Below are positions 1 to 64,000 of a stretch of DNA of 64,000 bases, in pieces. The stretch spans positions 186,001 through 250,000 of the forward strand of contig JAODTK010005684.1 of the NCBI GenBank assembly GCA_026419785.1, written 5' to 3'. The number at the start of each line of letters is the position of its first letter. The first letter of the stretch is position 1. Under the pieces are notes generated by a model, which was given only the letters and a program-made list of their open reading frames with translations, made no database searches and had not been told where the DNA came from. Origin of the DNA: Sclerodactyla briareus. Its lineage: Eukaryota; Echinodermata; Holothuroidea; Dendrochirotida; Sclerodactylidae. Made by a program: the position numbers and the translations under genes.

Positions 1-179
1 CGAGTTGCGACAACCCAACCATTTGGAAAAATAGTTCATTCAGCAAATTGGTAATTTCTTATTTGAGTGGCCTTATTGTTCTTGGGGACAGTCTATTCCA
101 ACCTCCCTAATTATGTACATTCCTGGGGTCCTACTTCATATATGATGACAACTGGGTACATAATTAGGGTCATCTTAAA

Positions 180-1930
180 CACTGCTTAAAGAGAGTTAAA
201 TATTCAGCACAGTTTTTTCTCCTGGGTCATCATCTGTGGTGTTATAATTCGGTCAGGGTCATGAGGGGGCCCAGAAGAGGTAGACAGCGCCAGAAGTTGG
301 AACATTAAGGCCCTCAAGGTCTGCAAGGCCTCAAGCAGTTTTTGACATACAATAAATCCTGGTCTGTACGATATGATACTAGTTAGTATGAATGACATAA
401 CATACCACAGGGGTTTATTTGACAGATTAAAAACTCCAAATAGAGATTAGTTCTGCAACATACTGTTTATTAATAGGCAATGCCTTCATAATTAGTGTGG
501 TCAGCACATGCATGTCATGCTTAGATGTCCAATACTGTACAATTCATTAATAGAAGTAAAGCATACAGTCCTCTTCTATAGGATGTTTCAGATGAATGTT
601 ATTATTGAACCGTTTTTGTCCATAAGTTACGCATAGGTATAATGCAACCTTTGATGACATTAACGGTTTTCATGAAAAGTGCTTGCCTCAGTTGCTAATA
701 TTGCAGCATGTCCCAAAATTTCATTCAGCCATATGCGCAACACAGTCATAGAAGCTAATTGCAGAAAATGTTATTTTCGGACAAGTTTGTTGACCTTGAA
801 TGTACCTTTGTGCCAGGGGAGGGACGTTTTTTTATGAAACTTCTTGCCTCGATGTGATAGCCCCAAACCCCAAGCAATTAGGTATCAGATACACACGCCT
901 ATGCTAATCGCCCAAAAGGTATCCAAATCGACCTTTGGGCCCTCGTAACTAAGACCGGTGTCAACGAAGCGGGAGTTGGTTTCGTCTTATGTTGCTCACA
1001 GAGCTCTATCACATATCCAAAAATTTACGGTTTTTTTTTATTTCTTTGCCTGTAACTCATAAATAAGCACATTTTCTTAAGACTCCACCTTTGGTTGACC
1101 TTATGACCTCGTCTTTAGATGTTATTTGATCCAATTGCAAAACCCCTCAATCACATGACAAATCTCTAACACACCCTAACCTGCACTCCATTCCGATTGT
1201 TATTGGCCATTTCACCAAACTTCGAACATTGCGTCACTTTTATGCAAATTATTGACATTAAATGACCTTAAGTGAGACCTTTATACAAACAACTGTTTGT
1301 AAATTTATCAGATCAAAGGTTACCATCTCCACCAAGTTTTCATCATGAGGATCAACCAACTTTAAAATATGCATACATTATGCAATTAGACTAGGAAATG
1401 CGGAATTATTAACATTAAAGTCCTTTGGTGACCGCGGTCCTAACTGTAAAATTTCTTGGGACTATAGATAAACCAATCAACCCCAACCACCGAGTTCGTC
1501 AAAATCCAACTAACTTCAAAAATATCGCGAAAATTATGCAAATTCAGACTACTTATTCGCTATATCATGCCATGAATCGAATCAGTCGGTACTCTTCATA
1601 TTGATATACTCCGAACGGCATCACCAATGCAATCTACCGATCAAGAGATTCTCTACTTGTACACAGCTTCCGGGCCAATTTTCATTGAATAGGCAAATTT
1701 ATGCAAATGAGTTGGTCTTTCGAGATGAAAGTGGATGCACATCGGCAACTTCTTTCACCACGACCCTCCACAACAAGGTCCCAGCATGATGGCCTTTCAC
1801 GTTCACAAGATATCGAATCGCACATAATGGACAGACAGACGGACAGACGGGCAGACAGACAGACCAGACACCCACACACAAAGTGACCACTATGTCTCTC
1901 CTTGAACAAAGTTCAGGCGAGGAGAAAAAA
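180..1930. repeat. Composite repeat R6+R0, copy 1
   Basis: The left part (180-430) matches 38610-38895 and, in part, 15470-15610 (GGGGGCCCAGAAGAGGT, ATACTAGTTA, AAACTCCAAATAGA). The right part matches 15727-17095 almost to its end, including TTGCCTCGATGTG, GAGCGGGAGTTGGTTT and CGGGCCAATTTTCATT. It ends with a CAGA/CA simple repeat, GACCACTATGTCTC and a small hairpin before CAGGCGAG. No coding capacity is evident, so it is probably a non-autonomous mobile element. Confidence 0.7.
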
Positions 1931-4320
1931 ATGAGGTGGAAAAAGATTTAACAATGAGGTTATTACAATTGGGTTTAGTGAACAAAACGAGTAGTAATGT
2001 AGTAGTAATTCGCTGTCCTATACCGGACACCTCAGCGTGCGTGATACTAACCTGGAAACCTACACTGCAGGTACCTATAAAAACATAAATTTAGATATAA
2101 CCGATTATTGATATCGACTAAAAGTTTCTTGAAATCTGACAAATTAAAATATGCAGGGAATCTTCAAGACGGGAGCTGCCCATGATTCCGAATTTAACGC
2201 CGCGCACATACATGAAAAACGGGTTTAGGAATAATGTAAATTGCAGTCATAATATTAATGAACGCAAATTTTTTGGTCCACTTTAGGGTGTATCATCCGA
2301 AATAGGCAGCGGGCTAACTCTTTGTGTGTGGTGTGTGATTGTGTAAGTATGTGTGTGCGTGTGATTTTTTTTTTTTCAAGAATTATAACATCAAGCACTT
2401 GTTAACTCATACATTGAGGTTATGTTGGGGGCGCGTAAAAACATCTACGTAAGATTGCGAATGTCGATAGAATGATTTTTTTTTCACACTCCAAAGCATG
2501 ACAAATATATTAATGATTAGCTACAGAGTAGATACATTGTATAACCAATATAAAGAGTAAAATATTGACTAGTATCTTGGTCGAATTCACTATCAATATA
2601 ATCTCTGGTCAATTTTAAACCAATGGTAGTAAATATCGACTGTTTCGGTTCCGTGAATATTAGGTGTAAGTCACATATAAAAAAAAACCTAACCAGTCTT
2701 ATTATCGAGTTAAGCTGAACGAGGTTTTGGTTTCGAAAGACCGAATTAATTGAACCTACGTGTTCATACCATCTCCCCCTTGATATTTCATATGGGGGGC
2801 GGTGGGAGGGTGCAGGTAATTCTTTACTGGCCACTTTACATATTAGTAGTTCCGCACTAATGTTTCCACGACCTCTTGTCGAACGTACAACTAAACTCGA
2901 GAACTATGCTACTTTTCGCTTGAGAAGAGCCTTCGCGGCGGTCCGGTGACAGGTACTTCATTTCAACAGAACTGGAGATGAACATCGACAGAGGTATGTT
3001 GGTTTCTCAGAGTACCCCAGAAGTAGAAAAGAACAAATCTTTGGATAAACAAACAAACACAAACATCACTTTCAACAGCGTTTTCAGAAACTGCCATTCA
3101 TCGGTGTAACCGTCGAAGAAAGCGTACTTCATGCCGTCTAGTTGCCTCCATGCAGTCAGTCTGTTAGCTTACAAGCCCGTTCCTGCAAAGACTAACCATG
3201 CGATACAGTAACTAATCACTTCATACTTCGCCCGGACACATATTGGAGGTAGCACACTGCTGATACACCTGTGTACGTAAAAAAATAACTAACCCTTTTT
3301 TCTATGCGGGATTGCGGAGTTTTATAATTCTCGTCTGCTGGATCCTATTCTGATCGGAAAGGTTACTGAATGTAGCAGATAGGTGTGAAATTTTCTGTCA
3401 GGTTCTTAACACTAAAACAATGTAGAATTCACACAACACTGTGCACACTATCCCGGTGTTGGTGTGTAATAAATTTCACACTATTATGTAAAAAACTGAA
3501 TATGCGCATGTTATACACAATGAATGTGCGTTTTTGAGAAGAGTGCTGTATCAAATTCCTTCCTCTTCCCACAGTCATAATGGTGTTTAACTCTAATGCC
3601 CGGGTGTCGGAAACATGTCTGATAACTTCGAGCTGCTTTGACTTTTTTTCACAGTCGGCTTGTTAGCTATCATGATGGGCGGTATAATGCTTGGAGGGAA
3701 TTTCCAGTGGGGCCCGCAGGGTGAAGTGGGTCTTCTCAGTGTGTAAGCCAATGGAGCCCTGATAGGGGTGTGCCACATGGAATTAACAAACACAGATGTT
3801 GGATCTCCAGCCGCTATACTACTCCATACATGTATTAGTGGAATATACGCGTCCGTTCATCAAGATTACAGTCACTAACTACACTGTTGGGCGACAGGAA
3901 GAACGCTGTTCACAGTTTGCACGGCGGATATAATAATTGGTATGTTCCAAAGGTCATCATCGAGGCGATACTTCGAGTCTGCCTCGTGAACACCGCTACA
4001 CGGGCAGACGGGCAACCGAATGAAAGATCTTTTGACTCCCTTGGCAAAACATACATACTCTACCAACACGGACTCATAAGGAATAATCTTCCCCAGGTTG
4101 AATTTTTTTTTCGTGCCTCCGCCTATCATATAATAACTGAACCATGAAATCACTATCTAAGGACACAATTTATTTTAAGTTCTGGGAAAACCAAAAGCAA
4201 CGCTTTTGTAGCTTCCTTATCCACTGAGATGCACACTAATTATGTACCGCGTTATGAGACGTGTACACAGACTTTTCGTGGTAATTTTCCATTAATATGG
4301 CCATTTATGCAAATAGGAAA
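1931..4320. other. No gene recognised
   Basis: Contains a short T run, GT repeats near 2325 and weak frames on both strands (for example 3875-4153, open in both directions). None has splice sites or a motif that supports it. Confidence 0.5.

Positions 4321-4366
<46 letters not shown>
4321..4366. repeat. Run of 46 G
   Basis: Uninterrupted G homopolymer read directly from the sequence. Its true length is unlikely to be reliable. Confidence 0.95.
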
Positions 4367-4367
<1 letters not shown>

Positions 4368-6307
4368 ATGGTAGTTCGGGAGGACGATTGGAGTCGTGCA
4401 CATCACTCTCGACTATGTCCACCCAAACATCCTGACAGACAGATAGATCGACAAATGAACTACAAATGACCAGTAATGTCGGTTAACCCCGAACAACTTT
4501 CCAGGCAGACTAAATTGGAATGACACGGGTTCGTTTTCAGGGTGAGTTGACAGTTCAATAATTGACCATAACGATAACGCTATAGGAATGTTGTTTGTAA
4601 CCCAGGATTGCAAGTCGGGATTGTTAGCATGCGAACCTTCTCATTAGCATGGCCTGCCGCCTAACCCCCCTATCCAAGGCAGGTGCGTAGTCAGCAGTTC
4701 GAGTTCGGGTTAACGTTAAGGGGTAAAAGTTTGAGACATCTATATATTGTGATACGGTAAGTGGGGTAGGTAGCTCAGTGTTCTAGGTCGTGTAGTGGAA
4801 CATGGCCTTCTTGGTTAACAGAAAATGGAAGATGACCCCGGGTGCAGTAAGTAAGCACAATAGTTGAGCTTAGCTAGTCGTTAAAACCAGGCACTCTCCA
4901 CCCTGAAGGAAGGCATCGACCGGTCCTGGTTGAGAAAAAAAAGAGAGAAAAGAAGCAAAATAAATATATATTCCTGAAACAAACAGCAGTAATTCCATCC
5001 GTCGGTGGCAACAGGATACATATAGTATATATCATTAGGCCCGCAGACATATTGCATTTTGCCCACACCAGACCGTCCGAATTGAGACCCTGTTATAGGG
5101 TTTACTCAGAGATAGCAATAAACTGTATTATGAATGTTTGGAAGTTCTATAACTGCTGCCGGTGGCTAACCCCAGCAGGCCGTCAGCTTTGTGGGGTTGT
5201 GCCGAGTTACTATCACGACTTTATTGTCCCCGCTGAGCCCTTGCAAGGCTACACAAAACAAAAATTCTCTTATCCTGCTTCGAACCCCTTCCTCTTGATC
5301 GCTGATTTTTGCTGATCTGGAAGTGCTTTGACCGAAGTGCCGATGTTGGATTCTACCCAACCACACAACTGGTGGGAGAACCCCAGTAAGATGCAGGTGC
5401 ACTTGCTATATTACAGGGTGAGTCATATGTTCAATTGAAGGAATAACATGACTCCCCCTACTCCTTTTTATACTCACACCTATTTACAGATAGGAATGAT
5501 AACTTCTCAGCGATTCCATCTTTATCAAATGACATGTCAGGGGCAACAAAAATAGTGCACGCCAGTTTTACAAACTAGGCTACCATACATTTGGTATTCT
5601 AATGGGAATTTGAGTCCATACACTAGAACGTCCGTACAAATGAAATAAGGGACCTTCCAATGTAACCTGGTTCTGTCTGTACGATACTCTTCCACCTACC
5701 GTCCATCAAATTGACAGAGCCCCACTTTGATTGAGCACTCGGGCCGGTGTTACAATTTCTGACGACTGAGTTCAGTGCTGCATTGTAGTAGTAGGTAATT
5801 GCAGCTATGTTCTGTGATACCTTACGGCCTTCATGAAGGAGGTAGGCAAATTATTCATTCAAACTCATTCAGCAACTACAATTCCGTGGATGCAATCAAA
5901 AGAATTTTCTGTGGTGAAATCATCGACGGTTTCTATTTCGGACCTAGATATTTACTTCCGTCCACGAACATGAATACCAGCTGAAGCTTGGAGGATCTGA
6001 GTCCCGAAGCTGTATTGGCTCGGTATGTCGACATCAGTCTACCAAACTGCCAAATGGTCGACAAACAGGCGCATGTTTCTCATTTTCAGCATGGAAGACT
6101 TTTCGTCATGACTCTGACAAGTTTTAAAACCCTAGGGATTGTGTGACTTTTATACTTCTCCGCCTGAATTTACGATTTGGCATTCTAATTGCACGAATAT
6201 TTATATTCCTCTATGGGCAATTCATCCCTGAATTAATTGTACTGAAGACGCAGTTACAAAGGTTTTGTGCATAGTTTGATTCATGCATTTCTACTCGATG
6301 GGGTTAC
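4367..6307. other. No gene recognised
   Basis: Mixed unique-looking sequence. Plus-strand frame 5052-5315 and minus-strand frame 4874-5068 overlap in part and show no family motif. Confidence 0.5.
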
Positions 6308-6392
6308 CTTGCGATCGAGGTGATCGGAATTTCTATCCACGGGCCCGCCGAGCTTCGGATTGTATAGGCCGATTAGTTGTGGGATCCCAGTT
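6308..6392 (-). CDS. Orphan internal-exon candidate
   Basis: An 85-base block lies between acceptor GTTATTTTACAG and donor AAG/GTAACC on the minus strand. Only one frame is open; it reads TGIPQLIGLYNPKLGGPVDR and further charged residues. Both splice sites are good, but I find no partner exon and recognise no family. It may be a chance pair of sites. Confidence 0.27.
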
Positions 6393-7225
6393 CTGTAAAA
6401 TAACGACCTAATTTCAAATGCACTCCCTACCCTGTACTGATTGAGGTCATGGTGACGACCATTTTGCCCTATAGGAGAGTACGTTTTAGCTACTGCACTC
6501 ATCGGCGAATTGTACCTTGTGTATTGTTGCTACCCCCACCCTCTAAAGTATATTATCTGTAAAGCATAGTTTCTGGTTGTTGAACTTGTACCTTCCAGGT
6601 TGAAAAGATGGGTTCAAGACTTTTCAGATGTGGCCCACTACCTGTTTAGGATCCCATGGTGTGGGGGGGGGGGTGGAGCAGCAGAATGTACTGTCATATT
6701 TTTACATACAGTGGGAGTGATCCTCGGTAGAATATTTTTTGATGGTATCAGTTATACGATACACACAGTAAGGGGGGAAAGCTATTTATGCCAGAGGCAA
6801 AGGGGAATGGGATAAAAAGGTTGGGAACCACTGTCTTTGAGGGCGTGCAGTGCTGTCCGTTTTGACGTTAGGGAGGGCGCTCTCGATTTCAAACTCGGTA
6901 ACAAGTGCTGATAGACTAAAGTGGATAGCACGGTAATGCCTCCAGCAACCGGAAACGCTGTTCAAACTTTAATGAAAATTTTCGTCTCATGTTTTATTAA
7001 GTGAACATCATTTTGTGGTGTAATAAATTATTCCCAATTTTTTTCCACATTTCTTTGTTATAAACAATAATGTTACCTCCTTAACACTTCCAAACATGTC
7101 ACGACCATTAAAGGCGTCATTTTTTCTTACACTCCATTTACAAAACAAGCACAATTTTTAGAAGCAGAATGTCATAATAACGTGTCGTGCTTACTGGGCC
7201 AGACATTTTCTACCTCCGTTTCCAG

Positions 7226-7409
7226 TCACACAGCCGAAGGCGACCCCACGACGGCGGCAGCGGAAGAGGAATCGGTCGAACTCCTCCAGCCACGTGGCTG
7301 CGAACCAATTGGGTAGGGCTCGTGTACTGGTCCCTCCATCGCGAAGAGGACGGTATCCATAACCCCAGAGCGGAACCCACCCGAGATACGAAAACCTTCA
7401 TAGAGAAGG
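7226..7409 (+). CDS. Orphan internal-exon candidate
   Basis: Pyrimidine-rich acceptor TACCTCCGTTTCCAG and donor AAG/GTAATG bound a 184-base block. The plus frame is open throughout and reads GIGRTPPATWLRTNWVGL within a basic peptide; the other two plus frames contain stops. Base composition is higher in GC than the flanks. No family is recognised and no neighbouring exon is evident. The reverse strand also has an open frame, so strand is uncertain. Confidence 0.25.
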
Positions 7410-7784
7410 TAATGTGGAAGTTATGTGCTCCTATTTGTTGATGGGCCTAAAGGCCAACACAGTGCAACCGAGATATCGTGGTCGTGCTAGAATCCCATGT
7501 TTTCGTTGTATCGCGAAGACGGAGAAATGGCCTTTTCTTTTGACTTGATAATCACATAGTTTCTATCTCATCGATGATCGAACGATTTTCTTTTTCCGCC
7601 TTAATACGTGTTCACTTAGTGTAGTTTGTTCACGACACTTTCGATTTTGAAAGAAATTTTTGTGACTGTAATATTGTATTGGACTTCATGGCATTCATTA
7701 CATTTATTACTACACTTGCCCACGTCTTCAGGTTCTTCCTTGTTTTCAAGCCTCAATATTGAAAAAGAACACGCAGCACACCGT

Positions 7785-8262
7785 GGTACCAGTGGAAGCT
7801 TCGCAATCAAGCATTCCGGGTTCGAATTCCCCAGTCACCTGGCGTTTTTCCCTATAGATGGCTGTACCTTGCAGTTGGCGATTGACGCGGTCTTGGTCTC
7901 CACTTTCATGGTTCCGCTGTATGCATTAAATTTGTGCCTGGGTTTCTTTGTATGGCAAGGAGTCTCGTCGTTCGCCTATTTGCCGGTCAACGTTGAACAC
8001 CTATCTTCTGTTCCTCCAGGAATGCGGATCCGGAAGTTTCAAGAATCGTCCTTTCGGATGGGGACGTACAATTGCGGTCCCGGGAGCCAGTTGGGATTGG
8101 TTACACCCATGCCTCGTTATCATCTGGGCACTATATAGTCGATAGGAGGCGGTTATCCCCCGCGGTGCTAGAGCCACACATCAATAAACGGCTAGGGTTC
8201 CTTGATCACGCCTTACTTGGTTCCTGAACCCGTAGAAATCGAATTGAATCAATTCAGATGGA
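7785..8262 (+). mobile_element. SINE-like element, family S, copy 1
   Basis: A box-B-like GGGTTCGAATTCC near the left end, a central GGATGGGGACGTACAATTG and a right end with GCTAGGGTTCCTTGA and a loose AAATCAATT-type tail. The same landmarks occur in the same order at 47345-47825. The length near 470 bases and the polymerase III box suggest a tRNA-related SINE with a conserved central domain. The long plus-strand frame here is a by-product. Confidence 0.65.
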
Positions 8263-8827
8263 TAGACATGGTTACAATGTCAATGCTCTTCTTAAGACGA
8301 ATATCAGCCTACACATTACATAAATATACTAGCGTAGCCTAAGTTCTCACAGCCATTGATTCCTTACTAGTTGTTCCGGTCCATACCATGCCCTCTACTA
8401 ATGGGGACCGTCGATTGTGACTAACTAAATGAGGCGCAGCCAGCCCGCCCGCCACACTTTCATACTCGGAATTCTTTAATACCGGAGCGTATCCATGGTG
8501 TTGAAGAGTTCAAGAAATGTATGAACACGACTGTTATTAGGCCGTATTTTTATATTCATGAAACTATTACCTATGATGATGTATGTTATCATTCATATTT
8601 CGCATCTCTCCACTGTTCCTCTATTTGTCCATCCATTTCACAGTACAAGCAGGATTCCTTTGATTGTTGTACAACGGCTTAGAGCAGATTTACCTATTTC
8701 ATGGTAAACTTTATCGTGGTCTATCCATGTATATTCTATTTCAATAACTTCTTTATCTGACAGCATATCTTCCATTGCTTAATTACGATTTTGTAACCTG
8801 CCTAAAGACGCTCATTTGATTCGACGT

Positions 8828-9125
8828 GACCAGGCGCGTCACCGAGAAATGTGTCTTGGGGGGGGGGGGGGGTGGGGGAGGGGGAATCGGGGGGGGTGGG
8901 GGAGTTGGGTTTTGGGACCGGCGGAGGTGCCCTCATAACTGGCCTCACCCCTCCCTATTGGCAGATAAGTACAAATTATGGGCCCTAAATAGCACATGCT
9001 GCTTCAATATTTGCTAATAACAGCTGCAAAACCTCTACTGAGCTGCATTTTTTTTTTAAACTTATTGATCACTTGGTCATCATTGGGGGAGTCTGGCCCC
9101 TCCCCGTGGTACACCACTGGACGGT
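8828..9125. repeat. R3 repeat, copy 1
   Basis: Starts with AGGCGCGTCACCGAGAAATG, then a G run, CTCACCCCTCC, TATTGGCAGATAAGTAC, AACAGCTGCAAAACCT and ends at GTGGTACACCACTGG. The order is repeated in two further copies near 10 kb. Confidence 0.65.
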
Positions 9126-9594
9126 GAACATAAGAATTTCACACTCTATCCTGATGGAAAAGAATAAAATTGAAACAATTCACCATAACTGAAATATCTA
9201 TTCCGTCGTGGTCTTTTCCACTTCAAAACGAATCTATTATCCTTGCCAATTGAAATAGGATAGGACGTTTCTTCTTCTCCTTTAACCACTTACTATATAA
9301 AAATACATGTGGATCATTCAGATTATATCTGAGTGGTCCTCCGAAATAACTTGAATCGCACTCGAATTTGTCCTCAGTAATACTTATATATAATTCAGTT
9401 TAAAGGATGAGCTAATATTCTGATCTTAACTGGTACGGAGCACATGGGTTTTAATTTCTCAATTATTTTGCATGACCTGACCGGGACACGACCCCTCCAC
9501 CCCCTTCCCCACATCGACATTATATTCGTCTCATAAAAAAAAAAAAAAAAAAACTCAGAGTAACAGACTACAGAGGCATGCCGCTAAATTCCAC

Positions 9595-9771
9595 TCATAA
9601 CTGAATATAGAAGTGATTACGCGCTTCCCAGTTGATTTTGACCCTTTTTCCCTTGAAGTGATAGAGGAGGTCTCCCCAAAGATCCCGACTGGAGGCCTGT
9701 AGACGGCACCAGGCTTCGCATAGTTCCGGTCGCTCCTCGGCGGGAATCCAGTGAGCTGTCTTTGATATAGT
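9595..9771 (-). CDS. Orphan terminal-exon candidate
   Basis: An acceptor with branch-point-like TGACTAAAT and TGTCTTTGCAG precedes a GC-richer block ending in a stop. The frame reading TISKTAHWIPAEERPELCEA has four tryptophans and ordinary-looking codons, but the other two frames are open for 50 or more codons as well, so the frame is not settled. It lies downstream of E11 on the same strand yet shows no acyltransferase motif. A poly-A run on the plus strand follows the stop. I do not recognise the product. Confidence 0.3.
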   Translation of the reverse strand, partial: TISKTAHWIPAEERPELCEAWCRLQASSRDLWGDLLYHFKGKRVKINWEARNHFYIQL

Positions 9772-9867
9772 CTGCAAAGACACGTATTTAGTCAAGAAAG
9801 TATTGCGCATAGTCCATATATCGGTATATTTTCGTTAAGTTTGGCGTTAGCTTTGATTCCACTATTC

Positions 9868-10378
9868 ATCAGGCGCTACCGAGAGATTTTTCTTGTCGGG
9901 GGGGGGGGGGGGGGTCGGGTGGACCAGTGAAGTGCCGCCTCATAATGGCCTCACCCCTCCTATTGGCAAATAAGTACGATTTTCGGGACCCCTAACACAT
10001 CTTGCTGCAAGATTTCGCTTACTAACAGCTGCAAAACCTTTACTGAACGCAGAAAAAAATCAGTTTTTTTCGTTTTAAAAATGTATTGAAAAATCACTGG
10101 GACATGGGCGGGGTTCCTCAGGTGCTGACCCCCCCCCTCATGGGGTACGGTCCTCTGAAGTGCGCCCTCATAAATGGCCCTTCACCCCTCCTATTGGCAA
10201 ATAAGTACGATTTATTGACCCCTAAACCATGCTGCTGGCAATATTTTCGCTTCTAACGCTGCAAACCTTTACTGAACTGCAAAAAAATCAGTTTTTGTGT
10301 TGAAAATGATTGATCACTTGGTATGGGGTGTGGTTCCTCGGTTCGGACCCCCCCCCTCCATGGGTACGCCACTGCTAT
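9868..10378. repeat. R3 repeat, two copies in tandem
   Basis: Two head-to-tail copies (9868-10140 and 10141-10378) share CTCACCCCTCCTATTGGCAA, ATAAGTACGATTT, TTTACTGAAC and a C run; the second ends at GGTACGCCACTGC. The first has the complete head AGGCGCTACCGAGAG. Confidence 0.65.
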
Positions 10379-10659
10379 TCATTACATAAATGACTAATGA
10401 TACAGCTACCTCCAACACGAATCTAGTTGAATGACGATTCCTGAATTTTTTAATTGAACATGAAGTTAGACACTGTCCATGTCAGTAATGTCGTGCTACT
10501 GTGCTCAACATACGTTCTGAATTTGGCACCAGTCAATAGTAAAACAGAATCATGTGACTACGAATACGTAGGAATCAGGTGAAGACTTGAGAAACTTATT
10601 TGGCACCTTTAATAATCCATCAATTCGTAGCCTGTGTGGATTTAATACACTCAGGCTGA

Positions 10660-10800
10660 TCCCACGCCGAGCAGGGGCGGCGCCACGAGGGGGGGGGGGG
10701 CAGGGTGGGCGGCTTGGCCCCCCACACCCCAGAGTTTTGGGCCGCAAAAATAAAATCGACAGAATGACTTTTTAATGCACCGTTTCCGTCGGGGGTGGGA
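10660..10800. repeat. GC-rich repeat with GGCGGCGCCACG
   Basis: A GGGGCGGCGCCACG start followed by a G run and CCGTCGGGGGTGGG resembles the ends of the element at 43.2-43.9 kb. Confidence 0.35.
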
Positions 10801-12190
10801 TGAGTGTCAAATACGTTATCCAAGTTAGGTTATTTTCTATTCGTTCTCATCGAGACTCAATCGAGACTCAAACTGTAATATAACGTTCGCAAATGTAGCG
10901 GTAATGTTTACCAAATACCAGGGCCTACGAGCGGGGGGTTGGGGTCATCATCCCCTCCCAAGCATTCAATGCCGTCGGCAAATTTTGGTCTGTCGGCAAA
11001 AAGGATAAAGGAAAGGAAAGAATAGGAGAAGAAGGACGAGGAAGAGAAGAGGAAAGAGGAGAGGAGAAAGAATAAAGAGGGGAAAGGAAAGGGAAGTAAG
11101 GAGTTAAGGGGAAGGGCGGGGAATGGAAAGTTGAATAGAAAGAAAAACATGGAAGCCAGACTTTATTATCGGATATTCGATTTATGGCTCTTCATCTAAT
11201 TGACCCATTCAGCGTCGGCAAGAGAATGGACTCTGCAGACATTAGATAACTGTGACGGCCCCGTCGCCGTCGGTGTAAGTGGACGAGTGACCCGATCTGT
11301 CGACATTTCGGCAAAAGGGGAAATGAAGGCGTTAACGTCAGCGTTTACATTGCTATTTCTCCTGAGTTTTTGTCATTCTTTGACAGTGTTTGTTTCCTTA
11401 TTTGGTCCTCTATCCCAGAGATACATTATGTCGGAGCCTTTTGCTTGAAAACAAAGAAAGAAATTTCCCAGAACTTACAATTAAACAGTCGGTTTTTAGG
11501 CGGGGAATCAAGCGTAGGCGAAGTGCCAAATGGGAAAGATTGTCTGAAATTTGTACTAAAATGGGCGGAAATTATCAATTGCCCTAATGAACATTCAATT
11601 TTTTTCCGCGCTTCGCGCGCAGGGTTATGCTTCATACCACGAGCTCCCATAAAAAGCGGCATTGTATAGATCCGGCAGACATTTTTCCGCACTTCCAAAT
11701 AACAAAGGGTCCCGCGTACGGGTGAGGCGGGGGTCGAGTAAATTACTTGAGTCGCCCAATTTTACTAAAAACATTCCAACACCAATTGGCATCTAGACGT
11801 TTCAATATTCAAAAAAAGGAGGGGGACCGCACCCTCCGTTACAGATCCCCCCCCCATATTATCACCATTGCGGATGTCCGTCAGCAAAACATCATCTCTA
11901 CATCTTGTTTCCCAGAAATATGGATTTTTTGTCAAAACTCGTTGACGTAATACCTACGAAGTGTACCAAATGTGGCACCATTTTGCATCTAAGCAGTTTA
12001 TGACTCAAAAAATCGCAAAGGGCGGGACAACCCCTTCCCTTGTCCCTCCCCCATTTCAGACACCAACCAATCTGCCCCCCCCCCCCTCCATGAAAAAAAA
12101 AAAAAAAAAATAAAACCTGTGCCGCCCCCCTGACTCAAGTTATTTTACTAACAGGGCGTTAGCCTATACATTAGCAAGCTAATTACTTAC
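10801..12190. other. Repeat-like sequence, no gene recognised
   Basis: Contains a duplicated ATCGAGACTCAA, the purine tract, a CGCGCTTCGCGCGC phrase near 11608 and C and A runs near 12070-12110. This is the interval where the missing exons after E11 were sought; no acyltransferase motif was seen. Confidence 0.5.
10990..11150. repeat. Short polypurine tract
   Basis: Purine-rich plus strand (GGAAAGGAAAG-type order), similar in style to the 35.5-36.5 kb tract. Confidence 0.8.
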
Positions 12191-12298
12191 TCCGGTAGTT
12201 GCATGTAATACCCCCAGTAGCCGGAACAGCCGAGTAGGATTATACACGACAGGGCGGTCACCACGCGAGGGCGATATTCTACTTTATCGTTCTTCTTG
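12191..12298 (-). CDS. NRF-6-like exon E11: later membrane helix
   Basis: A 108-base exon with branch-point-like CCTAAT, acceptor TTTTGTTTTCAG and donor GTAAGT. It reads KKNDKVEYRPRVVTALSC, then a helix ending YWGYYMQLP. A basic stretch followed by a helix and a Y-G-like end fits the segment after the G-Y loop in acyltransferase-3 proteins. The helix could also belong to another membrane protein; assignment rests on strand, order and splice quality. It ends in phase 2. No downstream exon with the expected R-T-x-W or L-S-(R/K)-L-T-Y motif was found to the left. Confidence 0.5.
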
Positions 12299-15200
12299 CT
12301 GAAAACAAAATTAGGTTGCAGTTTCTTCATTAGGATATAAATCACGAAAGCAGTTATGAAATGATCGTGAAGTGTCAATATGACCACGCGGGTGTTCGTG
12401 GTATCTATGTCATAATACTGCAATCGTATAACAGCAGTGTGGTAACGAATTGGGGAAATGATTTTTTTGATGTCAACTGGACTCCTCCGCTCCGTGGATC
12501 AATAACAGTTCAATTCACGGCATAGAAAGCACAGTTATTCCTTTCTACCACCCCCCCCCCCTCCCGATTTTCTCGACGGCTCCACGGCAAGAGGGTGTGG
12601 GAGGGGGAACAGGAGGTATCTGCGGTGTTGGCCACCCATCGGCTTTCGTTTTCCAATATCCACATATTTTCCTTTCTTCTCGTCTTTTTTCTTTCTCATA
12701 TCGAACCGCCACATTCATCAACCAATAGATAGGCTCGTCCCCTTCCCGGTGAGGCTGACGAAGTAGAGGGCCGCATCTCCCTCGCGCGTCACCGCTCGGC
12801 AGAGTCACCCCCGCCGAGGACGGTGAGTCACTTTGCCCAACAGCGGCGATCATCAGCCACAGCCGAAAGACAGTGACCCGGATGATTAAGACGCGAGAAC
12901 GTACTAAACTTTGCGTGATTATTTCGCGTAAGTAAAAGTAAGAATATAATATAATATATTTATTGTATAATTTACGCGGATGACGGATGAATCAGACCAC
13001 GCCCCGTGGCTGGTTTACTACCGGTACTGCTTCGCCTGTTCATATCGCTAAGCTGCTGAACCCCAGTGTTGATTTGTAGTGACTGTTTAAATAGTAGTTG
13101 TATCGGTGCGCGAGGAATAGCCAAAACAAATGGATCGTGTATATTTGTCAGTTTTTCTTTCCATTCAGAATCTCTCCAGAAGGCGTATATATTAGTATTA
13201 TGTGTGGAGAGTGCACTTCGTGGCCTAGTATGTTGAAGTTACAGCATTAATCGACAAACGATTTCATTTCTCGGACGCGATTAGTTGGCAGTTAAAAAGA
13301 CAATTGCAGGAACCAATTGTAAAGAGGTTAATATCACAGCTAAGGGGAAAAAATGAACCAATATCGGCAGAACCGACGGCTTATACAATTTCATTTTATA
13401 CGGGTACCACCTTCAAAGCTTGAGTATTGAGCAGGATAGAAAACATCCCACCATGCAATAATAATTGTGTCCACACTGCACAAACTGCGATGCTACGATA
13501 TGTTTTGTTCTATATTGCAATATTCACGTTAATTTGAAATTCTGAAAAATGGTCAGTCAGTGAGAAGGGAGTAAGAGAGGCCAATAGAAATCCGCGGGAA
13601 CGTTGGGATGAGAGTTATTTGACACAATGAAACACATAAGGTTTTTCCCGATGGTCAACTCGTATACGTCATCATCATTGCGCAATGTGGAGTATCCCTG
13701 GTTCCTTTCCATGATATATAGACCCTTTGAAGGGCAATAACTAAATCCTGCATGAGAACAACGTTTTGAAATGGGGTCTGGACCTGCAGGTATATATTTT
13801 CATATATTTACTCATATTTTACTCCTGCTATGAATTCCCTCATTGTCTTTTTAATGGGTTCCTGAACATACATTAATAGTCATCATTGTATGACTTCATA
13901 TTAACAATGGAAGATGGGGGATTGTTTCAAGTACTTTATAATCATCAGAAACAATGAATGTCATAATTGCCGAATGGTCCGACCAAAGCCCCATCATATG
14001 ATGCATGAGGAATTCTCTTCTAATCATATCACGATTATGATCGGCACATCCCATTGTGCTCATTCCACCATTGGTATTTGTTTTTTCTTTCATCTACGTT
14101 GCCAAATAATCAATTCTTTTGTTAAGATGGGAATGAAAAATAATATAGGAATATTCTTACTTGAACAGAAGTATAATGATATCGGCGAGAGAAAGATAGA
14201 CTGCATATCATTGGCGATGTACCATGTCCATCCCATGCCTGTAAAGAAAACCAGCAAATCAATCATCGACATTCAATCGTGGATAATATTAGTATTTGGA
14301 GAAATATAACTATTTTACTCATTACCTCAGTAACCAGGCGATCGCCCCCATTGTATCGCCTGGTTGCGCTATCATTATTTCTTTCCTCTATTTATCACCA
14401 TGCAAACAATTACAAGGCTTCCATATGGTTGCCCTTTAGATTTTCGTATAGCATTTAACAGAAACAGCCTACTCTACTCAGTGCCCAATTTCAAATTCGT
14501 GGGACTGTCTATTGACAATGTCTGCTAAAGGATACAAGTTTGTGGAAATGTGACTAAATTATTAAATTAGACCAATAAAGCCAACGGAAATTCCATTGGA
14601 CCCATTTTTCTTACGTCAAATAATGCCTCAAATATTCTTCGAAAGGTTCATGAAAATCAAACGAACTTTGAAATTTGGAATGACCATGCAAATAGACACC
14701 CTTAATGACCTCCAGTGTCCTCCAGTCTATGTAAAATAATATGTATAAATTATAATAATACAATGTTCTATGGCGAATAATTATAGAAATCAGTGGTGAT
14801 GGAATGAAAAAAATGAATACTAGCAATAGCAACGTGATCGAGTAAATGGTGTACATGTTAATGGTATCTCTCCCAATACCTCTTAAATATATAAACATTC
14901 ATCGCCATCATTGACTACACCCCTTGGAACATACAAATCTAAGCAACAGACTGTGGGTCCTTTAAGCATGATCCACTACTGTATCCCTCCCCTATAAACC
15001 AATAAGTACTAGTTAATACTTCCCTCGGATTAACTGTACTGTCGCACAATGTAAACGGACCCTATGCCCCACAGTAACGCACAGTAGATATTGGTCCTAT
15101 ATCTATTAGAGTTCATCCTATATCTCATCAAAGCGTATGCCCCATTTAAACATCTACTACTTCCAATAACTCCCGAGGGAGTTCACAAGCCGACTCCTCT

Positions 15201-18200
15201 CCACTACTTACAGCATCCCCTGTTTAGAGTGGAATAAGCCATCTAATTAGACTCTCCTCCCCTGCAGGTGTAACCTTACCCCCTCAGGCTCTGGCTTTTT
15301 TTTTTTGGTGGTGGACATCTAATGCCCTACTGTGAGGCTAAGCTATGACTATAAGTGATAAAGGGGAATTCCACTGTAACTAACTCATGCTCATAAATGT
15401 TGCAAAACCCGTTCCTCTACATTTTGTCAACAGTTTGCCCATGAAGTTACATGAATAAGACAATAATTAGATCTCTGTCGTTAGTACAAGATAGGAATAC
15501 TGTTAATGGAATTGAATTGAAATACCATACCTGAGGGGTTGGAAGTTGAAATGGTAAATTCACATAGAGATAGTTCTGCTATATTATTAGTGATGCTTAT
15601 CTAGACTACCATTCTTAATGGGACTGAGGGGTAATAATATTAAGCAAAGTATGTATGGAGTTTGTAGGGCTATTTTACTCATTTCAAAAACTTCTCCTCA
15701 CAATTGGATTTGGATATTGAATGGCCTTTGATAACCTACATTTTATAAAATATTCCCATCATAAATGAGCGCCTTGTCTCGAAACATCAGCATATCACAT
15801 ACAGTCTTTAGAGGCTGTTTGAAGATGGTATTATTTGACATTATTATGGTCCATAAGTGACCTGAATGAACCTTTAATGACAAGACAGTTCTTATGAAAA
15901 ATGTTACCCTTGATACTATGCTGCATGTCCCCAAATTCCCGCCATATCACACCAGTCACTAGATCGAGGCTGTTGCAGGAAATGTTATTATTTGCCAGTT
16001 GATGACCTTTGATGAAATGGGTTTTTATGAAAAAGGCTTGCCTCGATGTGGATGCGCCAACACCCTAAAGCATTATGAATCAATACACACGCCCTATCTA
16101 TCGACGAAAAGGTACCCAAATCGACCGTTGGTCCCTTGTAACTTGAAGACCAGGTGTGATCGAGCGGGAGTTGGTTTTTTTTTCGTCCTATGAGCACACG
16201 GATCTCTATCACCATCCTAAAATTGACGTTTTTTATTTCTTTGGCCTGTACTCCTAAAATAGCACATTTTCTTAAACTTGACCTCTGACCTTTTTTACCT
16301 CGTCTTTAGATGTCGTTTGATCCACTGACACCCAACATTTACAAGGACAAATCTCTACGAGCACCCTAAAGGCACTCATTCCAATGTTACTGGCCTTTTA
16401 ACAAAACTAAAAAATGGCATTTAATTTATGCAAATATCACCATTCAAATGACCCGTGAGTGACCTTTACAATGTTGTGGAATTATCAGGATCAAAGGTCG
16501 CCATCTCCACCCCAGTTTCACCCCCCAACTTTAAAATATGCATAAATTATGATAATTAGACTTGGTAAATGCGAAAATTAAGTTAGTCTAACATTAAATG
16601 ACCTTTGGTGGACTGTCTCTAATGCCCCAATAAAATTTATTGGGACCATAGATCAACCATCTCCACCGGGTTTCGTCCAGTCAAACGAACTTCACAAATT
16701 TCGCAGAAATATGCAAATTAGACTACTTAATTAGGCATATATCATGCCAGGGAATCTAATCAGTTCTGTACTCCCCATAGTTGTTATATTAATCCGAACG
16801 ACATCACACAATGCATCTAACGTCAAGAGATATCTTGTTACACAAGCTTCCGGGCCAATTTTCATTAAATAGGCAACTTTATGCAAATGATTATGGTCTT
16901 TCGGAACGAAAAAGTGGATGCCACATCAGCAAACTCTTCACGCGCCACCTCCACAAAAAGGTCCCAGCATGATGCTTTCACGGGTTAGGAGATAACGAAC
17001 CGCACATACGAGACAGACAGGACAGGACCGACACCACACACAAATTGACCACTATGTCTCCCTGAACAAAGTTCAGGCGAGACAAAAATCACAGAAAACG
17101 ATTCAAAAGCGGGATTGAGTGGAAAAAAGTGGATCTCCTAATTCCATAGCCTATTTTCAATCATTTTGCCAAATATTTTTCACATTGACTATCATCGTAG
17201 CTGATAGATGGAAATTATACCACCATAATCTGACCACAACCTGTGGGATATAATTAAATAACAATAGTTATCGTACGAAATAACAATGTTAGTGATGCTG
17301 GACTAAATCTCCTATTAGTTGTTATGTCAATCAAGGAGTATATACACCCTTCTACATGGGGGATGTTTTGCACTTGTTGCGACAGACATAATTTTGGGAG
17401 ATCGGACTTTTCCGTCTGTCTTTTTGTTTTTCCCAGCTTTCTGTCGACTGGGCGCTCAGAGACTAACGTTTGCTACTTAGACCTACCTTTTGCTACCTCT
17501 GGGGTGTTCACCCCCCCCCCAACCCCTGTTATTATACCCGGTGCATTTGATCGTGGAATAATAATAGAGAGAAAAGGAGGATGTAACCATAGCTAAAAAG
17601 ACGAGGAGTATACATGTGATAGATTTAATTGGTAAACTTTCAAAAATTTTTAACACGAGATTACAGAAGGTGAAGTTTTGATTGGAATTAAGTTGTCACC
17701 GATCGACAGAGAAAGAAACGTCTGCACGATTCCGGGAAGCAAAAGCACACGACTGCTATACGCAAAGCACTATCTCGTTTAATCATGTGAGGGTTGCAAG
17801 AAATACACATTTAGAGGAGAGAGCGGAGTAACAGGAAGTGTGGTTCAACAGGCAACAGAGACGGCCTAAAGGACGGGCATGGTTTGGAAATGGTAAGAGT
17901 CTCTCATACATACAGAACAATTGCAACCCAGTGATCTGGGAGGGGAATTAACTATTTCTGGTGATTTTTTTCTTTATGGGAGGGGGGGGGGATTATTTCG
18001 TTCTTGAAGAAACCCACTGGTCTATCTCCTCAGTGCAATACTCATAGTATCATGTAGTGTAGGACTCATAAAAGGGTGAATTCAAGTGTATCACAATTCA
18101 AAGTGTATCAAAACTGCTTTCAATGAAGGCGACTCCCCGAAAAAAAAAACGAAATTCAAGTCATCGATGGTATTCTAGGTGAGGCAAGAAAAAAACGATC

Positions 18201-21200
18201 TCCAATTACCGGAAACATTTACGAAACAAATATGGTATACTTAACATCTCAGAGATAACTAGATATGATATCGCCTAATACTGCCGTTGTTACCTACAGG
18301 TGTAAACATGGGAGGGCACACACACCACACACACACACACACACACCACACACACACACACACACACAACGCACACCCCAAATACATATTCCGAGGCTAA
18401 TTATTCACGTTATGAAAACGTAAGTCATCTCAAATCTCAAAATGGCATTTGACATAAAAACCCTGCAAAACCATCACTCTGTTTCGAAAGCATGTTAACA
18501 AATACCTAAAGAGGTGTATAGTCTTAGATAGCCATTGTAGGGAAAGGTATAGAGATCTTACTGACATGATAGGAAGAAGGGGGGTAGGGTTATTGGTGTG
18601 ATGTTAAGGGACAACTCAGGACTCGGAAACAACAGTGTTATATGCGTGGGAGAATGGAAAACTGATCTAAGGTCCAACCATTCAATACGATTGTTCCTAT
18701 TGGAGTTATTGGCCTCCAACGTTTGGGCCAGTAAAGTAGAGAAATTGGGGAGATTCCCCAATTGCGCAAAACGGCATGACGTCACACCATGGACAACACA
18801 GGAAATTATGTTATGTATTTGATTGTTTAAGTTTTGTGAGTAGTCAAACAGTAGCAGAAGTTATGCTGTCTTTCTCTCACGAAAGTGATCATCAAACACC
18901 TAACAACCACTACTGCAATCCTCTCTCATAGACTAAATGCTCTGCGAAGTGGAATTGATGTTTGAATTCAATGAGAAAAACAAAGAAATGATTGCAAGGG
19001 TGTGCAAGTATGACATTCATTGAGTATGCGTGATGGGATGCATTTCGATCTTGCGCCAATACACATGCGTACAGTACACAACACTTCAAATGACGATAAT
19101 CGTCGTAACTGAAAAAAGTCCCTAAACTTCCGGTTGGACGAGGCATCAGTTCTTATCCAGCTATTGGATTAGACTTGCAACTTCATATCCAATTATTCCA
19201 TATTCGTTATCTGTATACACTATTCCAATATCAGGTGACTCACTCAGTGAGCCCACAAGGGTTTCTAGAGCACTTCCAACCTTCACTCATTGACTTTTCT
19301 TGATCCGTGTATAGGCCTAATTAATGCGTTCATTTATTGTCGTAAGGGAGAAACAAATAAATGAAAATTAAATAAATGGAAAAAGTGCAGATAAAACAGG
19401 TGAACTATGATCAAGAGGCACTTCTTCGAGAAAGGAAATTTAAGTGCAAAAAAAATAAAAACAAATAAAACTATGTACGAAAACGGTTTGCAATAGGAGG
19501 CACTCTAGAGAAAGTGAAATTTATGTGCAGATGAAAAATGATGTAAACTATGTATTAAAACCGATTGCAATGAAGACACTACCGGCTCGACAAAAGCCAA
19601 AATGAAAGATGGCCTATTCCTCCTTAGACGAAATTAAAAGTCCACAATGGTCATGCAACAGATATTTCAAAACTGTCACAATTGAGAAAAGGCCATAATC
19701 ATGTCACAACCCAACACCCCGAATCGGGGATTCTGGGACATGCTGCCTTGTTAAGTACTGCTCTTCAGTTGAACATGATCTCCAGTGATTGACACCATCA
19801 CCGGGGAAGGATGCGGAGGAATCCCACAAGCAACACAGTAAATGAAGACCGCCCATAGAATATACACACTGTGTGCACACGGTATAAAGACGATCACAAT
19901 AATATATCTGTGAAAATGGGGCACGTCAGTAAACGGATGAGCGGAATCATGGAAGTAGTATATTGCGATTCCCGCCTTATTGTCTTCGCCAACATCAAGA
20001 ACAAGAGGGCAATCCCCGGAGTTGCAGGATCTCATCGGCACATGTGGAACTATTCATTTGTTTCTACTTGCTACCCTTTTTCGTCGCGATTGGGGGGGGC
20101 AACTGGACACAATTTTACAAAATAAGAAAATTTATGAAAACAGCCATTTTCCCCAAAAAATATTCATATCATGGAAATTTCAGTTCATTCACAGCATAAA
20201 TGCTGGGAAACCCCTTGTTTTGATACTTTTTTCATTCTTCTAAATTTGGAATCATTCAGTCCTCCCATCTCTAAATATACCGAAAACTGAACAGATTTTC
20301 AGAAATTCTCAAATTAGGCAAAAAATCTATTTTTTCCCCCATAAAATTGACATTTTTGGTAATTTTGGGCTGATTTCATGGGAAAAGTTGTTATTTATGC
20401 CTTTTTACATTGTCACAAAGTTTGAAATCATTCATCCATTGGAATAAGGGAATACTGAAAAACTTGTAAAAATGAGAAATTGCCCAAAATTGTCTTGTGC
20501 CTCTAATTCCCTAATTTGAAGTTTTCCGTCTAATTTTGAAAGCAATTATATGGGTCGTGATACCTATTCAAGTGTTGTGCGAAATTTCACTTTGTTCAGC
20601 CACTCCAAAAATGGAGATATTTGCCGAACAAACCATACAAAAAAATCTGACGGACACGCAAACGCACACACACACACGCACACACACACACACCCGCAAA
20701 CACACAAACGGACACTTTTGCAAGTGCACCTCATTGCTGGATCAAGCGACACCCATGAGTATCCCACCAATGGTACCCCCAGTGGATAGTTCCAAACCAC
20801 CACTATGGTTCCATGCAACCGTTGCTATGGCCACCATCACCGTAAACATAGGTGAAATGCAAAGCTGACTACAATCTCTCATCCAGCCTTCGGGAGAGAC
20901 CGATGAGATATTAAACGTAGCCAGGCCGCCCAAGCGGACTATAGGGTGATTCAGATACCGTAACCTACCGGACAGGCATCCAACAGTGACGCCTACACTG
21001 CATTGACCTGCTAGTTTTATATGTAGATAAACAATACGTCAGTTTTTTTGGAATTTTGCTATGTCTATAGTGCGCGAGCGTTCCAACCGACTTTTTGGCA
21101 ATCATCCGCCCTACCTATACCCTCGAGGAAAAAAAAAAACAAAAGTCCTCCAACGCTTGCTGGGAGGCGATCGCACTCCCCGTGTAGATACTATACACGT

Positions 21201-24200
21201 AGACATAATGGCGCTTTCACATCAAGGTTCTTCTTCCGAATTCGCTAGTTATAGTAACACCAAACGGTACTTTCCCGATACAATAAGGTTGCACCTACCG
21301 ATGCCATAGCTCGTTCTATGCATGGGACTTTCTCTCTTCTCTCTCCATAGACACTGAATAATTAGGCCTGCCATTTTCTCTCCATTTGATATGATAGCTC
21401 CAGGTACCTACCATACGACGCTAACAGATAGGCACCAGGTTATTTATGTATAACAGGTTCGTCCACCAGTAGGACCTGCAGATGCCTTTGCTGCCGATTA
21501 GGAATTCGGTCTTGCCGATCCCTACCGATGGGTAGTAGTATAGAGACCCATATACCCGACGACCATGTAGACGGGCGTCCGTCGGATGTACCGATGGACG
21601 TAGAACCTCGCCCGAAGCTAGCCGTCTTCGATTTCTGCGGTGATTTATCCCAATGTTTCAGTGTGAGATAGGTCACTATGAATGGCGCTGTGGGAATAAA
21701 ACAGATCGTGTTCAACGTTTATGCTTGCCAAAGATTGAAGAAGAGAGAAGTTATAATAAGGGGATTCAGCCCACGAGACTGATAACTCAAGGTTAGAAAA
21801 TTCATAGGGCGAAAAATGATGTGAGGGGCCCTCCCATGTAGTGAGGACAATTTAAATCATGCAAATTGAGCTGCTCTGAAGTAATAAATAAATGTACAAC
21901 GATTTAGTTGACAACGGGCCATTTCCCTCTTTCTTAGTAGAGGCATTAGCACAACACCCGGCGAATATATACATTGCCGTTCGCATGAAACTACAACGAA
22001 AATATCGTCCACGGTTTCATCGAAGCATTTTAATTAATCCGTAACTAGACACTGTAGGGCGGGTACACCGCCAGACGTACATATCCCCGCATTCCATTCC
22101 AGAAATTTGTTGAACATGAAACCGGACGAATTTCGTGGAAAGAAGACATTTAAGACTGTGACTCGACAACGTGTACTGGTAATGGGTCTTCCAAATTGCA
22201 CTTGTTAATTGTATAAGGCACCCCCTACAGCCCCGGACCAGTGGTCCTAAATAAGCACATCTAGTCAAGATTCGACCTTTAACACTGGCCACCCGACAGA
22301 GGGGTCAAATTCATGTCAGAGGTCCACACACAGCAGGTCACCCAATTATTACAATGTTGAACCATCCAGCCTTCGCAGATATTCAATTCTCCGATTATAG
22401 CCAAAAAACATTGTGTGACCCCTAAGTGACCTCGAATGACCTTTATGATATTGCATTTTTAATGAAAATTGTACTCCTCCATGTGATACTTCCCGCCTAG
22501 AGCGAGTTGGAATTCTGATGACCACACACCCATGCTATTCCGAAAAAGTACTATCAGTTTTTGACCCCTAAGTGACCTTAATGACTCCATGACATTGCGG
22601 TTTATATGACAATTGTTACACTCCTGTGATGCATCCACTCCTAGAAGCATATTGCATTCCAATGAACAGTCCAATGTTATTGCGAAAAAGGTATAAAATG
22701 AACTTTGACCCTTGACCTACCAACGTAAGTGGTCCGATCTGAAGCGGTGAGTTGTTTCTCTCCATAAAGCACACCAAGCTCAATCACATATCCAAAAATT
22801 AAACCAGTTTCTATTTTTTTTTGCCCGTAACTCCTTACTTAAGCACATTTTCAAGTCGACTTCACCCCACATGACCACCCGACATGAGGTCCAATTCAGT
22901 TCAGATGTCACAAGACACATGCCGGTCACAATCATATAGCAATGGTGAACCATCCACCTCCTCGATATTCATCTCCGATGATCCAAAAAACAGTTTTTGA
23001 CCCCTAAGTGCCCCAAATGACCTTTCTGATGGACAGTTTTTATGGAAATTGTTACTCTCCTCCATGTGATACATCCACTCCTAGCCTAGGAGCATTTTGC
23101 ATTCTGATGAACACCCCTAGTGCTATTGCCGAAAAAAGTACTAAATATCATTTTTGACCCCTAAGCTGACCTTTAATGACCTTCATGACATGGCGGTTTT
23201 ATGAAAATTGTTACACCTCCCAAGTATGCATCACTCCTAAAGCATATTGCATTTCCATGACATGTCCATGTTTAGTGGCGAGAAATGTATAAAATTGAAC
23301 TTTGACCCTTTAACTACCAAATTAATTTTCCGATCGAGCGGGAGTTGTTTCCTTCTTAAAGCACACAAAGCTCTAGCACATATCCAAAAATAACCAGTTT
23401 TCTAACTTTTTTTGCCCGTACTCCTTAAATAAGCACATTTATTCAAGATTCGAAAACCTTGTAAACCACATGACCACGCCACAGAGGTCAATCAGTCAGA
23501 GGGCACAACACCTGGAGGTCAACAATTATATCACATGTTTACCCAGCCGCCTTCGCATATATTCATTCTCCGATTATAAGCAAAAAAGTTTTTGACCCTT
23601 AAGTGACCCGAATGACCTTTAATTGATATGACAGTTTTTTATGAGATGTTACTCTCTCATGTGATACTCCCCATCCTATGAGCCTTTTGCATTCTGATGA
23701 ACCACCCATTGCTATTGCCGAAAAGTACTAAAATCATTTTTGAACCCCTAAGTACCTTACTGACGCCTTCAATGACAGGGGCGGTTTCTATGAAAATTGT
23801 TACACTCCATGTGATGGCATCCACTCCTAGAAGCATAGTGCATTCCAAGACCATGTCGAGTTATTGCGGAAAAAAAGGTTTATAAAATGAACTTTGACCC
23901 CTTGTAACTACCAAAGTTAAGTGTCCGATCGAAGCGGGAGTTAGTTGTTTCCTCGAAGAGCACACAAAGCCTATCACTACCCAAAATAACAGTTCTACTT
24001 TTTTTGCCCGTAATCCTTAAATAAGCACCTTTATTCAGATTCGCCTTCACACCACATGACCACCCGACATAGGTCAAATCAGGTCAGAGGTCACACACAT
24101 GGGGTCAACAATCATATAGCAATGGTGAACCATCCAGCCTCGCAGTATTCAATTCTCCGATTATAGCCACAAAAAACAGTTTTTGACCCCAAGTGACTCG

Positions 24201-27200
24201 AATGACCTTTATGATATGGCAGTTTTTATCCGAACCACACGTGTTACTCTACATGTGCCCCACTACATCCACTCCTAGGAGCATTTTGCATTCTGAGGAA
24301 CACACCAGTGCTATTGCGAAAAGTAATAAAATCAGTTTTGACCCCTAGTGCCCTTTAATGACCTCCAATGACCATGCGGGTTTTATGAAAATTGTTACAC
24401 TCCATGTGATGCATCCATCCTAGAAGCATATTGATTCCAATGCAACAGTCCAATGTTATGGCGAAAAAGGGTTATTATAAAATTGAACTTTGACCCCTTG
24501 GAACTACCAAAGTAAGTGTCCGATCGAAGCGGGAGTTGTTCTCTCCATTAAGCACACCAAGCTCAATCACATATCCAAAAATAACCAGTTTCTTTTTTTT
24601 TGCCCGAAATCCTTAAATAATAAGCAACATTTATTCAAGAAGATTCGACCTTCACCCACATGACCACCCGACAAGGTCAAATTCAGGTCAGAGGTCCACA
24701 CAATTGCAGGTAAACAATTAATCACAATTGGTTGAACCATTCAAGCCTCGCCAGATATTAAATTCTACGATTATAGCCAAAAAACAGTTTTTGACCCATA
24801 AAGTGACCCCAAATACCTTCATGATATGACAGGTTTATGAGAATGCTACTCTCCATGTGATACATCCATCTAGGAGCATTTTGCATTATGATGAAACACA
24901 CCAGTGCTATTGCGAAACGCAAAAGCTACTATCTAAAATCAGTTTTTGGACCCTAAGTGCCATTTAATGACCTTCAATGACATGGCGCGTTTTATGAAAA
25001 TTGTTACACTCATGTTGAGCATCCACTTACTAGAAGCATATTGCATTCCAATGAAAATGTCCGAGTTTGTTATTGCGACAAAAAGGTATAAAATGAACTT
25101 TGACCCCTGTAAATACCAAAGTAACCAAAGTGTCCGAGTCGAAGCGGGAGTTTGTTTCCTTCGTAAAGCACACAAAGCTCTATCACATATCAAAATAACC
25201 AGTTTATACTTTTTTTGCCCCGTTAATCCTTATTAAAATAAGCACATTTATTCAAGATTCGACCTTTACCACATGACCACCCGAGCAGAGGTCAAATTCA
25301 GGTCAGAGGGTCACACCAAATGGAGAGTTCAACAATTATATCACAATGGTGAAACCATCCAGCCCTTCGCAGGAATTCAATTCTCCGATTATAGCCCCAA
25401 ACCAGTTTTTGACCCTTAAGAGGACCGCGAATGACCTTAATGAATGACAGTTTTTATGACGAAATTGTTTACTCTCATGTGCTACAATCCACTCCTAGGA
25501 GCATTGCATTCTGATGAACAACCCAGTGCTATTGCCGAAAAAAAAAGTACTAAAATCAGTTTTTTACCCTAAGTGACCTTTAATGACCTTCAAGGACGTG
25601 GCGGTTTTTATGAAAAGTGTTACATTCCATGTGATGCATCCACTACTAGGAAGCTATTGCCATTCCAATGAACATGTTCAATGTTATTGCGAAAAAAGTA
25701 TTAACGCATCATTTTGACTGATAGGACAACTAATATGCAATAGTCCCACAATTTACCCTCAGTGTCTTGATGCTATGAATAAATTTATCCGGACTGTGGT
25801 AGTCGGTCATATTCACAAAGTTTCGTCAAAATCCTAAAAAGTTGAAGAAAATAATTGCATAAGTATTCTAATTATGCTAACGAATATGTAACTTATTAAC
25901 ACACATAATGGACCTGCAGTGATTTAATGAATTGAAAAATTTATCAGGAATGTAAGAAGGTCCTACTCAACAAGTTTCGTCCATGAGAATCCAAAGAAGT
26001 TTATAAATTTGCCTGTATTGCTAATTGGGCCCAACATTATGCAAATCGTCATGCAAGATGGACGCGGGTGGCCTCGGCCCCTCTTAGGAAAATTTCATCG
26101 GGCAATGATCGTGGCCCTAGTCACCCAAGTTTTAGGAAATCCATGAAGTTTGAAATATCACAACATTTGCTATTAATAGGCTACGGCCAAAAAAAATGCA
26201 AATTTGACTGGTGACCTTGAAATTGTCACATCTTTTTCGGCTCCCAAACTACCACAACCACCACGTTTCGTGTAAATCGGCACGAACTTGAAAATTTGGG
26301 CGAAAAAACCGCAAAATAGAGGGCAACAAATATACGATATAACCCATTTTGAACTTATCCGAGATTTTACTATCGGACATGTGTAACCAAGTTTTGGGTC
26401 AATCGAGATTAAAGTGTTAAAGAATGAGAGCGCTAACGCCGAAGTTTCCGGCGGCGGCGGGGCGGCCGGCGGCGGAGCCGGCGACGGCAGCGGCGACGGC
26501 GGACACACGGCCAAAACATAATACCCGAACACTACAGTGGTGCGGGGGATATAATGACGATACACCGATATATCGTTATCGAATTGCACCGTGTCGGTCT
26601 TATGTCGTGACGTCAGCCACACAGCCCCCGCCGGCTTTTTAGCCATTGCTACCACATAACAAAGAGCCAGGCTCACATTTTTTTGGCATACGCAGTTCCC
26701 TGTGCAGTTGGTCAACGACGTTGAGATCATTTGGGAATGGTGACTATCCTGCTTGCACTTTGGCTTACAATTGTAAACATAGACCTCAGAAATAAGATCA
26801 GGAGGTATGAATATGTACTCTCTCACCTAGTCACGCACGCAAGGTGTGTGATGCGTTGCGTGTGTGTGTGTGTGTTGTGTGTGGCTTCCTAGTAAACAAA
26901 GGGAAGACGGTTAAAGGGTATTGCCATTAACACTTATATGGTGGAAGTGACCCCCATACATAGTAAGTAGGTGATATCTAGGTTTTTTAGTGCACCAAGT
27001 TAGATATGGGTGGGCAAGATCACAGCATTTCATACAGCCCCTGTTCTTATTTCCTTGATTGTGTTGGTGATAACAATGAGGAGTACCATTCAAAACTATG
27101 ATATTGTATGATCGGTAGGACTCGGTTTTTCTCACAACTATATATTCCTTATAGGCAGGGAATATTGTCGGTCACCATAAAATAGGGCTCGAAGAGAGTC

Positions 27201-30200
27201 GCTTGAAAAGTTATTGTGATGTGGACACGACAAATGAAAGGCACAAAAAGGTATTTTCGCATACATGGACGATGGGGGCCCAATAGTAGGTAAATGTCCC
27301 TAGTGTCGGTGCCAACTGAAAAAAAGAAATATTCATGGATAGGCGAGGTTTGGAACCTTAAAGTCATTAAATGCACGTATGCCTGCCCGATAAACCATAT
27401 GTGTATATCGTCATAAAATTTATTCTTAGGACATGAGGAGAGGAATGAGGAAGGAATGAGATTGTCAACAGCTACTATGGCTTGTAACGCCCATAATTAC
27501 CCATTGCGGAGGAGGGGGGGGGGGAAGAACCAAAAGTGGTTTGCGGAAACAATGACACAAATGAAATATGATAAGTGTGGGCGGAAAGAAGAGTGTAAGG
27601 TGAATGTCCCATAGTGTGTAGAAGGTCTCCAGATACATGTAAACGACAACTTCCAGGAGAAAGGAAGAACTGCTGCATGGTAGTCGAAGCTGGACTGAAA
27701 TGAAAACTGAAACGCCTCAGAGATATCAAATTCTCTTTGATCCAACGGCACCACATCGGGAAGGTCTATATATGAGAGTTGTTTTCGGACCCACAACCGT
27801 TCCATATCACTCCAGAGCCTCTAATCAACGGAGCGAAGCCGATCTTCCGGCAAGGAAGGAGAAGCCTTGGCTACATAGACAGAAACTATAATAGCCTTCT
27901 TCACCAAGTTTTTGTGTAATCCATGAACGTTGCAAAAATAGTCACTGAACATTATGCAAATTTGACACAGGATGGCTTTGAAATGACCATTTAACTTTTC
28001 ATGAACAAATGTAGCCACCATCCACATCCAAATTTCGTTCAAATCTGACAAAATTATATTAATTATGCGAATTGACTCCGTGATCTTGAATGAAATGACC
28101 TACACCATTTTTAGGGATCGGACTATAGTCCCTACCCACCGAGGTTCGCTCAAATTCGTGTAAATTATGCAAAACGGCCACCAGATTGCAGTGATGCCCA
28201 CTTTCGAACTCATTCGAGATTTCACTGGGGCGGACTTGTTGTAACAAGGTTCAGATCAATATGATAAGGCTTTATAGAGTTATAGTGCTAACGCCTAAAT
28301 TTCACAGCGGCGGCGGAGAGACGGCGGCGCGGACTAACGGCTACCACACCCAAAACCATAATATACCCGGGACAGTGTCGCGGTGATACAATTAGAGGGA
28401 GCATTTCTGTGTTTGATGAAGCAATAACATTCCTACTAAACACGTCTATTGGAGGACAACTGCAGGTATGGGTACAACGGAGATATGACATGGAAAACTA
28501 TAGGTCCAACCCCTTTCAATTACAGATTCTATGTGGAGTGATTGTCCTTCAAAGTTCGGTCAATTAGCAGAGAAATTCAGGGAGGATCCCTTGGTGCGCC
28601 AGCAATAGCAAGTCGTCATCTCACAGGTTGAACAATACAGATAATTATGTTGTTCCATGGTTTTATTGTGCTAAATAACTCAAAGTTCTGTTGTTTCACT
28701 CTAACCAAAGTCACCATCAACACTTACCAACCATCTACAGCAATCCTCTCTCCTAAGCTCATTATTTCAAATTTTGGAATTGATTTGTGAATTCCAACCA
28801 AAATAAGGATATTTGCAGGGTTGCGCAATTGTTTGGAATCATTTATTATGCCATGATGGGATGAGGGTCTTGATCCTGGCAATACACACAGACAATTTCA
28901 GAGGCTCTAACTCTGTAACGGAAAATCCATAACAATCGGGTTCAGACTGACACATTTTTTTAGTTTTTCTCAGCTTGTAAATTAGCCTCCCTATAGTGTA
29001 TGCTGCAGTTGGCGTTAACTGCGTTTGAAGTTAATCCTCGCATAGTTCGTACCTGAGAACGAAGAAAGTATCGACAGCCAACGGTGCTTCCCAGTGACCG
29101 CATCCAGCGTCGACGCGACTCCTTCATTTAGAAATGTTTAGGGTTGTCTGGAACGAGAAAAAAGTTGGGGCATCGGACGAAAATGTAACAAATTGCGTTC
29201 GTCAATCGGCCTCAGACCAGCAGTGCGCATCGACTCTTCAGCTCGATCTAAAATCTAAATCAGAAGTACTGGCGTGTCAAATCAGACCAAACCTCCCGGG
29301 TTTACGATAAGCGGGAGCCCAGGGACTATTAACCCCCTAATTAAATTGTATAAACCAGGGCTTTTTTGTGGGGGGGGGGGGGCAAATAGCCCCTTAGGTC
29401 TTCACTTGGTCACACATTTAGGTAGGCCTTCCTAATAAATGCAGCAAGCACTATTTCAATGTTTTGTTGGCTGACTGACACATCAGTGTATGCAGTATGC
29501 ATGTGAGCTAAGTTTTATACCTCTTGGGTTTCATTTTCTCATTTGAAGACCTGGTCCTCCTCAATGCAGAAGTCGTAAAAGTGATCAGATCCCCTGGTCC
29601 TATTGAAATAACCCCTGGTCCCATGTGTAATTCCACGAACCAGGGGGTCCTTTCCCTGGAAAAGTAACCACTGGACTCTGATCCCTTATTTCGATCTTTG
29701 TACACCTCCTTCCTGTTGGACTAAAAAACATATCGGTTTGTCTACTTCCTTGCTTCCTCATTGTTCTTGTGTAACTCTACCAGAGCGAAATGACAGGCCT
29801 TTGAACCGAACTGCCCGAAGGTACCCTATCACTAGGACTGTCAGTAACATTGTTCTCTGTGAGCTCAGCGGAGGTAAATCTGGTTCTGGCTATGATTGGG
29901 CCTCACTTATCTCACTCGTGCTTATTCAAATAGTATTTAAATTGTATACCTAATCTTTGCTCAAATTATAGACATTTCTACCCTGAATCTTCGATTGGCA
30001 ATATCTGTGAAGGGTGGTTCACCTTAGCATTCCCCGTCCTCGTTAACCCGCCTCACATAGTCACACGAATGTACCCTGGCTAGGAAAGCGTGGAAGAACT
30101 AATTTCTTTCATTTTTTCCTAAAGAATAATATTCATCACAAGATATTTTAATCCGTACGAAGAAGTGTTCGTTCGAACCGAATCGATCCCTCTAAAGACA

Positions 30201-33200
30201 GTTGTGTTTCCGGCGCTGCAATACCTTGATGCAATATATAAAAACAACCTTGCCTTGCTAATGTAGCGTTGACCTCTATTCACATCTGACCCCATGATGT
30301 AGCGAGTTTATTTTAACTGTAAGCGGAAATGAATAGCCTACTACGAAGGCCCGGGTAATGGAGAGAAAAATAAGCGCAATTGTAAACGTTCTGGTAGCTA
30401 CCTTGACCTCCAATGACCTCTACTGACTTCGAAATGTCCTGCAACATTTGTCTTACCATGCTACATTGACTGTGCGTACTAAATGTCGTGCAAATCCAGC
30501 AATGCTGAGGATTTAGCGTAACTTAGGCACATGCCGTGCGCAGGAATATTTCCAGTGAAGGACTCGCACCTAAATTGCATCCTAATTTTCCTTTGAACCA
30601 TTCGTATGGTGTTGATGTCACGATCGAACGTGATTAACGACGAACAATTGAACGGACGCGCGGAGAGCCATGATGGTTGTTTCAGCAGCTAGACTAGCAT
30701 CCTTCGTTTTATATAGAGTTGAGGCAGGTGGGCAACTGACAAATAGGGACGCAGAGAGAGAGAGGAAAAACCTAGGACCACTGACATGTGTACCGGTAAG
30801 CAGAAGTGGATAATTTGTCATGGTTCTCCGAGCTAGGCCGCCACATGGAAGTCCACCACGAGTGACGAACAGTCAGACGTTCTAGGGTCTGTGTCCCCAG
30901 GACCCGGTGGAGTGGGTGGGATATGTCCGATCTAGTCAATAGTCACCCAGCAGCCCAGAGTAATGTTTAGTGCACTGCTTCTAGAGCATCCCTATAGGAC
31001 AGCGGTATCCGAGGGTTGTAGTTATTAAATATGATGATATTAAAAAGGTATGGGAATGAGTGGGAGGGGTGGGGATGTGACAGCGGTTTAAGGGTCTGAG
31101 TTAGAACTCTGCCCCACCTTTTTCCTTTCAACATGGTCATCATTCCCATTTGCACACTGAATTGAAGGGGCGGTTGCGGGATTCCGTTATAGCTAGGAAC
31201 ATACTTTCCCATTTATGCGCTTTAAATTTCGACATGTTATCTCACAGGGAAATTTATGAAGTCGCATAATGAGTGCATCCTTTTCGAATTATCACTAGAC
31301 AGGCCATCTTCCTATTCAGTGGTGATCTCTCCGCCATTCACGTGGGTGCCATTGCTTCTCTGGAAGTTCTGTGTTGCCACTCTCCTCCACAGATTCGAGG
31401 AATGAGATGATGGGGTGGTGGCACCTCGTTCGTTTATTCATTCGATTATTCATTCTGTAATGCTTATTCTCATCACGCGTATTTTGGTGGGGGTTTGGTT
31501 TGGTTTTGTTGGTCAGTAATTGCAGCCTTTTAGAAGTCGTTATTGCAGCCTTTTGGAACTCGATGTCTTCGAGAACCGAGGCTCATCTTCTTCGGTAAGA
31601 CCTGATGGCTGATTTGTTTCCTTGTATGCATGACGTTTTTACACTGGAATATGAAAGTGTTCTGTGGCTTTTCTGTTTCAAATTTCTTACATAGTGTTAA
31701 AGACATAAATGTAAACCATGCTCCGTAGTTGTTAGTCGGTTTTTAAAATAATTCGGGGAGAATCCTCTCGTGACTGGCCTCCGCGGTCTGGGACGATGGC
31801 GCAACACCCACCTTCTGTGTAATGTATGAGAATCTTTCAAGCTGGAACCTGGTGGCCCTAGGCTCTTCAACAGATGCCAACATTTGGTGCCGGGAATTAG
31901 GCCAGGGGACAGCAGTACCCTATCGTTTCCAGCTGGAGATTCTACACATTTCTTTGGGACTGTCCATGTTTGGTTGCTCTTCTTGAGTGAGTCAATGATA
32001 CTATTCTATTCGTGAATTCTTAGTGTTATTTTCATTCATCGTTATTGATCTCCTTCTTCAATGGCGTGCCAGTTCGTACAGTTTTCAAGTCAGGCTTTAA
32101 ACTTAGGCTAGATTTTAATCCATCCTTTTGTTTTGGCAAAGAATCCATACCCGACCGGTCTGTGCGCAACACTGTTGTACTCACATATATCAGTTATCAA
32201 GGCTATGTATTTCGGTAAAGCTCGGAACGTGATTGAGATGTAGACAAGAGAAAAAAATCAAGAACGTTTTAGGAGGGGGGAGAATTTTCAGATGGGATTG
32301 GGTGTCCCAACATCTTGGAGGGGTTACTATTAGCTATGGGAAAGACTCCTCATCACCACAATACTTGTGGTTATAAAGAGACAGTTCATCTGTATGTTAT
32401 GTTAGTTATATCAGAGGAATGACAATATGACCGCATCCGCAGCCACTGTGAGCGGCTAGATCGAAATTACGCTCACATATTAATTATACAAATAATAAAA
32501 TAATACAATTATTCTTCCATAGTTGTTGTGTGATAGCAAATAAATCAGGAGCAAAGGCAGAAATGGAATAGCTGAGCTAAAATAGCTCCTTTTTGCTCTC
32601 AGTGTGTCCACTTCCAATTTCTCGGAGGACATACTGACAGACCCTTCGACAAGAAGATATTCCCCGTATGTCTTCTGCTGTGAATTCCTCCAGCGCGTCC
32701 AAACAATACGGTCACTCTCTGGGAAACTGACCGCAGTGAATTTCGCAAGGAGTCGCCGGAACTTGCAGTCGCGGCCGCGGTCACCCCGCCAGTCTTCCGG
32801 CGTTGACTCCATATGGTGTGAGGTTGGCTTTTCAGGAGGAGGCTCCGTTGTATCGTCAATTGCTCTTGACTCACGCCCCAACTCCTTTCCAACACCCATG
32901 ACTGGACCATGCAGTAGTACAGGTATGCAGCTCATGCGACTTCGATTTTTAGCATAAAACAAAATCCCACTACCAGACTACCCGTCCTGTTTGATCGGCT
33001 ACTTACCGAGTCTCTGTGGCGATATCCAAGAAATACACAGCGTGGTACCACACAATCCACCACATACTGAGGACACGCATCCCATTCAAGGCACCGAGGT
33101 TTCCTTTGCGCTTCTTGGCGCTCAGAACTCCTGCTCCGTTTAGCAAGAACGGAAAACGACAGTAGAAGTTTCTTTACGAGACCTTCAGGAAGAGGAGGAA

Positions 33201-35002
33201 ATGAGTAACGTTACGGGAACGTTATGAAACAACAAAGATTATGGAGGGAATGCTACTCTAACATTTCTCTGGTTGGTAGAGAGAGAACAAAGCCATGTGT
33301 GTGATGTGTCGCGCCTTTAATCGAGATAGAACTAGTCAGCGACTCTCACAATATGCTGTTACATCAGAGGTCAAATAAATAAAATTGACAATGAAGCGGT
33401 AAACATGAAACGCATTTTCAAATGAAAATATTTTTATATATATATATATATATATTATATAGATCCTATGATTGAAGCGTTACCACTATACTGTATTTGT
33501 GCTGAGCGAGGCTCCATTGTGCCACCATAGGCGGCAACAGCCAATCGAATCATGCATCCAGCACATGGACATTAATTTGAGGTTACATCCGAACACGCTT
33601 AACGCTACCCCTGCAAATACCTGCACTCAAATATGTATTTTAAGATTAAGATTCGGGTTAATAGTCCTGTGTCAAGGCAGCGCCTCTTTACACGACTAGC
33701 GCAACGGGGCCTACTTCCGTTACTTCGCAGGTACCCACTTTTACACGTGGGTAGCGTGGACTCTCGGGTAGACATGCCTTGTCTAACAGCACTGCGGAAA
33801 AAGCCCTCGGGTTTTCAATGGGATTAGAACTCGCAATCTATTGATCTTCCGGAGCTCTACCGACTGAGCCAATCTTCGAGTATAAATCTATTTTCTCCAT
33901 GTGCGTCACTGATAGGAGTGGGACTAACCGTTGAAGCCAGTTGCCCGTGACGTCCAGTGGGGGCAGTCGCAACTTCTACCTCCTGGACGTCGTGGCTATC
34001 CAGGGGGATCGTAGTCTCGGCAGGCTGGCCTTCATCAGTTGTAGCAGCCACGGAGGGTTTCCCGCTATCGACATTAGTGTCCTGCAGTGGTGTACCACAG
34101 GAGTATCCCCATGTGCTGCTTCCGCCTCTCTATCGCGTCGACAAGCAGATGCAATATCGTATATCGTCCCTGTGATCGCTGCTATCGCGAATACCAACAG
34201 GATGATGAACTGAGGACGAACGATTGAAATTGACATTTTCCGATATGCTAGCATTGTTCAAGTATAGAGGCAGATCCCACGGTGGAAGATATCAGGTTCT
34301 TGCCTCATAGCTCAATTGATAGGGCAAGAAGGTCCTTGGTTCGAAATCACTTCCAGATTTCCGTCCTCCCCCCCCCCCCCCCCCTCCTCTCTCTCTCTAT
34401 ATATATATATACGAATACATGCATATATCACTGTTCAGGAGACTATAGCAACATCTCGATCAGGATCTCGATTTTCTCGTCCAGGCACAGGTTACAAAGG
34501 CCCAATGAACGCCTATATGTGTTTGAGTGCCCTGCTACTCATCCACTGGATGTAGCAAGGCACTCAAACACGTAAATAATAATAAATAGCAGTAAAGATT
34601 GCTCCGTTAAACCAGTAAGAGCCAGCTCTTTTGGGTGACCTGTACGAATGCCCCATTGGCAGTAACATACAGTAACTGACAACAAAAACATTTAATATGT
34701 TTAATTTATCAGGAGAAATTCCCGACCGAAATGAAATATTGAAGATATCAGTTGAAGGTGTTAAGATAGTGGAACCAACAGAATGGTACTCAGCCAAAAG
34801 CAAACCGGACCAACTGCCTTTTCGTGATATATAACTGTATAAAACAATTTCTATTTTGTGGGGCACGTGGTCTCGAAGAATCGTGCGTGGAGCACCAGGA
34901 ACAACTCATAGGGGTCTGTGGCATGACCCGACCAGCTTCGAAACTAACATCAGCAAACACTGGTTGCTCAAACAATGAATTGTGAATTGCATCCTTGTAG
35001 CT

Positions 35003-35063
<61 letters not shown>

Positions 35064-38000
35064 AGCGACAAGAGTAGAGACAAGAGGTCGGACAACGAGA
35101 GAAACAAAGCAGGAAATGTCGGGGGAAAAATAAATTTTCTGTGAAGGAGTATGTCACATTATGGGACAGAAGAATGAGAGGTTAGGTGTGTAAAAAAATT
35201 AATCGATGGGGGAGGGACCCAAATCGTTAAGCAGGAAGCAAGTCCCTTCCCCCGCCATCGAATATTCCCCTTCTTCCAATGAACGAGAGGGAAAATCATA
35301 GCAAGTATCACATTGGGGAGCGTCACAAGAGCCATCATCATCGCCAATCATTGATGTAAATTCTTGAAACGCCTTTACTTGTAATCACAGACAAAAATAG
35401 CATCCCAGTCCAAGGGACTTGGATACACGTGAAATGGCACTGGAAATTGTGTCATACTGGTCCAAACACTGGAAACAGAAGAGAAAAGAAACACGGAGGG
35501 TAGGATGATATGTCAAGTTTGTAAAGATGGACAGACAGACAAACTGAGGACTGGAGAATATACGGTAACTATCAATTACATTGAAGAAGGGAGAGGAGCA
35601 GGTCAGAGGAGAGGACGAGCAGAAAGGAAAAGACGTGAAGAAGTAAGAAGAGCAGAGTACAGAGCAGCAGGAAGGCCAGATTACGAGTGAGGGGAGAAGG
35701 TTAGACAAAAGCGAGAGTAACATGCACAGATGAAAGAGAAAGAACAGATTGAGGAAAAACAGGAGGCGTAGAAGACGGGCTATAAAGGAAAGATGAACAT
35801 AGTGAGTAAAGTAGGAGGAAGAGGGAGGGAGGTCAGGAAGGGGAAAACCCGAGGGGTGAGCATGAGATGGTGTGGGAAGGTGGGGGGGGGGGGGGGCGTT
35901 CGAGTAACCACGAGGTGAAGCAGGAGGAATGCCCAATTGAGAATGCGGGACAAGTCAGAGGACGCAAGAGGAACGGAACAGAGGAAAACGTTACAGAAGC
36001 GGAAGCGAAGGGGAAGAGCAAGAAAGGGGCGTGAACATGGATGAAAGAGTAACAACGAGAGAACAAGGGAAAAATGGACAAATGCGGCAGAAGAGTTATA
36101 GAGGCAAGAATAATAGAAGTAGGGAAAAGGAGGTGAGGGAAGAGGAAGGGGGAGAGACCAGCAGTATAAGACAGCGAGGGAGTGAGGCAAGTTAACGGAA
36201 AGGGGAGAGCAGGTGGAATAGAGAGAACTGGAACACGGGGAGGTAAACGACGAAAGAAAAGCAAACAAATAAAGAGAAGAGAAGGAGGAATAAGGGACAA
36301 GGGAACATGAGGAAGAGCATTGGAAAGTGAGGAGTGAGGATAGTCAAAACAATCTGAGAGTAGTGAGGAGAGAGACAAAAGAGAACAATGGGGCGTAGGA
36401 AAAGGAGAGGGAACATGGGAGGAGGACACATAGGATAAGTGAACCTTTAGAGAAGGGAAGGGCATCACCAAGAAAGAAAAGAAGGGGAGGAAAAGAAGAT
36501 AACATACCGGCATAAGCGATGACATTAAGGTCGTGGCCCGAGCAGGACGCAGGTACACATAATCCTACTTGCGAGCGTAGGCTTGTAAAATGAACAAAAA
36601 AATAACAGACACAAAACGCACAGGGAGGTCAGTATAATGTATGGCGATTAATTATTTTCGAACACGGTGTATTGCAACACAAATTTCCTGTATCGGCGCC
36701 CAAAGGACTTAGTGTGGTCTAAGTTAAAAAAAAAAAACTCGGTAGATGCGGGTCAATGACCGTGAACGAGGTTCTCTTTGAACGTTCATAATGAGTTACG
36801 TGTCTATTTTACTTGATTACTGTACACTTTACCACTGGGTCGTTTGACCCAGAATTGGGTCAGAGGGATCTAAAACATTTATGAGCTGAAGCTTGCCCCA
36901 CATTGAGCGGGAATTTACCAAACTTGGGTCAACAATTAACCACAAATGGTAGGGTTCTCCTGACCCAATTTACGGGTCGATTCGAGTTGAATGTTTGGAG
37001 TGTATATAACTTGAGGACACTATAAAACGAGTGTTTGGAACTATTATACCCAGGGTTTGTTAATTACTCGAAAACAATGAGGGCATCACACTTCTACGGC
37101 CAATTGAATCTACCAATGTGAGCCAACACTATTCGCGTTTCAAAATTACCCTATCTACAGAATGTAGACTTCTCGGCTGACCTCAGTTGACCTTTGACCT
37201 TTGGGTGCACACACTTCAATGCGAGCGGCATCTTGGACCTTTCGACAAGTTATCGCGTTTTCGAAAACATAAGTATTCGCGATAGAGGTACACATGATTT
37301 GATAGATCATTACTCTATTTGCAAGCCTGTAAAACCGCAACGCGTATTGGTTTCATTACGTAGTATATTGGCCATAACACTCCAATTATTCTCCGTAAAC
37401 ATCTCGTCTCATCAAACATGCCAGGAAAACTCGGAGACCGCAAAACAAAACCACACCAAATGGCGCTATGGCCTGCAACTAAAAATTAGGCATTGCTGTG
37501 ACAAGAACGCAATAACGTACTTTGCATGCATGCTTCGCTAGGCTTAAAATTCAATCCTTCCAAAGTTTGAAAGCATTTCAACTGACTAAGATTCGCGGCA
37601 CGTAACGGGGGTGGGAGGGGGTTGGAGTGCGCGCCTTCAGAATAAAATAAGGGGCGAGAAAATAGGAGAAGAAAGGAGAGGGGGGGGGGGGGGGGAGGGA
37701 GAGCCGAATACACCAACCAGAAAGCCACAAGGCTTAGTGACTCCTTGACTCATTTCTGACAACATATGCCAGACACCAAACAAATGGAAAAATTCACAAG
37801 CTCATTATGGGCAACATTATGACACGTCCTGACAAATTGCCTTCCCACTTTCCCACCAACAAGGCATCGCCCCCAGTATCTCGCCTGGTTGCTCGATAGG
37901 TGGTTTCTTCTATTAGTCACCATGCAAACATTACAAAGCATTCCGTGGTTCTTTTGGTATTAGCATTTAACAGAAGCAGCCTACTAATCAGTGTGACCAA

Positions 38001-41000
38001 TTTCAACAAATCCGTAAGGACGATCATCGAACATGTCGTCTACAAACGACATGCCAAACAGCCGGACAACAAAATCATTATCCTCGGAAACTGAGTGACA
38101 TCTAATCAAGCCAAGAATCCCATTACCTCCTTCTAGTCAGCTTCGGCACACTGCTTGGAAGGTTTATGAGATCAAAACAAACCCCAAGGTCTTTTTCTTA
38201 ATCACCTCCTGAATATACTGGCCATCCATTCAACTTGAAGGAAGCGTTGCGATCGTGAAAACCAACATGCATACTTTGCACTTGTCGACATTGAAAAACA
38301 TTTGCTAGTCGGAAGACAATTTTGGAAATTATATCAGATCCCTTCACAATTGCAGCATCATCATGCGAACCAACCTCCATACAACTAGGTATCGTCTGCG
38401 AACTCTTAACCCTGGAATAACAGAAACCTTCAAGTGTCAATATGACGACAAGGAAGGTAACGGCCCAAACGCAAGAAGCGATCCCTGGGGGAACACCATA
38501 GTGACCTTTCGCCAAGGAAGGACGACCGCCCATAATGACACCTCGTTGCTCCCTATTATGCAGCCACTCACGAATCCGATACAATAGTGTAGGGTAATCT
38601 AACAGCTTTAAGAGAGGCTCCAGTTAATATAAATTCAGCACAGTTGCAGCATGGCCCAGTGTTTATAATTGGTCAGTGTAGGGGGCCCAGAAGAGGTGAT
38701 GACAGGAAGAGAAGTGTGACAATGTCCTCATTAGCATAGGTAAAAAGGCAGGCTTTGACAATAAATGAAACCTCTGTCTGTTACGGATAGGAATACTAGT
38801 TAAGATGAATGAACAATAACATACCTGAAGGGGTGAAGTGAAATGAGTAAACTCCAAATAGAAATAGTACTGCAACATCTTGTTATTAATAGCATGCTTT
38901 AATGATCAGCATCATGCCTGGGACAGCGGCGGCGGCGGTGGCGGTGGCGGTGGCGGTGGCGGTGGCGGTGGCGGTGGCGGTTGGCAGCGGCTACATACCC
39001 AAAACCATAATATCCCCAGACACTCCAGTGTCGCGGGGATATAATTATAATGGGGAGTACAGTAACAATTACTGTACTCCCCATGAGAAAGCTATTGATC
39101 AAATTCCAACTTGATGTGACCAACTATTCTGGACAAAGTTTGACAAGTATTGCGACTTACCTCTGTACCAAGATGACCTTCAACCAGTTAACCAGACCCA
39201 CGCACGAATCATAATTCTCCGCATTCAAGTAGCCGAGAAATATCCGGGCTAGAAACTCAATTTAGAAAAAAAAAAATAAGAGCGAATCTCGACGGGATAG
39301 ATTATGGCTGAAGAACAAAGACCATAGTGTCTAGTTTTCCACGACGTGCGGGCATTACTATCGGTGTGAACGCATAGCCCGCAATGAAACTTTTTTAGTA
39401 ATGCACGTCAATAGCAATATACATTTGGGGACAACACAAAACATGCACGTACGCTTCGGGTCCGAGTAGTCGTAGCAGACTCATTGCTTCCGATGCGGGT
39501 TCCTGCAGACAGGGATTAAGCCGTTTGACCGATTGGGGTCTTATAGTTTCGTGTCAGTTGGATGCGATTGGGTTATCCGTGGGGTGCCAAAACCCATAGT
39601 AGACGGTAGATGCGATTTTGAAGGTCAAATCATGTCTGTGACGGCTGGTTGACATAACATTTGAAGAGAAAATCGAGTCGTTCCGTTCTGCCCAGAAAAT
39701 GTTATTTCTTACACGCTCCGCCATCTCGCGGTGAGCTACGCTTAGATAGTGTCGGGGTGCGATGAGGCGGATTAACTCAGTCGATAATGGTCAGGACTTC
39801 ATTGTAATTCCGAAATCCCAGATAAAGCCCGAGGGACTTCTTTCCGCAATGCACTGAGGACAAAGCATGTTTCCACGATTGTCTCACGTTACCCACGTGT
39901 TAAACTGGGGAATTGGGAAGTGACTATAACAAGGCGACCGCCCCCAGTTTCTCGCAGGGTTGCGCGATCAGTGTGTGTACTTATCAATTAGCACCAAGCA
40001 AACAATTACAAGTTCCATGTGTCGCTTAAAGATTTGCGGTTATTAGCTTTCAACAGAAACAGGCCTACTAATCAGTGACCAATTTCAAATTCGAAAGGAC
40101 TGATTATGACTTTATGTGGAAATGTGACTAAAATTGCCTGAATTATGCATAATCAGACAATTTACCAAGTTTCACGAAAACGGCAAACTTTAACTTACGC
40201 TAAATTATGCAAATTAAACATGTTGAATGACCTCCAGTGACCCTGAATCCATGATAGAAATTTTGGAACTCAGGGTTTTTTAAAAAATCCATGGTTTACA
40301 CCAAGGTTTCCTGAAAATCCAAGCATCTTGAAGATTTCGCATAAATTATGCAAATTAGGTACGTTGAATGACCTCCATTGACCCCGAACTTTGTAAACAA
40401 AATTGGGACTGGAGTTGACCCATTCACTAAGTTCTTCTTTTGTGAAAATCCGACAAAGGTTTGAATTTCGCATAAATTATGCAAATTAGACGACTTAATT
40501 ACGATATTTACGCTGAAAATCTTAATCAGTTCATCTACCTTATAGACCCGCACTATGTTGCGAAACCAAAGTACGCATAGAACCTACGCTTCATCCGTAA
40601 TCTTGCTAACGAACCTAACAATAAATTACATAAAATAGGCTAATTACCTTACTTAAGTATGACTTTTGTGCCCAAAATGTAACCAGATTAGTGTTCACCC
40701 GACCCTGATGCTACCCTGGAAATTTAGTCGCAATGCCACTTACCTTTGAAAAGATATCTGAACGAGAAAGTGACACACACACACAGCACAACACATACAT
40801 GCACACATACACACGCCATAGTGACCACTAGTCTACTCCTGAATGTCATTCAGGCGAGACCAAAACGTAAGGAACGCTGCATGTAATTGCTCCTTTTGGA
40901 ACCCTCCCCCCCCCCTTCCCCCCAATGAGCGAAATGATAAATGACACACCGGTTGGTGCGTCGGGACGGGAGAAAGGAAAGAGATTGCGCACACATAGTG

Positions 41001-42009
41001 ACAATAATGATCAGGAGTAATATCTGTGAAGCGCTTGAATACTGTATGAACAAAGATTAAGCGCTGTATGAGAACCAGGTTCGATTATGGTCAGTGTTCC
41101 AACCTGCGTCTGATGGGTGACATAGTATTGTAGGTCGGATATCGTCTCTATCCGAAATGTCAGTGAACAACCTTCGCCACGTGTCACGATCTTGTGCAAG
41201 CTTCATTGCTCATTCAAAACTGTTAATGTTGATGTCCTTGAATTACGATTTGATCTTTCCGAGCAAGGTAGTCACGTGTCTCCCAACGGGTTCAGCAGTA
41301 TGTCTTAATGCTTCTCTTAGCTTCCTCTTGGAGTCTTGCAACGTGACCGAAAAATCTCAATCTCCTATGTGTTACCACGGATGACCAAGGGATATGGTTG
41401 GTCACACCATAGAGTTCACTCGATTTGGCCTCTCGATATTCTGTTGTGGGGAGGCGAGGACCTGGGAGGGGGGGGGGGGGGGGGGGGTCCTCGACTGGCC
41501 TTGAACTATCTCCACGAGGCAATATGTTAGAACCTCCCAAATTTCTGGGGTTGCGTTAGTCTCCTATGTGTGGGTCTCTTACCGAGGGGCAGTCATATCA
41601 CAGTGCTGGGCATTCATCGGTATTTCTTTCTGCTCGTCCTCCCGCACGCTGACGCACAGCTCAAAGTTACCGAGGTACTTGAGCCTATGCGTGTAGTAAA
41701 TGGTGCTCAGTCTGGGCGGATTACCGTTAGCCGCTCTCACGTAAGAGAAGGATGGACCGGTGAGATTAGTCATTAAACAAGAGTGCCCATTAGACAGGAA
41801 CTAACCCCAATTACCAGTAATTAATTTGCCGCACGTGAGGGTAGGAAAAAATGTGCATACATTTCAGTGATAGCGTGATACCTCAAATTATCATCGACAA
41901 CAAATATTGAATGCCCCATTTTTGCCATTGTATATATATATATATCTATATATATATATATATCTATATATATATATATCTATATATATATATAATATAT
42001 ATATAATAT

Positions 42010-42040
<31 letters not shown>

Positions 42041-45000
42041 CTATATATATATATATTCACATTCATGGTTAACTGATTCATTCTGTACTGAGTAAGCCGC
42101 TGAGGCTGATCAAAAATAAATGACCTTTGACCTCAACTCCCACATGAATAAATGAATAAATACTGACCAACCTTCATGAACTGAACTGAAGTACACCTCT
42201 AACAATTTATCGATACACTGTTAAGTTACAATAATAGCAAGCGAATGGAAATCCATACGGTATAGCCGTCCTCATGCCACAGTACTGTTATATCTCTTGG
42301 ATGTGGGGTGCCACTTATTCACCCACTTCGATGTGACCAAATCGGATCTGTGAGAGTTTCGACTTTGTGTCTGCAAGGAGGTTATGGTTGGGGTTTCTCT
42401 TCATAGAAATTTTGAGAAGAAAATCAGTTTGCATTCTGTCAAATTTATTCCCAATTTTTGGGATCACTATTGACATAGGCCCAGAGGCGTCGATCCTGGA
42501 GGCGGGGGGAAGGGGGGTGGGGGTTCCCATGTTTGCGCGAAATGACGCTCGAACGAAACGGTTCCCGACACGCCATCGCCCTGTAATGACCCCTCTACGG
42601 CTGGGTGATTACACTCAACTACTAGATAGAAGTTTGGTAATCTATGCGGAAGTAAGCGACGCTCCTTGGAGAATTACGCGCGCGCTTACTCGCAAGGTTT
42701 GCCTGATCAACTTGTTGTCCCCTTCAATAGACGTTGCCACTGGAAATACCACTGGAATCACCAATGAAACCTTTAAACTTACATGACCCCGAGTCCATCG
42801 TTCAGCTAACGTGGCACCTGATATTCTGTGTTCCACATAAGAGAGAGAGAGTCACGCAGGGGGTTACTTTCTACGCAACCTGTTGAGCATCCGTGACCAT
42901 ACTAGTAAGCAGCGTTCCCCCGGGAGACACGAAAATTGATGCAGCCGCCAAAGCAGTTACCCCTGCGCTGCCCCCCCCCCCAGAAAAAACCCCTCATCGC
43001 CAAAGAATGCAACCACATAATACGGCGGTTATGTCGTAGTTTGTGTAGGGAAATAAGTTATGTACGTTTTGGCCTTTGCCCTCCCGCGGCTGGTGGGCGT
43101 AGAACTTTTCCATCGACGTGTCGGCTGTCAGTTTAAGTTGACACGGGAGTCTCACGTTCATTTGTAGGCAAGGGTGGCGCCAGGGGACGGGCAGGGGGCC
43201 ATGCCCCCTCCGTCGGGGTAGCCTGCCCCCCCCCCCGTCGGGGAATTTTTCCCATTTCGTAGGGGAACACTCAAACACACCCCGACGAGGGCCCATTGCC
43301 CCGACAGTATCAATTTCCCCAACCTACTTTATAACGGAAAATCCTATATTCAAGCTAAAAATTTCGCCGCGCTTCGCGCGCGTCATGTATTTTGTCTCAT
43401 TTGCAGTGTCCTCGTTAAGTTTAACGTCAGCGATCCATATTCCTACAGATTATACCATCGTGGCATAGGCAAACCACATGCCGTATGAATATCGTCGATA
43501 TGTCACTGCAGGAGAATAATGTTACAATTCTGTTGGGGGAGGATGGCCGTCCTGCCGTCTACCACTGTTTTGCCTTTGTGTTAATTGGTGTGCTCTCATG
43601 ACGCAAATAATTCCAGTTCTCAGGCATTTTCTCTCCGTATTTTACTGAGAGCGCCTGAATCAAGTGAATGCCACGGAGAGGACTGCGTACACCATGCCTT
43701 CCACAATGTGTGTTTTATTTATTCATTTTTTTCTCCCAGAAAAAAGTTCAAGAATTGAAAACATCAAAAAATGCAGGTTTTTACCTAGGGGGTAGGGTGA
43801 GGCGCGTCGGGGAACTTGGACCCCCCGTCGGGGAACTCGGACCCCCGTCGGGGGAATCTGGCGCCACCACTGTTTGAGCCTATACGCCTCCCACGTCCAT
43901 CTTGAAAATATTTTCCGCGTGCCTGATTCTCTCTCATCTCCGATTTGATGTCACTATTGGGTAGGCCTATACTATGTATTGTTTTGGTAAAGTTGGAAAA
44001 TCGTAGGTATGGCCAATTCACAACTGTATTGTTGACTCTGGGTAATGAACTGAACTGAGGCGGTGCGACCGTCGACTGTTATTCCAGGGTCCTGCGTGAA
44101 CGTCAGATTTGAATCACTCCACACGTACGGTCTACCACGCACGTCGTCGGCCTGTTAACTGACGCGAATATCGCGGTAACCGCTGAACAAATATCACGTG
44201 ACATAGTCGACCACCTATGACTTTATAACCCACCCTTGTGCGGTTTCTATTGGATCACGATAACAGTATCTTCATGAGCGGTGGGGTACCGGTATAGACT
44301 GTGGCCATAACAATGAATTAATGAAACAAAATATCGCTCACCTACAGACCCAACAGCGCCAGTCCAACAGGTGAAGGATATTTACTGATAAACAATAGAA
44401 TGCGATTTGTGACAAGGGCGCAGTCACCGGGGAGGGAGAGAGGAGAGAGGGGGGGGGCGGGGGTCGTGACTCGTGACCTCCACTTTCATGAAGGCCTCCA
44501 CACACCTCTTTTCTCCTTACGAAAATTTCTCATTACTGCGCTGGACACCAAATCCGCTCTGAACCTCCTCCCCCAACTTCTGACGTGTGGTTGCGCCTCG
44601 GTCTGTGAGCGATATTTCTTTCTGTTATCTACAACGATAAAAATTCGTTGATGATCAGGGGAATATTTCCGTCACAGCTCTTTCAGAAGATATTCAACGA
44701 TATCATCTACTTTTATCGCTAGTATAGTGAGACTTGCATGTCCCATGGTGGGACAACTCCAACGTTACTTTAACATTAAAGTACGGTGACCGGGCATTGT
44801 CGTGTGGTTGCAACTGGCGAACAAGCAAAGGTGTCGTTTGCGTGACGTCAGAATGGGAAACTGTTTCAATTCGACATCGATACGATAAACCGTCGCTATG
44901 ATATGTCAATGCAAACATCCCGATACTACAAGTGTGACGGTTTTTCGGCGGTACGATAGCTGTCATGCGAATGGAACCGTCCATCATTACGCCAGGTGAT

Positions 45001-46109
45001 GCGACACTCTATTGCCCGTTCAATTAACGTGGGTCTAAGTAACACAAAAACGAGCGGAGACGGAAACTCCAAATTTGAGGTTTGGGGTTATGGAATACGC
45101 TCTTCGAAGAATTTCAAGCAATCTGCTGTAATCTTCAGTATGATTCGCACAGGCATACGGAACCGTCCATTATTTTCTGGGTATTGTGAGACGCTTATGC
45201 CTCTCTAATGTTACACACTGACTTTTGTGTGTGTGTCTTGTGAAGCAATGATTAACAGGTTTATTAATTGCGGTATTCTCCGCGTTTCTTGAACAGCACC
45301 CATACACAGATCCACTTTTGTCGCCTTTAACGGCACCATGGGGAATGCCCATGTAGCATGAGCCCCAGCCCACACACTTCGACAGCCTGCATCACTGCAG
45401 TGCCTTCTCAATAGGGCATATAAAGGTAACACCTGTCTATTAAGGACAATATTTTCTAGAACTGTAGAAGTGGAAGGTAAAATTGAAACGTTGTCCTACA
45501 TAGGCTAACCCAGCGAACACAAAAACGTTACTTCCATCGGGAACTTCATAAAAATGTTTCAATAACACCACATGGAAACATTTTTAGAAGCTCTTTTTGA
45601 GATGTTATGATAACGTTCAGTGTTGGTGGGTTTGGTATAGGCCTATAGCCCTACAATAGGACAAATTGCTTCTCAAAAAAACCCAAAAATGTACATGGAT
45701 GAAGACTTAGGGCCTGAGGCCAGTTGTAGGCCTAGCTAGCTGTGAATGGCCGGTTCACGTATTGCCCGTATTCACTTACTTTTCATGGCGTAATCCTTGA
45801 ACTGGTAGGTGTCCGTCAGAAGGGTCCAGACGTCTGTTAAACATTCCCTGGAGGCGGGCTCAGGTAGGACCACTGCGAGGTGCCAGAGGTGGCTAGGAGC
45901 CCAGGAGAGGCCAGAAGCCTCATCTACCTGGCTGAAGTCACCGACCATCGTGAAGAACAGATCGATTTCCGTGACGTTATCGAACACCAGTTCCGAAAAT
46001 TCGAGCGCCAGGTCCGGGCTCTCGTCGTCCTGAGCGAAACGCCGCGGGGGTGGGAGTAACGACCCGAAAACAGCACTAGGATCACCAGAGGACAAAGTAG
46101 TCGCGTCAT
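12191..46109 (-). CDS. NRF-6-like acyltransferase gene (partial, multi-exon span)
   Basis: This is the span of the only cellular gene I recognise. The predicted product has a signal peptide, a cysteine-containing extracellular NRF domain, one membrane helix, a linker and then the multi-helix acyltransferase-3 domain. In Caenorhabditis elegans, NRF-6 relatives act in intestine or epidermis in lipid and drug uptake; the reaction is unproven for most members. The evidence is an ordered series of minus-strand exons with family motifs: LGNFELC, LNGMRVLSMWW, RYIRRTPVYM, YWWTNLLYINN and WTWYIANDMQ. Intron phase agrees at E1/E2, E7/E8, E8/E9 and E9/E10. The C-terminal part of the acyltransferase domain is missing. 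Introns reach about 7 kb and are full of repeats. Single-base frameshifts occur in five exons without substitution stops, so I favour sequence error over pseudogenisation, but cannot exclude a recent pseudogene. Confidence 0.78.
13275..13339 (-). CDS. NRF-6-like exon E10: membrane helix (3' end uncertain)
   Basis: A very good acceptor (CATTTTTTCCCCTTAG) opens VILTSLQLVPAIVFLTAN, a hydrophobic helix in the position where the family has a helix after the ANDMQ motif. The two-base start matches E9. The frame then meets a stop and no clear donor follows, so the 3' limit is approximate and one or more indels are likely. The following conserved K-P-x-x-R-I-x-P-Y loop was searched for between 13.3 and 12.3 kb and not found with confidence. 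Confidence 0.45.
14161..14238 (-). CDS. NRF-6-like exon E9: WTWYIANDMQ
   Basis: A 78-base exon between acceptor GGTTTTCTTTACAG and donor GTAAGAAT, open without correction. It encodes MGWTWYIANDMQSIFLSPIS, matching the conserved C-M-G-W-x-W-Y-L-A-N-D-M-Q-F motif of NRF-6-like acyltransferases, which enters a membrane helix. The upstream T left by E8 completes the cysteine codon. The single base left at its end joins CT of E10 as threonine. Both sites and both phases agree, so this is a firm call. Confidence 0.85.
14325..14720. repeat. R1 repeat copy, intron E8-E9
   Basis: Shares ATCGCCCCCATTGTATCGCC, TCACCATGCAAACAATTAC and CAGAAACAGCCTACT with the copies near 37.9 and 40.0 kb, followed by a GACCTCCAGTG phrase. 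Confidence 0.55.
15470..17095. repeat. Composite repeat R6+R0, copy 2
   Basis: Same order of landmarks as the copy at 180-1930 and the same terminal CA repeat and hairpin (CCTGAACAAAGTTCAGG). It lies in the intron between E8 and E9. The two copies differ by many single-base indels. Confidence 0.7.
18316..18370. repeat. CA microsatellite
   Basis: CA repeats with a few ACC interruptions. Confidence 0.95.
18590..19080. repeat. R2 repeat, copy 1
   Basis: Shares with 28480-28890 the phrases AAGGTCCAACC, AGAGAAATT, GCAATCCTCTCTC, GTGGAATTGATG-like and CCAATACACA in order over about 450 bases. No coding potential. Confidence 0.6.
19960..20710. repeat. Repeat with CA-rich end
   Basis: AAATTTGGAATCATTCAGTC and AAGTTTGAAATCATTCATCC are two similar sub-units, followed by AATGGAGATATTTGCC and a CA repeat at 20663-20710. 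The style resembles the R0 group; no second copy is in the window. Confidence 0.4.
21426..21687 (-). CDS. NRF-6-like exon E8: RYIRRTP and YWWTNLLYINN
   Basis: This is the clearest exon of the gene. After acceptor TTTTATTCCCACAG the first frame gives PFIVTYLTLKHWDKS, the second FYVHRYIRRTPVYM, and the third CRSYWWTNLLYINNLVPI. In order these are the helix after the FFLSG motif, the conserved (Y/F)-x-R-(R/L)-T-P-x-Y loop and the Y-W-W-x-N-L-L-Y-x-N-N motif of NRF-6-type acyltransferases. Each switch needs one missing base; with both restored the length becomes 264 bases, consistent with the phases at both ends. The donor at 21425 (GTTAGC) leaves T, which joins GC of E9 to give the expected cysteine. 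Confidence 0.85.
22260..25710. repeat. Tandem array of about six 600-base units
   Basis: The phrase GCGGTTTTTATGAAAATTGTTAC-like recurs near 22590, 23190, 23785, 24380, 24985 and 25600, spacings of about 590-620. Each unit contains GATCGAAGCGGGAGTTG, AAGCACATTTATTC, GACCACCCGACA and two diverged sub-units of about 145 bases (one ending in CTAGGAGCATTTTGC, one in CTAGAAGCATATTGC). Units differ mainly by one-base insertions and deletions. The sub-unit resembles the one in R0 at 59.2-59.5 kb. It lies in the intron between E7 and E8 and codes for nothing evident. Confidence 0.85.
25720..26560. repeat. R0b-type element with GC-rich end, copy 1
   Basis: After TATGCAAAT-type units it ends with a GGC-rich stretch (26445-26505), ACGGCCAAAACATAATACCC and GCGGGGGATATAATGA. 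The same end recurs near 28.3, 38.9 and 52.1 kb. The 217-codon minus-strand frame across it is produced by the GC-rich end. Confidence 0.55.
27651..27765 (-). CDS. Tentative NRF-6-like exon E7: loop before FFLS
   Basis: One frame reads PDVVPLDQREF and AFQFSFQSSFDYHAAV; the neighbouring frame reads QQFFLSPG immediately afterwards. Family members have a FSFQ-like segment followed by V-D-T-F-F-F-L-S-G just before the next helix, which E8 opens with PFIVTYL. The proposed donor (GTTGTC at 27650) is weak, but it leaves one base that fits the two-base start of E8. The acceptor TATATAG is also weak and its phase disagrees with E6 by one base, so at least two indels are implied. The position and motif order are the main support. 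Confidence 0.45.
27890..28400. repeat. R0b-type element with GC-rich end, copy 2
   Basis: CACCAAGTTTTTGTGTAATCC units are followed by GGCGGCGGAGAGACGGCGGC, ACCCAAAACCATAATA and a CAGTGTCGCGGTGATA end. Same order as the 51.6-52.2 kb copy. Confidence 0.55.
28480..28890. repeat. R2 repeat, copy 2
   Basis: Counterpart of 18590-19080; follows the R0b end at 28400. Both copies lie in introns of the NRF-6-like gene. Confidence 0.6.
29000..32479. other. Intron sequence between E6 and E7, no exon recognised
   Basis: Mostly unique-looking sequence with a G run near 29370. Short frames (29738-29953, 30618-30821, 30967-31212) lack motifs and good splice pairs. Confidence 0.5.
32480..32962 (-). CDS. Unassigned 160-codon ORF inside the E6-E7 intron
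   Basis: This is the longest frame in the gene span that is not explained by low-complexity DNA. It begins just after the E6 donor. The middle is charged, and the end is a hydrophobic stretch (AIPFLPLLLIYLL) before a short tail, somewhat like a membrane-anchor signal. Overlapping frames on both strands are also long, which is typical of a GC-richer patch. I do not recognise it; it could be chance or a relic. Confidence 0.15.
   Translation of the reverse strand: MFYAKNRSRMSCIPVLLHGPVMGVGKELGRESRAIDDTTEPPPEKPTSHHMESTPEDWRGDRGRDCKFRRLLAKFTAVSFPESDRIVWTRWRNSQQKTYGEYLLVEGSVSMSSEKLEVDTLRAKRSYFSSAIPFLPLLLIYLLSHNNYGRIIVLFYYLYN
33007..33182 (-). CDS. NRF-6-like exon E6: start of acyltransferase-3 domain
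   Basis: Acceptor CCTCCTCTTCCTGAAG is followed by KKLLLSFSV, then in the next frame LLNGAGVLSA and GALNGMRVLSMWWIVWYHAV. This matches the family signature: a short amphipathic S-F-S segment, N-x-x-x-L, then L-x-G-(I/M)-R-(V/F)-(L/F)-S-x-x-W-(V/I), with the histidine of the usual GH motif kept in WYH. In acyltransferase-3 proteins this histidine region is thought to be near the active site. One extra base just after FSV accounts for the frame change. The donor is GTAAGT, leaving phase 2. About 5.2 kb of repeat-containing intron separates it from E7. Confidence 0.75.
33427..33462. repeat. TA microsatellite
   Basis: Short TA repeat before a LINE/SINE-poor stretch of the E5-E6 flank. Confidence 0.9.
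33640..33882 (-). mobile_element. tRNA-derived SINE
   Basis: On the minus strand a tRNA-like head shows box A TGGCTCAGTCGGTAGAGC (33871-33854 region) and box B GAGTTCTAATCCC (33832-33820). A body follows with GGCATGTCTACCCGAGAG, GTGGGTACCTGCG and CGCTAGTCGTGTAAAGAGG, typical of a tRNA SINE body rather than a tRNA gene. It lies in the intron between E5 and E6 on the gene's own strand. Confidence 0.7.
33929..34209 (-). CDS. NRF-6-like exon E5: first membrane helix and linker
   Basis: A strong acceptor (TCGTTCGTCCTCAG) leads into FIILLVFAIAAITGTIYDI, a membrane helix ending in G-T-x-Y-D-x, the usual end of the first acyltransferase-3 helix in NRF-6 relatives. A charged, low-complexity linker follows. 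The frame changes once near 34105, consistent with one missing base. The most likely donor is GTTAGT at 33928; a donor at 33980 is an alternative. E6 follows after about 750 bases of intron, which contains a SINE on the same strand. The exact 3' end and the phase into E6 are unresolved. Confidence 0.6.
34298..34430 (+). mobile_element. Degenerate tRNA-like SINE head with simple-sequence tail
   Basis: TAGCTCAATTGATAGGGC resembles box A and GGTTCGAAATC box B, but they are closer together than in a tRNA. A C run, CT repeats and TA repeats follow. It is too short for a tRNA gene. It lies just upstream of E5 on the opposite strand. Confidence 0.4.
34519..34571. repeat. Foldback hairpin
   Basis: Outer arms GTGTTTGAGTGCC and GGCACTCAAACAC (13 pairs) and inner arms TGCTAC/GTAGCA and ATCC/GGAT around loop ACT, with one mismatch and a two-base bulge. 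Confidence 0.85.
35003..35061. repeat. Run of 59 G
   Basis: Uninterrupted G homopolymer, the longest in the window. Located in the intron between E3 and E5. Confidence 0.95.
35460..36520. repeat. Polypurine tract of about 1 kb
   Basis: The plus strand is very largely A and G with few pyrimidines, in irregular GAGGAA-type order. The long proline, serine and leucine-rich frames on the minus strand follow from this composition and are not genes. It lies in the intron between E3 and E5. Confidence 0.9.
37182..37326 (-). CDS. Tentative NRF-6-like exon E3: cysteine segment
   Basis: An acceptor (GGTTTTACAG) opens a 145-base frame that starts with the single base needed after E2 and ends in phase 0 at a GTCAGC donor, matching the phase-0 start of E5. 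The peptide holds three cysteines and IEVCAPKGQRSTEV, resembling the family's G-V-C-x-P-x-x-C segment but without its second cysteine. The 3' end overlaps a TGACCTTTGACC repeat phrase, which weakens the call. A competing reading is LGLCNLCLDEKIEILIEMLL at 34505-34446, with poor splice sites. Confidence 0.3.
37855..38030. repeat. R1 repeat copy, next to the LINE fragment
   Basis: Shares CATCGCCCCCAGTATCTCGC and AACAGAAGCAGCCTACTAAT with the other R1 copies. It directly follows the minus-strand LINE fragment, so it could be part of that LINE's 3' end, although other R1 copies have no LINE beside them. Confidence 0.5.
38120..38590 (-). mobile_element. LINE reverse-transcriptase fragment in intron
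   Basis: The minus strand reads YRIREWLHNREQRGVIMGG, then a broken G-V-P-x-G block, a relic of the catalytic region, and FQCRQVQSMHVG followed by LNGQYIQEV-like sequence. These are the L-x-x-x-R, G-V-P-Q-G-S and N-x-x-K-C-x-V-M-H-V-G landmarks of L2/CR1-type reverse transcriptase. Many frameshifts are present. It sits in the intron between E2 and E3. Confidence 0.8.
38610..38895. repeat. R6 repeat copy
   Basis: Matches 200-480: AATTCAGCACAGTT, GGGGGCCCAGAAGAGGT, AATACTAGTTA, AAACTCCAAATAGA, CTGCAACAT. Here it is followed by an R0b-type end instead of R0. Confidence 0.6.
38930..39048. repeat. R0b end with expanded GGCGGT hexamers
   Basis: Eight or nine GGCGGT units precede GGCTACATACCCAAAACC and CACTCCAGTGTCGCGGGGAT. 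The other copies carry plain GGC repeats at this place, so the hexamer is a local expansion. Confidence 0.65.
39050..39084. repeat. Perfect hairpin, 16-bp stem and 3-base loop
   Basis: ATGGGGAGTACAGTAA, loop CAA, then TTACTGTACTCCCCAT. The arms pair without mismatch. It directly follows the R0b end at 38930-39048. Confidence 0.9.
39935..40865. repeat. R1 repeat joined to an R0-type end
   Basis: The left part (CGCCCCCAGT, AGCACCAAGCAAACAATTAC, CAGAAACAGGCCTAC) matches 14325-14600 and 37855-38030. The right part has repeated CATAAATTATGCAAATTA units and ends with a CA repeat, GTGACCACTAG and hairpin CCTGAATGTCATTCAGG, like the R0 copies. Confidence 0.6.
41110..41450 (-). mobile_element. LINE ORF C-terminal relic
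   Basis: On the minus strand the frame contains VVTHRRLRFFGHVARL and further on QDRDTWRRLFTDI. The R-R-L-R-(F/W)-F-G-H-V-x-R motif followed by D-R-x-x-W-R is the usual C-terminal end of many invertebrate non-LTR retrotransposon ORFs. It ends only about 130 bases before E2 and is interrupted by frameshifts. Confidence 0.65.
41583..41733 (-). CDS. NRF-6-like exon E2: NRF domain core
   Basis: The 151-base exon is open without any correction. It starts with two bases that complete the codon left by E1 (A plus CG, threonine) and reads TANGNPPRL, then RLKYLGNFELCVSV, then MNAQHCDM. These correspond to the family pattern DA-x-GKPP-G, LG(S/N)(Y/F)D-x-C and the following (Y/H)C. A branch-point-like TGACTAAT and a pyrimidine-rich stretch precede the acceptor; the donor is GTAAGAG. 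It ends in phase 2. This exon anchors the extracellular NRF domain and fits E1 exactly in phase. The short match is family-level only, and I cannot assign a subfamily. Confidence 0.7.
41928..42056. repeat. TA microsatellite
   Basis: About 130 bases of TA repeats with regular CTATATA and AATATA interruptions. Confidence 0.95.
42090..45779. other. First intron of the NRF-6-like gene
   Basis: Besides the TA repeat and the candidate TIR element it holds frames at 42367-42786 (plus) and 44703-44987 (minus) that look moderately coding but have no motif or matching splice partners. AACCGTCCAT-ATT appears at 44973 and again at 45167 in similar surroundings, a weak local duplication. Confidence 0.45.
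43169..43872. mobile_element. Candidate small TIR element
   Basis: The ends CAAGGGTGGCGCCAG (43169-43183) and CTGGCGCCACCACTG (43858-43872) form an inverted repeat with 13 of 15 matches. The inside has clusters of CCGTCGGGGAA at both ends and a CGCGCTTCGCGCGC phrase also found at 11608-11621. No transposase frame is present. A target-site duplication is not clear. Confidence 0.4.
45780..46109 (-). CDS. NRF-6-like exon E1: signal peptide and NRF domain start
   Basis: The chosen start is the ATG at 46109, because it begins a classic signal peptide (MTRLLCPLVILVLFSG). About 24 codons in, the coding signal moves to the neighbouring frame, which stays open to the donor and holds acidic, then C-x-D-rich sequence ending TYQFKDYAMK. 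That ending fits the NRF domain pattern C...D...L, then WALKM. The switch needs one missing base near the C-rich stretch around 46050. An alternative ATG at 46140 is in the second frame throughout but gives no signal peptide. The exon ends at a strong donor (GTAAGTG at 45779), leaving one base (phase 1) that joins E2 in frame. A TATA-like site lies about 220 bases upstream. Confidence 0.65.
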
Positions 46110-46317
46110 CTTGACTTCGGTTCATCCAAGGCCAGCTCACAAACCTGGCGAATAAATAGTGTCACCACTGCTTTATAATAGAAAATATGAGGGAAAAGGT
46201 AGGCCTGGCCTACAACCTGGGACGAATACGGAATAGGCTATCCTGAGGAAGTACGAAAAACAAATTTATTCACCACTGTTCAAAATCATAAACGGAAAAA
46301 AAAAAACCCGCGACAGG

Positions 46318-46340
46318 CTCGATTTTATAAATAGTCCCGC
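46318..46340 (-). promoter_or_regulatory. Possible TATA-type core promoter of the NRF-6-like gene
   Basis: On the minus strand a GGCGGGAC stretch is followed by TATTTATAAAA about 220 bases upstream of the chosen start codon. The spacing suits a short 5' untranslated region. AT-rich matches of this kind are common by chance, so this is a weak call. Confidence 0.28.
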
Positions 46341-46769
46341 CTCTTCGCTGGGCATGCATCCGAACTTGCATTCAATTTAAGTCTACAGTGCAGGCTAATG
46401 TCAACTGCGCTTTCCTGCGATGTCAAAGGAATTTCAAGGACCGAGCATGCAGGTGCGTCAACTCAACGCAGAGCTCTCCGTTCACGGTTTGATTGCTTGC
46501 TGGACTGGGTACGACAATATAAACTCCCTCAGGACTGAACTGAAGGCCGGGTGAGCGATTTCCCTCCATAGATTGTTTGCGGCGAGTCGAGAAGGGGATC
46601 AACAGTATATAGGCCTACAATAAAATCTATATATATAGGTGACGGACTGTTGCATAGAAACTCGGCTTGACAACAGTTAAATGATATGAATGGCGCCGAC
46701 TCGATCAAGTGATTGGGTAAATTAGTAAATTACAGGTCTACGCTATGGGGTACTTCTCAGTGGATAGTT

Positions 46770-48285
46770 CTCAGTAACTGTTGTGTTTGGTTGTTTTGTT
46801 CTTGACCCTCCTTTTCCGTATAAATGAAATTACCTACAATCACGAACGTAGTTAAAGAGTTGCATAACTTGTGAAATTTGCATATTAGTATAAAATTTAT
46901 ACGAAGCTTCGGAGAAGGCGGGCATGTTTGTATTGCCCGCGTTCTTCCGAAGTCGTGGTTATAACTGACAGGTAGAGTACACACCATAACTGTGTCTGTT
47001 GGGTGACGTGGGGGAGAAAATTCTTTCAATATTACCCGCCAGTGGCGTACCCACTGGGGGGGATCAGAACCCCCATGAACCCCCCCCCCACCATGACCCA
47101 AGTGAGCAATAATTTCTCAACACAAAAAAATTGCAGCAGCATGTGTCTGGGGGCCTATAAATTGTACTTATTCGTCAATGGGAGGGTGGGGGCGCACTTC
47201 CCTTGGGTTCCGACACAACCCCCTCCCCCAAACAAATCTCTCGGTACGCGCTGTTACCCGCTCTACCTTGTATTATACAGATTCAGGCGACTTCCTGATG
47301 AACTACCCCCACAATAAATCTATATATATATAGGGGGGGGGGGGGGAAGAAGTAATCGGTATCATTGTCGCTTTGCATGCAACAGTCCCGGGTTCGATTT
47401 CCAGCCGACCAGCCCGGGCGTTTTTCCCGAAGTGCTGTACTTGCAGTTCGACGGGCGTGTTCCTGGTCTTAGGTTCCTGGTCCTGCTGTTGAGCAGTGGG
47501 CTTGGTAGTTCGGGGGGTTTGTTTCGGGGCACTTGCAAAAGGTCCTCGTCGGTCGGCTGTGAGTCAGTCGCGTCGAACATCTTCCGCTCCTCCAGGTTCT
47601 GAGAAAGTGCGGTGTCCTGGAGTTCACTGCATCCTCCGTCGGATGGGGACGTACACTTGCGGTCCCGGGCGCAGGCTTGGTTTCACCCCTGACTCGATAT
47701 AATCTGATCACTAGTCGAGAAGAGAAGGCGAGTCGTCGCCGGTGTCATCCACGATCAAACTCGTTTAGGGTTCCTTATGAGTCAATTGGCTTCCTTGAGC
47801 CCGTGCAATCAAATCAATCAAATCAAAACCATTCTCACCGAGATTATAGAGGTTATTTCTATATGACAGGTACTAGTGGGATCGAGAGTAATATTACTAA
47901 CAAGCTGATCGTGCTGTTTCAAGGCTTCAATTAGGTCAACTATGCTAAAGGAACAAACACGTGCTTCAAGATTTGTACTCCCCCCCCACCCCGCACGCCC
48001 GGCAACCAAACAAATATAGGTCAATATAATATAGTAAGCATTGGTTTCCTATCATGGCGAAAAAAACAACAACAATAGGTTTGCAACTCTGTTAGATAGA
48101 TTACAGCCAATTCATTTTCCAGGCCATCACTTATAGTGGACCGCTATTTAGGAACTTGCATAATTGTAGTTTCCAGGGTAAATAACCTTTATATGTATGT
48201 GAAATAGGCCTAGGACTACTTTCTATTGTTTAGATCAGTTCAAGTTCATTTCCACTCCACCTCGCAAACAATAAACATTAATACT
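46770..48285. repeat. Tandem segmental duplication, left copy (with insertions)
   Basis: Two blocks (46770-47045 and 47827-48285) match 48840-49100 and 49125-49540 in the same order: CAATCACGAACGT, AAGCGGACATGTTGT-like, CTGTTGGGTGAC, CATTCTCACCG-GATTATAGAGG, CAAGCTGA, CAGTTCAAGTTCATT. Between them lie a G run, TA repeats and the SINE at 47345-47825, absent from the right copy. Confidence 0.7.
47345..47825 (+). mobile_element. SINE-like element, family S, copy 2
   Basis: It shares with copy 1 the box-B-like GGGTTCGATTTCC, GCGTTTTTCCC, CTTGCAGTT, GGATGGGGACGTACACTTG, GGTCCCGGG, TAGGGTTCCTTATGA and the tail CAATCAAATCAATCAAATC. It sits inside the left copy of a tandem segmental duplication and is absent from the right copy, so it inserted after that duplication or was lost from the other copy. 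A G run and a TA-rich stretch precede it. Confidence 0.7.
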
Positions 48286-48839
48286 CTTCTTGTCTGTCCC
48301 GGAACCTGCGGGTAAACTATTAACCTAAAATGGAAATCGAAATAATCGATGCTCATAACTACAGATTGCCAAAAGGCTTAGTGATTCCTTGACTGATCGG
48401 TTAAGCTCTGTTTTGTCTTCGTGTGTTCATAATGGGAAGCCCACCCACCAAGGAGGAGCCTCATCCATTCACTTATCGTGTCAACAGCAAAATTGACTAC
48501 TGAATACCAATTTTCTCACAATTTTCCATTTCCCCCTAATGCACCCCTGGTTCTACACTAAAACAATGGGGTACTTCATATTCCCCGTTCTTGGGATTCT
48601 TGTACTTTCATGGGAAGTCTGCATACCGAGTTTCAACTGGTTGAACCAGTCTGCATTCTGGATCTTAGATTCGCTTTGACTTTGGGGGGACGACCTGAGC
48701 CCAAATCCATATGGATCACGTACTCGATTCGTAATATCTAGACAACACAAATGTTTTTGTACTTCTCCAGAAGAACATGTAGAGAATACAAGCAACCGGT
48801 GCGGAAAACGCAGGCATTGTTTTTTTTTTTTTTGAAATC

Positions 48840-49540
48840 TTCTGTTGGTTTTAGCTGTTGTGTTTAGTTGTGTTTTAATCCCTTTTTTCCTCATTAGCAG
48901 CAATCACGAACGTGTGACGAGTTCCTAAATTGGTCAAACATTGGTATAAAAACTACGGAGCTCCGAAGAAGCGGACATGTTGTGTCTCGAAGTCGTGTGA
49001 TGAACAGGCGCTTAGGCAGAGTTAACACCATATACTGCCGGGGATTAATCTGTTGGGTGACTTGGGAGGACGTTTCAATATTACCCCCGGCCGTCTAATT
49101 CAGTATACACTACGTCCGGGAGAACGTACCATTCTCACCGCGATTATAGAGGTAATTCTAGGTGACCGGTGTGATCAAAAGTAATTTTCAAACAAGCTGA
49201 CTGTCTGTTTCCGGCTTCTTAGGTAAACTCGGTTCAATAATTGTTCTCAACCCACGCACGCCCAGGCTCTCGCGGCACCAGACAAAAATCTTAAGGGTTA
49301 ATATAGGGAGCGTCAAAGTTGCTATTATGGAGAATTAAAAACAACAGGTAACGCGCAACCCTGTAATAATTCCTCAAATGCATTTCCCAGGCCAACACGT
49401 TATCAGTGAAACGGTGTATTGAAGGAACTCATAAGTGTATGTACATGTAATAACCGTATATGTAATGAACAGGCCTCGAGCTACTTTATATTGTTAGCCT
49501 CAGTTCAAGTTCATTCTGATTTCACCTCGTCAAACTGAAC
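48840..49540. repeat. Tandem segmental duplication, right copy
   Basis: Uninterrupted counterpart of the left copy, offset by about 1.3-2.1 kb. A T run precedes it and an R3 copy follows it. Confidence 0.7.
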
Positions 49541-49552
49541 AGTAAAATTCTT

Positions 49553-49715
49553 GGTCAGGCGCTACCAAGAGTTTTCTTGGGAGGTGTGGGGGGGGGTTTG
49601 AGGTCGAACCCAGGGTATGCGCACTCATATTTGTTGTTGTAAATTTTTTTATTGTCCCTGGGTCATGGGGTTCTGCCCGCCTCCCCCGCCCCCCCACTTT
49701 GGTACGCCACTGCTT
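49553..49715. repeat. R3 repeat, internally deleted copy
   Basis: It keeps the R3 head (CAGGCGCTACCAAGAGTTTT plus a G run) and the end (GGTACGCCACTGC) but lacks the middle. Confidence 0.5.
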
Positions 49716-50499
49716 GTATTGACCATTGACGCATTTGTTGCTCTCTGTTTTAGTTATATTCCTCTAAAACTCCAATCAGGTCACGTGACTATAAGCATTT
49801 CTTTGAAATGTACGTTAACACATGCAAGGAAAAAAGTAAATGAAAATGAGGATGGAGGAGTGGGGGAGGATTATTATAATTTTCGTCATAATATAAATCG
49901 AATGCATTTGGGAATTATAACCTCAGGAACAAGGAACGGAAAATATTACGGATTTACCGAATGCCGCGGGCGAAAATCTCAAGTATATTACCGATTGGGA
50001 CTGATTCCGGCACTACGCTAAATTGAATTGTTCAAACTAGGAGGCGCTATTGCTTAGCTCTGTGTACCACCGTCCACGAGACCTGCAGTAATGAGGAAAA
50101 CGAGAACATACTTTCTTTCTATCAAATGTATGTTTCTTGACAATGTTTCTTCATGATGTCTGTGAGGTTTTGCACTCTGACTATGAGATGGAAGGCCGTT
50201 GAGTACAAGGAATCCGTTTACTGAGAGTGTGGGTGGAGAATTCAGTGGCGTCACCTACTAGTGGGATTCGGGGTGCGGTGAAATATAATTGTGGAGAATA
50301 CTGCAATAATATTAACTACACGGTAAATTATCGTTGATTATACGTTTCTACATTTTCCCATTTCCGTGATATGCCCTCCAATTGATTAATACAAGAATAA
50401 ACGACATAGTAGATAATTATATAAAAATGCTAATATTAAAATAGAAAAAAACAGTAAGACCTGCATGAACGAGTTAGCTATGCACTATGAACTACATGT

Positions 50500-51450
50500 T
50501 ATCAACTAAGTAATTGAAACTACACAACGTATACTCGGATACGTGCGATCATGGTTGCGAGACAATAAGTTGAAGCTGAATGACACGAAAACAGAGCTTT
50601 TGTTGATCTCATCACCTAGGCAAACGAACAACCTCCCTCTATTTGTCTTAGACATTGGAGGGTCTGCGATCAATTCTTCTGCAACTGTCAAGAATTTAGG
50701 TGTGGTTTTTTGATATAACCTCACAATGAAAACCATGTTGTACCTTGTGCAGAAATATTAATTATCATTACTAATTTATACAGGGTCCGTCGCTTCATTG
50801 ACCGTTCTACTTGTGCTAATGCATTTAGATCCTGATACTCCCCCCCCCCCCTCCAGACTTGATTACTGCAACCACTTCTGGGGCTAGGTATTTCCTCTTA
50901 TGATTTACGCCGTTTGCAACCTCTGCAGAATCGCGCCGCGCGTCTCATATATCAGGTTTGATAGAACTACCCCAGCAGCTCCACTTCTCCGCGAGTTGCA
51001 CTGGTTGCCAATTTACACGCATCACTTTAAGATTTCAGTTTCATGTTTTTAATTGTGTATATAATCTTCCGCCCGTACCTGGAAGGCCTAATCACCACTT
51101 CCAAATCGGGCCGACCGGGTCTCAGATCCAATAGCGACCGCACTCGTCTGCCATCCCATCACAGAACGTGTTATCGGTCACAATCCTTCTCGGTGATTGG
51201 TCCGAAATTGTGGAAATGCTCTGCCTCTCCAGATTCGTGAAGCCGCAAATGTGCCATGCTTCAAGAACTTTTGAAAACTCATTTTTTTCCGTCTGAGTAA
51301 TCCCATTTTAACTGTTTTCATCGTGTCTTGTCTTTTTTTATGTATTTTTTATACACATGTCTTACTGTATTTTTGTAACATATCTTTATTTTTGTACATT
51401 TTTGTATATGATGACTTGAAATGAATAAAATAAAAATAAAATACTCACAT
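50500..51450 (+). mobile_element. LINE 3' half: reverse transcriptase C-terminus, degenerate
   Basis: Plus-strand frames read in order WLRDNKLKLNDTKTELLLIS, VKNLGVVF, RLDYCN, LQNRAARLIY, a CYRSQSFSVIGPKLW segment and a final L-L-K-T-H-F-F block. These are the successive C-terminal landmarks of L2/CR1-type non-LTR reverse transcriptases. Stops and frameshifts occur throughout, including just after LGVVF. An AT-rich tail with AATAAAATAAAAATAAAAT follows, as expected for the 3' end. The 5' half and the catalytic F-A-D-D block are absent, as with 5' truncation. Confidence 0.85.
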
Positions 51451-51454
51451 GACT

Positions 51455-52200
51455 AAAATTGCATCCCATTCCACGGGGATTTGATATACAGGAGAAAACA
51501 GACATGTGTAGGCGGGTAAACCGCCCACGTGTATATCCCCGCTTTTGAGCAATCAAGAAGAAGTATCTAACACCTCATAAAAACCCCCATTTTTGTCAGA
51601 AACCAAGATAAACTTCATCCACCAAGTTTTGTTGTAATCCATGGAAGTAAATAGGCAACATGAATTATGCAAATTGACCCCTCCAACGACTGGCTTAGCA
51701 TGAACTTCTAACTTTGTTAGGAAAATCGCATAAATTTCGCAAATTGACCTCCGATGACCTTGAAATGACCTCCACATTTTTGGGGATCAACTCTGGTCCC
51801 TAACCACCAGTTCGTTCAAATCTGACAAATTTTGAAAAATCGCATGAATTCCGCAAATTTGACCTTCGATGACCTTGAAATGACCTCCACATTTTTCGGG
51901 ATCAACTCTAGTCCCTACCACCAAGTTTTGTTCACTAAATCCGACTACTTCGCATACTTATCAAATTACGGCCCCAGTATTCCGGTGATGCCCCTTTCGA
52001 ACTCATCCGAGATTTCACTAGGGCGGACATGTGTACCAGTTTCAGATCAATCGGATAAAGTGTTAAAGAGTTATTGCGCTAAACGCCTAAAGTTTTCCGG
52101 CTCGGGCAGAGCCGGGGACGGCGGCGGCTACACACCCAAAACCATCATAGCCCCGGACCTTCAGTGTCGCGGATATAATGAGCATGTAAAACGGTTGTTC
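51455..52200. repeat. R0b-type element, most complete copy
   Basis: It begins with GGCGGGTAAACCGCC and GTGTATATCCCCGC, carries three CACCAAGTTTTGTT/TATGCAAATTGACC-type units and ends with GGCGGCTACACACCCAAAAC and CAGTGTCGCGGATATAATGA. The start phrase also occurs near 22045-22085. It directly follows the plus-strand LINE tail. Confidence 0.6.
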
Positions 52201-54004
52201 ATACTGTTCATTCATACTTGCCGTATATCCTCCCCTCTGATTGGCTGAATCAGGTCAGCTGACTGTGCATTACTTGGTGTTATCACGGTGTTAATGCACG
52301 GTGCCGGTGTTAATGCACGGTTAGATCGGCACGGCGATTAACTGGTGTATGAATTTTGACGGTAATGGCCCACCGCATCATGTTTACAACGTTAATAAGT
52401 ACACAACGTTGTGTAGTGATTCCTTGCATATTGATAACGATATCAAACTTTTGTAACACCTTGTCCTAGAACAGCCATGTTGCAGAATTTTAACAATGCC
52501 AAGTACTAGCTGTCACTGAGGTGGTAAAAAATGTAATGTTGGGGGTGACCAGAACATGACTGGGCGCCATGGTTATACGCACTGATCTCAGGGGGCTGGC
52601 AATAGAAATGCGAGCCAAGAGATAATAAATTGTATGAACTATGTGTATAAATTCAACATTGCCTAAAATAAATGAATGATAAAAAAGTGACAGCATAATA
52701 ATACATTGTTGACAAACGCATCTAAAAGAATGACAGGGGGTATACATTGGCAGAACGAATCTTATGTGATGTTTCCCATCATGCCACCAGCATGAACATG
52801 TCTGTGAGATAAATGCACATTTGTGAAGTGCAAGCTGGCAGTCATAACTGAGTGCATGTTTATGAACCACGCAGAGAGTAAGCAGATTATAATGCAAGGG
52901 GAACAGATCCGGGAACATGGCATCACATGGAGTCTGGTGGATATTACAAAGACTTCCAATCATGCGGAAAACCAGAACAGTGTAAACGACTTAGGATTCT
53001 TTGAGGTCTATTTGGGATAAAGAGGAGAATTTAAGAATTGAATTACCTTGGGTGCTTTTCGGGCACAAACACAGTTTGTTCAATATGTATGTGAATGTAG
53101 GGGAAATGGATTCTGGCACCGCCACATTCTGGCGCCACTGCAGTATAAAAGGGGCCCCCCCCCCCTATTAATGCTTACCACGGCATTTACTCTCACTCAG
53201 GTAATCGCAGTATATCACAGGACAGTACAATCCTGTCAGGACACTGGACCATAGACACGGTGGCAGTGATCCAACACACTTTCACCGTACCTTTGTGATC
53301 CAAAATGGAAAAAAGCAGTGCCAACAAAAAATTGAATTTGCCACTTTAATTAAACTAAGGTCAATGACCACTAATTGCCTTTTCCTGACCTTGCAACATG
53401 GGAAAAATGACCGCATACCTCATTCAACAACTAGTCCAAAGATAAACCACATTGACTCAAAACGGGCCTGGGGTGGCCTTGCTGAATCTCATCATGAAGG
53501 TTATTTACCAAAAAATGACCCTACCTCATTACAGGAGTCCAAAATTATTGAACTTGTGTATCCTGCCAATAGCAGTTATCACTGTATACTAGCAATAATA
53601 TTCAGTTTTCACACAGTCACTACTTTCAACTGCCTCCTGAAAATCTAACAATCCCCATACAGGTATTAATAGGTCCCCAGATAATTTGGCATGAAACACT
53701 ATCTCTCGAAACTGTCATCTGTCACAAATTTTGTCAGTCACCCTGGCTATTAATCATATTAAATTGACGGAAGCTCCAGTGAAAAACAATAATCCCCTGA
53801 GGCCTGACCAATAACACAATAGTACCTACAAGGCAATATTATGAAAATATTGAATGGAAATATTAGGAGAATAAAAGCCAAAAATATTTTAAAAGAAGCA
53901 AATAAATGGCCAAAACAAGTTAAAAGTTCCCAAGTCCACGAAGGAGTAGGAGTTGAATTTTAATTTGCCAATTTTCCAGACAATATGAAGATAGAACAAG
54001 ACAC
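52200..54004. other. No gene recognised
   Basis: Contains a duplicated GTGTTAATGCACGG near 52290-52320. Overlapping frames at 52490-52963 (minus) and 53295-53648 (plus) have no motif. Confidence 0.5.
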
Positions 54005-54300
54005 AAACTGTGTCGCGATTCCTTGCCCATAGCTGACGGCTAGGGGCTACTAAGGCCAGACCAAAAAACTTGTATTACCCCTACTAGATATTGTCAGTTT
54101 ACTTTAAATTCCTTTCTAAATGGTCGCACACGGGATTTCAAAGATTAATCCTTTCCCTTCTCTGCCCTTCCTTCCTTCTACTACTTTGTGGAGAACAAAT
54201 TGATCTCCCCATTCACCAAGTAGTATTATTCAATCTGACCAAAGTTCGGGACAAGAAAATCACCAAAAAGTATGGCAAATTTGACCTCCGGTGATTTCAA
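54005..54300. repeat. R8 repeat, copy 1
   Basis: Shares TGTCGCGATTCCTTGCC, TTACTAAGGCCA-like, CCCTTCTCTGCCC and CTTTGTGGAGAAC with 55180-55460. A short inverted copy lies at 58985-59075. Confidence 0.65.
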
Positions 54301-54960
54301 AATAACAGGTGTCGGGATGGAGGGGGAGGGTGGTGGGTGGTAGTGGGTGCGTTCCCCGGTTGTGCTGGGTCGATTTTGTTGATCGGGTCACCCGCGAGGT
54401 GGAGGGGGTGGGGTCTTACATGTACACTATTGCGAAACGTGATCAACAGGAGTTCTGGCCTTGCACCTACCTCCTGGTATTTCAGGCTTTCCTCACAGTG
54501 AGCTGTCAGGGGCCGGGGCATTCACCCTCCACCAAAAACTTGCCATATACACTAATGGTGGTTCCCTTTAAATTAACTCTTAGATTGGCCTTCCTTTGTT
54601 GAGAATGCAGAAATAAATCATCAAAGTTTGTAATAGGCCAAGGGGAGGGGTATACATGGCTACACTGAGAGATTAATACACAAGTAAACATGCAAGATCT
54701 AGGTGTGTCCTTGTGAGACTGGACCAGTGATAAAACCAAAACCAATGTTGAATATAGGACCCAACAATGGGTGAAGGATATTTGCTCATTGATGGAAGTG
54801 ACACAAGACATATCAGTCTGTCCAGGGAAAATTGTGTGTATCTGAAAAGGGCGGACAATTGGGAGTCATACAGGTTGTGATTTACAGTAATATCTATACA
54901 CTTTACTCTGGGCGGTGGCATCTGAAAGTGCGGGTTTCTCAAATTGTGTGTCACATACCC
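54300..54960. repeat. R4 repeat, copy 1 (direct)
   Basis: GCACCTACCTCCTGGTATTT, CAGGCTTTCCTCACAGTGA, ATCATCAAAGTTTGTA, GGCTACACT, TTTACAGTAATATCT and GGTGGCATCTGAA recur in order at 56085-56690 and, inverted, at 57560-58240. The long minus-strand frames here are not conserved between copies. Confidence 0.7.
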
Positions 54961-55179
54961 CTGCCTTAGAGATATTTATCGGGGCACGGGTACAATTATG
55001 TCAATTATTTCATTATCATGATACAAGCATCTCAAAGTTGCTGAGTGGCAGGTGGCCACCACACGAAAGATCATAAGTTCAAAAACGACAAAAGGCTCCT
55101 GCATAGCGAAACTACATTGCAGTTCGCCTATTGACGAACAAATTTCCATTACAACATCCCCTATACAAGACACAAAATT

Positions 55180-55460
55180 GAGGTGTCGCGATTCCTTGCC
55201 ATAGCTTGACGGGGCTAGTGGTTACTAAGGCCAAACCGAAAAGAAAACTATTACTCCTATTAGTATTGTCGGTTACTTGACATTCCAATTCCAAATTAGT
55301 CGCACACTTGGAATTTCAAATTATGATCCTGTCCCTTCTCTGCCCTCACTTCCTTCTAATACCTTTGTGGAGAACGAATGACTCCCCTATCACCAATATG
55401 ATCCAATTCTGACAAAGTTTAGAAAATCACACAACAGTATGCAAATTGAACTCCGGTGAC
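55180..55460. repeat. R8 repeat, copy 2
   Basis: Counterpart of 54005-54300, including TCGCACAC-TTGGAATTTCAAA and the TATGCAAATTGAACTCCGGTGA end. Confidence 0.6.
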
Positions 55461-56084
55461 TTCAAAACGAACCTGACTTTCGTCAGGAAACAAATGAAGT
55501 ACCCATCGGCAAGTTTTGTTAAAATAGGACAAACTCAAGTTTTCGCGTTAATTATGAAATTAATGGGCTGTAGCAGTACATGAAAAAGTAATAGATAGAA
55601 ACACGGTCCAATTTCAAAAGAAAACAGAAAATGATTTCCGCCGACAGTACAACATAGGGTAAAATATATGACTCCTGCTTGTTTGGGTATTAGGTAGTGT
55701 TGACGGGCGGCTATTCAAGACATCGATCTCACTCTGGTGACCTCAGAAAGCTGTGACCTGACAACACAACAAAAGCAACAGCAAGAGGAGTCGGCGGGTT
55801 TAAAGTTTAGCCAGTTATGCCAGTAATTGGTCTGATTGGAGGCTTACGATGACAACTTATTCTTTCGAGCAGGGCTACGGTAATCGGGTCATTATGTCAT
55901 TGTCCCAGATGTAAAAGATATCTGTTCCCTTGTCTAATACGGGAATAATATTATTATTATTATTTATACAGAATAGGTCTGGAGGACATCGAAAATGCTA
56001 AATTAACTGAACTCTTTAGAAAGGTTTCATCTACTGTTTAAGCCCAACTCAGCTCAAATTAAACTGTTGGCCATTTTGTGGGGA

Positions 56085-56690
56085 GACCTGTCGTGATGGG
56101 GGGGGGTGGGGTTTGGGTTAGGGTAATGTTCCAGTGGTCGGTTCGATTTTTTGTGTTTTGGGTCATAGCGGAGGGAGTGATGGAAGGTTGGACCCTATTG
56201 TTGGAAACAGTGTATCAACAGAAGTTCGGCCTGCACCTACCTCCTGATATTTCAGGCTTTCTTCACAGTGAAACCTCCACCCCCACACTCTGCCCAGTAT
56301 ACTTCAGTTGGCCTCTATTGTTGAGAATACCCAGAAAAAAATCATCAAAGTTTGTAGAGCAAATGAGATGAGAAGTGATGATGGCTACACTAAGAGCGTG
56401 AATACATAAACAACATGGCAAGTTATAGGTGTTGTTCTTGAAACTGGACCCGTGATAACACAAAAAACATGTTGACTATAGGACAGTATGGGCGAAGGAT
56501 ATATGCTCATACTGCAGTGGCCCCAATGACAATAAAACCAATGAACAGTCCAGGAAACTGTGTGTACGAGAAAAGGTGCACTATTGGGAGTAATACAGGT
56601 GTATTTACAGTAATATCTCACACACTACTTACGTGGGTGGCATCTGAAGGTTGCAGGTTTCCCAATTGTGTGTGTTGTAGGTGTGTGTGC
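56085..56690. repeat. R4 repeat, copy 2 (direct)
   Basis: Direct copy of 54300-54960. It begins with GGAGACCTGTCGTGATG plus a G run, which is found inverted at 58200-58240. Confidence 0.7.
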
Positions 56691-56724
56691 GTCTGGCGTG
56701 TGTGTGGGGTGTGTGACACCCATG

Positions 56725-57300
56725 TCAGCACGATATCTAAGAACGCAAGCATGGATTAAGTTCAAAATGAAGTTTGTGGGTTGGAAATAAGAGAGGATGA
56801 CCCCCAGTTGTGAGGTGCAAGAGTTCAAGGTCATCCAAGGTCACGATGAGGGGGCAAAGTTCAAAAGCTTGTCAGCAACGATATCTAACGAAACGCAAGC
56901 TGTATTAAGGTCTAATATGGTATGTGGGTTGCACGTTATTATGGTGAGGATGAACCCATTGTTTTTGGTGTTAGGTCAGGGTCATTTAAGGTTTCACCAG
57001 AGGACAATCCTCATTATTGGAAAAAGAAAACATTTTTAGAGGGATGCCGTAAAGAAAGTTGTGTTCGTCTGAGTGAACTAATCTGGGGGACCTGACTTTG
57101 AACTCATTTGAACTTTTGACCTCGTTTGGACCTTTTTTGGACCTCGTAACATTGAGTGTTAATGTTTTTGTGATTGACAGATTCGTCTTGTTGAGACAAG
57201 ATCGCTCTTGTGAGCTAAACCATGAAGGGAATTAGACTAATGTTAATACAACCAATCCTATCACAAGCTATCTCGAGGAACGCACAAGTGTGAAGGTCCG
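56725..57300. repeat. Short tandem units with ACGATATCTAA
   Basis: CGATATCTAAGAACGCAAGC and GTTTGTGGGTTG recur about 150 bases later in altered form, with a weaker third unit near 57265, interspersed with TTGACCTCG phrases. This forms the spacer of the R4 inverted repeat. Confidence 0.45.
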
Positions 57301-57559
57301 AGACAGCCTAAAACACTGCTAAAATTTGATGTTTGACCATTTCATCTTGGGGGCAACAAAAACATTTTAGAAGGATGTTTTAATGAAAGATTGGTCGTCC
57401 AAGCGAAAAACCGAACTGCATGCAGTTTAAGTATGCAGGGGCGCCCACATGTTGTTGAAATTCCCTGTTGGGGTGGCCACCTGCACTGCCACTAAGCAAA
57501 TTTAAGATGCTTGAGTCAGGATAAAAAAAATATTTGGCATTAATTGTGCCCAGTGCCCC

Positions 57560-58240
57560 AATATCATCCTCAGGCAGGGGTATTGTGATACCCAGTTTGA
57601 GAAAAACTGCACGTTTTCAGATGCCACCCAAAGTGTTGTTGTAGGTATTACTGTAATACAACGGTATGACTCCCAATAGTGTGCACCACTTTCATTGTCA
57701 CACAATTCCCTGGAAAGACTGTATGTCTGTGCGCACTGCAGTTATGAGCATATTATCCCAATCACACCTTTGTCATAGGAGTAACACAAGCACAAAATCC
57801 TGGTTTGTGTATGAGGCACGTTATCAGGGTCCAGTCTCAATGACACACCTATAACTTCCAATGTTACTTGTGGATAGGCTCTCAGGGTAGAATGCATACC
57901 CTAACTCCCAGTGGCCTTTGACCAAATTTTGATGTTTATTCATGGGCAATTCCTAAACAAAGTAGGCCAATCTAAAGGTAATTAAAAGGCACCGCCAGTA
58001 GTGTATATGGCAGAGGGTAGAGTGTGGGGAGAGGTCCCTGCCCAAAATGAAATAACGGGAGAGGTCGGTGCAGCAAAATCCTGTTTGATAACAATGTTCC
58101 ACAACCATTAGCGCGTACATGTAGGCCCCCTCACCCGCGGGGGACCACGTAGCTGAAAGTTCAGAACCAACACAACGAGAACAGTACCCCTACATCCCCC
58201 CCCCCCCCCCCCCCCCTCTTCATCACGACAGGTCTCCGCA
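57560..58240. repeat. R4 repeat, copy 3 (inverted)
   Basis: Read on the minus strand it follows copy 2 from GGAGACCTGTCGTGATG through CCATATACACTA and GATTGGCCT to GGTGGCATCTGAAA. With copy 2 it forms an inverted repeat with arms of about 0.6-0.7 kb and a spacer near 0.9 kb. Confidence 0.7.
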
Positions 58241-58984
58241 CACATTTGCGAACAGTCTTGACTGAGATGCAAAAACCTTTCTAAAGCCTCAGTTGAAATT
58301 CTCCAAAGACCTGTTTCTTAAAAGAAAAAAATTCAACTTGAAGTTAATAGACAAGAAAAACAGATATCTTTTTAAAATCGGGGTCAATGACAGAATGACC
58401 GTATTTACCTAGCCCTGTCGAGAAGAAAAGAATACGGTTTTGTCATCGTGGAAACCTCTAATCAGCATAACTGGCTATACTGAAACGCCGACACTCCTCA
58501 CTTGTTGCCTTAACCCCCTCCCCTGATGTGTGCAGGGTCAGGTCAAAGTTATTGAGGGTCAACGGAGTGAGACCGATGTCTGAAAGAGCCTGATCAATCA
58601 ATACCTACCCAACCCAGAATCTCAGTTACTCTAGGTTGCATTCGACATATGACTTTTGTATACTGTACATCCCACTTAATTGCATACTTTACACGAAAAT
58701 TTAAAGTTTGTTCCATGTGAACGAAACTGGCCGGATGGGGACTTCATTTGTCCCAGACAAAGGTCAGGTAATTTCTTTGGTCCCCGGAGGTCAAAATTGC
58801 TTACTTCTTGTGATTTCCAAACGTTGTCGAATTGTATAACACTTCAGTTGGTGGATGGGAAAGCATTTGTTATTTCTCACAAAATCAGTAGAAGGGAGGG
58901 AAGGGCAGTGAAGGGAAAGGATAAAATTTGGAATTCCAAGTGTGCGATATATAGAATTGTAGTAAAACCGGACCCATAAGCTAA

Positions 58985-59075
58985 GAAGGGGTAATACAAG
59001 TTTTCTGGTTGGCCATATTAGCCATAGCCTGCCAGCTATGGCAAGGAATCACGACACAGTTTTGGTCTTGTTATA
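58985..59075. repeat. R8 repeat, short inverted copy
   Basis: The minus strand reads AACTGTGTCGTGATTCCTTG and AACTTGTATTACCCCT, as in 54005-54085. Confidence 0.55.
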
Positions 59076-59109
59076 AAAAATATAAACCTAGATGGATACA
59101 CCCTGTTCC

Positions 59110-60480
59110 TGAAACATAAACCATATCAGGAAAGGTTACTGGAAGTTGTGGCAGGACAACAGATATTTGGCAGTTTCATGCCCAATAAGTGACCTGAATG
59201 AACCTTTATGACATGATGGTTTGTAGGAAAAATGTTCTCGCAAGGACGTACACCATGTCCTTGAAATGTCAACTTGCCAAGCAATGTCACTGTAGTTGTT
59301 CCAAAAAATATTAGTTTTGTTCATAAGTGACCTTGAATGACCTTTATGACATGATGGTGTGTATGAAAAATGTTCCCGCCAGGACGTACACCATGTCCTG
59401 AAATTTCAACATGGCCAAGCAATGTCAATGTAAGTTGTTCCAAAAAATTTAGTTGTTTGTTCATAAGTACTTGAATGACTTTATGACATGACCGTTTTTT
59501 ATAAAAAAAAATGTACTCTCGATGAGATGCACGCAGTCAGACACGCATTAAGTATCCCAAGTATAATGCCGTGCTTATTGCCAAAAAAAGGTATCAAAAC
59601 CAACCTTGGGACCCCTTGTAACTTGCGAACCGAGTGCCCGATTGAAGCGGGCGTGTTTCGTCCGTATTCAGACACACCGAGCTCGTCCCCCCCACATATC
59701 CAAAAATTGATAGTTTTAATTTTCTTTGCCCTTTAACCTAAAAATAGGCCCATCTATTCGAGATTTGACCTTTGACCTTTTGAGACCTCATTATCAGAGG
59801 TATTTGACCCACTGTTCTAAAAAACACCAGGACAAATCACATGAACATCCTAACTGACTGGCACTAAATTCATATGAAAAACTTTGACCTCTGATATAAT
59901 TCGCACACAACGTTCACATAGGTCAGTTAGGTCCATTTCCTATCGGAAGGTTTCCGTTGAGATTCGAAAATATCCCCGAAAATTTGATTCGGCCAAAACA
60001 TGGTAGAGGTCACTTGGGTCAAAGGTCACAACACAGATGGGGGTCAACGCGTGGATCACAATAGCGCACTTTCCTTCCATCCTCGGCAGATATTTGGTTT
60101 CCAGTTATGGCCAAAACTAGTTTTGGACCCCTAATTGACCTTCGATGACCTCGTATGATCATGACCGTGATGTTTTGAATATGATCCCTCACATCAATCG
60201 CCACTAGTCCCAACAGGTCAGCGATATAGGACCTTGCTAATAGACGTTAATTGTCCCCTTTAAATAATTCAGATTTAGCCTCTCATTGACTGCTTGTGGT
60301 GACCTTTGACTGCAACAAAAAAATAGGGATCACCTACAAAACCACATGAACACATCCTGCTTAATATGAACTTGATACGTGCTTGCGTTCTTCATATATC
60401 GTCCGACAAGAAGGTGTCACATACACACCCACACACAATTACACACACACACACACGCCAGCACACACACCACACACGGA
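59110..60480. repeat. R0 repeat, copy 3 (no hairpin end)
   Basis: AAGTGACCTGAATGAACC and TATGACATGATGGT occur as three tandem subunits of about 145 bases, followed by R0 body landmarks (GAAGCGGGCGTGTTTCGTCC, ATATCCAAAAATTGA) and a CA-rich end at 60420-60480. The terminal hairpin seen in other copies is not present. Confidence 0.6.
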
Positions 60481-60584
60481 CGCAACACCCATACTCGCGT
60501 GACCGCATAATTACCTTTGCCATTGGCAAGGAATCAGAATGGAACGCGCTACTCACTTATTGGCTATGGTCAAGGGATTCTCTC

Positions 60585-60670
60585 AGAGCGCTCCTCGCTG
60601 GGAGTCTCGCAACTTGACCGAAAATCCAATCTCCTATGTGTTTACTAACGGAGCCTAGGGGATTTGGGTT
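60585..60670 (-). mobile_element. Second short copy of the LINE C-terminal relic
   Basis: The sequence matches 41320-41400 base for base over most of its length, including TTGACCGAAAATCC and CTCCTATGTG. It reads as a degenerate GQVARL version of the same motif on the minus strand. It abuts the 3' end of the larger LINE at 60690. Confidence 0.55.
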
Positions 60671-60689
60671 TTTTATGGTACAAGACGGA

Positions 60690-62960
60690 AGGCTCAAAAC
60701 CTATGACTAGGCCCGCTGGAGAAAGATTGAAAAGCTATGAAAGAGAGTGCAGAGACACGCTTGCTGTTCGAGACTTGAAGAGCTAAGATTGTAGGAAGAG
60801 AGAAAGTAGACAGATGGCAAGCATTCCAAAGGCGAGAGTTCCTGACAACGAATAGGAAGAATGAGAAACAGAGCGACTGCAGGAATGCAAACGGTATATG
60901 GTGCATCTGCTTGGTCAGCCGAGTTACCCGAGATGAGATGAATGGTGGGGGCATAATAGAGCTCGATGTAGCCATAGGAAGGGATAGAGCTGCGCACTCT
61001 ACGGTGTGCAAGACTTAGCAGAGAAGAAGTCAAAGAATTATCTCCAATATCTCCAATACACGGACTTAATCTATCGAAATTTCAATGACTGTCGGAGGGG
61101 CTCCCTCCCCAAACGTGGGAACACTCTTCCAGATCGGGGCGAATATGTGTTTATAGGTAGCCGCAAAAATGGACATGCTCAAAGTACTTCGAGAGCGGGA
61201 AAGGGAACCAAGTTTCTTGTGAGGCCCGCTTGGCAATATCTGCGATAGGTTTTTTTTTTTTTTTTTTTTTGCTTTACAGCTAAGATCAGGCGCATGCAAG
61301 AAGAACTATAGAATCCGAGAATCCCAAGTCGGAACCTTCAAAGGAAATGATGGGAACAGCTTTGTCACGCGTTCTAGAGATGAGGAGCGGTTCCAGTCTT
61401 CTTGGACTGAATTGACAAGATAATCACAACCCATTGGGGGACGATAGAGAGGTTTGGTTAAGAAAGGTTCAGCAGCTGCCGCCGTTTCGTTGAGGCAATT
61501 AGAAGGTACTTGAAAACCAGGTTGACAGGCTAGTGTCAGCCCAGCCAAAAGAGACGAATAGGCAGGAGATGGCCACGAGAAGGTCATGATGAGAGAAGAA
61601 GAAACAAGGTTGGAGAGGTGACAGATCCTTCGGGCACTCCTGCACTGGTGGGATGAACTGAGGATGTAAATCCATCGACACTAACCTCATTGACCGATCG
61701 GAGAGAAAGTCAGAGTTTAGTTGAATCAGAGAAGGGTGGAAACCAAACTTAGGAAGTTTGGCAATGGGTCTACGATGCCAGACAGTTCAATAACCTTTGG
61801 AATGTCCAAGCGATTACCCGAAATCCTCACCAGATTCGGTCAAAAAAGTTGACCCAGAGCATGCGAGCATAACTAGGAAGGTCACCAGTTGAACGCTCGC
61901 TTTGCTAAACCCATACTGATGGTCGCAAAGCAACAAAATGATGTTCCGAGGGAGGACCAAAGTATGCTGCTCGTTGACGGGTCGGGCACCGGGTCTAGGG
62001 TTCACAGATAGGCCTATGTTCAAGGTTTGAGAGGATGGGAGAGCTTTTGCCTTTCCTGCCAGCAGCACTTAGATTAGAGGAAGAAGGGGAGTGAGAGATC
62101 CCGTCGGGCAGTTGAAGTAATAGACCTTGTCACCTTTCTTGGATCAGGGACAACATGGGCTCGCCTTCCAGGAAGAAGGGAAGATACCAGAAGAACTAGG
62201 ACAGTTTTGAAAATCTTGTTGAGGACGGAAGCAAGTTCGGGAACACAGTGCTTAAGAACGATAGCCAGAATCATGTCAGGTGCCACTGGACTTCCTAGGT
62301 TGAGACTGCTAAGAACCTTTCCGTAACTCTACGGACTGGAGAATTTTATGGGAGGCGCACCACTAAAATGTTCACCACGAGGCTACTCTTTTTGTGCTTT
62401 GAACCGCCATCATCAGAGTAGAATTGGAAGCAAACATCTCAGCAAAAGTTGTTAGCCTTAAGACTGTGAGTCCGCTGAAAGGGACCCGTCCGAATTCTGC
62501 CCAGTAGGAAAAGAACAATGACAGAAGTTGAGGTGACAAGACTTTGCAAGGACCAAAAAAGTTGGGATTGGAATTGCAGCTGTGATCATGTACGTACCTT
62601 GTCACAAAGGATTGTTTAACTGGTCAATGACCCGGAGCATGGGTTCCGAGCCGAACAAGGGCTGCTCTGTTATCATCGGATTTATAAGCTGAACATCCAG
62701 AACGTTGGTTCCTCTTGTTGAACTGCTTTGCTGACATTTTCTGTGAACTCACTTCGATCGTCCCTGGTTCGAGAGAAAATGGGACAAAGCATCTATCCCA
62801 CACAAATCCATTCTGATGTTAGTTAAGCAGTTCGACTGTGGGTTCATACTTAATCAAGGATGACCATGTTCACATGAGAAATAACGTCTCGTAGAGAATC
62901 CCAGTCCTGTCATAAAAGAAGACACTCTTGTGAGAGAATGGAGGATGAGGAGCAGGTTTG
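60690..62960 (-). mobile_element. LINE reverse transcriptase, nearly complete but degenerate
   Basis: Minus-strand frames give, from 62.96 to 60.69 kb: a W-D-S-L-R-D linker, MFASNSTL, GPDMI-PAIVLKHCVPELAS, DHQYGF, a broken G-V-P-x-G-S-V block, a D-D-T-S-L-like ADTSLST, the SRSRSTLSMS / GEGAPPTV segment and the closing LWN-CHL-like block. This order is that of a non-LTR reverse transcriptase of the L2/CR1/jockey group. Frameshifts and stops interrupt it many times. A roughly 125-base segment at 61985-62110 sits between palm motifs and recurs at 63105-63240. Element-encoded apurinic endonuclease was not recognised upstream. Confidence 0.85.
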
Positions 62961-63104
62961 GGGACTGGCATGAGTCAGAGAGTTCAGACAGTGGTTTTTG
63001 TTCCCCCCTGACGACCTTATGGGGGAATGACTAAGGTTCTGGTAGATTGAGGGTGAGAATCTAGAACATATACCAATGTATGTTCACTTCTCTATCGCGG
63101 TCGG

Positions 63105-63240
63105 GCACCCGGTAGGTATGCCCAGGGAAATGGAGTTGTGTTCAGAGTGTTGGAGATGTGGAGAGATCTTTTTTGCCCTGTGCTGCCAGCATCATTAGAG
63201 AAGAATGTTGGAGTGAGAGATCCAGTCAGGATTGTGGCAT
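63105..63240 (-). repeat. Second copy of the segment found inside the LINE
   Basis: On the minus strand the block contains GGATCTCTCACTCC, GCTGGCAG, GGCAAAA and GGTGCCCGACC in the same order and spacing as 62110-61985. It lies upstream of the LINE coding region. It may be part of the element's 5' region duplicated into the reverse transcriptase, or an independent repeat. Confidence 0.55.
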
Positions 63241-64000
63241 CGCGAAGTCTTCAAGGAAGCAGATCTCAGCAGTAGGAGAATAGAAAAGATACGTTCAGAC
63301 CTAGAGAAAGATGGTCGAAGAGAGGAACCAGAGCGGAAGTTGGGAGACCTATAGAGAGCATAGACATATTAAGTCTACTGCAGTTGATAACTTGAGAGCG
63401 GAGTTGAAAGTCAGAGTTACAGATTTCGATGTCTTTGAGACGAGTACATTGCACTCGCAGCGCACGAAAAAGCACACACCCACTATGACGACAGAAATCA
63501 GGTAGAGCTCAGACCCATGACTTTGAGATTGAAGAAGGTTTCATTTAGCTCGAGTGAATCTGAGGGCTAATCTTGGTTGATAATTTCTTAACTGTCAATA
63601 AAGCAAAGCGCTCTGATAATGGTTTTTGAAAGTCAATCATTCCTCTCTTAACAAGAAACCTATTTCCGTGAGGAAATTACTACAAGGCACCTTGAAAAAA
63701 GTATTGTAATGGATGGGGTCCTGACCTTTGACCTATCTTCTTGTTTCTTTCTTTGGACGGCGGTGATTTCAAGACAGTTAGGTCTCGTTGAGGTCTTCAA
63801 TAGTTTTAAGTTTTCTGTCTTCTATTGGTAATTCCACGACAGTTTAGATTGCCAATTTTAAAATTGTGTACGTTTTTCACGCATTCCTACGATCAACGAT
63901 CCAAAATGGATGAGAAAAAATTCCACTGCTTATTTCCTAATAACGTCTCTTTGAGATATCGGTGCAGAAAACAAGTTCTTGAGATATCAGACAATTCCGT

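Follow-up and report, generated by a model that had tools for sequence, protein, structure and literature searches.

Proteins of the NRF-6-like family (nose resistant to fluoxetine) carry an N-terminal signal for secretion or membrane entry. In C. elegans, its members NRF-6 and NDG-4 take part in lipid and yolk transport; NDG-4 is predicted to be a transmembrane acyltransferase, with NRF-6 as its homologue (PMC3919970). For OafA and OafB, bacterial O-antigen acetyltransferases of the acyltransferase-3 type, three motifs are reported: R/K-X10-H, which lies in the first helix, FFXISG and RXXR. The first and last of these are essential in OafA (PMC7448272).

In this study, we analysed a stretch of 64,000 nucleotides from Sclerodactyla briareus (the window). 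Its contig is 261,591 bases long and belongs to an assembly of 3171 contigs totalling 319 Mb; the window is positions 186001-250000 of that contig. An NRF-6-like acyltransferase gene is supported as the best reading of a locus on its minus strand. We consider it probable that this is an ordinary animal gene for such a membrane acyltransferase, and that the one-base frame breaks in it are assembly errors.

Exon structure of the minus-strand locus

The gene is read leftwards in small exons, starting at 46109 and reaching at least to about 4780, and its span is at least 41 kb because the C-terminal exon encoding RLAKLNYCAYLLHP sits near 4.9 kb. The initial annotation had placed the gene at 12191..46109. 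The start at 46109 stands, but the gene continues past 12191. The named exons were also retained, but two exons inside the span (E3 and E6) and one beyond it (E12) had been overlooked. The order and strand of the reported peptides were as claimed, with each found once, on the minus strand: GNPPRL (41725-41708), LGNFELC (41674-41654), GTIYD (34170-34156), LNGMRVLSMWW (33089-33057), RYIRRTPVYM (21593-21564) and YWWTNLLYINN (21471-21439).

E1 (45780..46109) opens with an ATG at 46109 and a signal-peptide-like stretch, MTRLLCPLVILVLFSG, with a hydropathy of 1.56. A signal peptide had been proposed here earlier; the stretch lies in a different frame from the remainder of E1, where the NRF domain starts. 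The donor is GTAAGT. E2 (41583..41733) encodes the middle of the NRF domain (GNPPRL...LGNFELC...QHC), and the added E3 (36508..36581; donor GTATGT) its end, QVGLCVPASCSGHDLNVIAYA. E4 (34090..34247, 3' end provisional) encodes a transmembrane helix containing GTIYD with a hydropathy of 2.48, and likely carries a frame break. The acyltransferase-3 domain starts in E5 (33007..33182), which reads LNGMRVLSMWWIVWYHAVYF, contains R-X10-H and has one frame break. The added E6 (29053..29147; donor GTACGA) is read in three frames as DNPKHF, LNEGVASTLDAVTG and APLAVDTFFVL, and the piece of it searched against Pfam gave no hit.

E7 (21426..21687) is likewise read in three frames, as APFIVTYLTLKHWDKSPQ..., RFYVHRYIRRTPVYM... 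and YYPSVGIG...YWWTNLLYINNLVPI, and holds the RXXR motif. E8 (14161..14238) encodes MGWTWYIANDMQSIFLSPISLYFCS, preceded by a cysteine completed at the splice. The peptide CMGWTWYIANDMQ reported by the initial annotation is thus absent from the DNA as written: the exon reads GMGWTWYIANDMQ, and the C before it arises solely on joining 21426 to 14238 (T|GC). E9 (13283..13339, 3' end provisional) is hydrophobic, VILTSLQLVPAIVFLTAN, with a hydropathy of 2.11; it showed no donor before a stop and no Pfam hit. E10 (12191..12298) encodes SKKNDKVEYRPRVVTALSCIILLGCSGYWGYYMQLPE and ends at a GTAAGT donor. E12 (4780..4925, 3' end provisional) reads GPVDAFLQ, GWRVPGF, RLAKLNYCAYLLHPG and VIFHFLLTKKAMFHYT with at least three frame changes, and was assigned to the gene by what we take to be a family motif. 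E7, E8 and E10 were placed in the same way, by motifs that we assume to be characteristic of the family.

GT donors and AG acceptors are present at the junctions proposed earlier (45780/41733, 21426/14238 and 14161/13339) and at the end at 12191. A donor could be placed for eight of the eleven exons, and all eight have G at position +5, compared with a fraction of 0.224 among the 4004 minus-strand GT dinucleotides, a comparison that is not a clean probability since the donors were picked by eye near the ends of similarity. Most intron phases had been said to agree. Read by hand, five of the seven testable junctions are in phase (E1/E2, E2/E3, E3/E4, E7/E8 and E8/E9). Of the other two, E5/E6 is in phase solely if one follows a frame that runs into a stop, and E6/E7 is one base out of phase. 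The GC content of the exons is 0.511 compared with 0.432 for the window (0.43 in round figures), a value that none of 2000 length-matched random sets attained, with the ends of E4, E9 and E12 being arbitrary.

Several expected pieces were searched for by eye and with regular expressions built on motifs taken to mark the family. No convincing exon was found for the segment at NRF profile positions 67-99, and no piece was found between E9 and E10 or between E10 and E12. The last helix likewise had no convincing candidate; these searches also took in the 20 kb to the left. For the middle of NRF, an exon reading ...VRYCVLVTAMPNF near 37.5 kb was considered and rejected: alone it had no NRF match, and when it was added to the query the match stayed at profile positions 25-70 (E=0.0042).

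Dispersed and tandem repeats are numerous in the window, which has the look of animal DNA. A unit of about 600 bases, rich in TGACC, forms a tandem array at 22245-25704 and has relatives near 0.6-1.9, 15.8-17.1 and 59-60 kb. The stretches at 54310-59075 are related to each other in inverted and direct orientation (54310-56665 against reversed 57373-59075, 66-70% identity) and are perhaps an old mobile element. Uninterrupted G homopolymers occur at 4321-4366 (46 G) and 35003-35061 (59 G), besides several shorter G runs. ARAGORN found no tRNA in the window, and Rfam gave no match there at gathering score.

Profile and motif evidence for the gene family

The identity proposed by the initial annotation is supported: matches to an NRF domain are followed by one to the start of an acyltransferase-3 domain, and published catalytic motifs of the latter are present. 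E1 and E2 together matched NRF (PF20146) at profile positions 1-67 (E=0.0041), and E2 preceded by the final codons of E1 matched positions 24-67 (E=0.0067). E3 alone matched positions 101-120 (E=0.00058). The NRF domain is represented by two separate matches in profile order, with positions 68-98 not found. E5 matched Acyl_transf_3 (PF01757) at positions 3-25 of 326 (E=0.016, 14.7 bits). All profile scores here are lower than the cut-offs of 27 bits for NRF and 31 bits for Acyl_transf_3, as expected because the queries are single exons.

We also scanned long frames, twelve in total (1+2+3+6, at E-value limits of 10, 1, 1 and 0.1), and one of the twelve gave a hit. This was NRF at E3, where a 13.5-kb minus-strand frame with stops written as X matched positions 99-120 (23.7 bits, E=6.5e-5) as the sole family. 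Nothing was found in the long-frame scan of E5's own frame or in the three frames holding E10 and E12. As single pieces, E7, E8, E10 and E12 had no NRF or acyltransferase match in Pfam, and for E8, E10 and E12 Pfam gave no hit of any kind. Profile support had been anticipated for the exons carrying RYIRRTPVYM/YWWTNLLYINN and CMGWTWY as well as for E2; E2 did match NRF, but in those two neither domain was detected with the E-value limit set at 10. Their placement therefore rests on the order of the exons, on the RXXR motif, on splice sites and on motifs that we presume to mark the family. Pfam hits to Endonuclease_5 (E=0.1) and MIAC (E=0.035), and a weak, unrelated hit of E4 to TRAP_alpha (E=0.079), were taken as chance.

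Inspection of the motifs revealed R-X10-H in E5 as GMR-VLSMWWIVWY-H, with exactly ten residues between R and H, and RXXR in E7 as RYIR. A loose R/K-X10-H-like pattern occurs 31 times in the six frames of the window and is common by chance. The pattern [RK]..R[RL][TS]P occurs three times, and the single minus-strand occurrence is that in E7. E6 ends in VDTFFVL with AG before the donor. The S and G of an FFXISG motif would hinge on a split codon and an off-phase next exon; the pattern FFx[ILVM][SR] is also common by chance (24 occurrences in the six frames). Patterns of the CVP.SC, GTxYD, WWTN and YLLHP type were found once each in the six frames, at the expected places, and we take WWTN.L.YINN and the YLLHP type to be motifs of the NRF-6-like family.

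Searches across the whole assembly placed these matches in context. With NRF, its six frames yielded three scored candidates, two of them matches with an E-value of 10 or less. E3 was the top match (16.6 bits, E=1.95), which is not significant at the scale of the assembly; the second was low-complexity and looks like chance. Acyl_transf_3 found nothing at 0.001, and this locus was absent at E up to 10; the sole match (E=0.5) lies elsewhere and is low-complexity, again resembling chance. A query made of E7 and E8 gave three matches, all within this gene at E7 and E8, and so revealed no close second copy, though it could miss distant ones.

In viral contigs, neither the six pattern matches to E7-E8 nor the 82 to E5 were confirmed, and a degenerate WWTN.LY.NN pattern had no occurrence in viral or genome contigs. 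Solved structures gave weak, unrelated hits at most for E7-E8, E5 and E2, and a literature search with the exon peptide strings found no paper.

Frame breaks and alternative readings

The initial annotation stated that no single frame is long enough to reveal the gene. The exons are indeed short, but the frames are short also because of one-base frame breaks, which had gone unreported, and not because of introns alone. About eight one-base changes of frame are clear (one in E5, two each in E6 and E7, at least three in E12), and further breaks are likely in E1 and E4. To place them against the background of the window, we compared repeat pairs aligned over 250 columns or more with an identity of 77% or above, using three gap costs (8, 6 and 7 pairs, overlapping and non-independent). 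The ratio of indels to substitutions was 0.97, 0.66 and 0.43, respectively. For simulated repeats, a true ratio of 1.0 yielded 0.75, 0.56 and 0.39 with these costs, and true ratios of 0.1 or 0.2 yielded 0.09-0.24. One-base events made up 592 of the 800 indels in the window repeats at the loosest gap cost. This excess of one-base indels across the whole window points to assembly errors. In addition, stops lie within 6 of 14 HSP70 matches in the same assembly, which fits a noisy assembly, although pseudogene copies could also account for them. The HSP70 exons cluster on one contig, some with internal stops.

The clear frame changes, the likely additional ones and the failure to find several expected pieces would also fit an NRF-6-like gene that has decayed, with genuine frame breaks. 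We regard such a pseudogene as unlikely, since the gene retains splice-like ends as well as its catalytic and family motifs, and the one-base indels are in excess over the window and not in the gene alone; the HSP70 matches with stops point the same way, unless those copies are themselves pseudogenes. Of the two sources of frame breaks, we favour an error-rich assembly over a dead gene. That the breaks are genuine, and that splice sites and catalytic motifs persist because the gene is nevertheless transcribed and used, through correction or another allele, as the animal's only detectable NRF-6-like locus, seems extremely improbable.

The exons could also be parts of at least two adjacent NRF-6-like genes, for which introns of up to about 7 kb, undetected exons and the 7.3-kb gap between E10 and E12 leave room. 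However, no two of the parts found cover the same stretch of the protein, their order and strand agree, and the E7-E8 query hit this locus alone in the assembly, making this arrangement very improbable. Several exons were located through motifs taken to mark the family, and the two loose catalytic patterns are frequent in the six frames, which is what similarities selected by eye might look like. Against this, NRF was matched twice independently and the acyltransferase domain once, all on the same strand and in the order of the profiles, while the six frames of 49-64 kb gave no Pfam family at E up to 0.1, and we hold chance to be next to negligible as an explanation. A single NRF-6-like gene in an error-rich assembly thus remains the preferred reading.

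Proposed protein and comparison with known systems

The encoded protein would consist of a signal peptide, a cysteine-containing extracellular or lumenal NRF domain, one transmembrane helix and a multi-pass acyltransferase-3 domain. By analogy with what is known of the family, the acyltransferase domain may accept, at its first helix, an acyl group carried by acyl-CoA in the cytosol and hand it through the membrane to a lipid or sugar on the opposite side. The protein might join in the distribution of lipids, as NRF-6 and NDG-4 do in C. elegans.

As a test of method, a frame-broken gene of tiny exons was recovered from raw sequence by the order of its motifs, and the profiles agree. Annotation gains a probable NRF-6-like gene that spans 41 kb or more. 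Around it the assembly appears to hold many one-base indels, which will lead gene-finding programs to break up genes or overlook them.

Taken together, the locus is most likely another member of the known NRF-6-like family, biologically ordinary and without a new kind of system. Like NRF-6 and NDG-4 of C. elegans, it has an NRF domain (PF20146) followed by the start of Acyl_transf_3 (PF01757), but unlike them it has exon-sized matches below the cut-offs, frame breaks and parts that were not found. Like bacterial OafA and OafB, it combines RXXR with an R-X10-H in the first helix (PMC7448272). Compared with their FFXISG, E6 offers FFVL, and its fit to FFxxS depends on an off-phase join. Unlike OafA and OafB, the locus is eukaryotic and split by introns, and it has an NRF domain, of which the portion of their description drawn on here makes no mention (PMC7448272).
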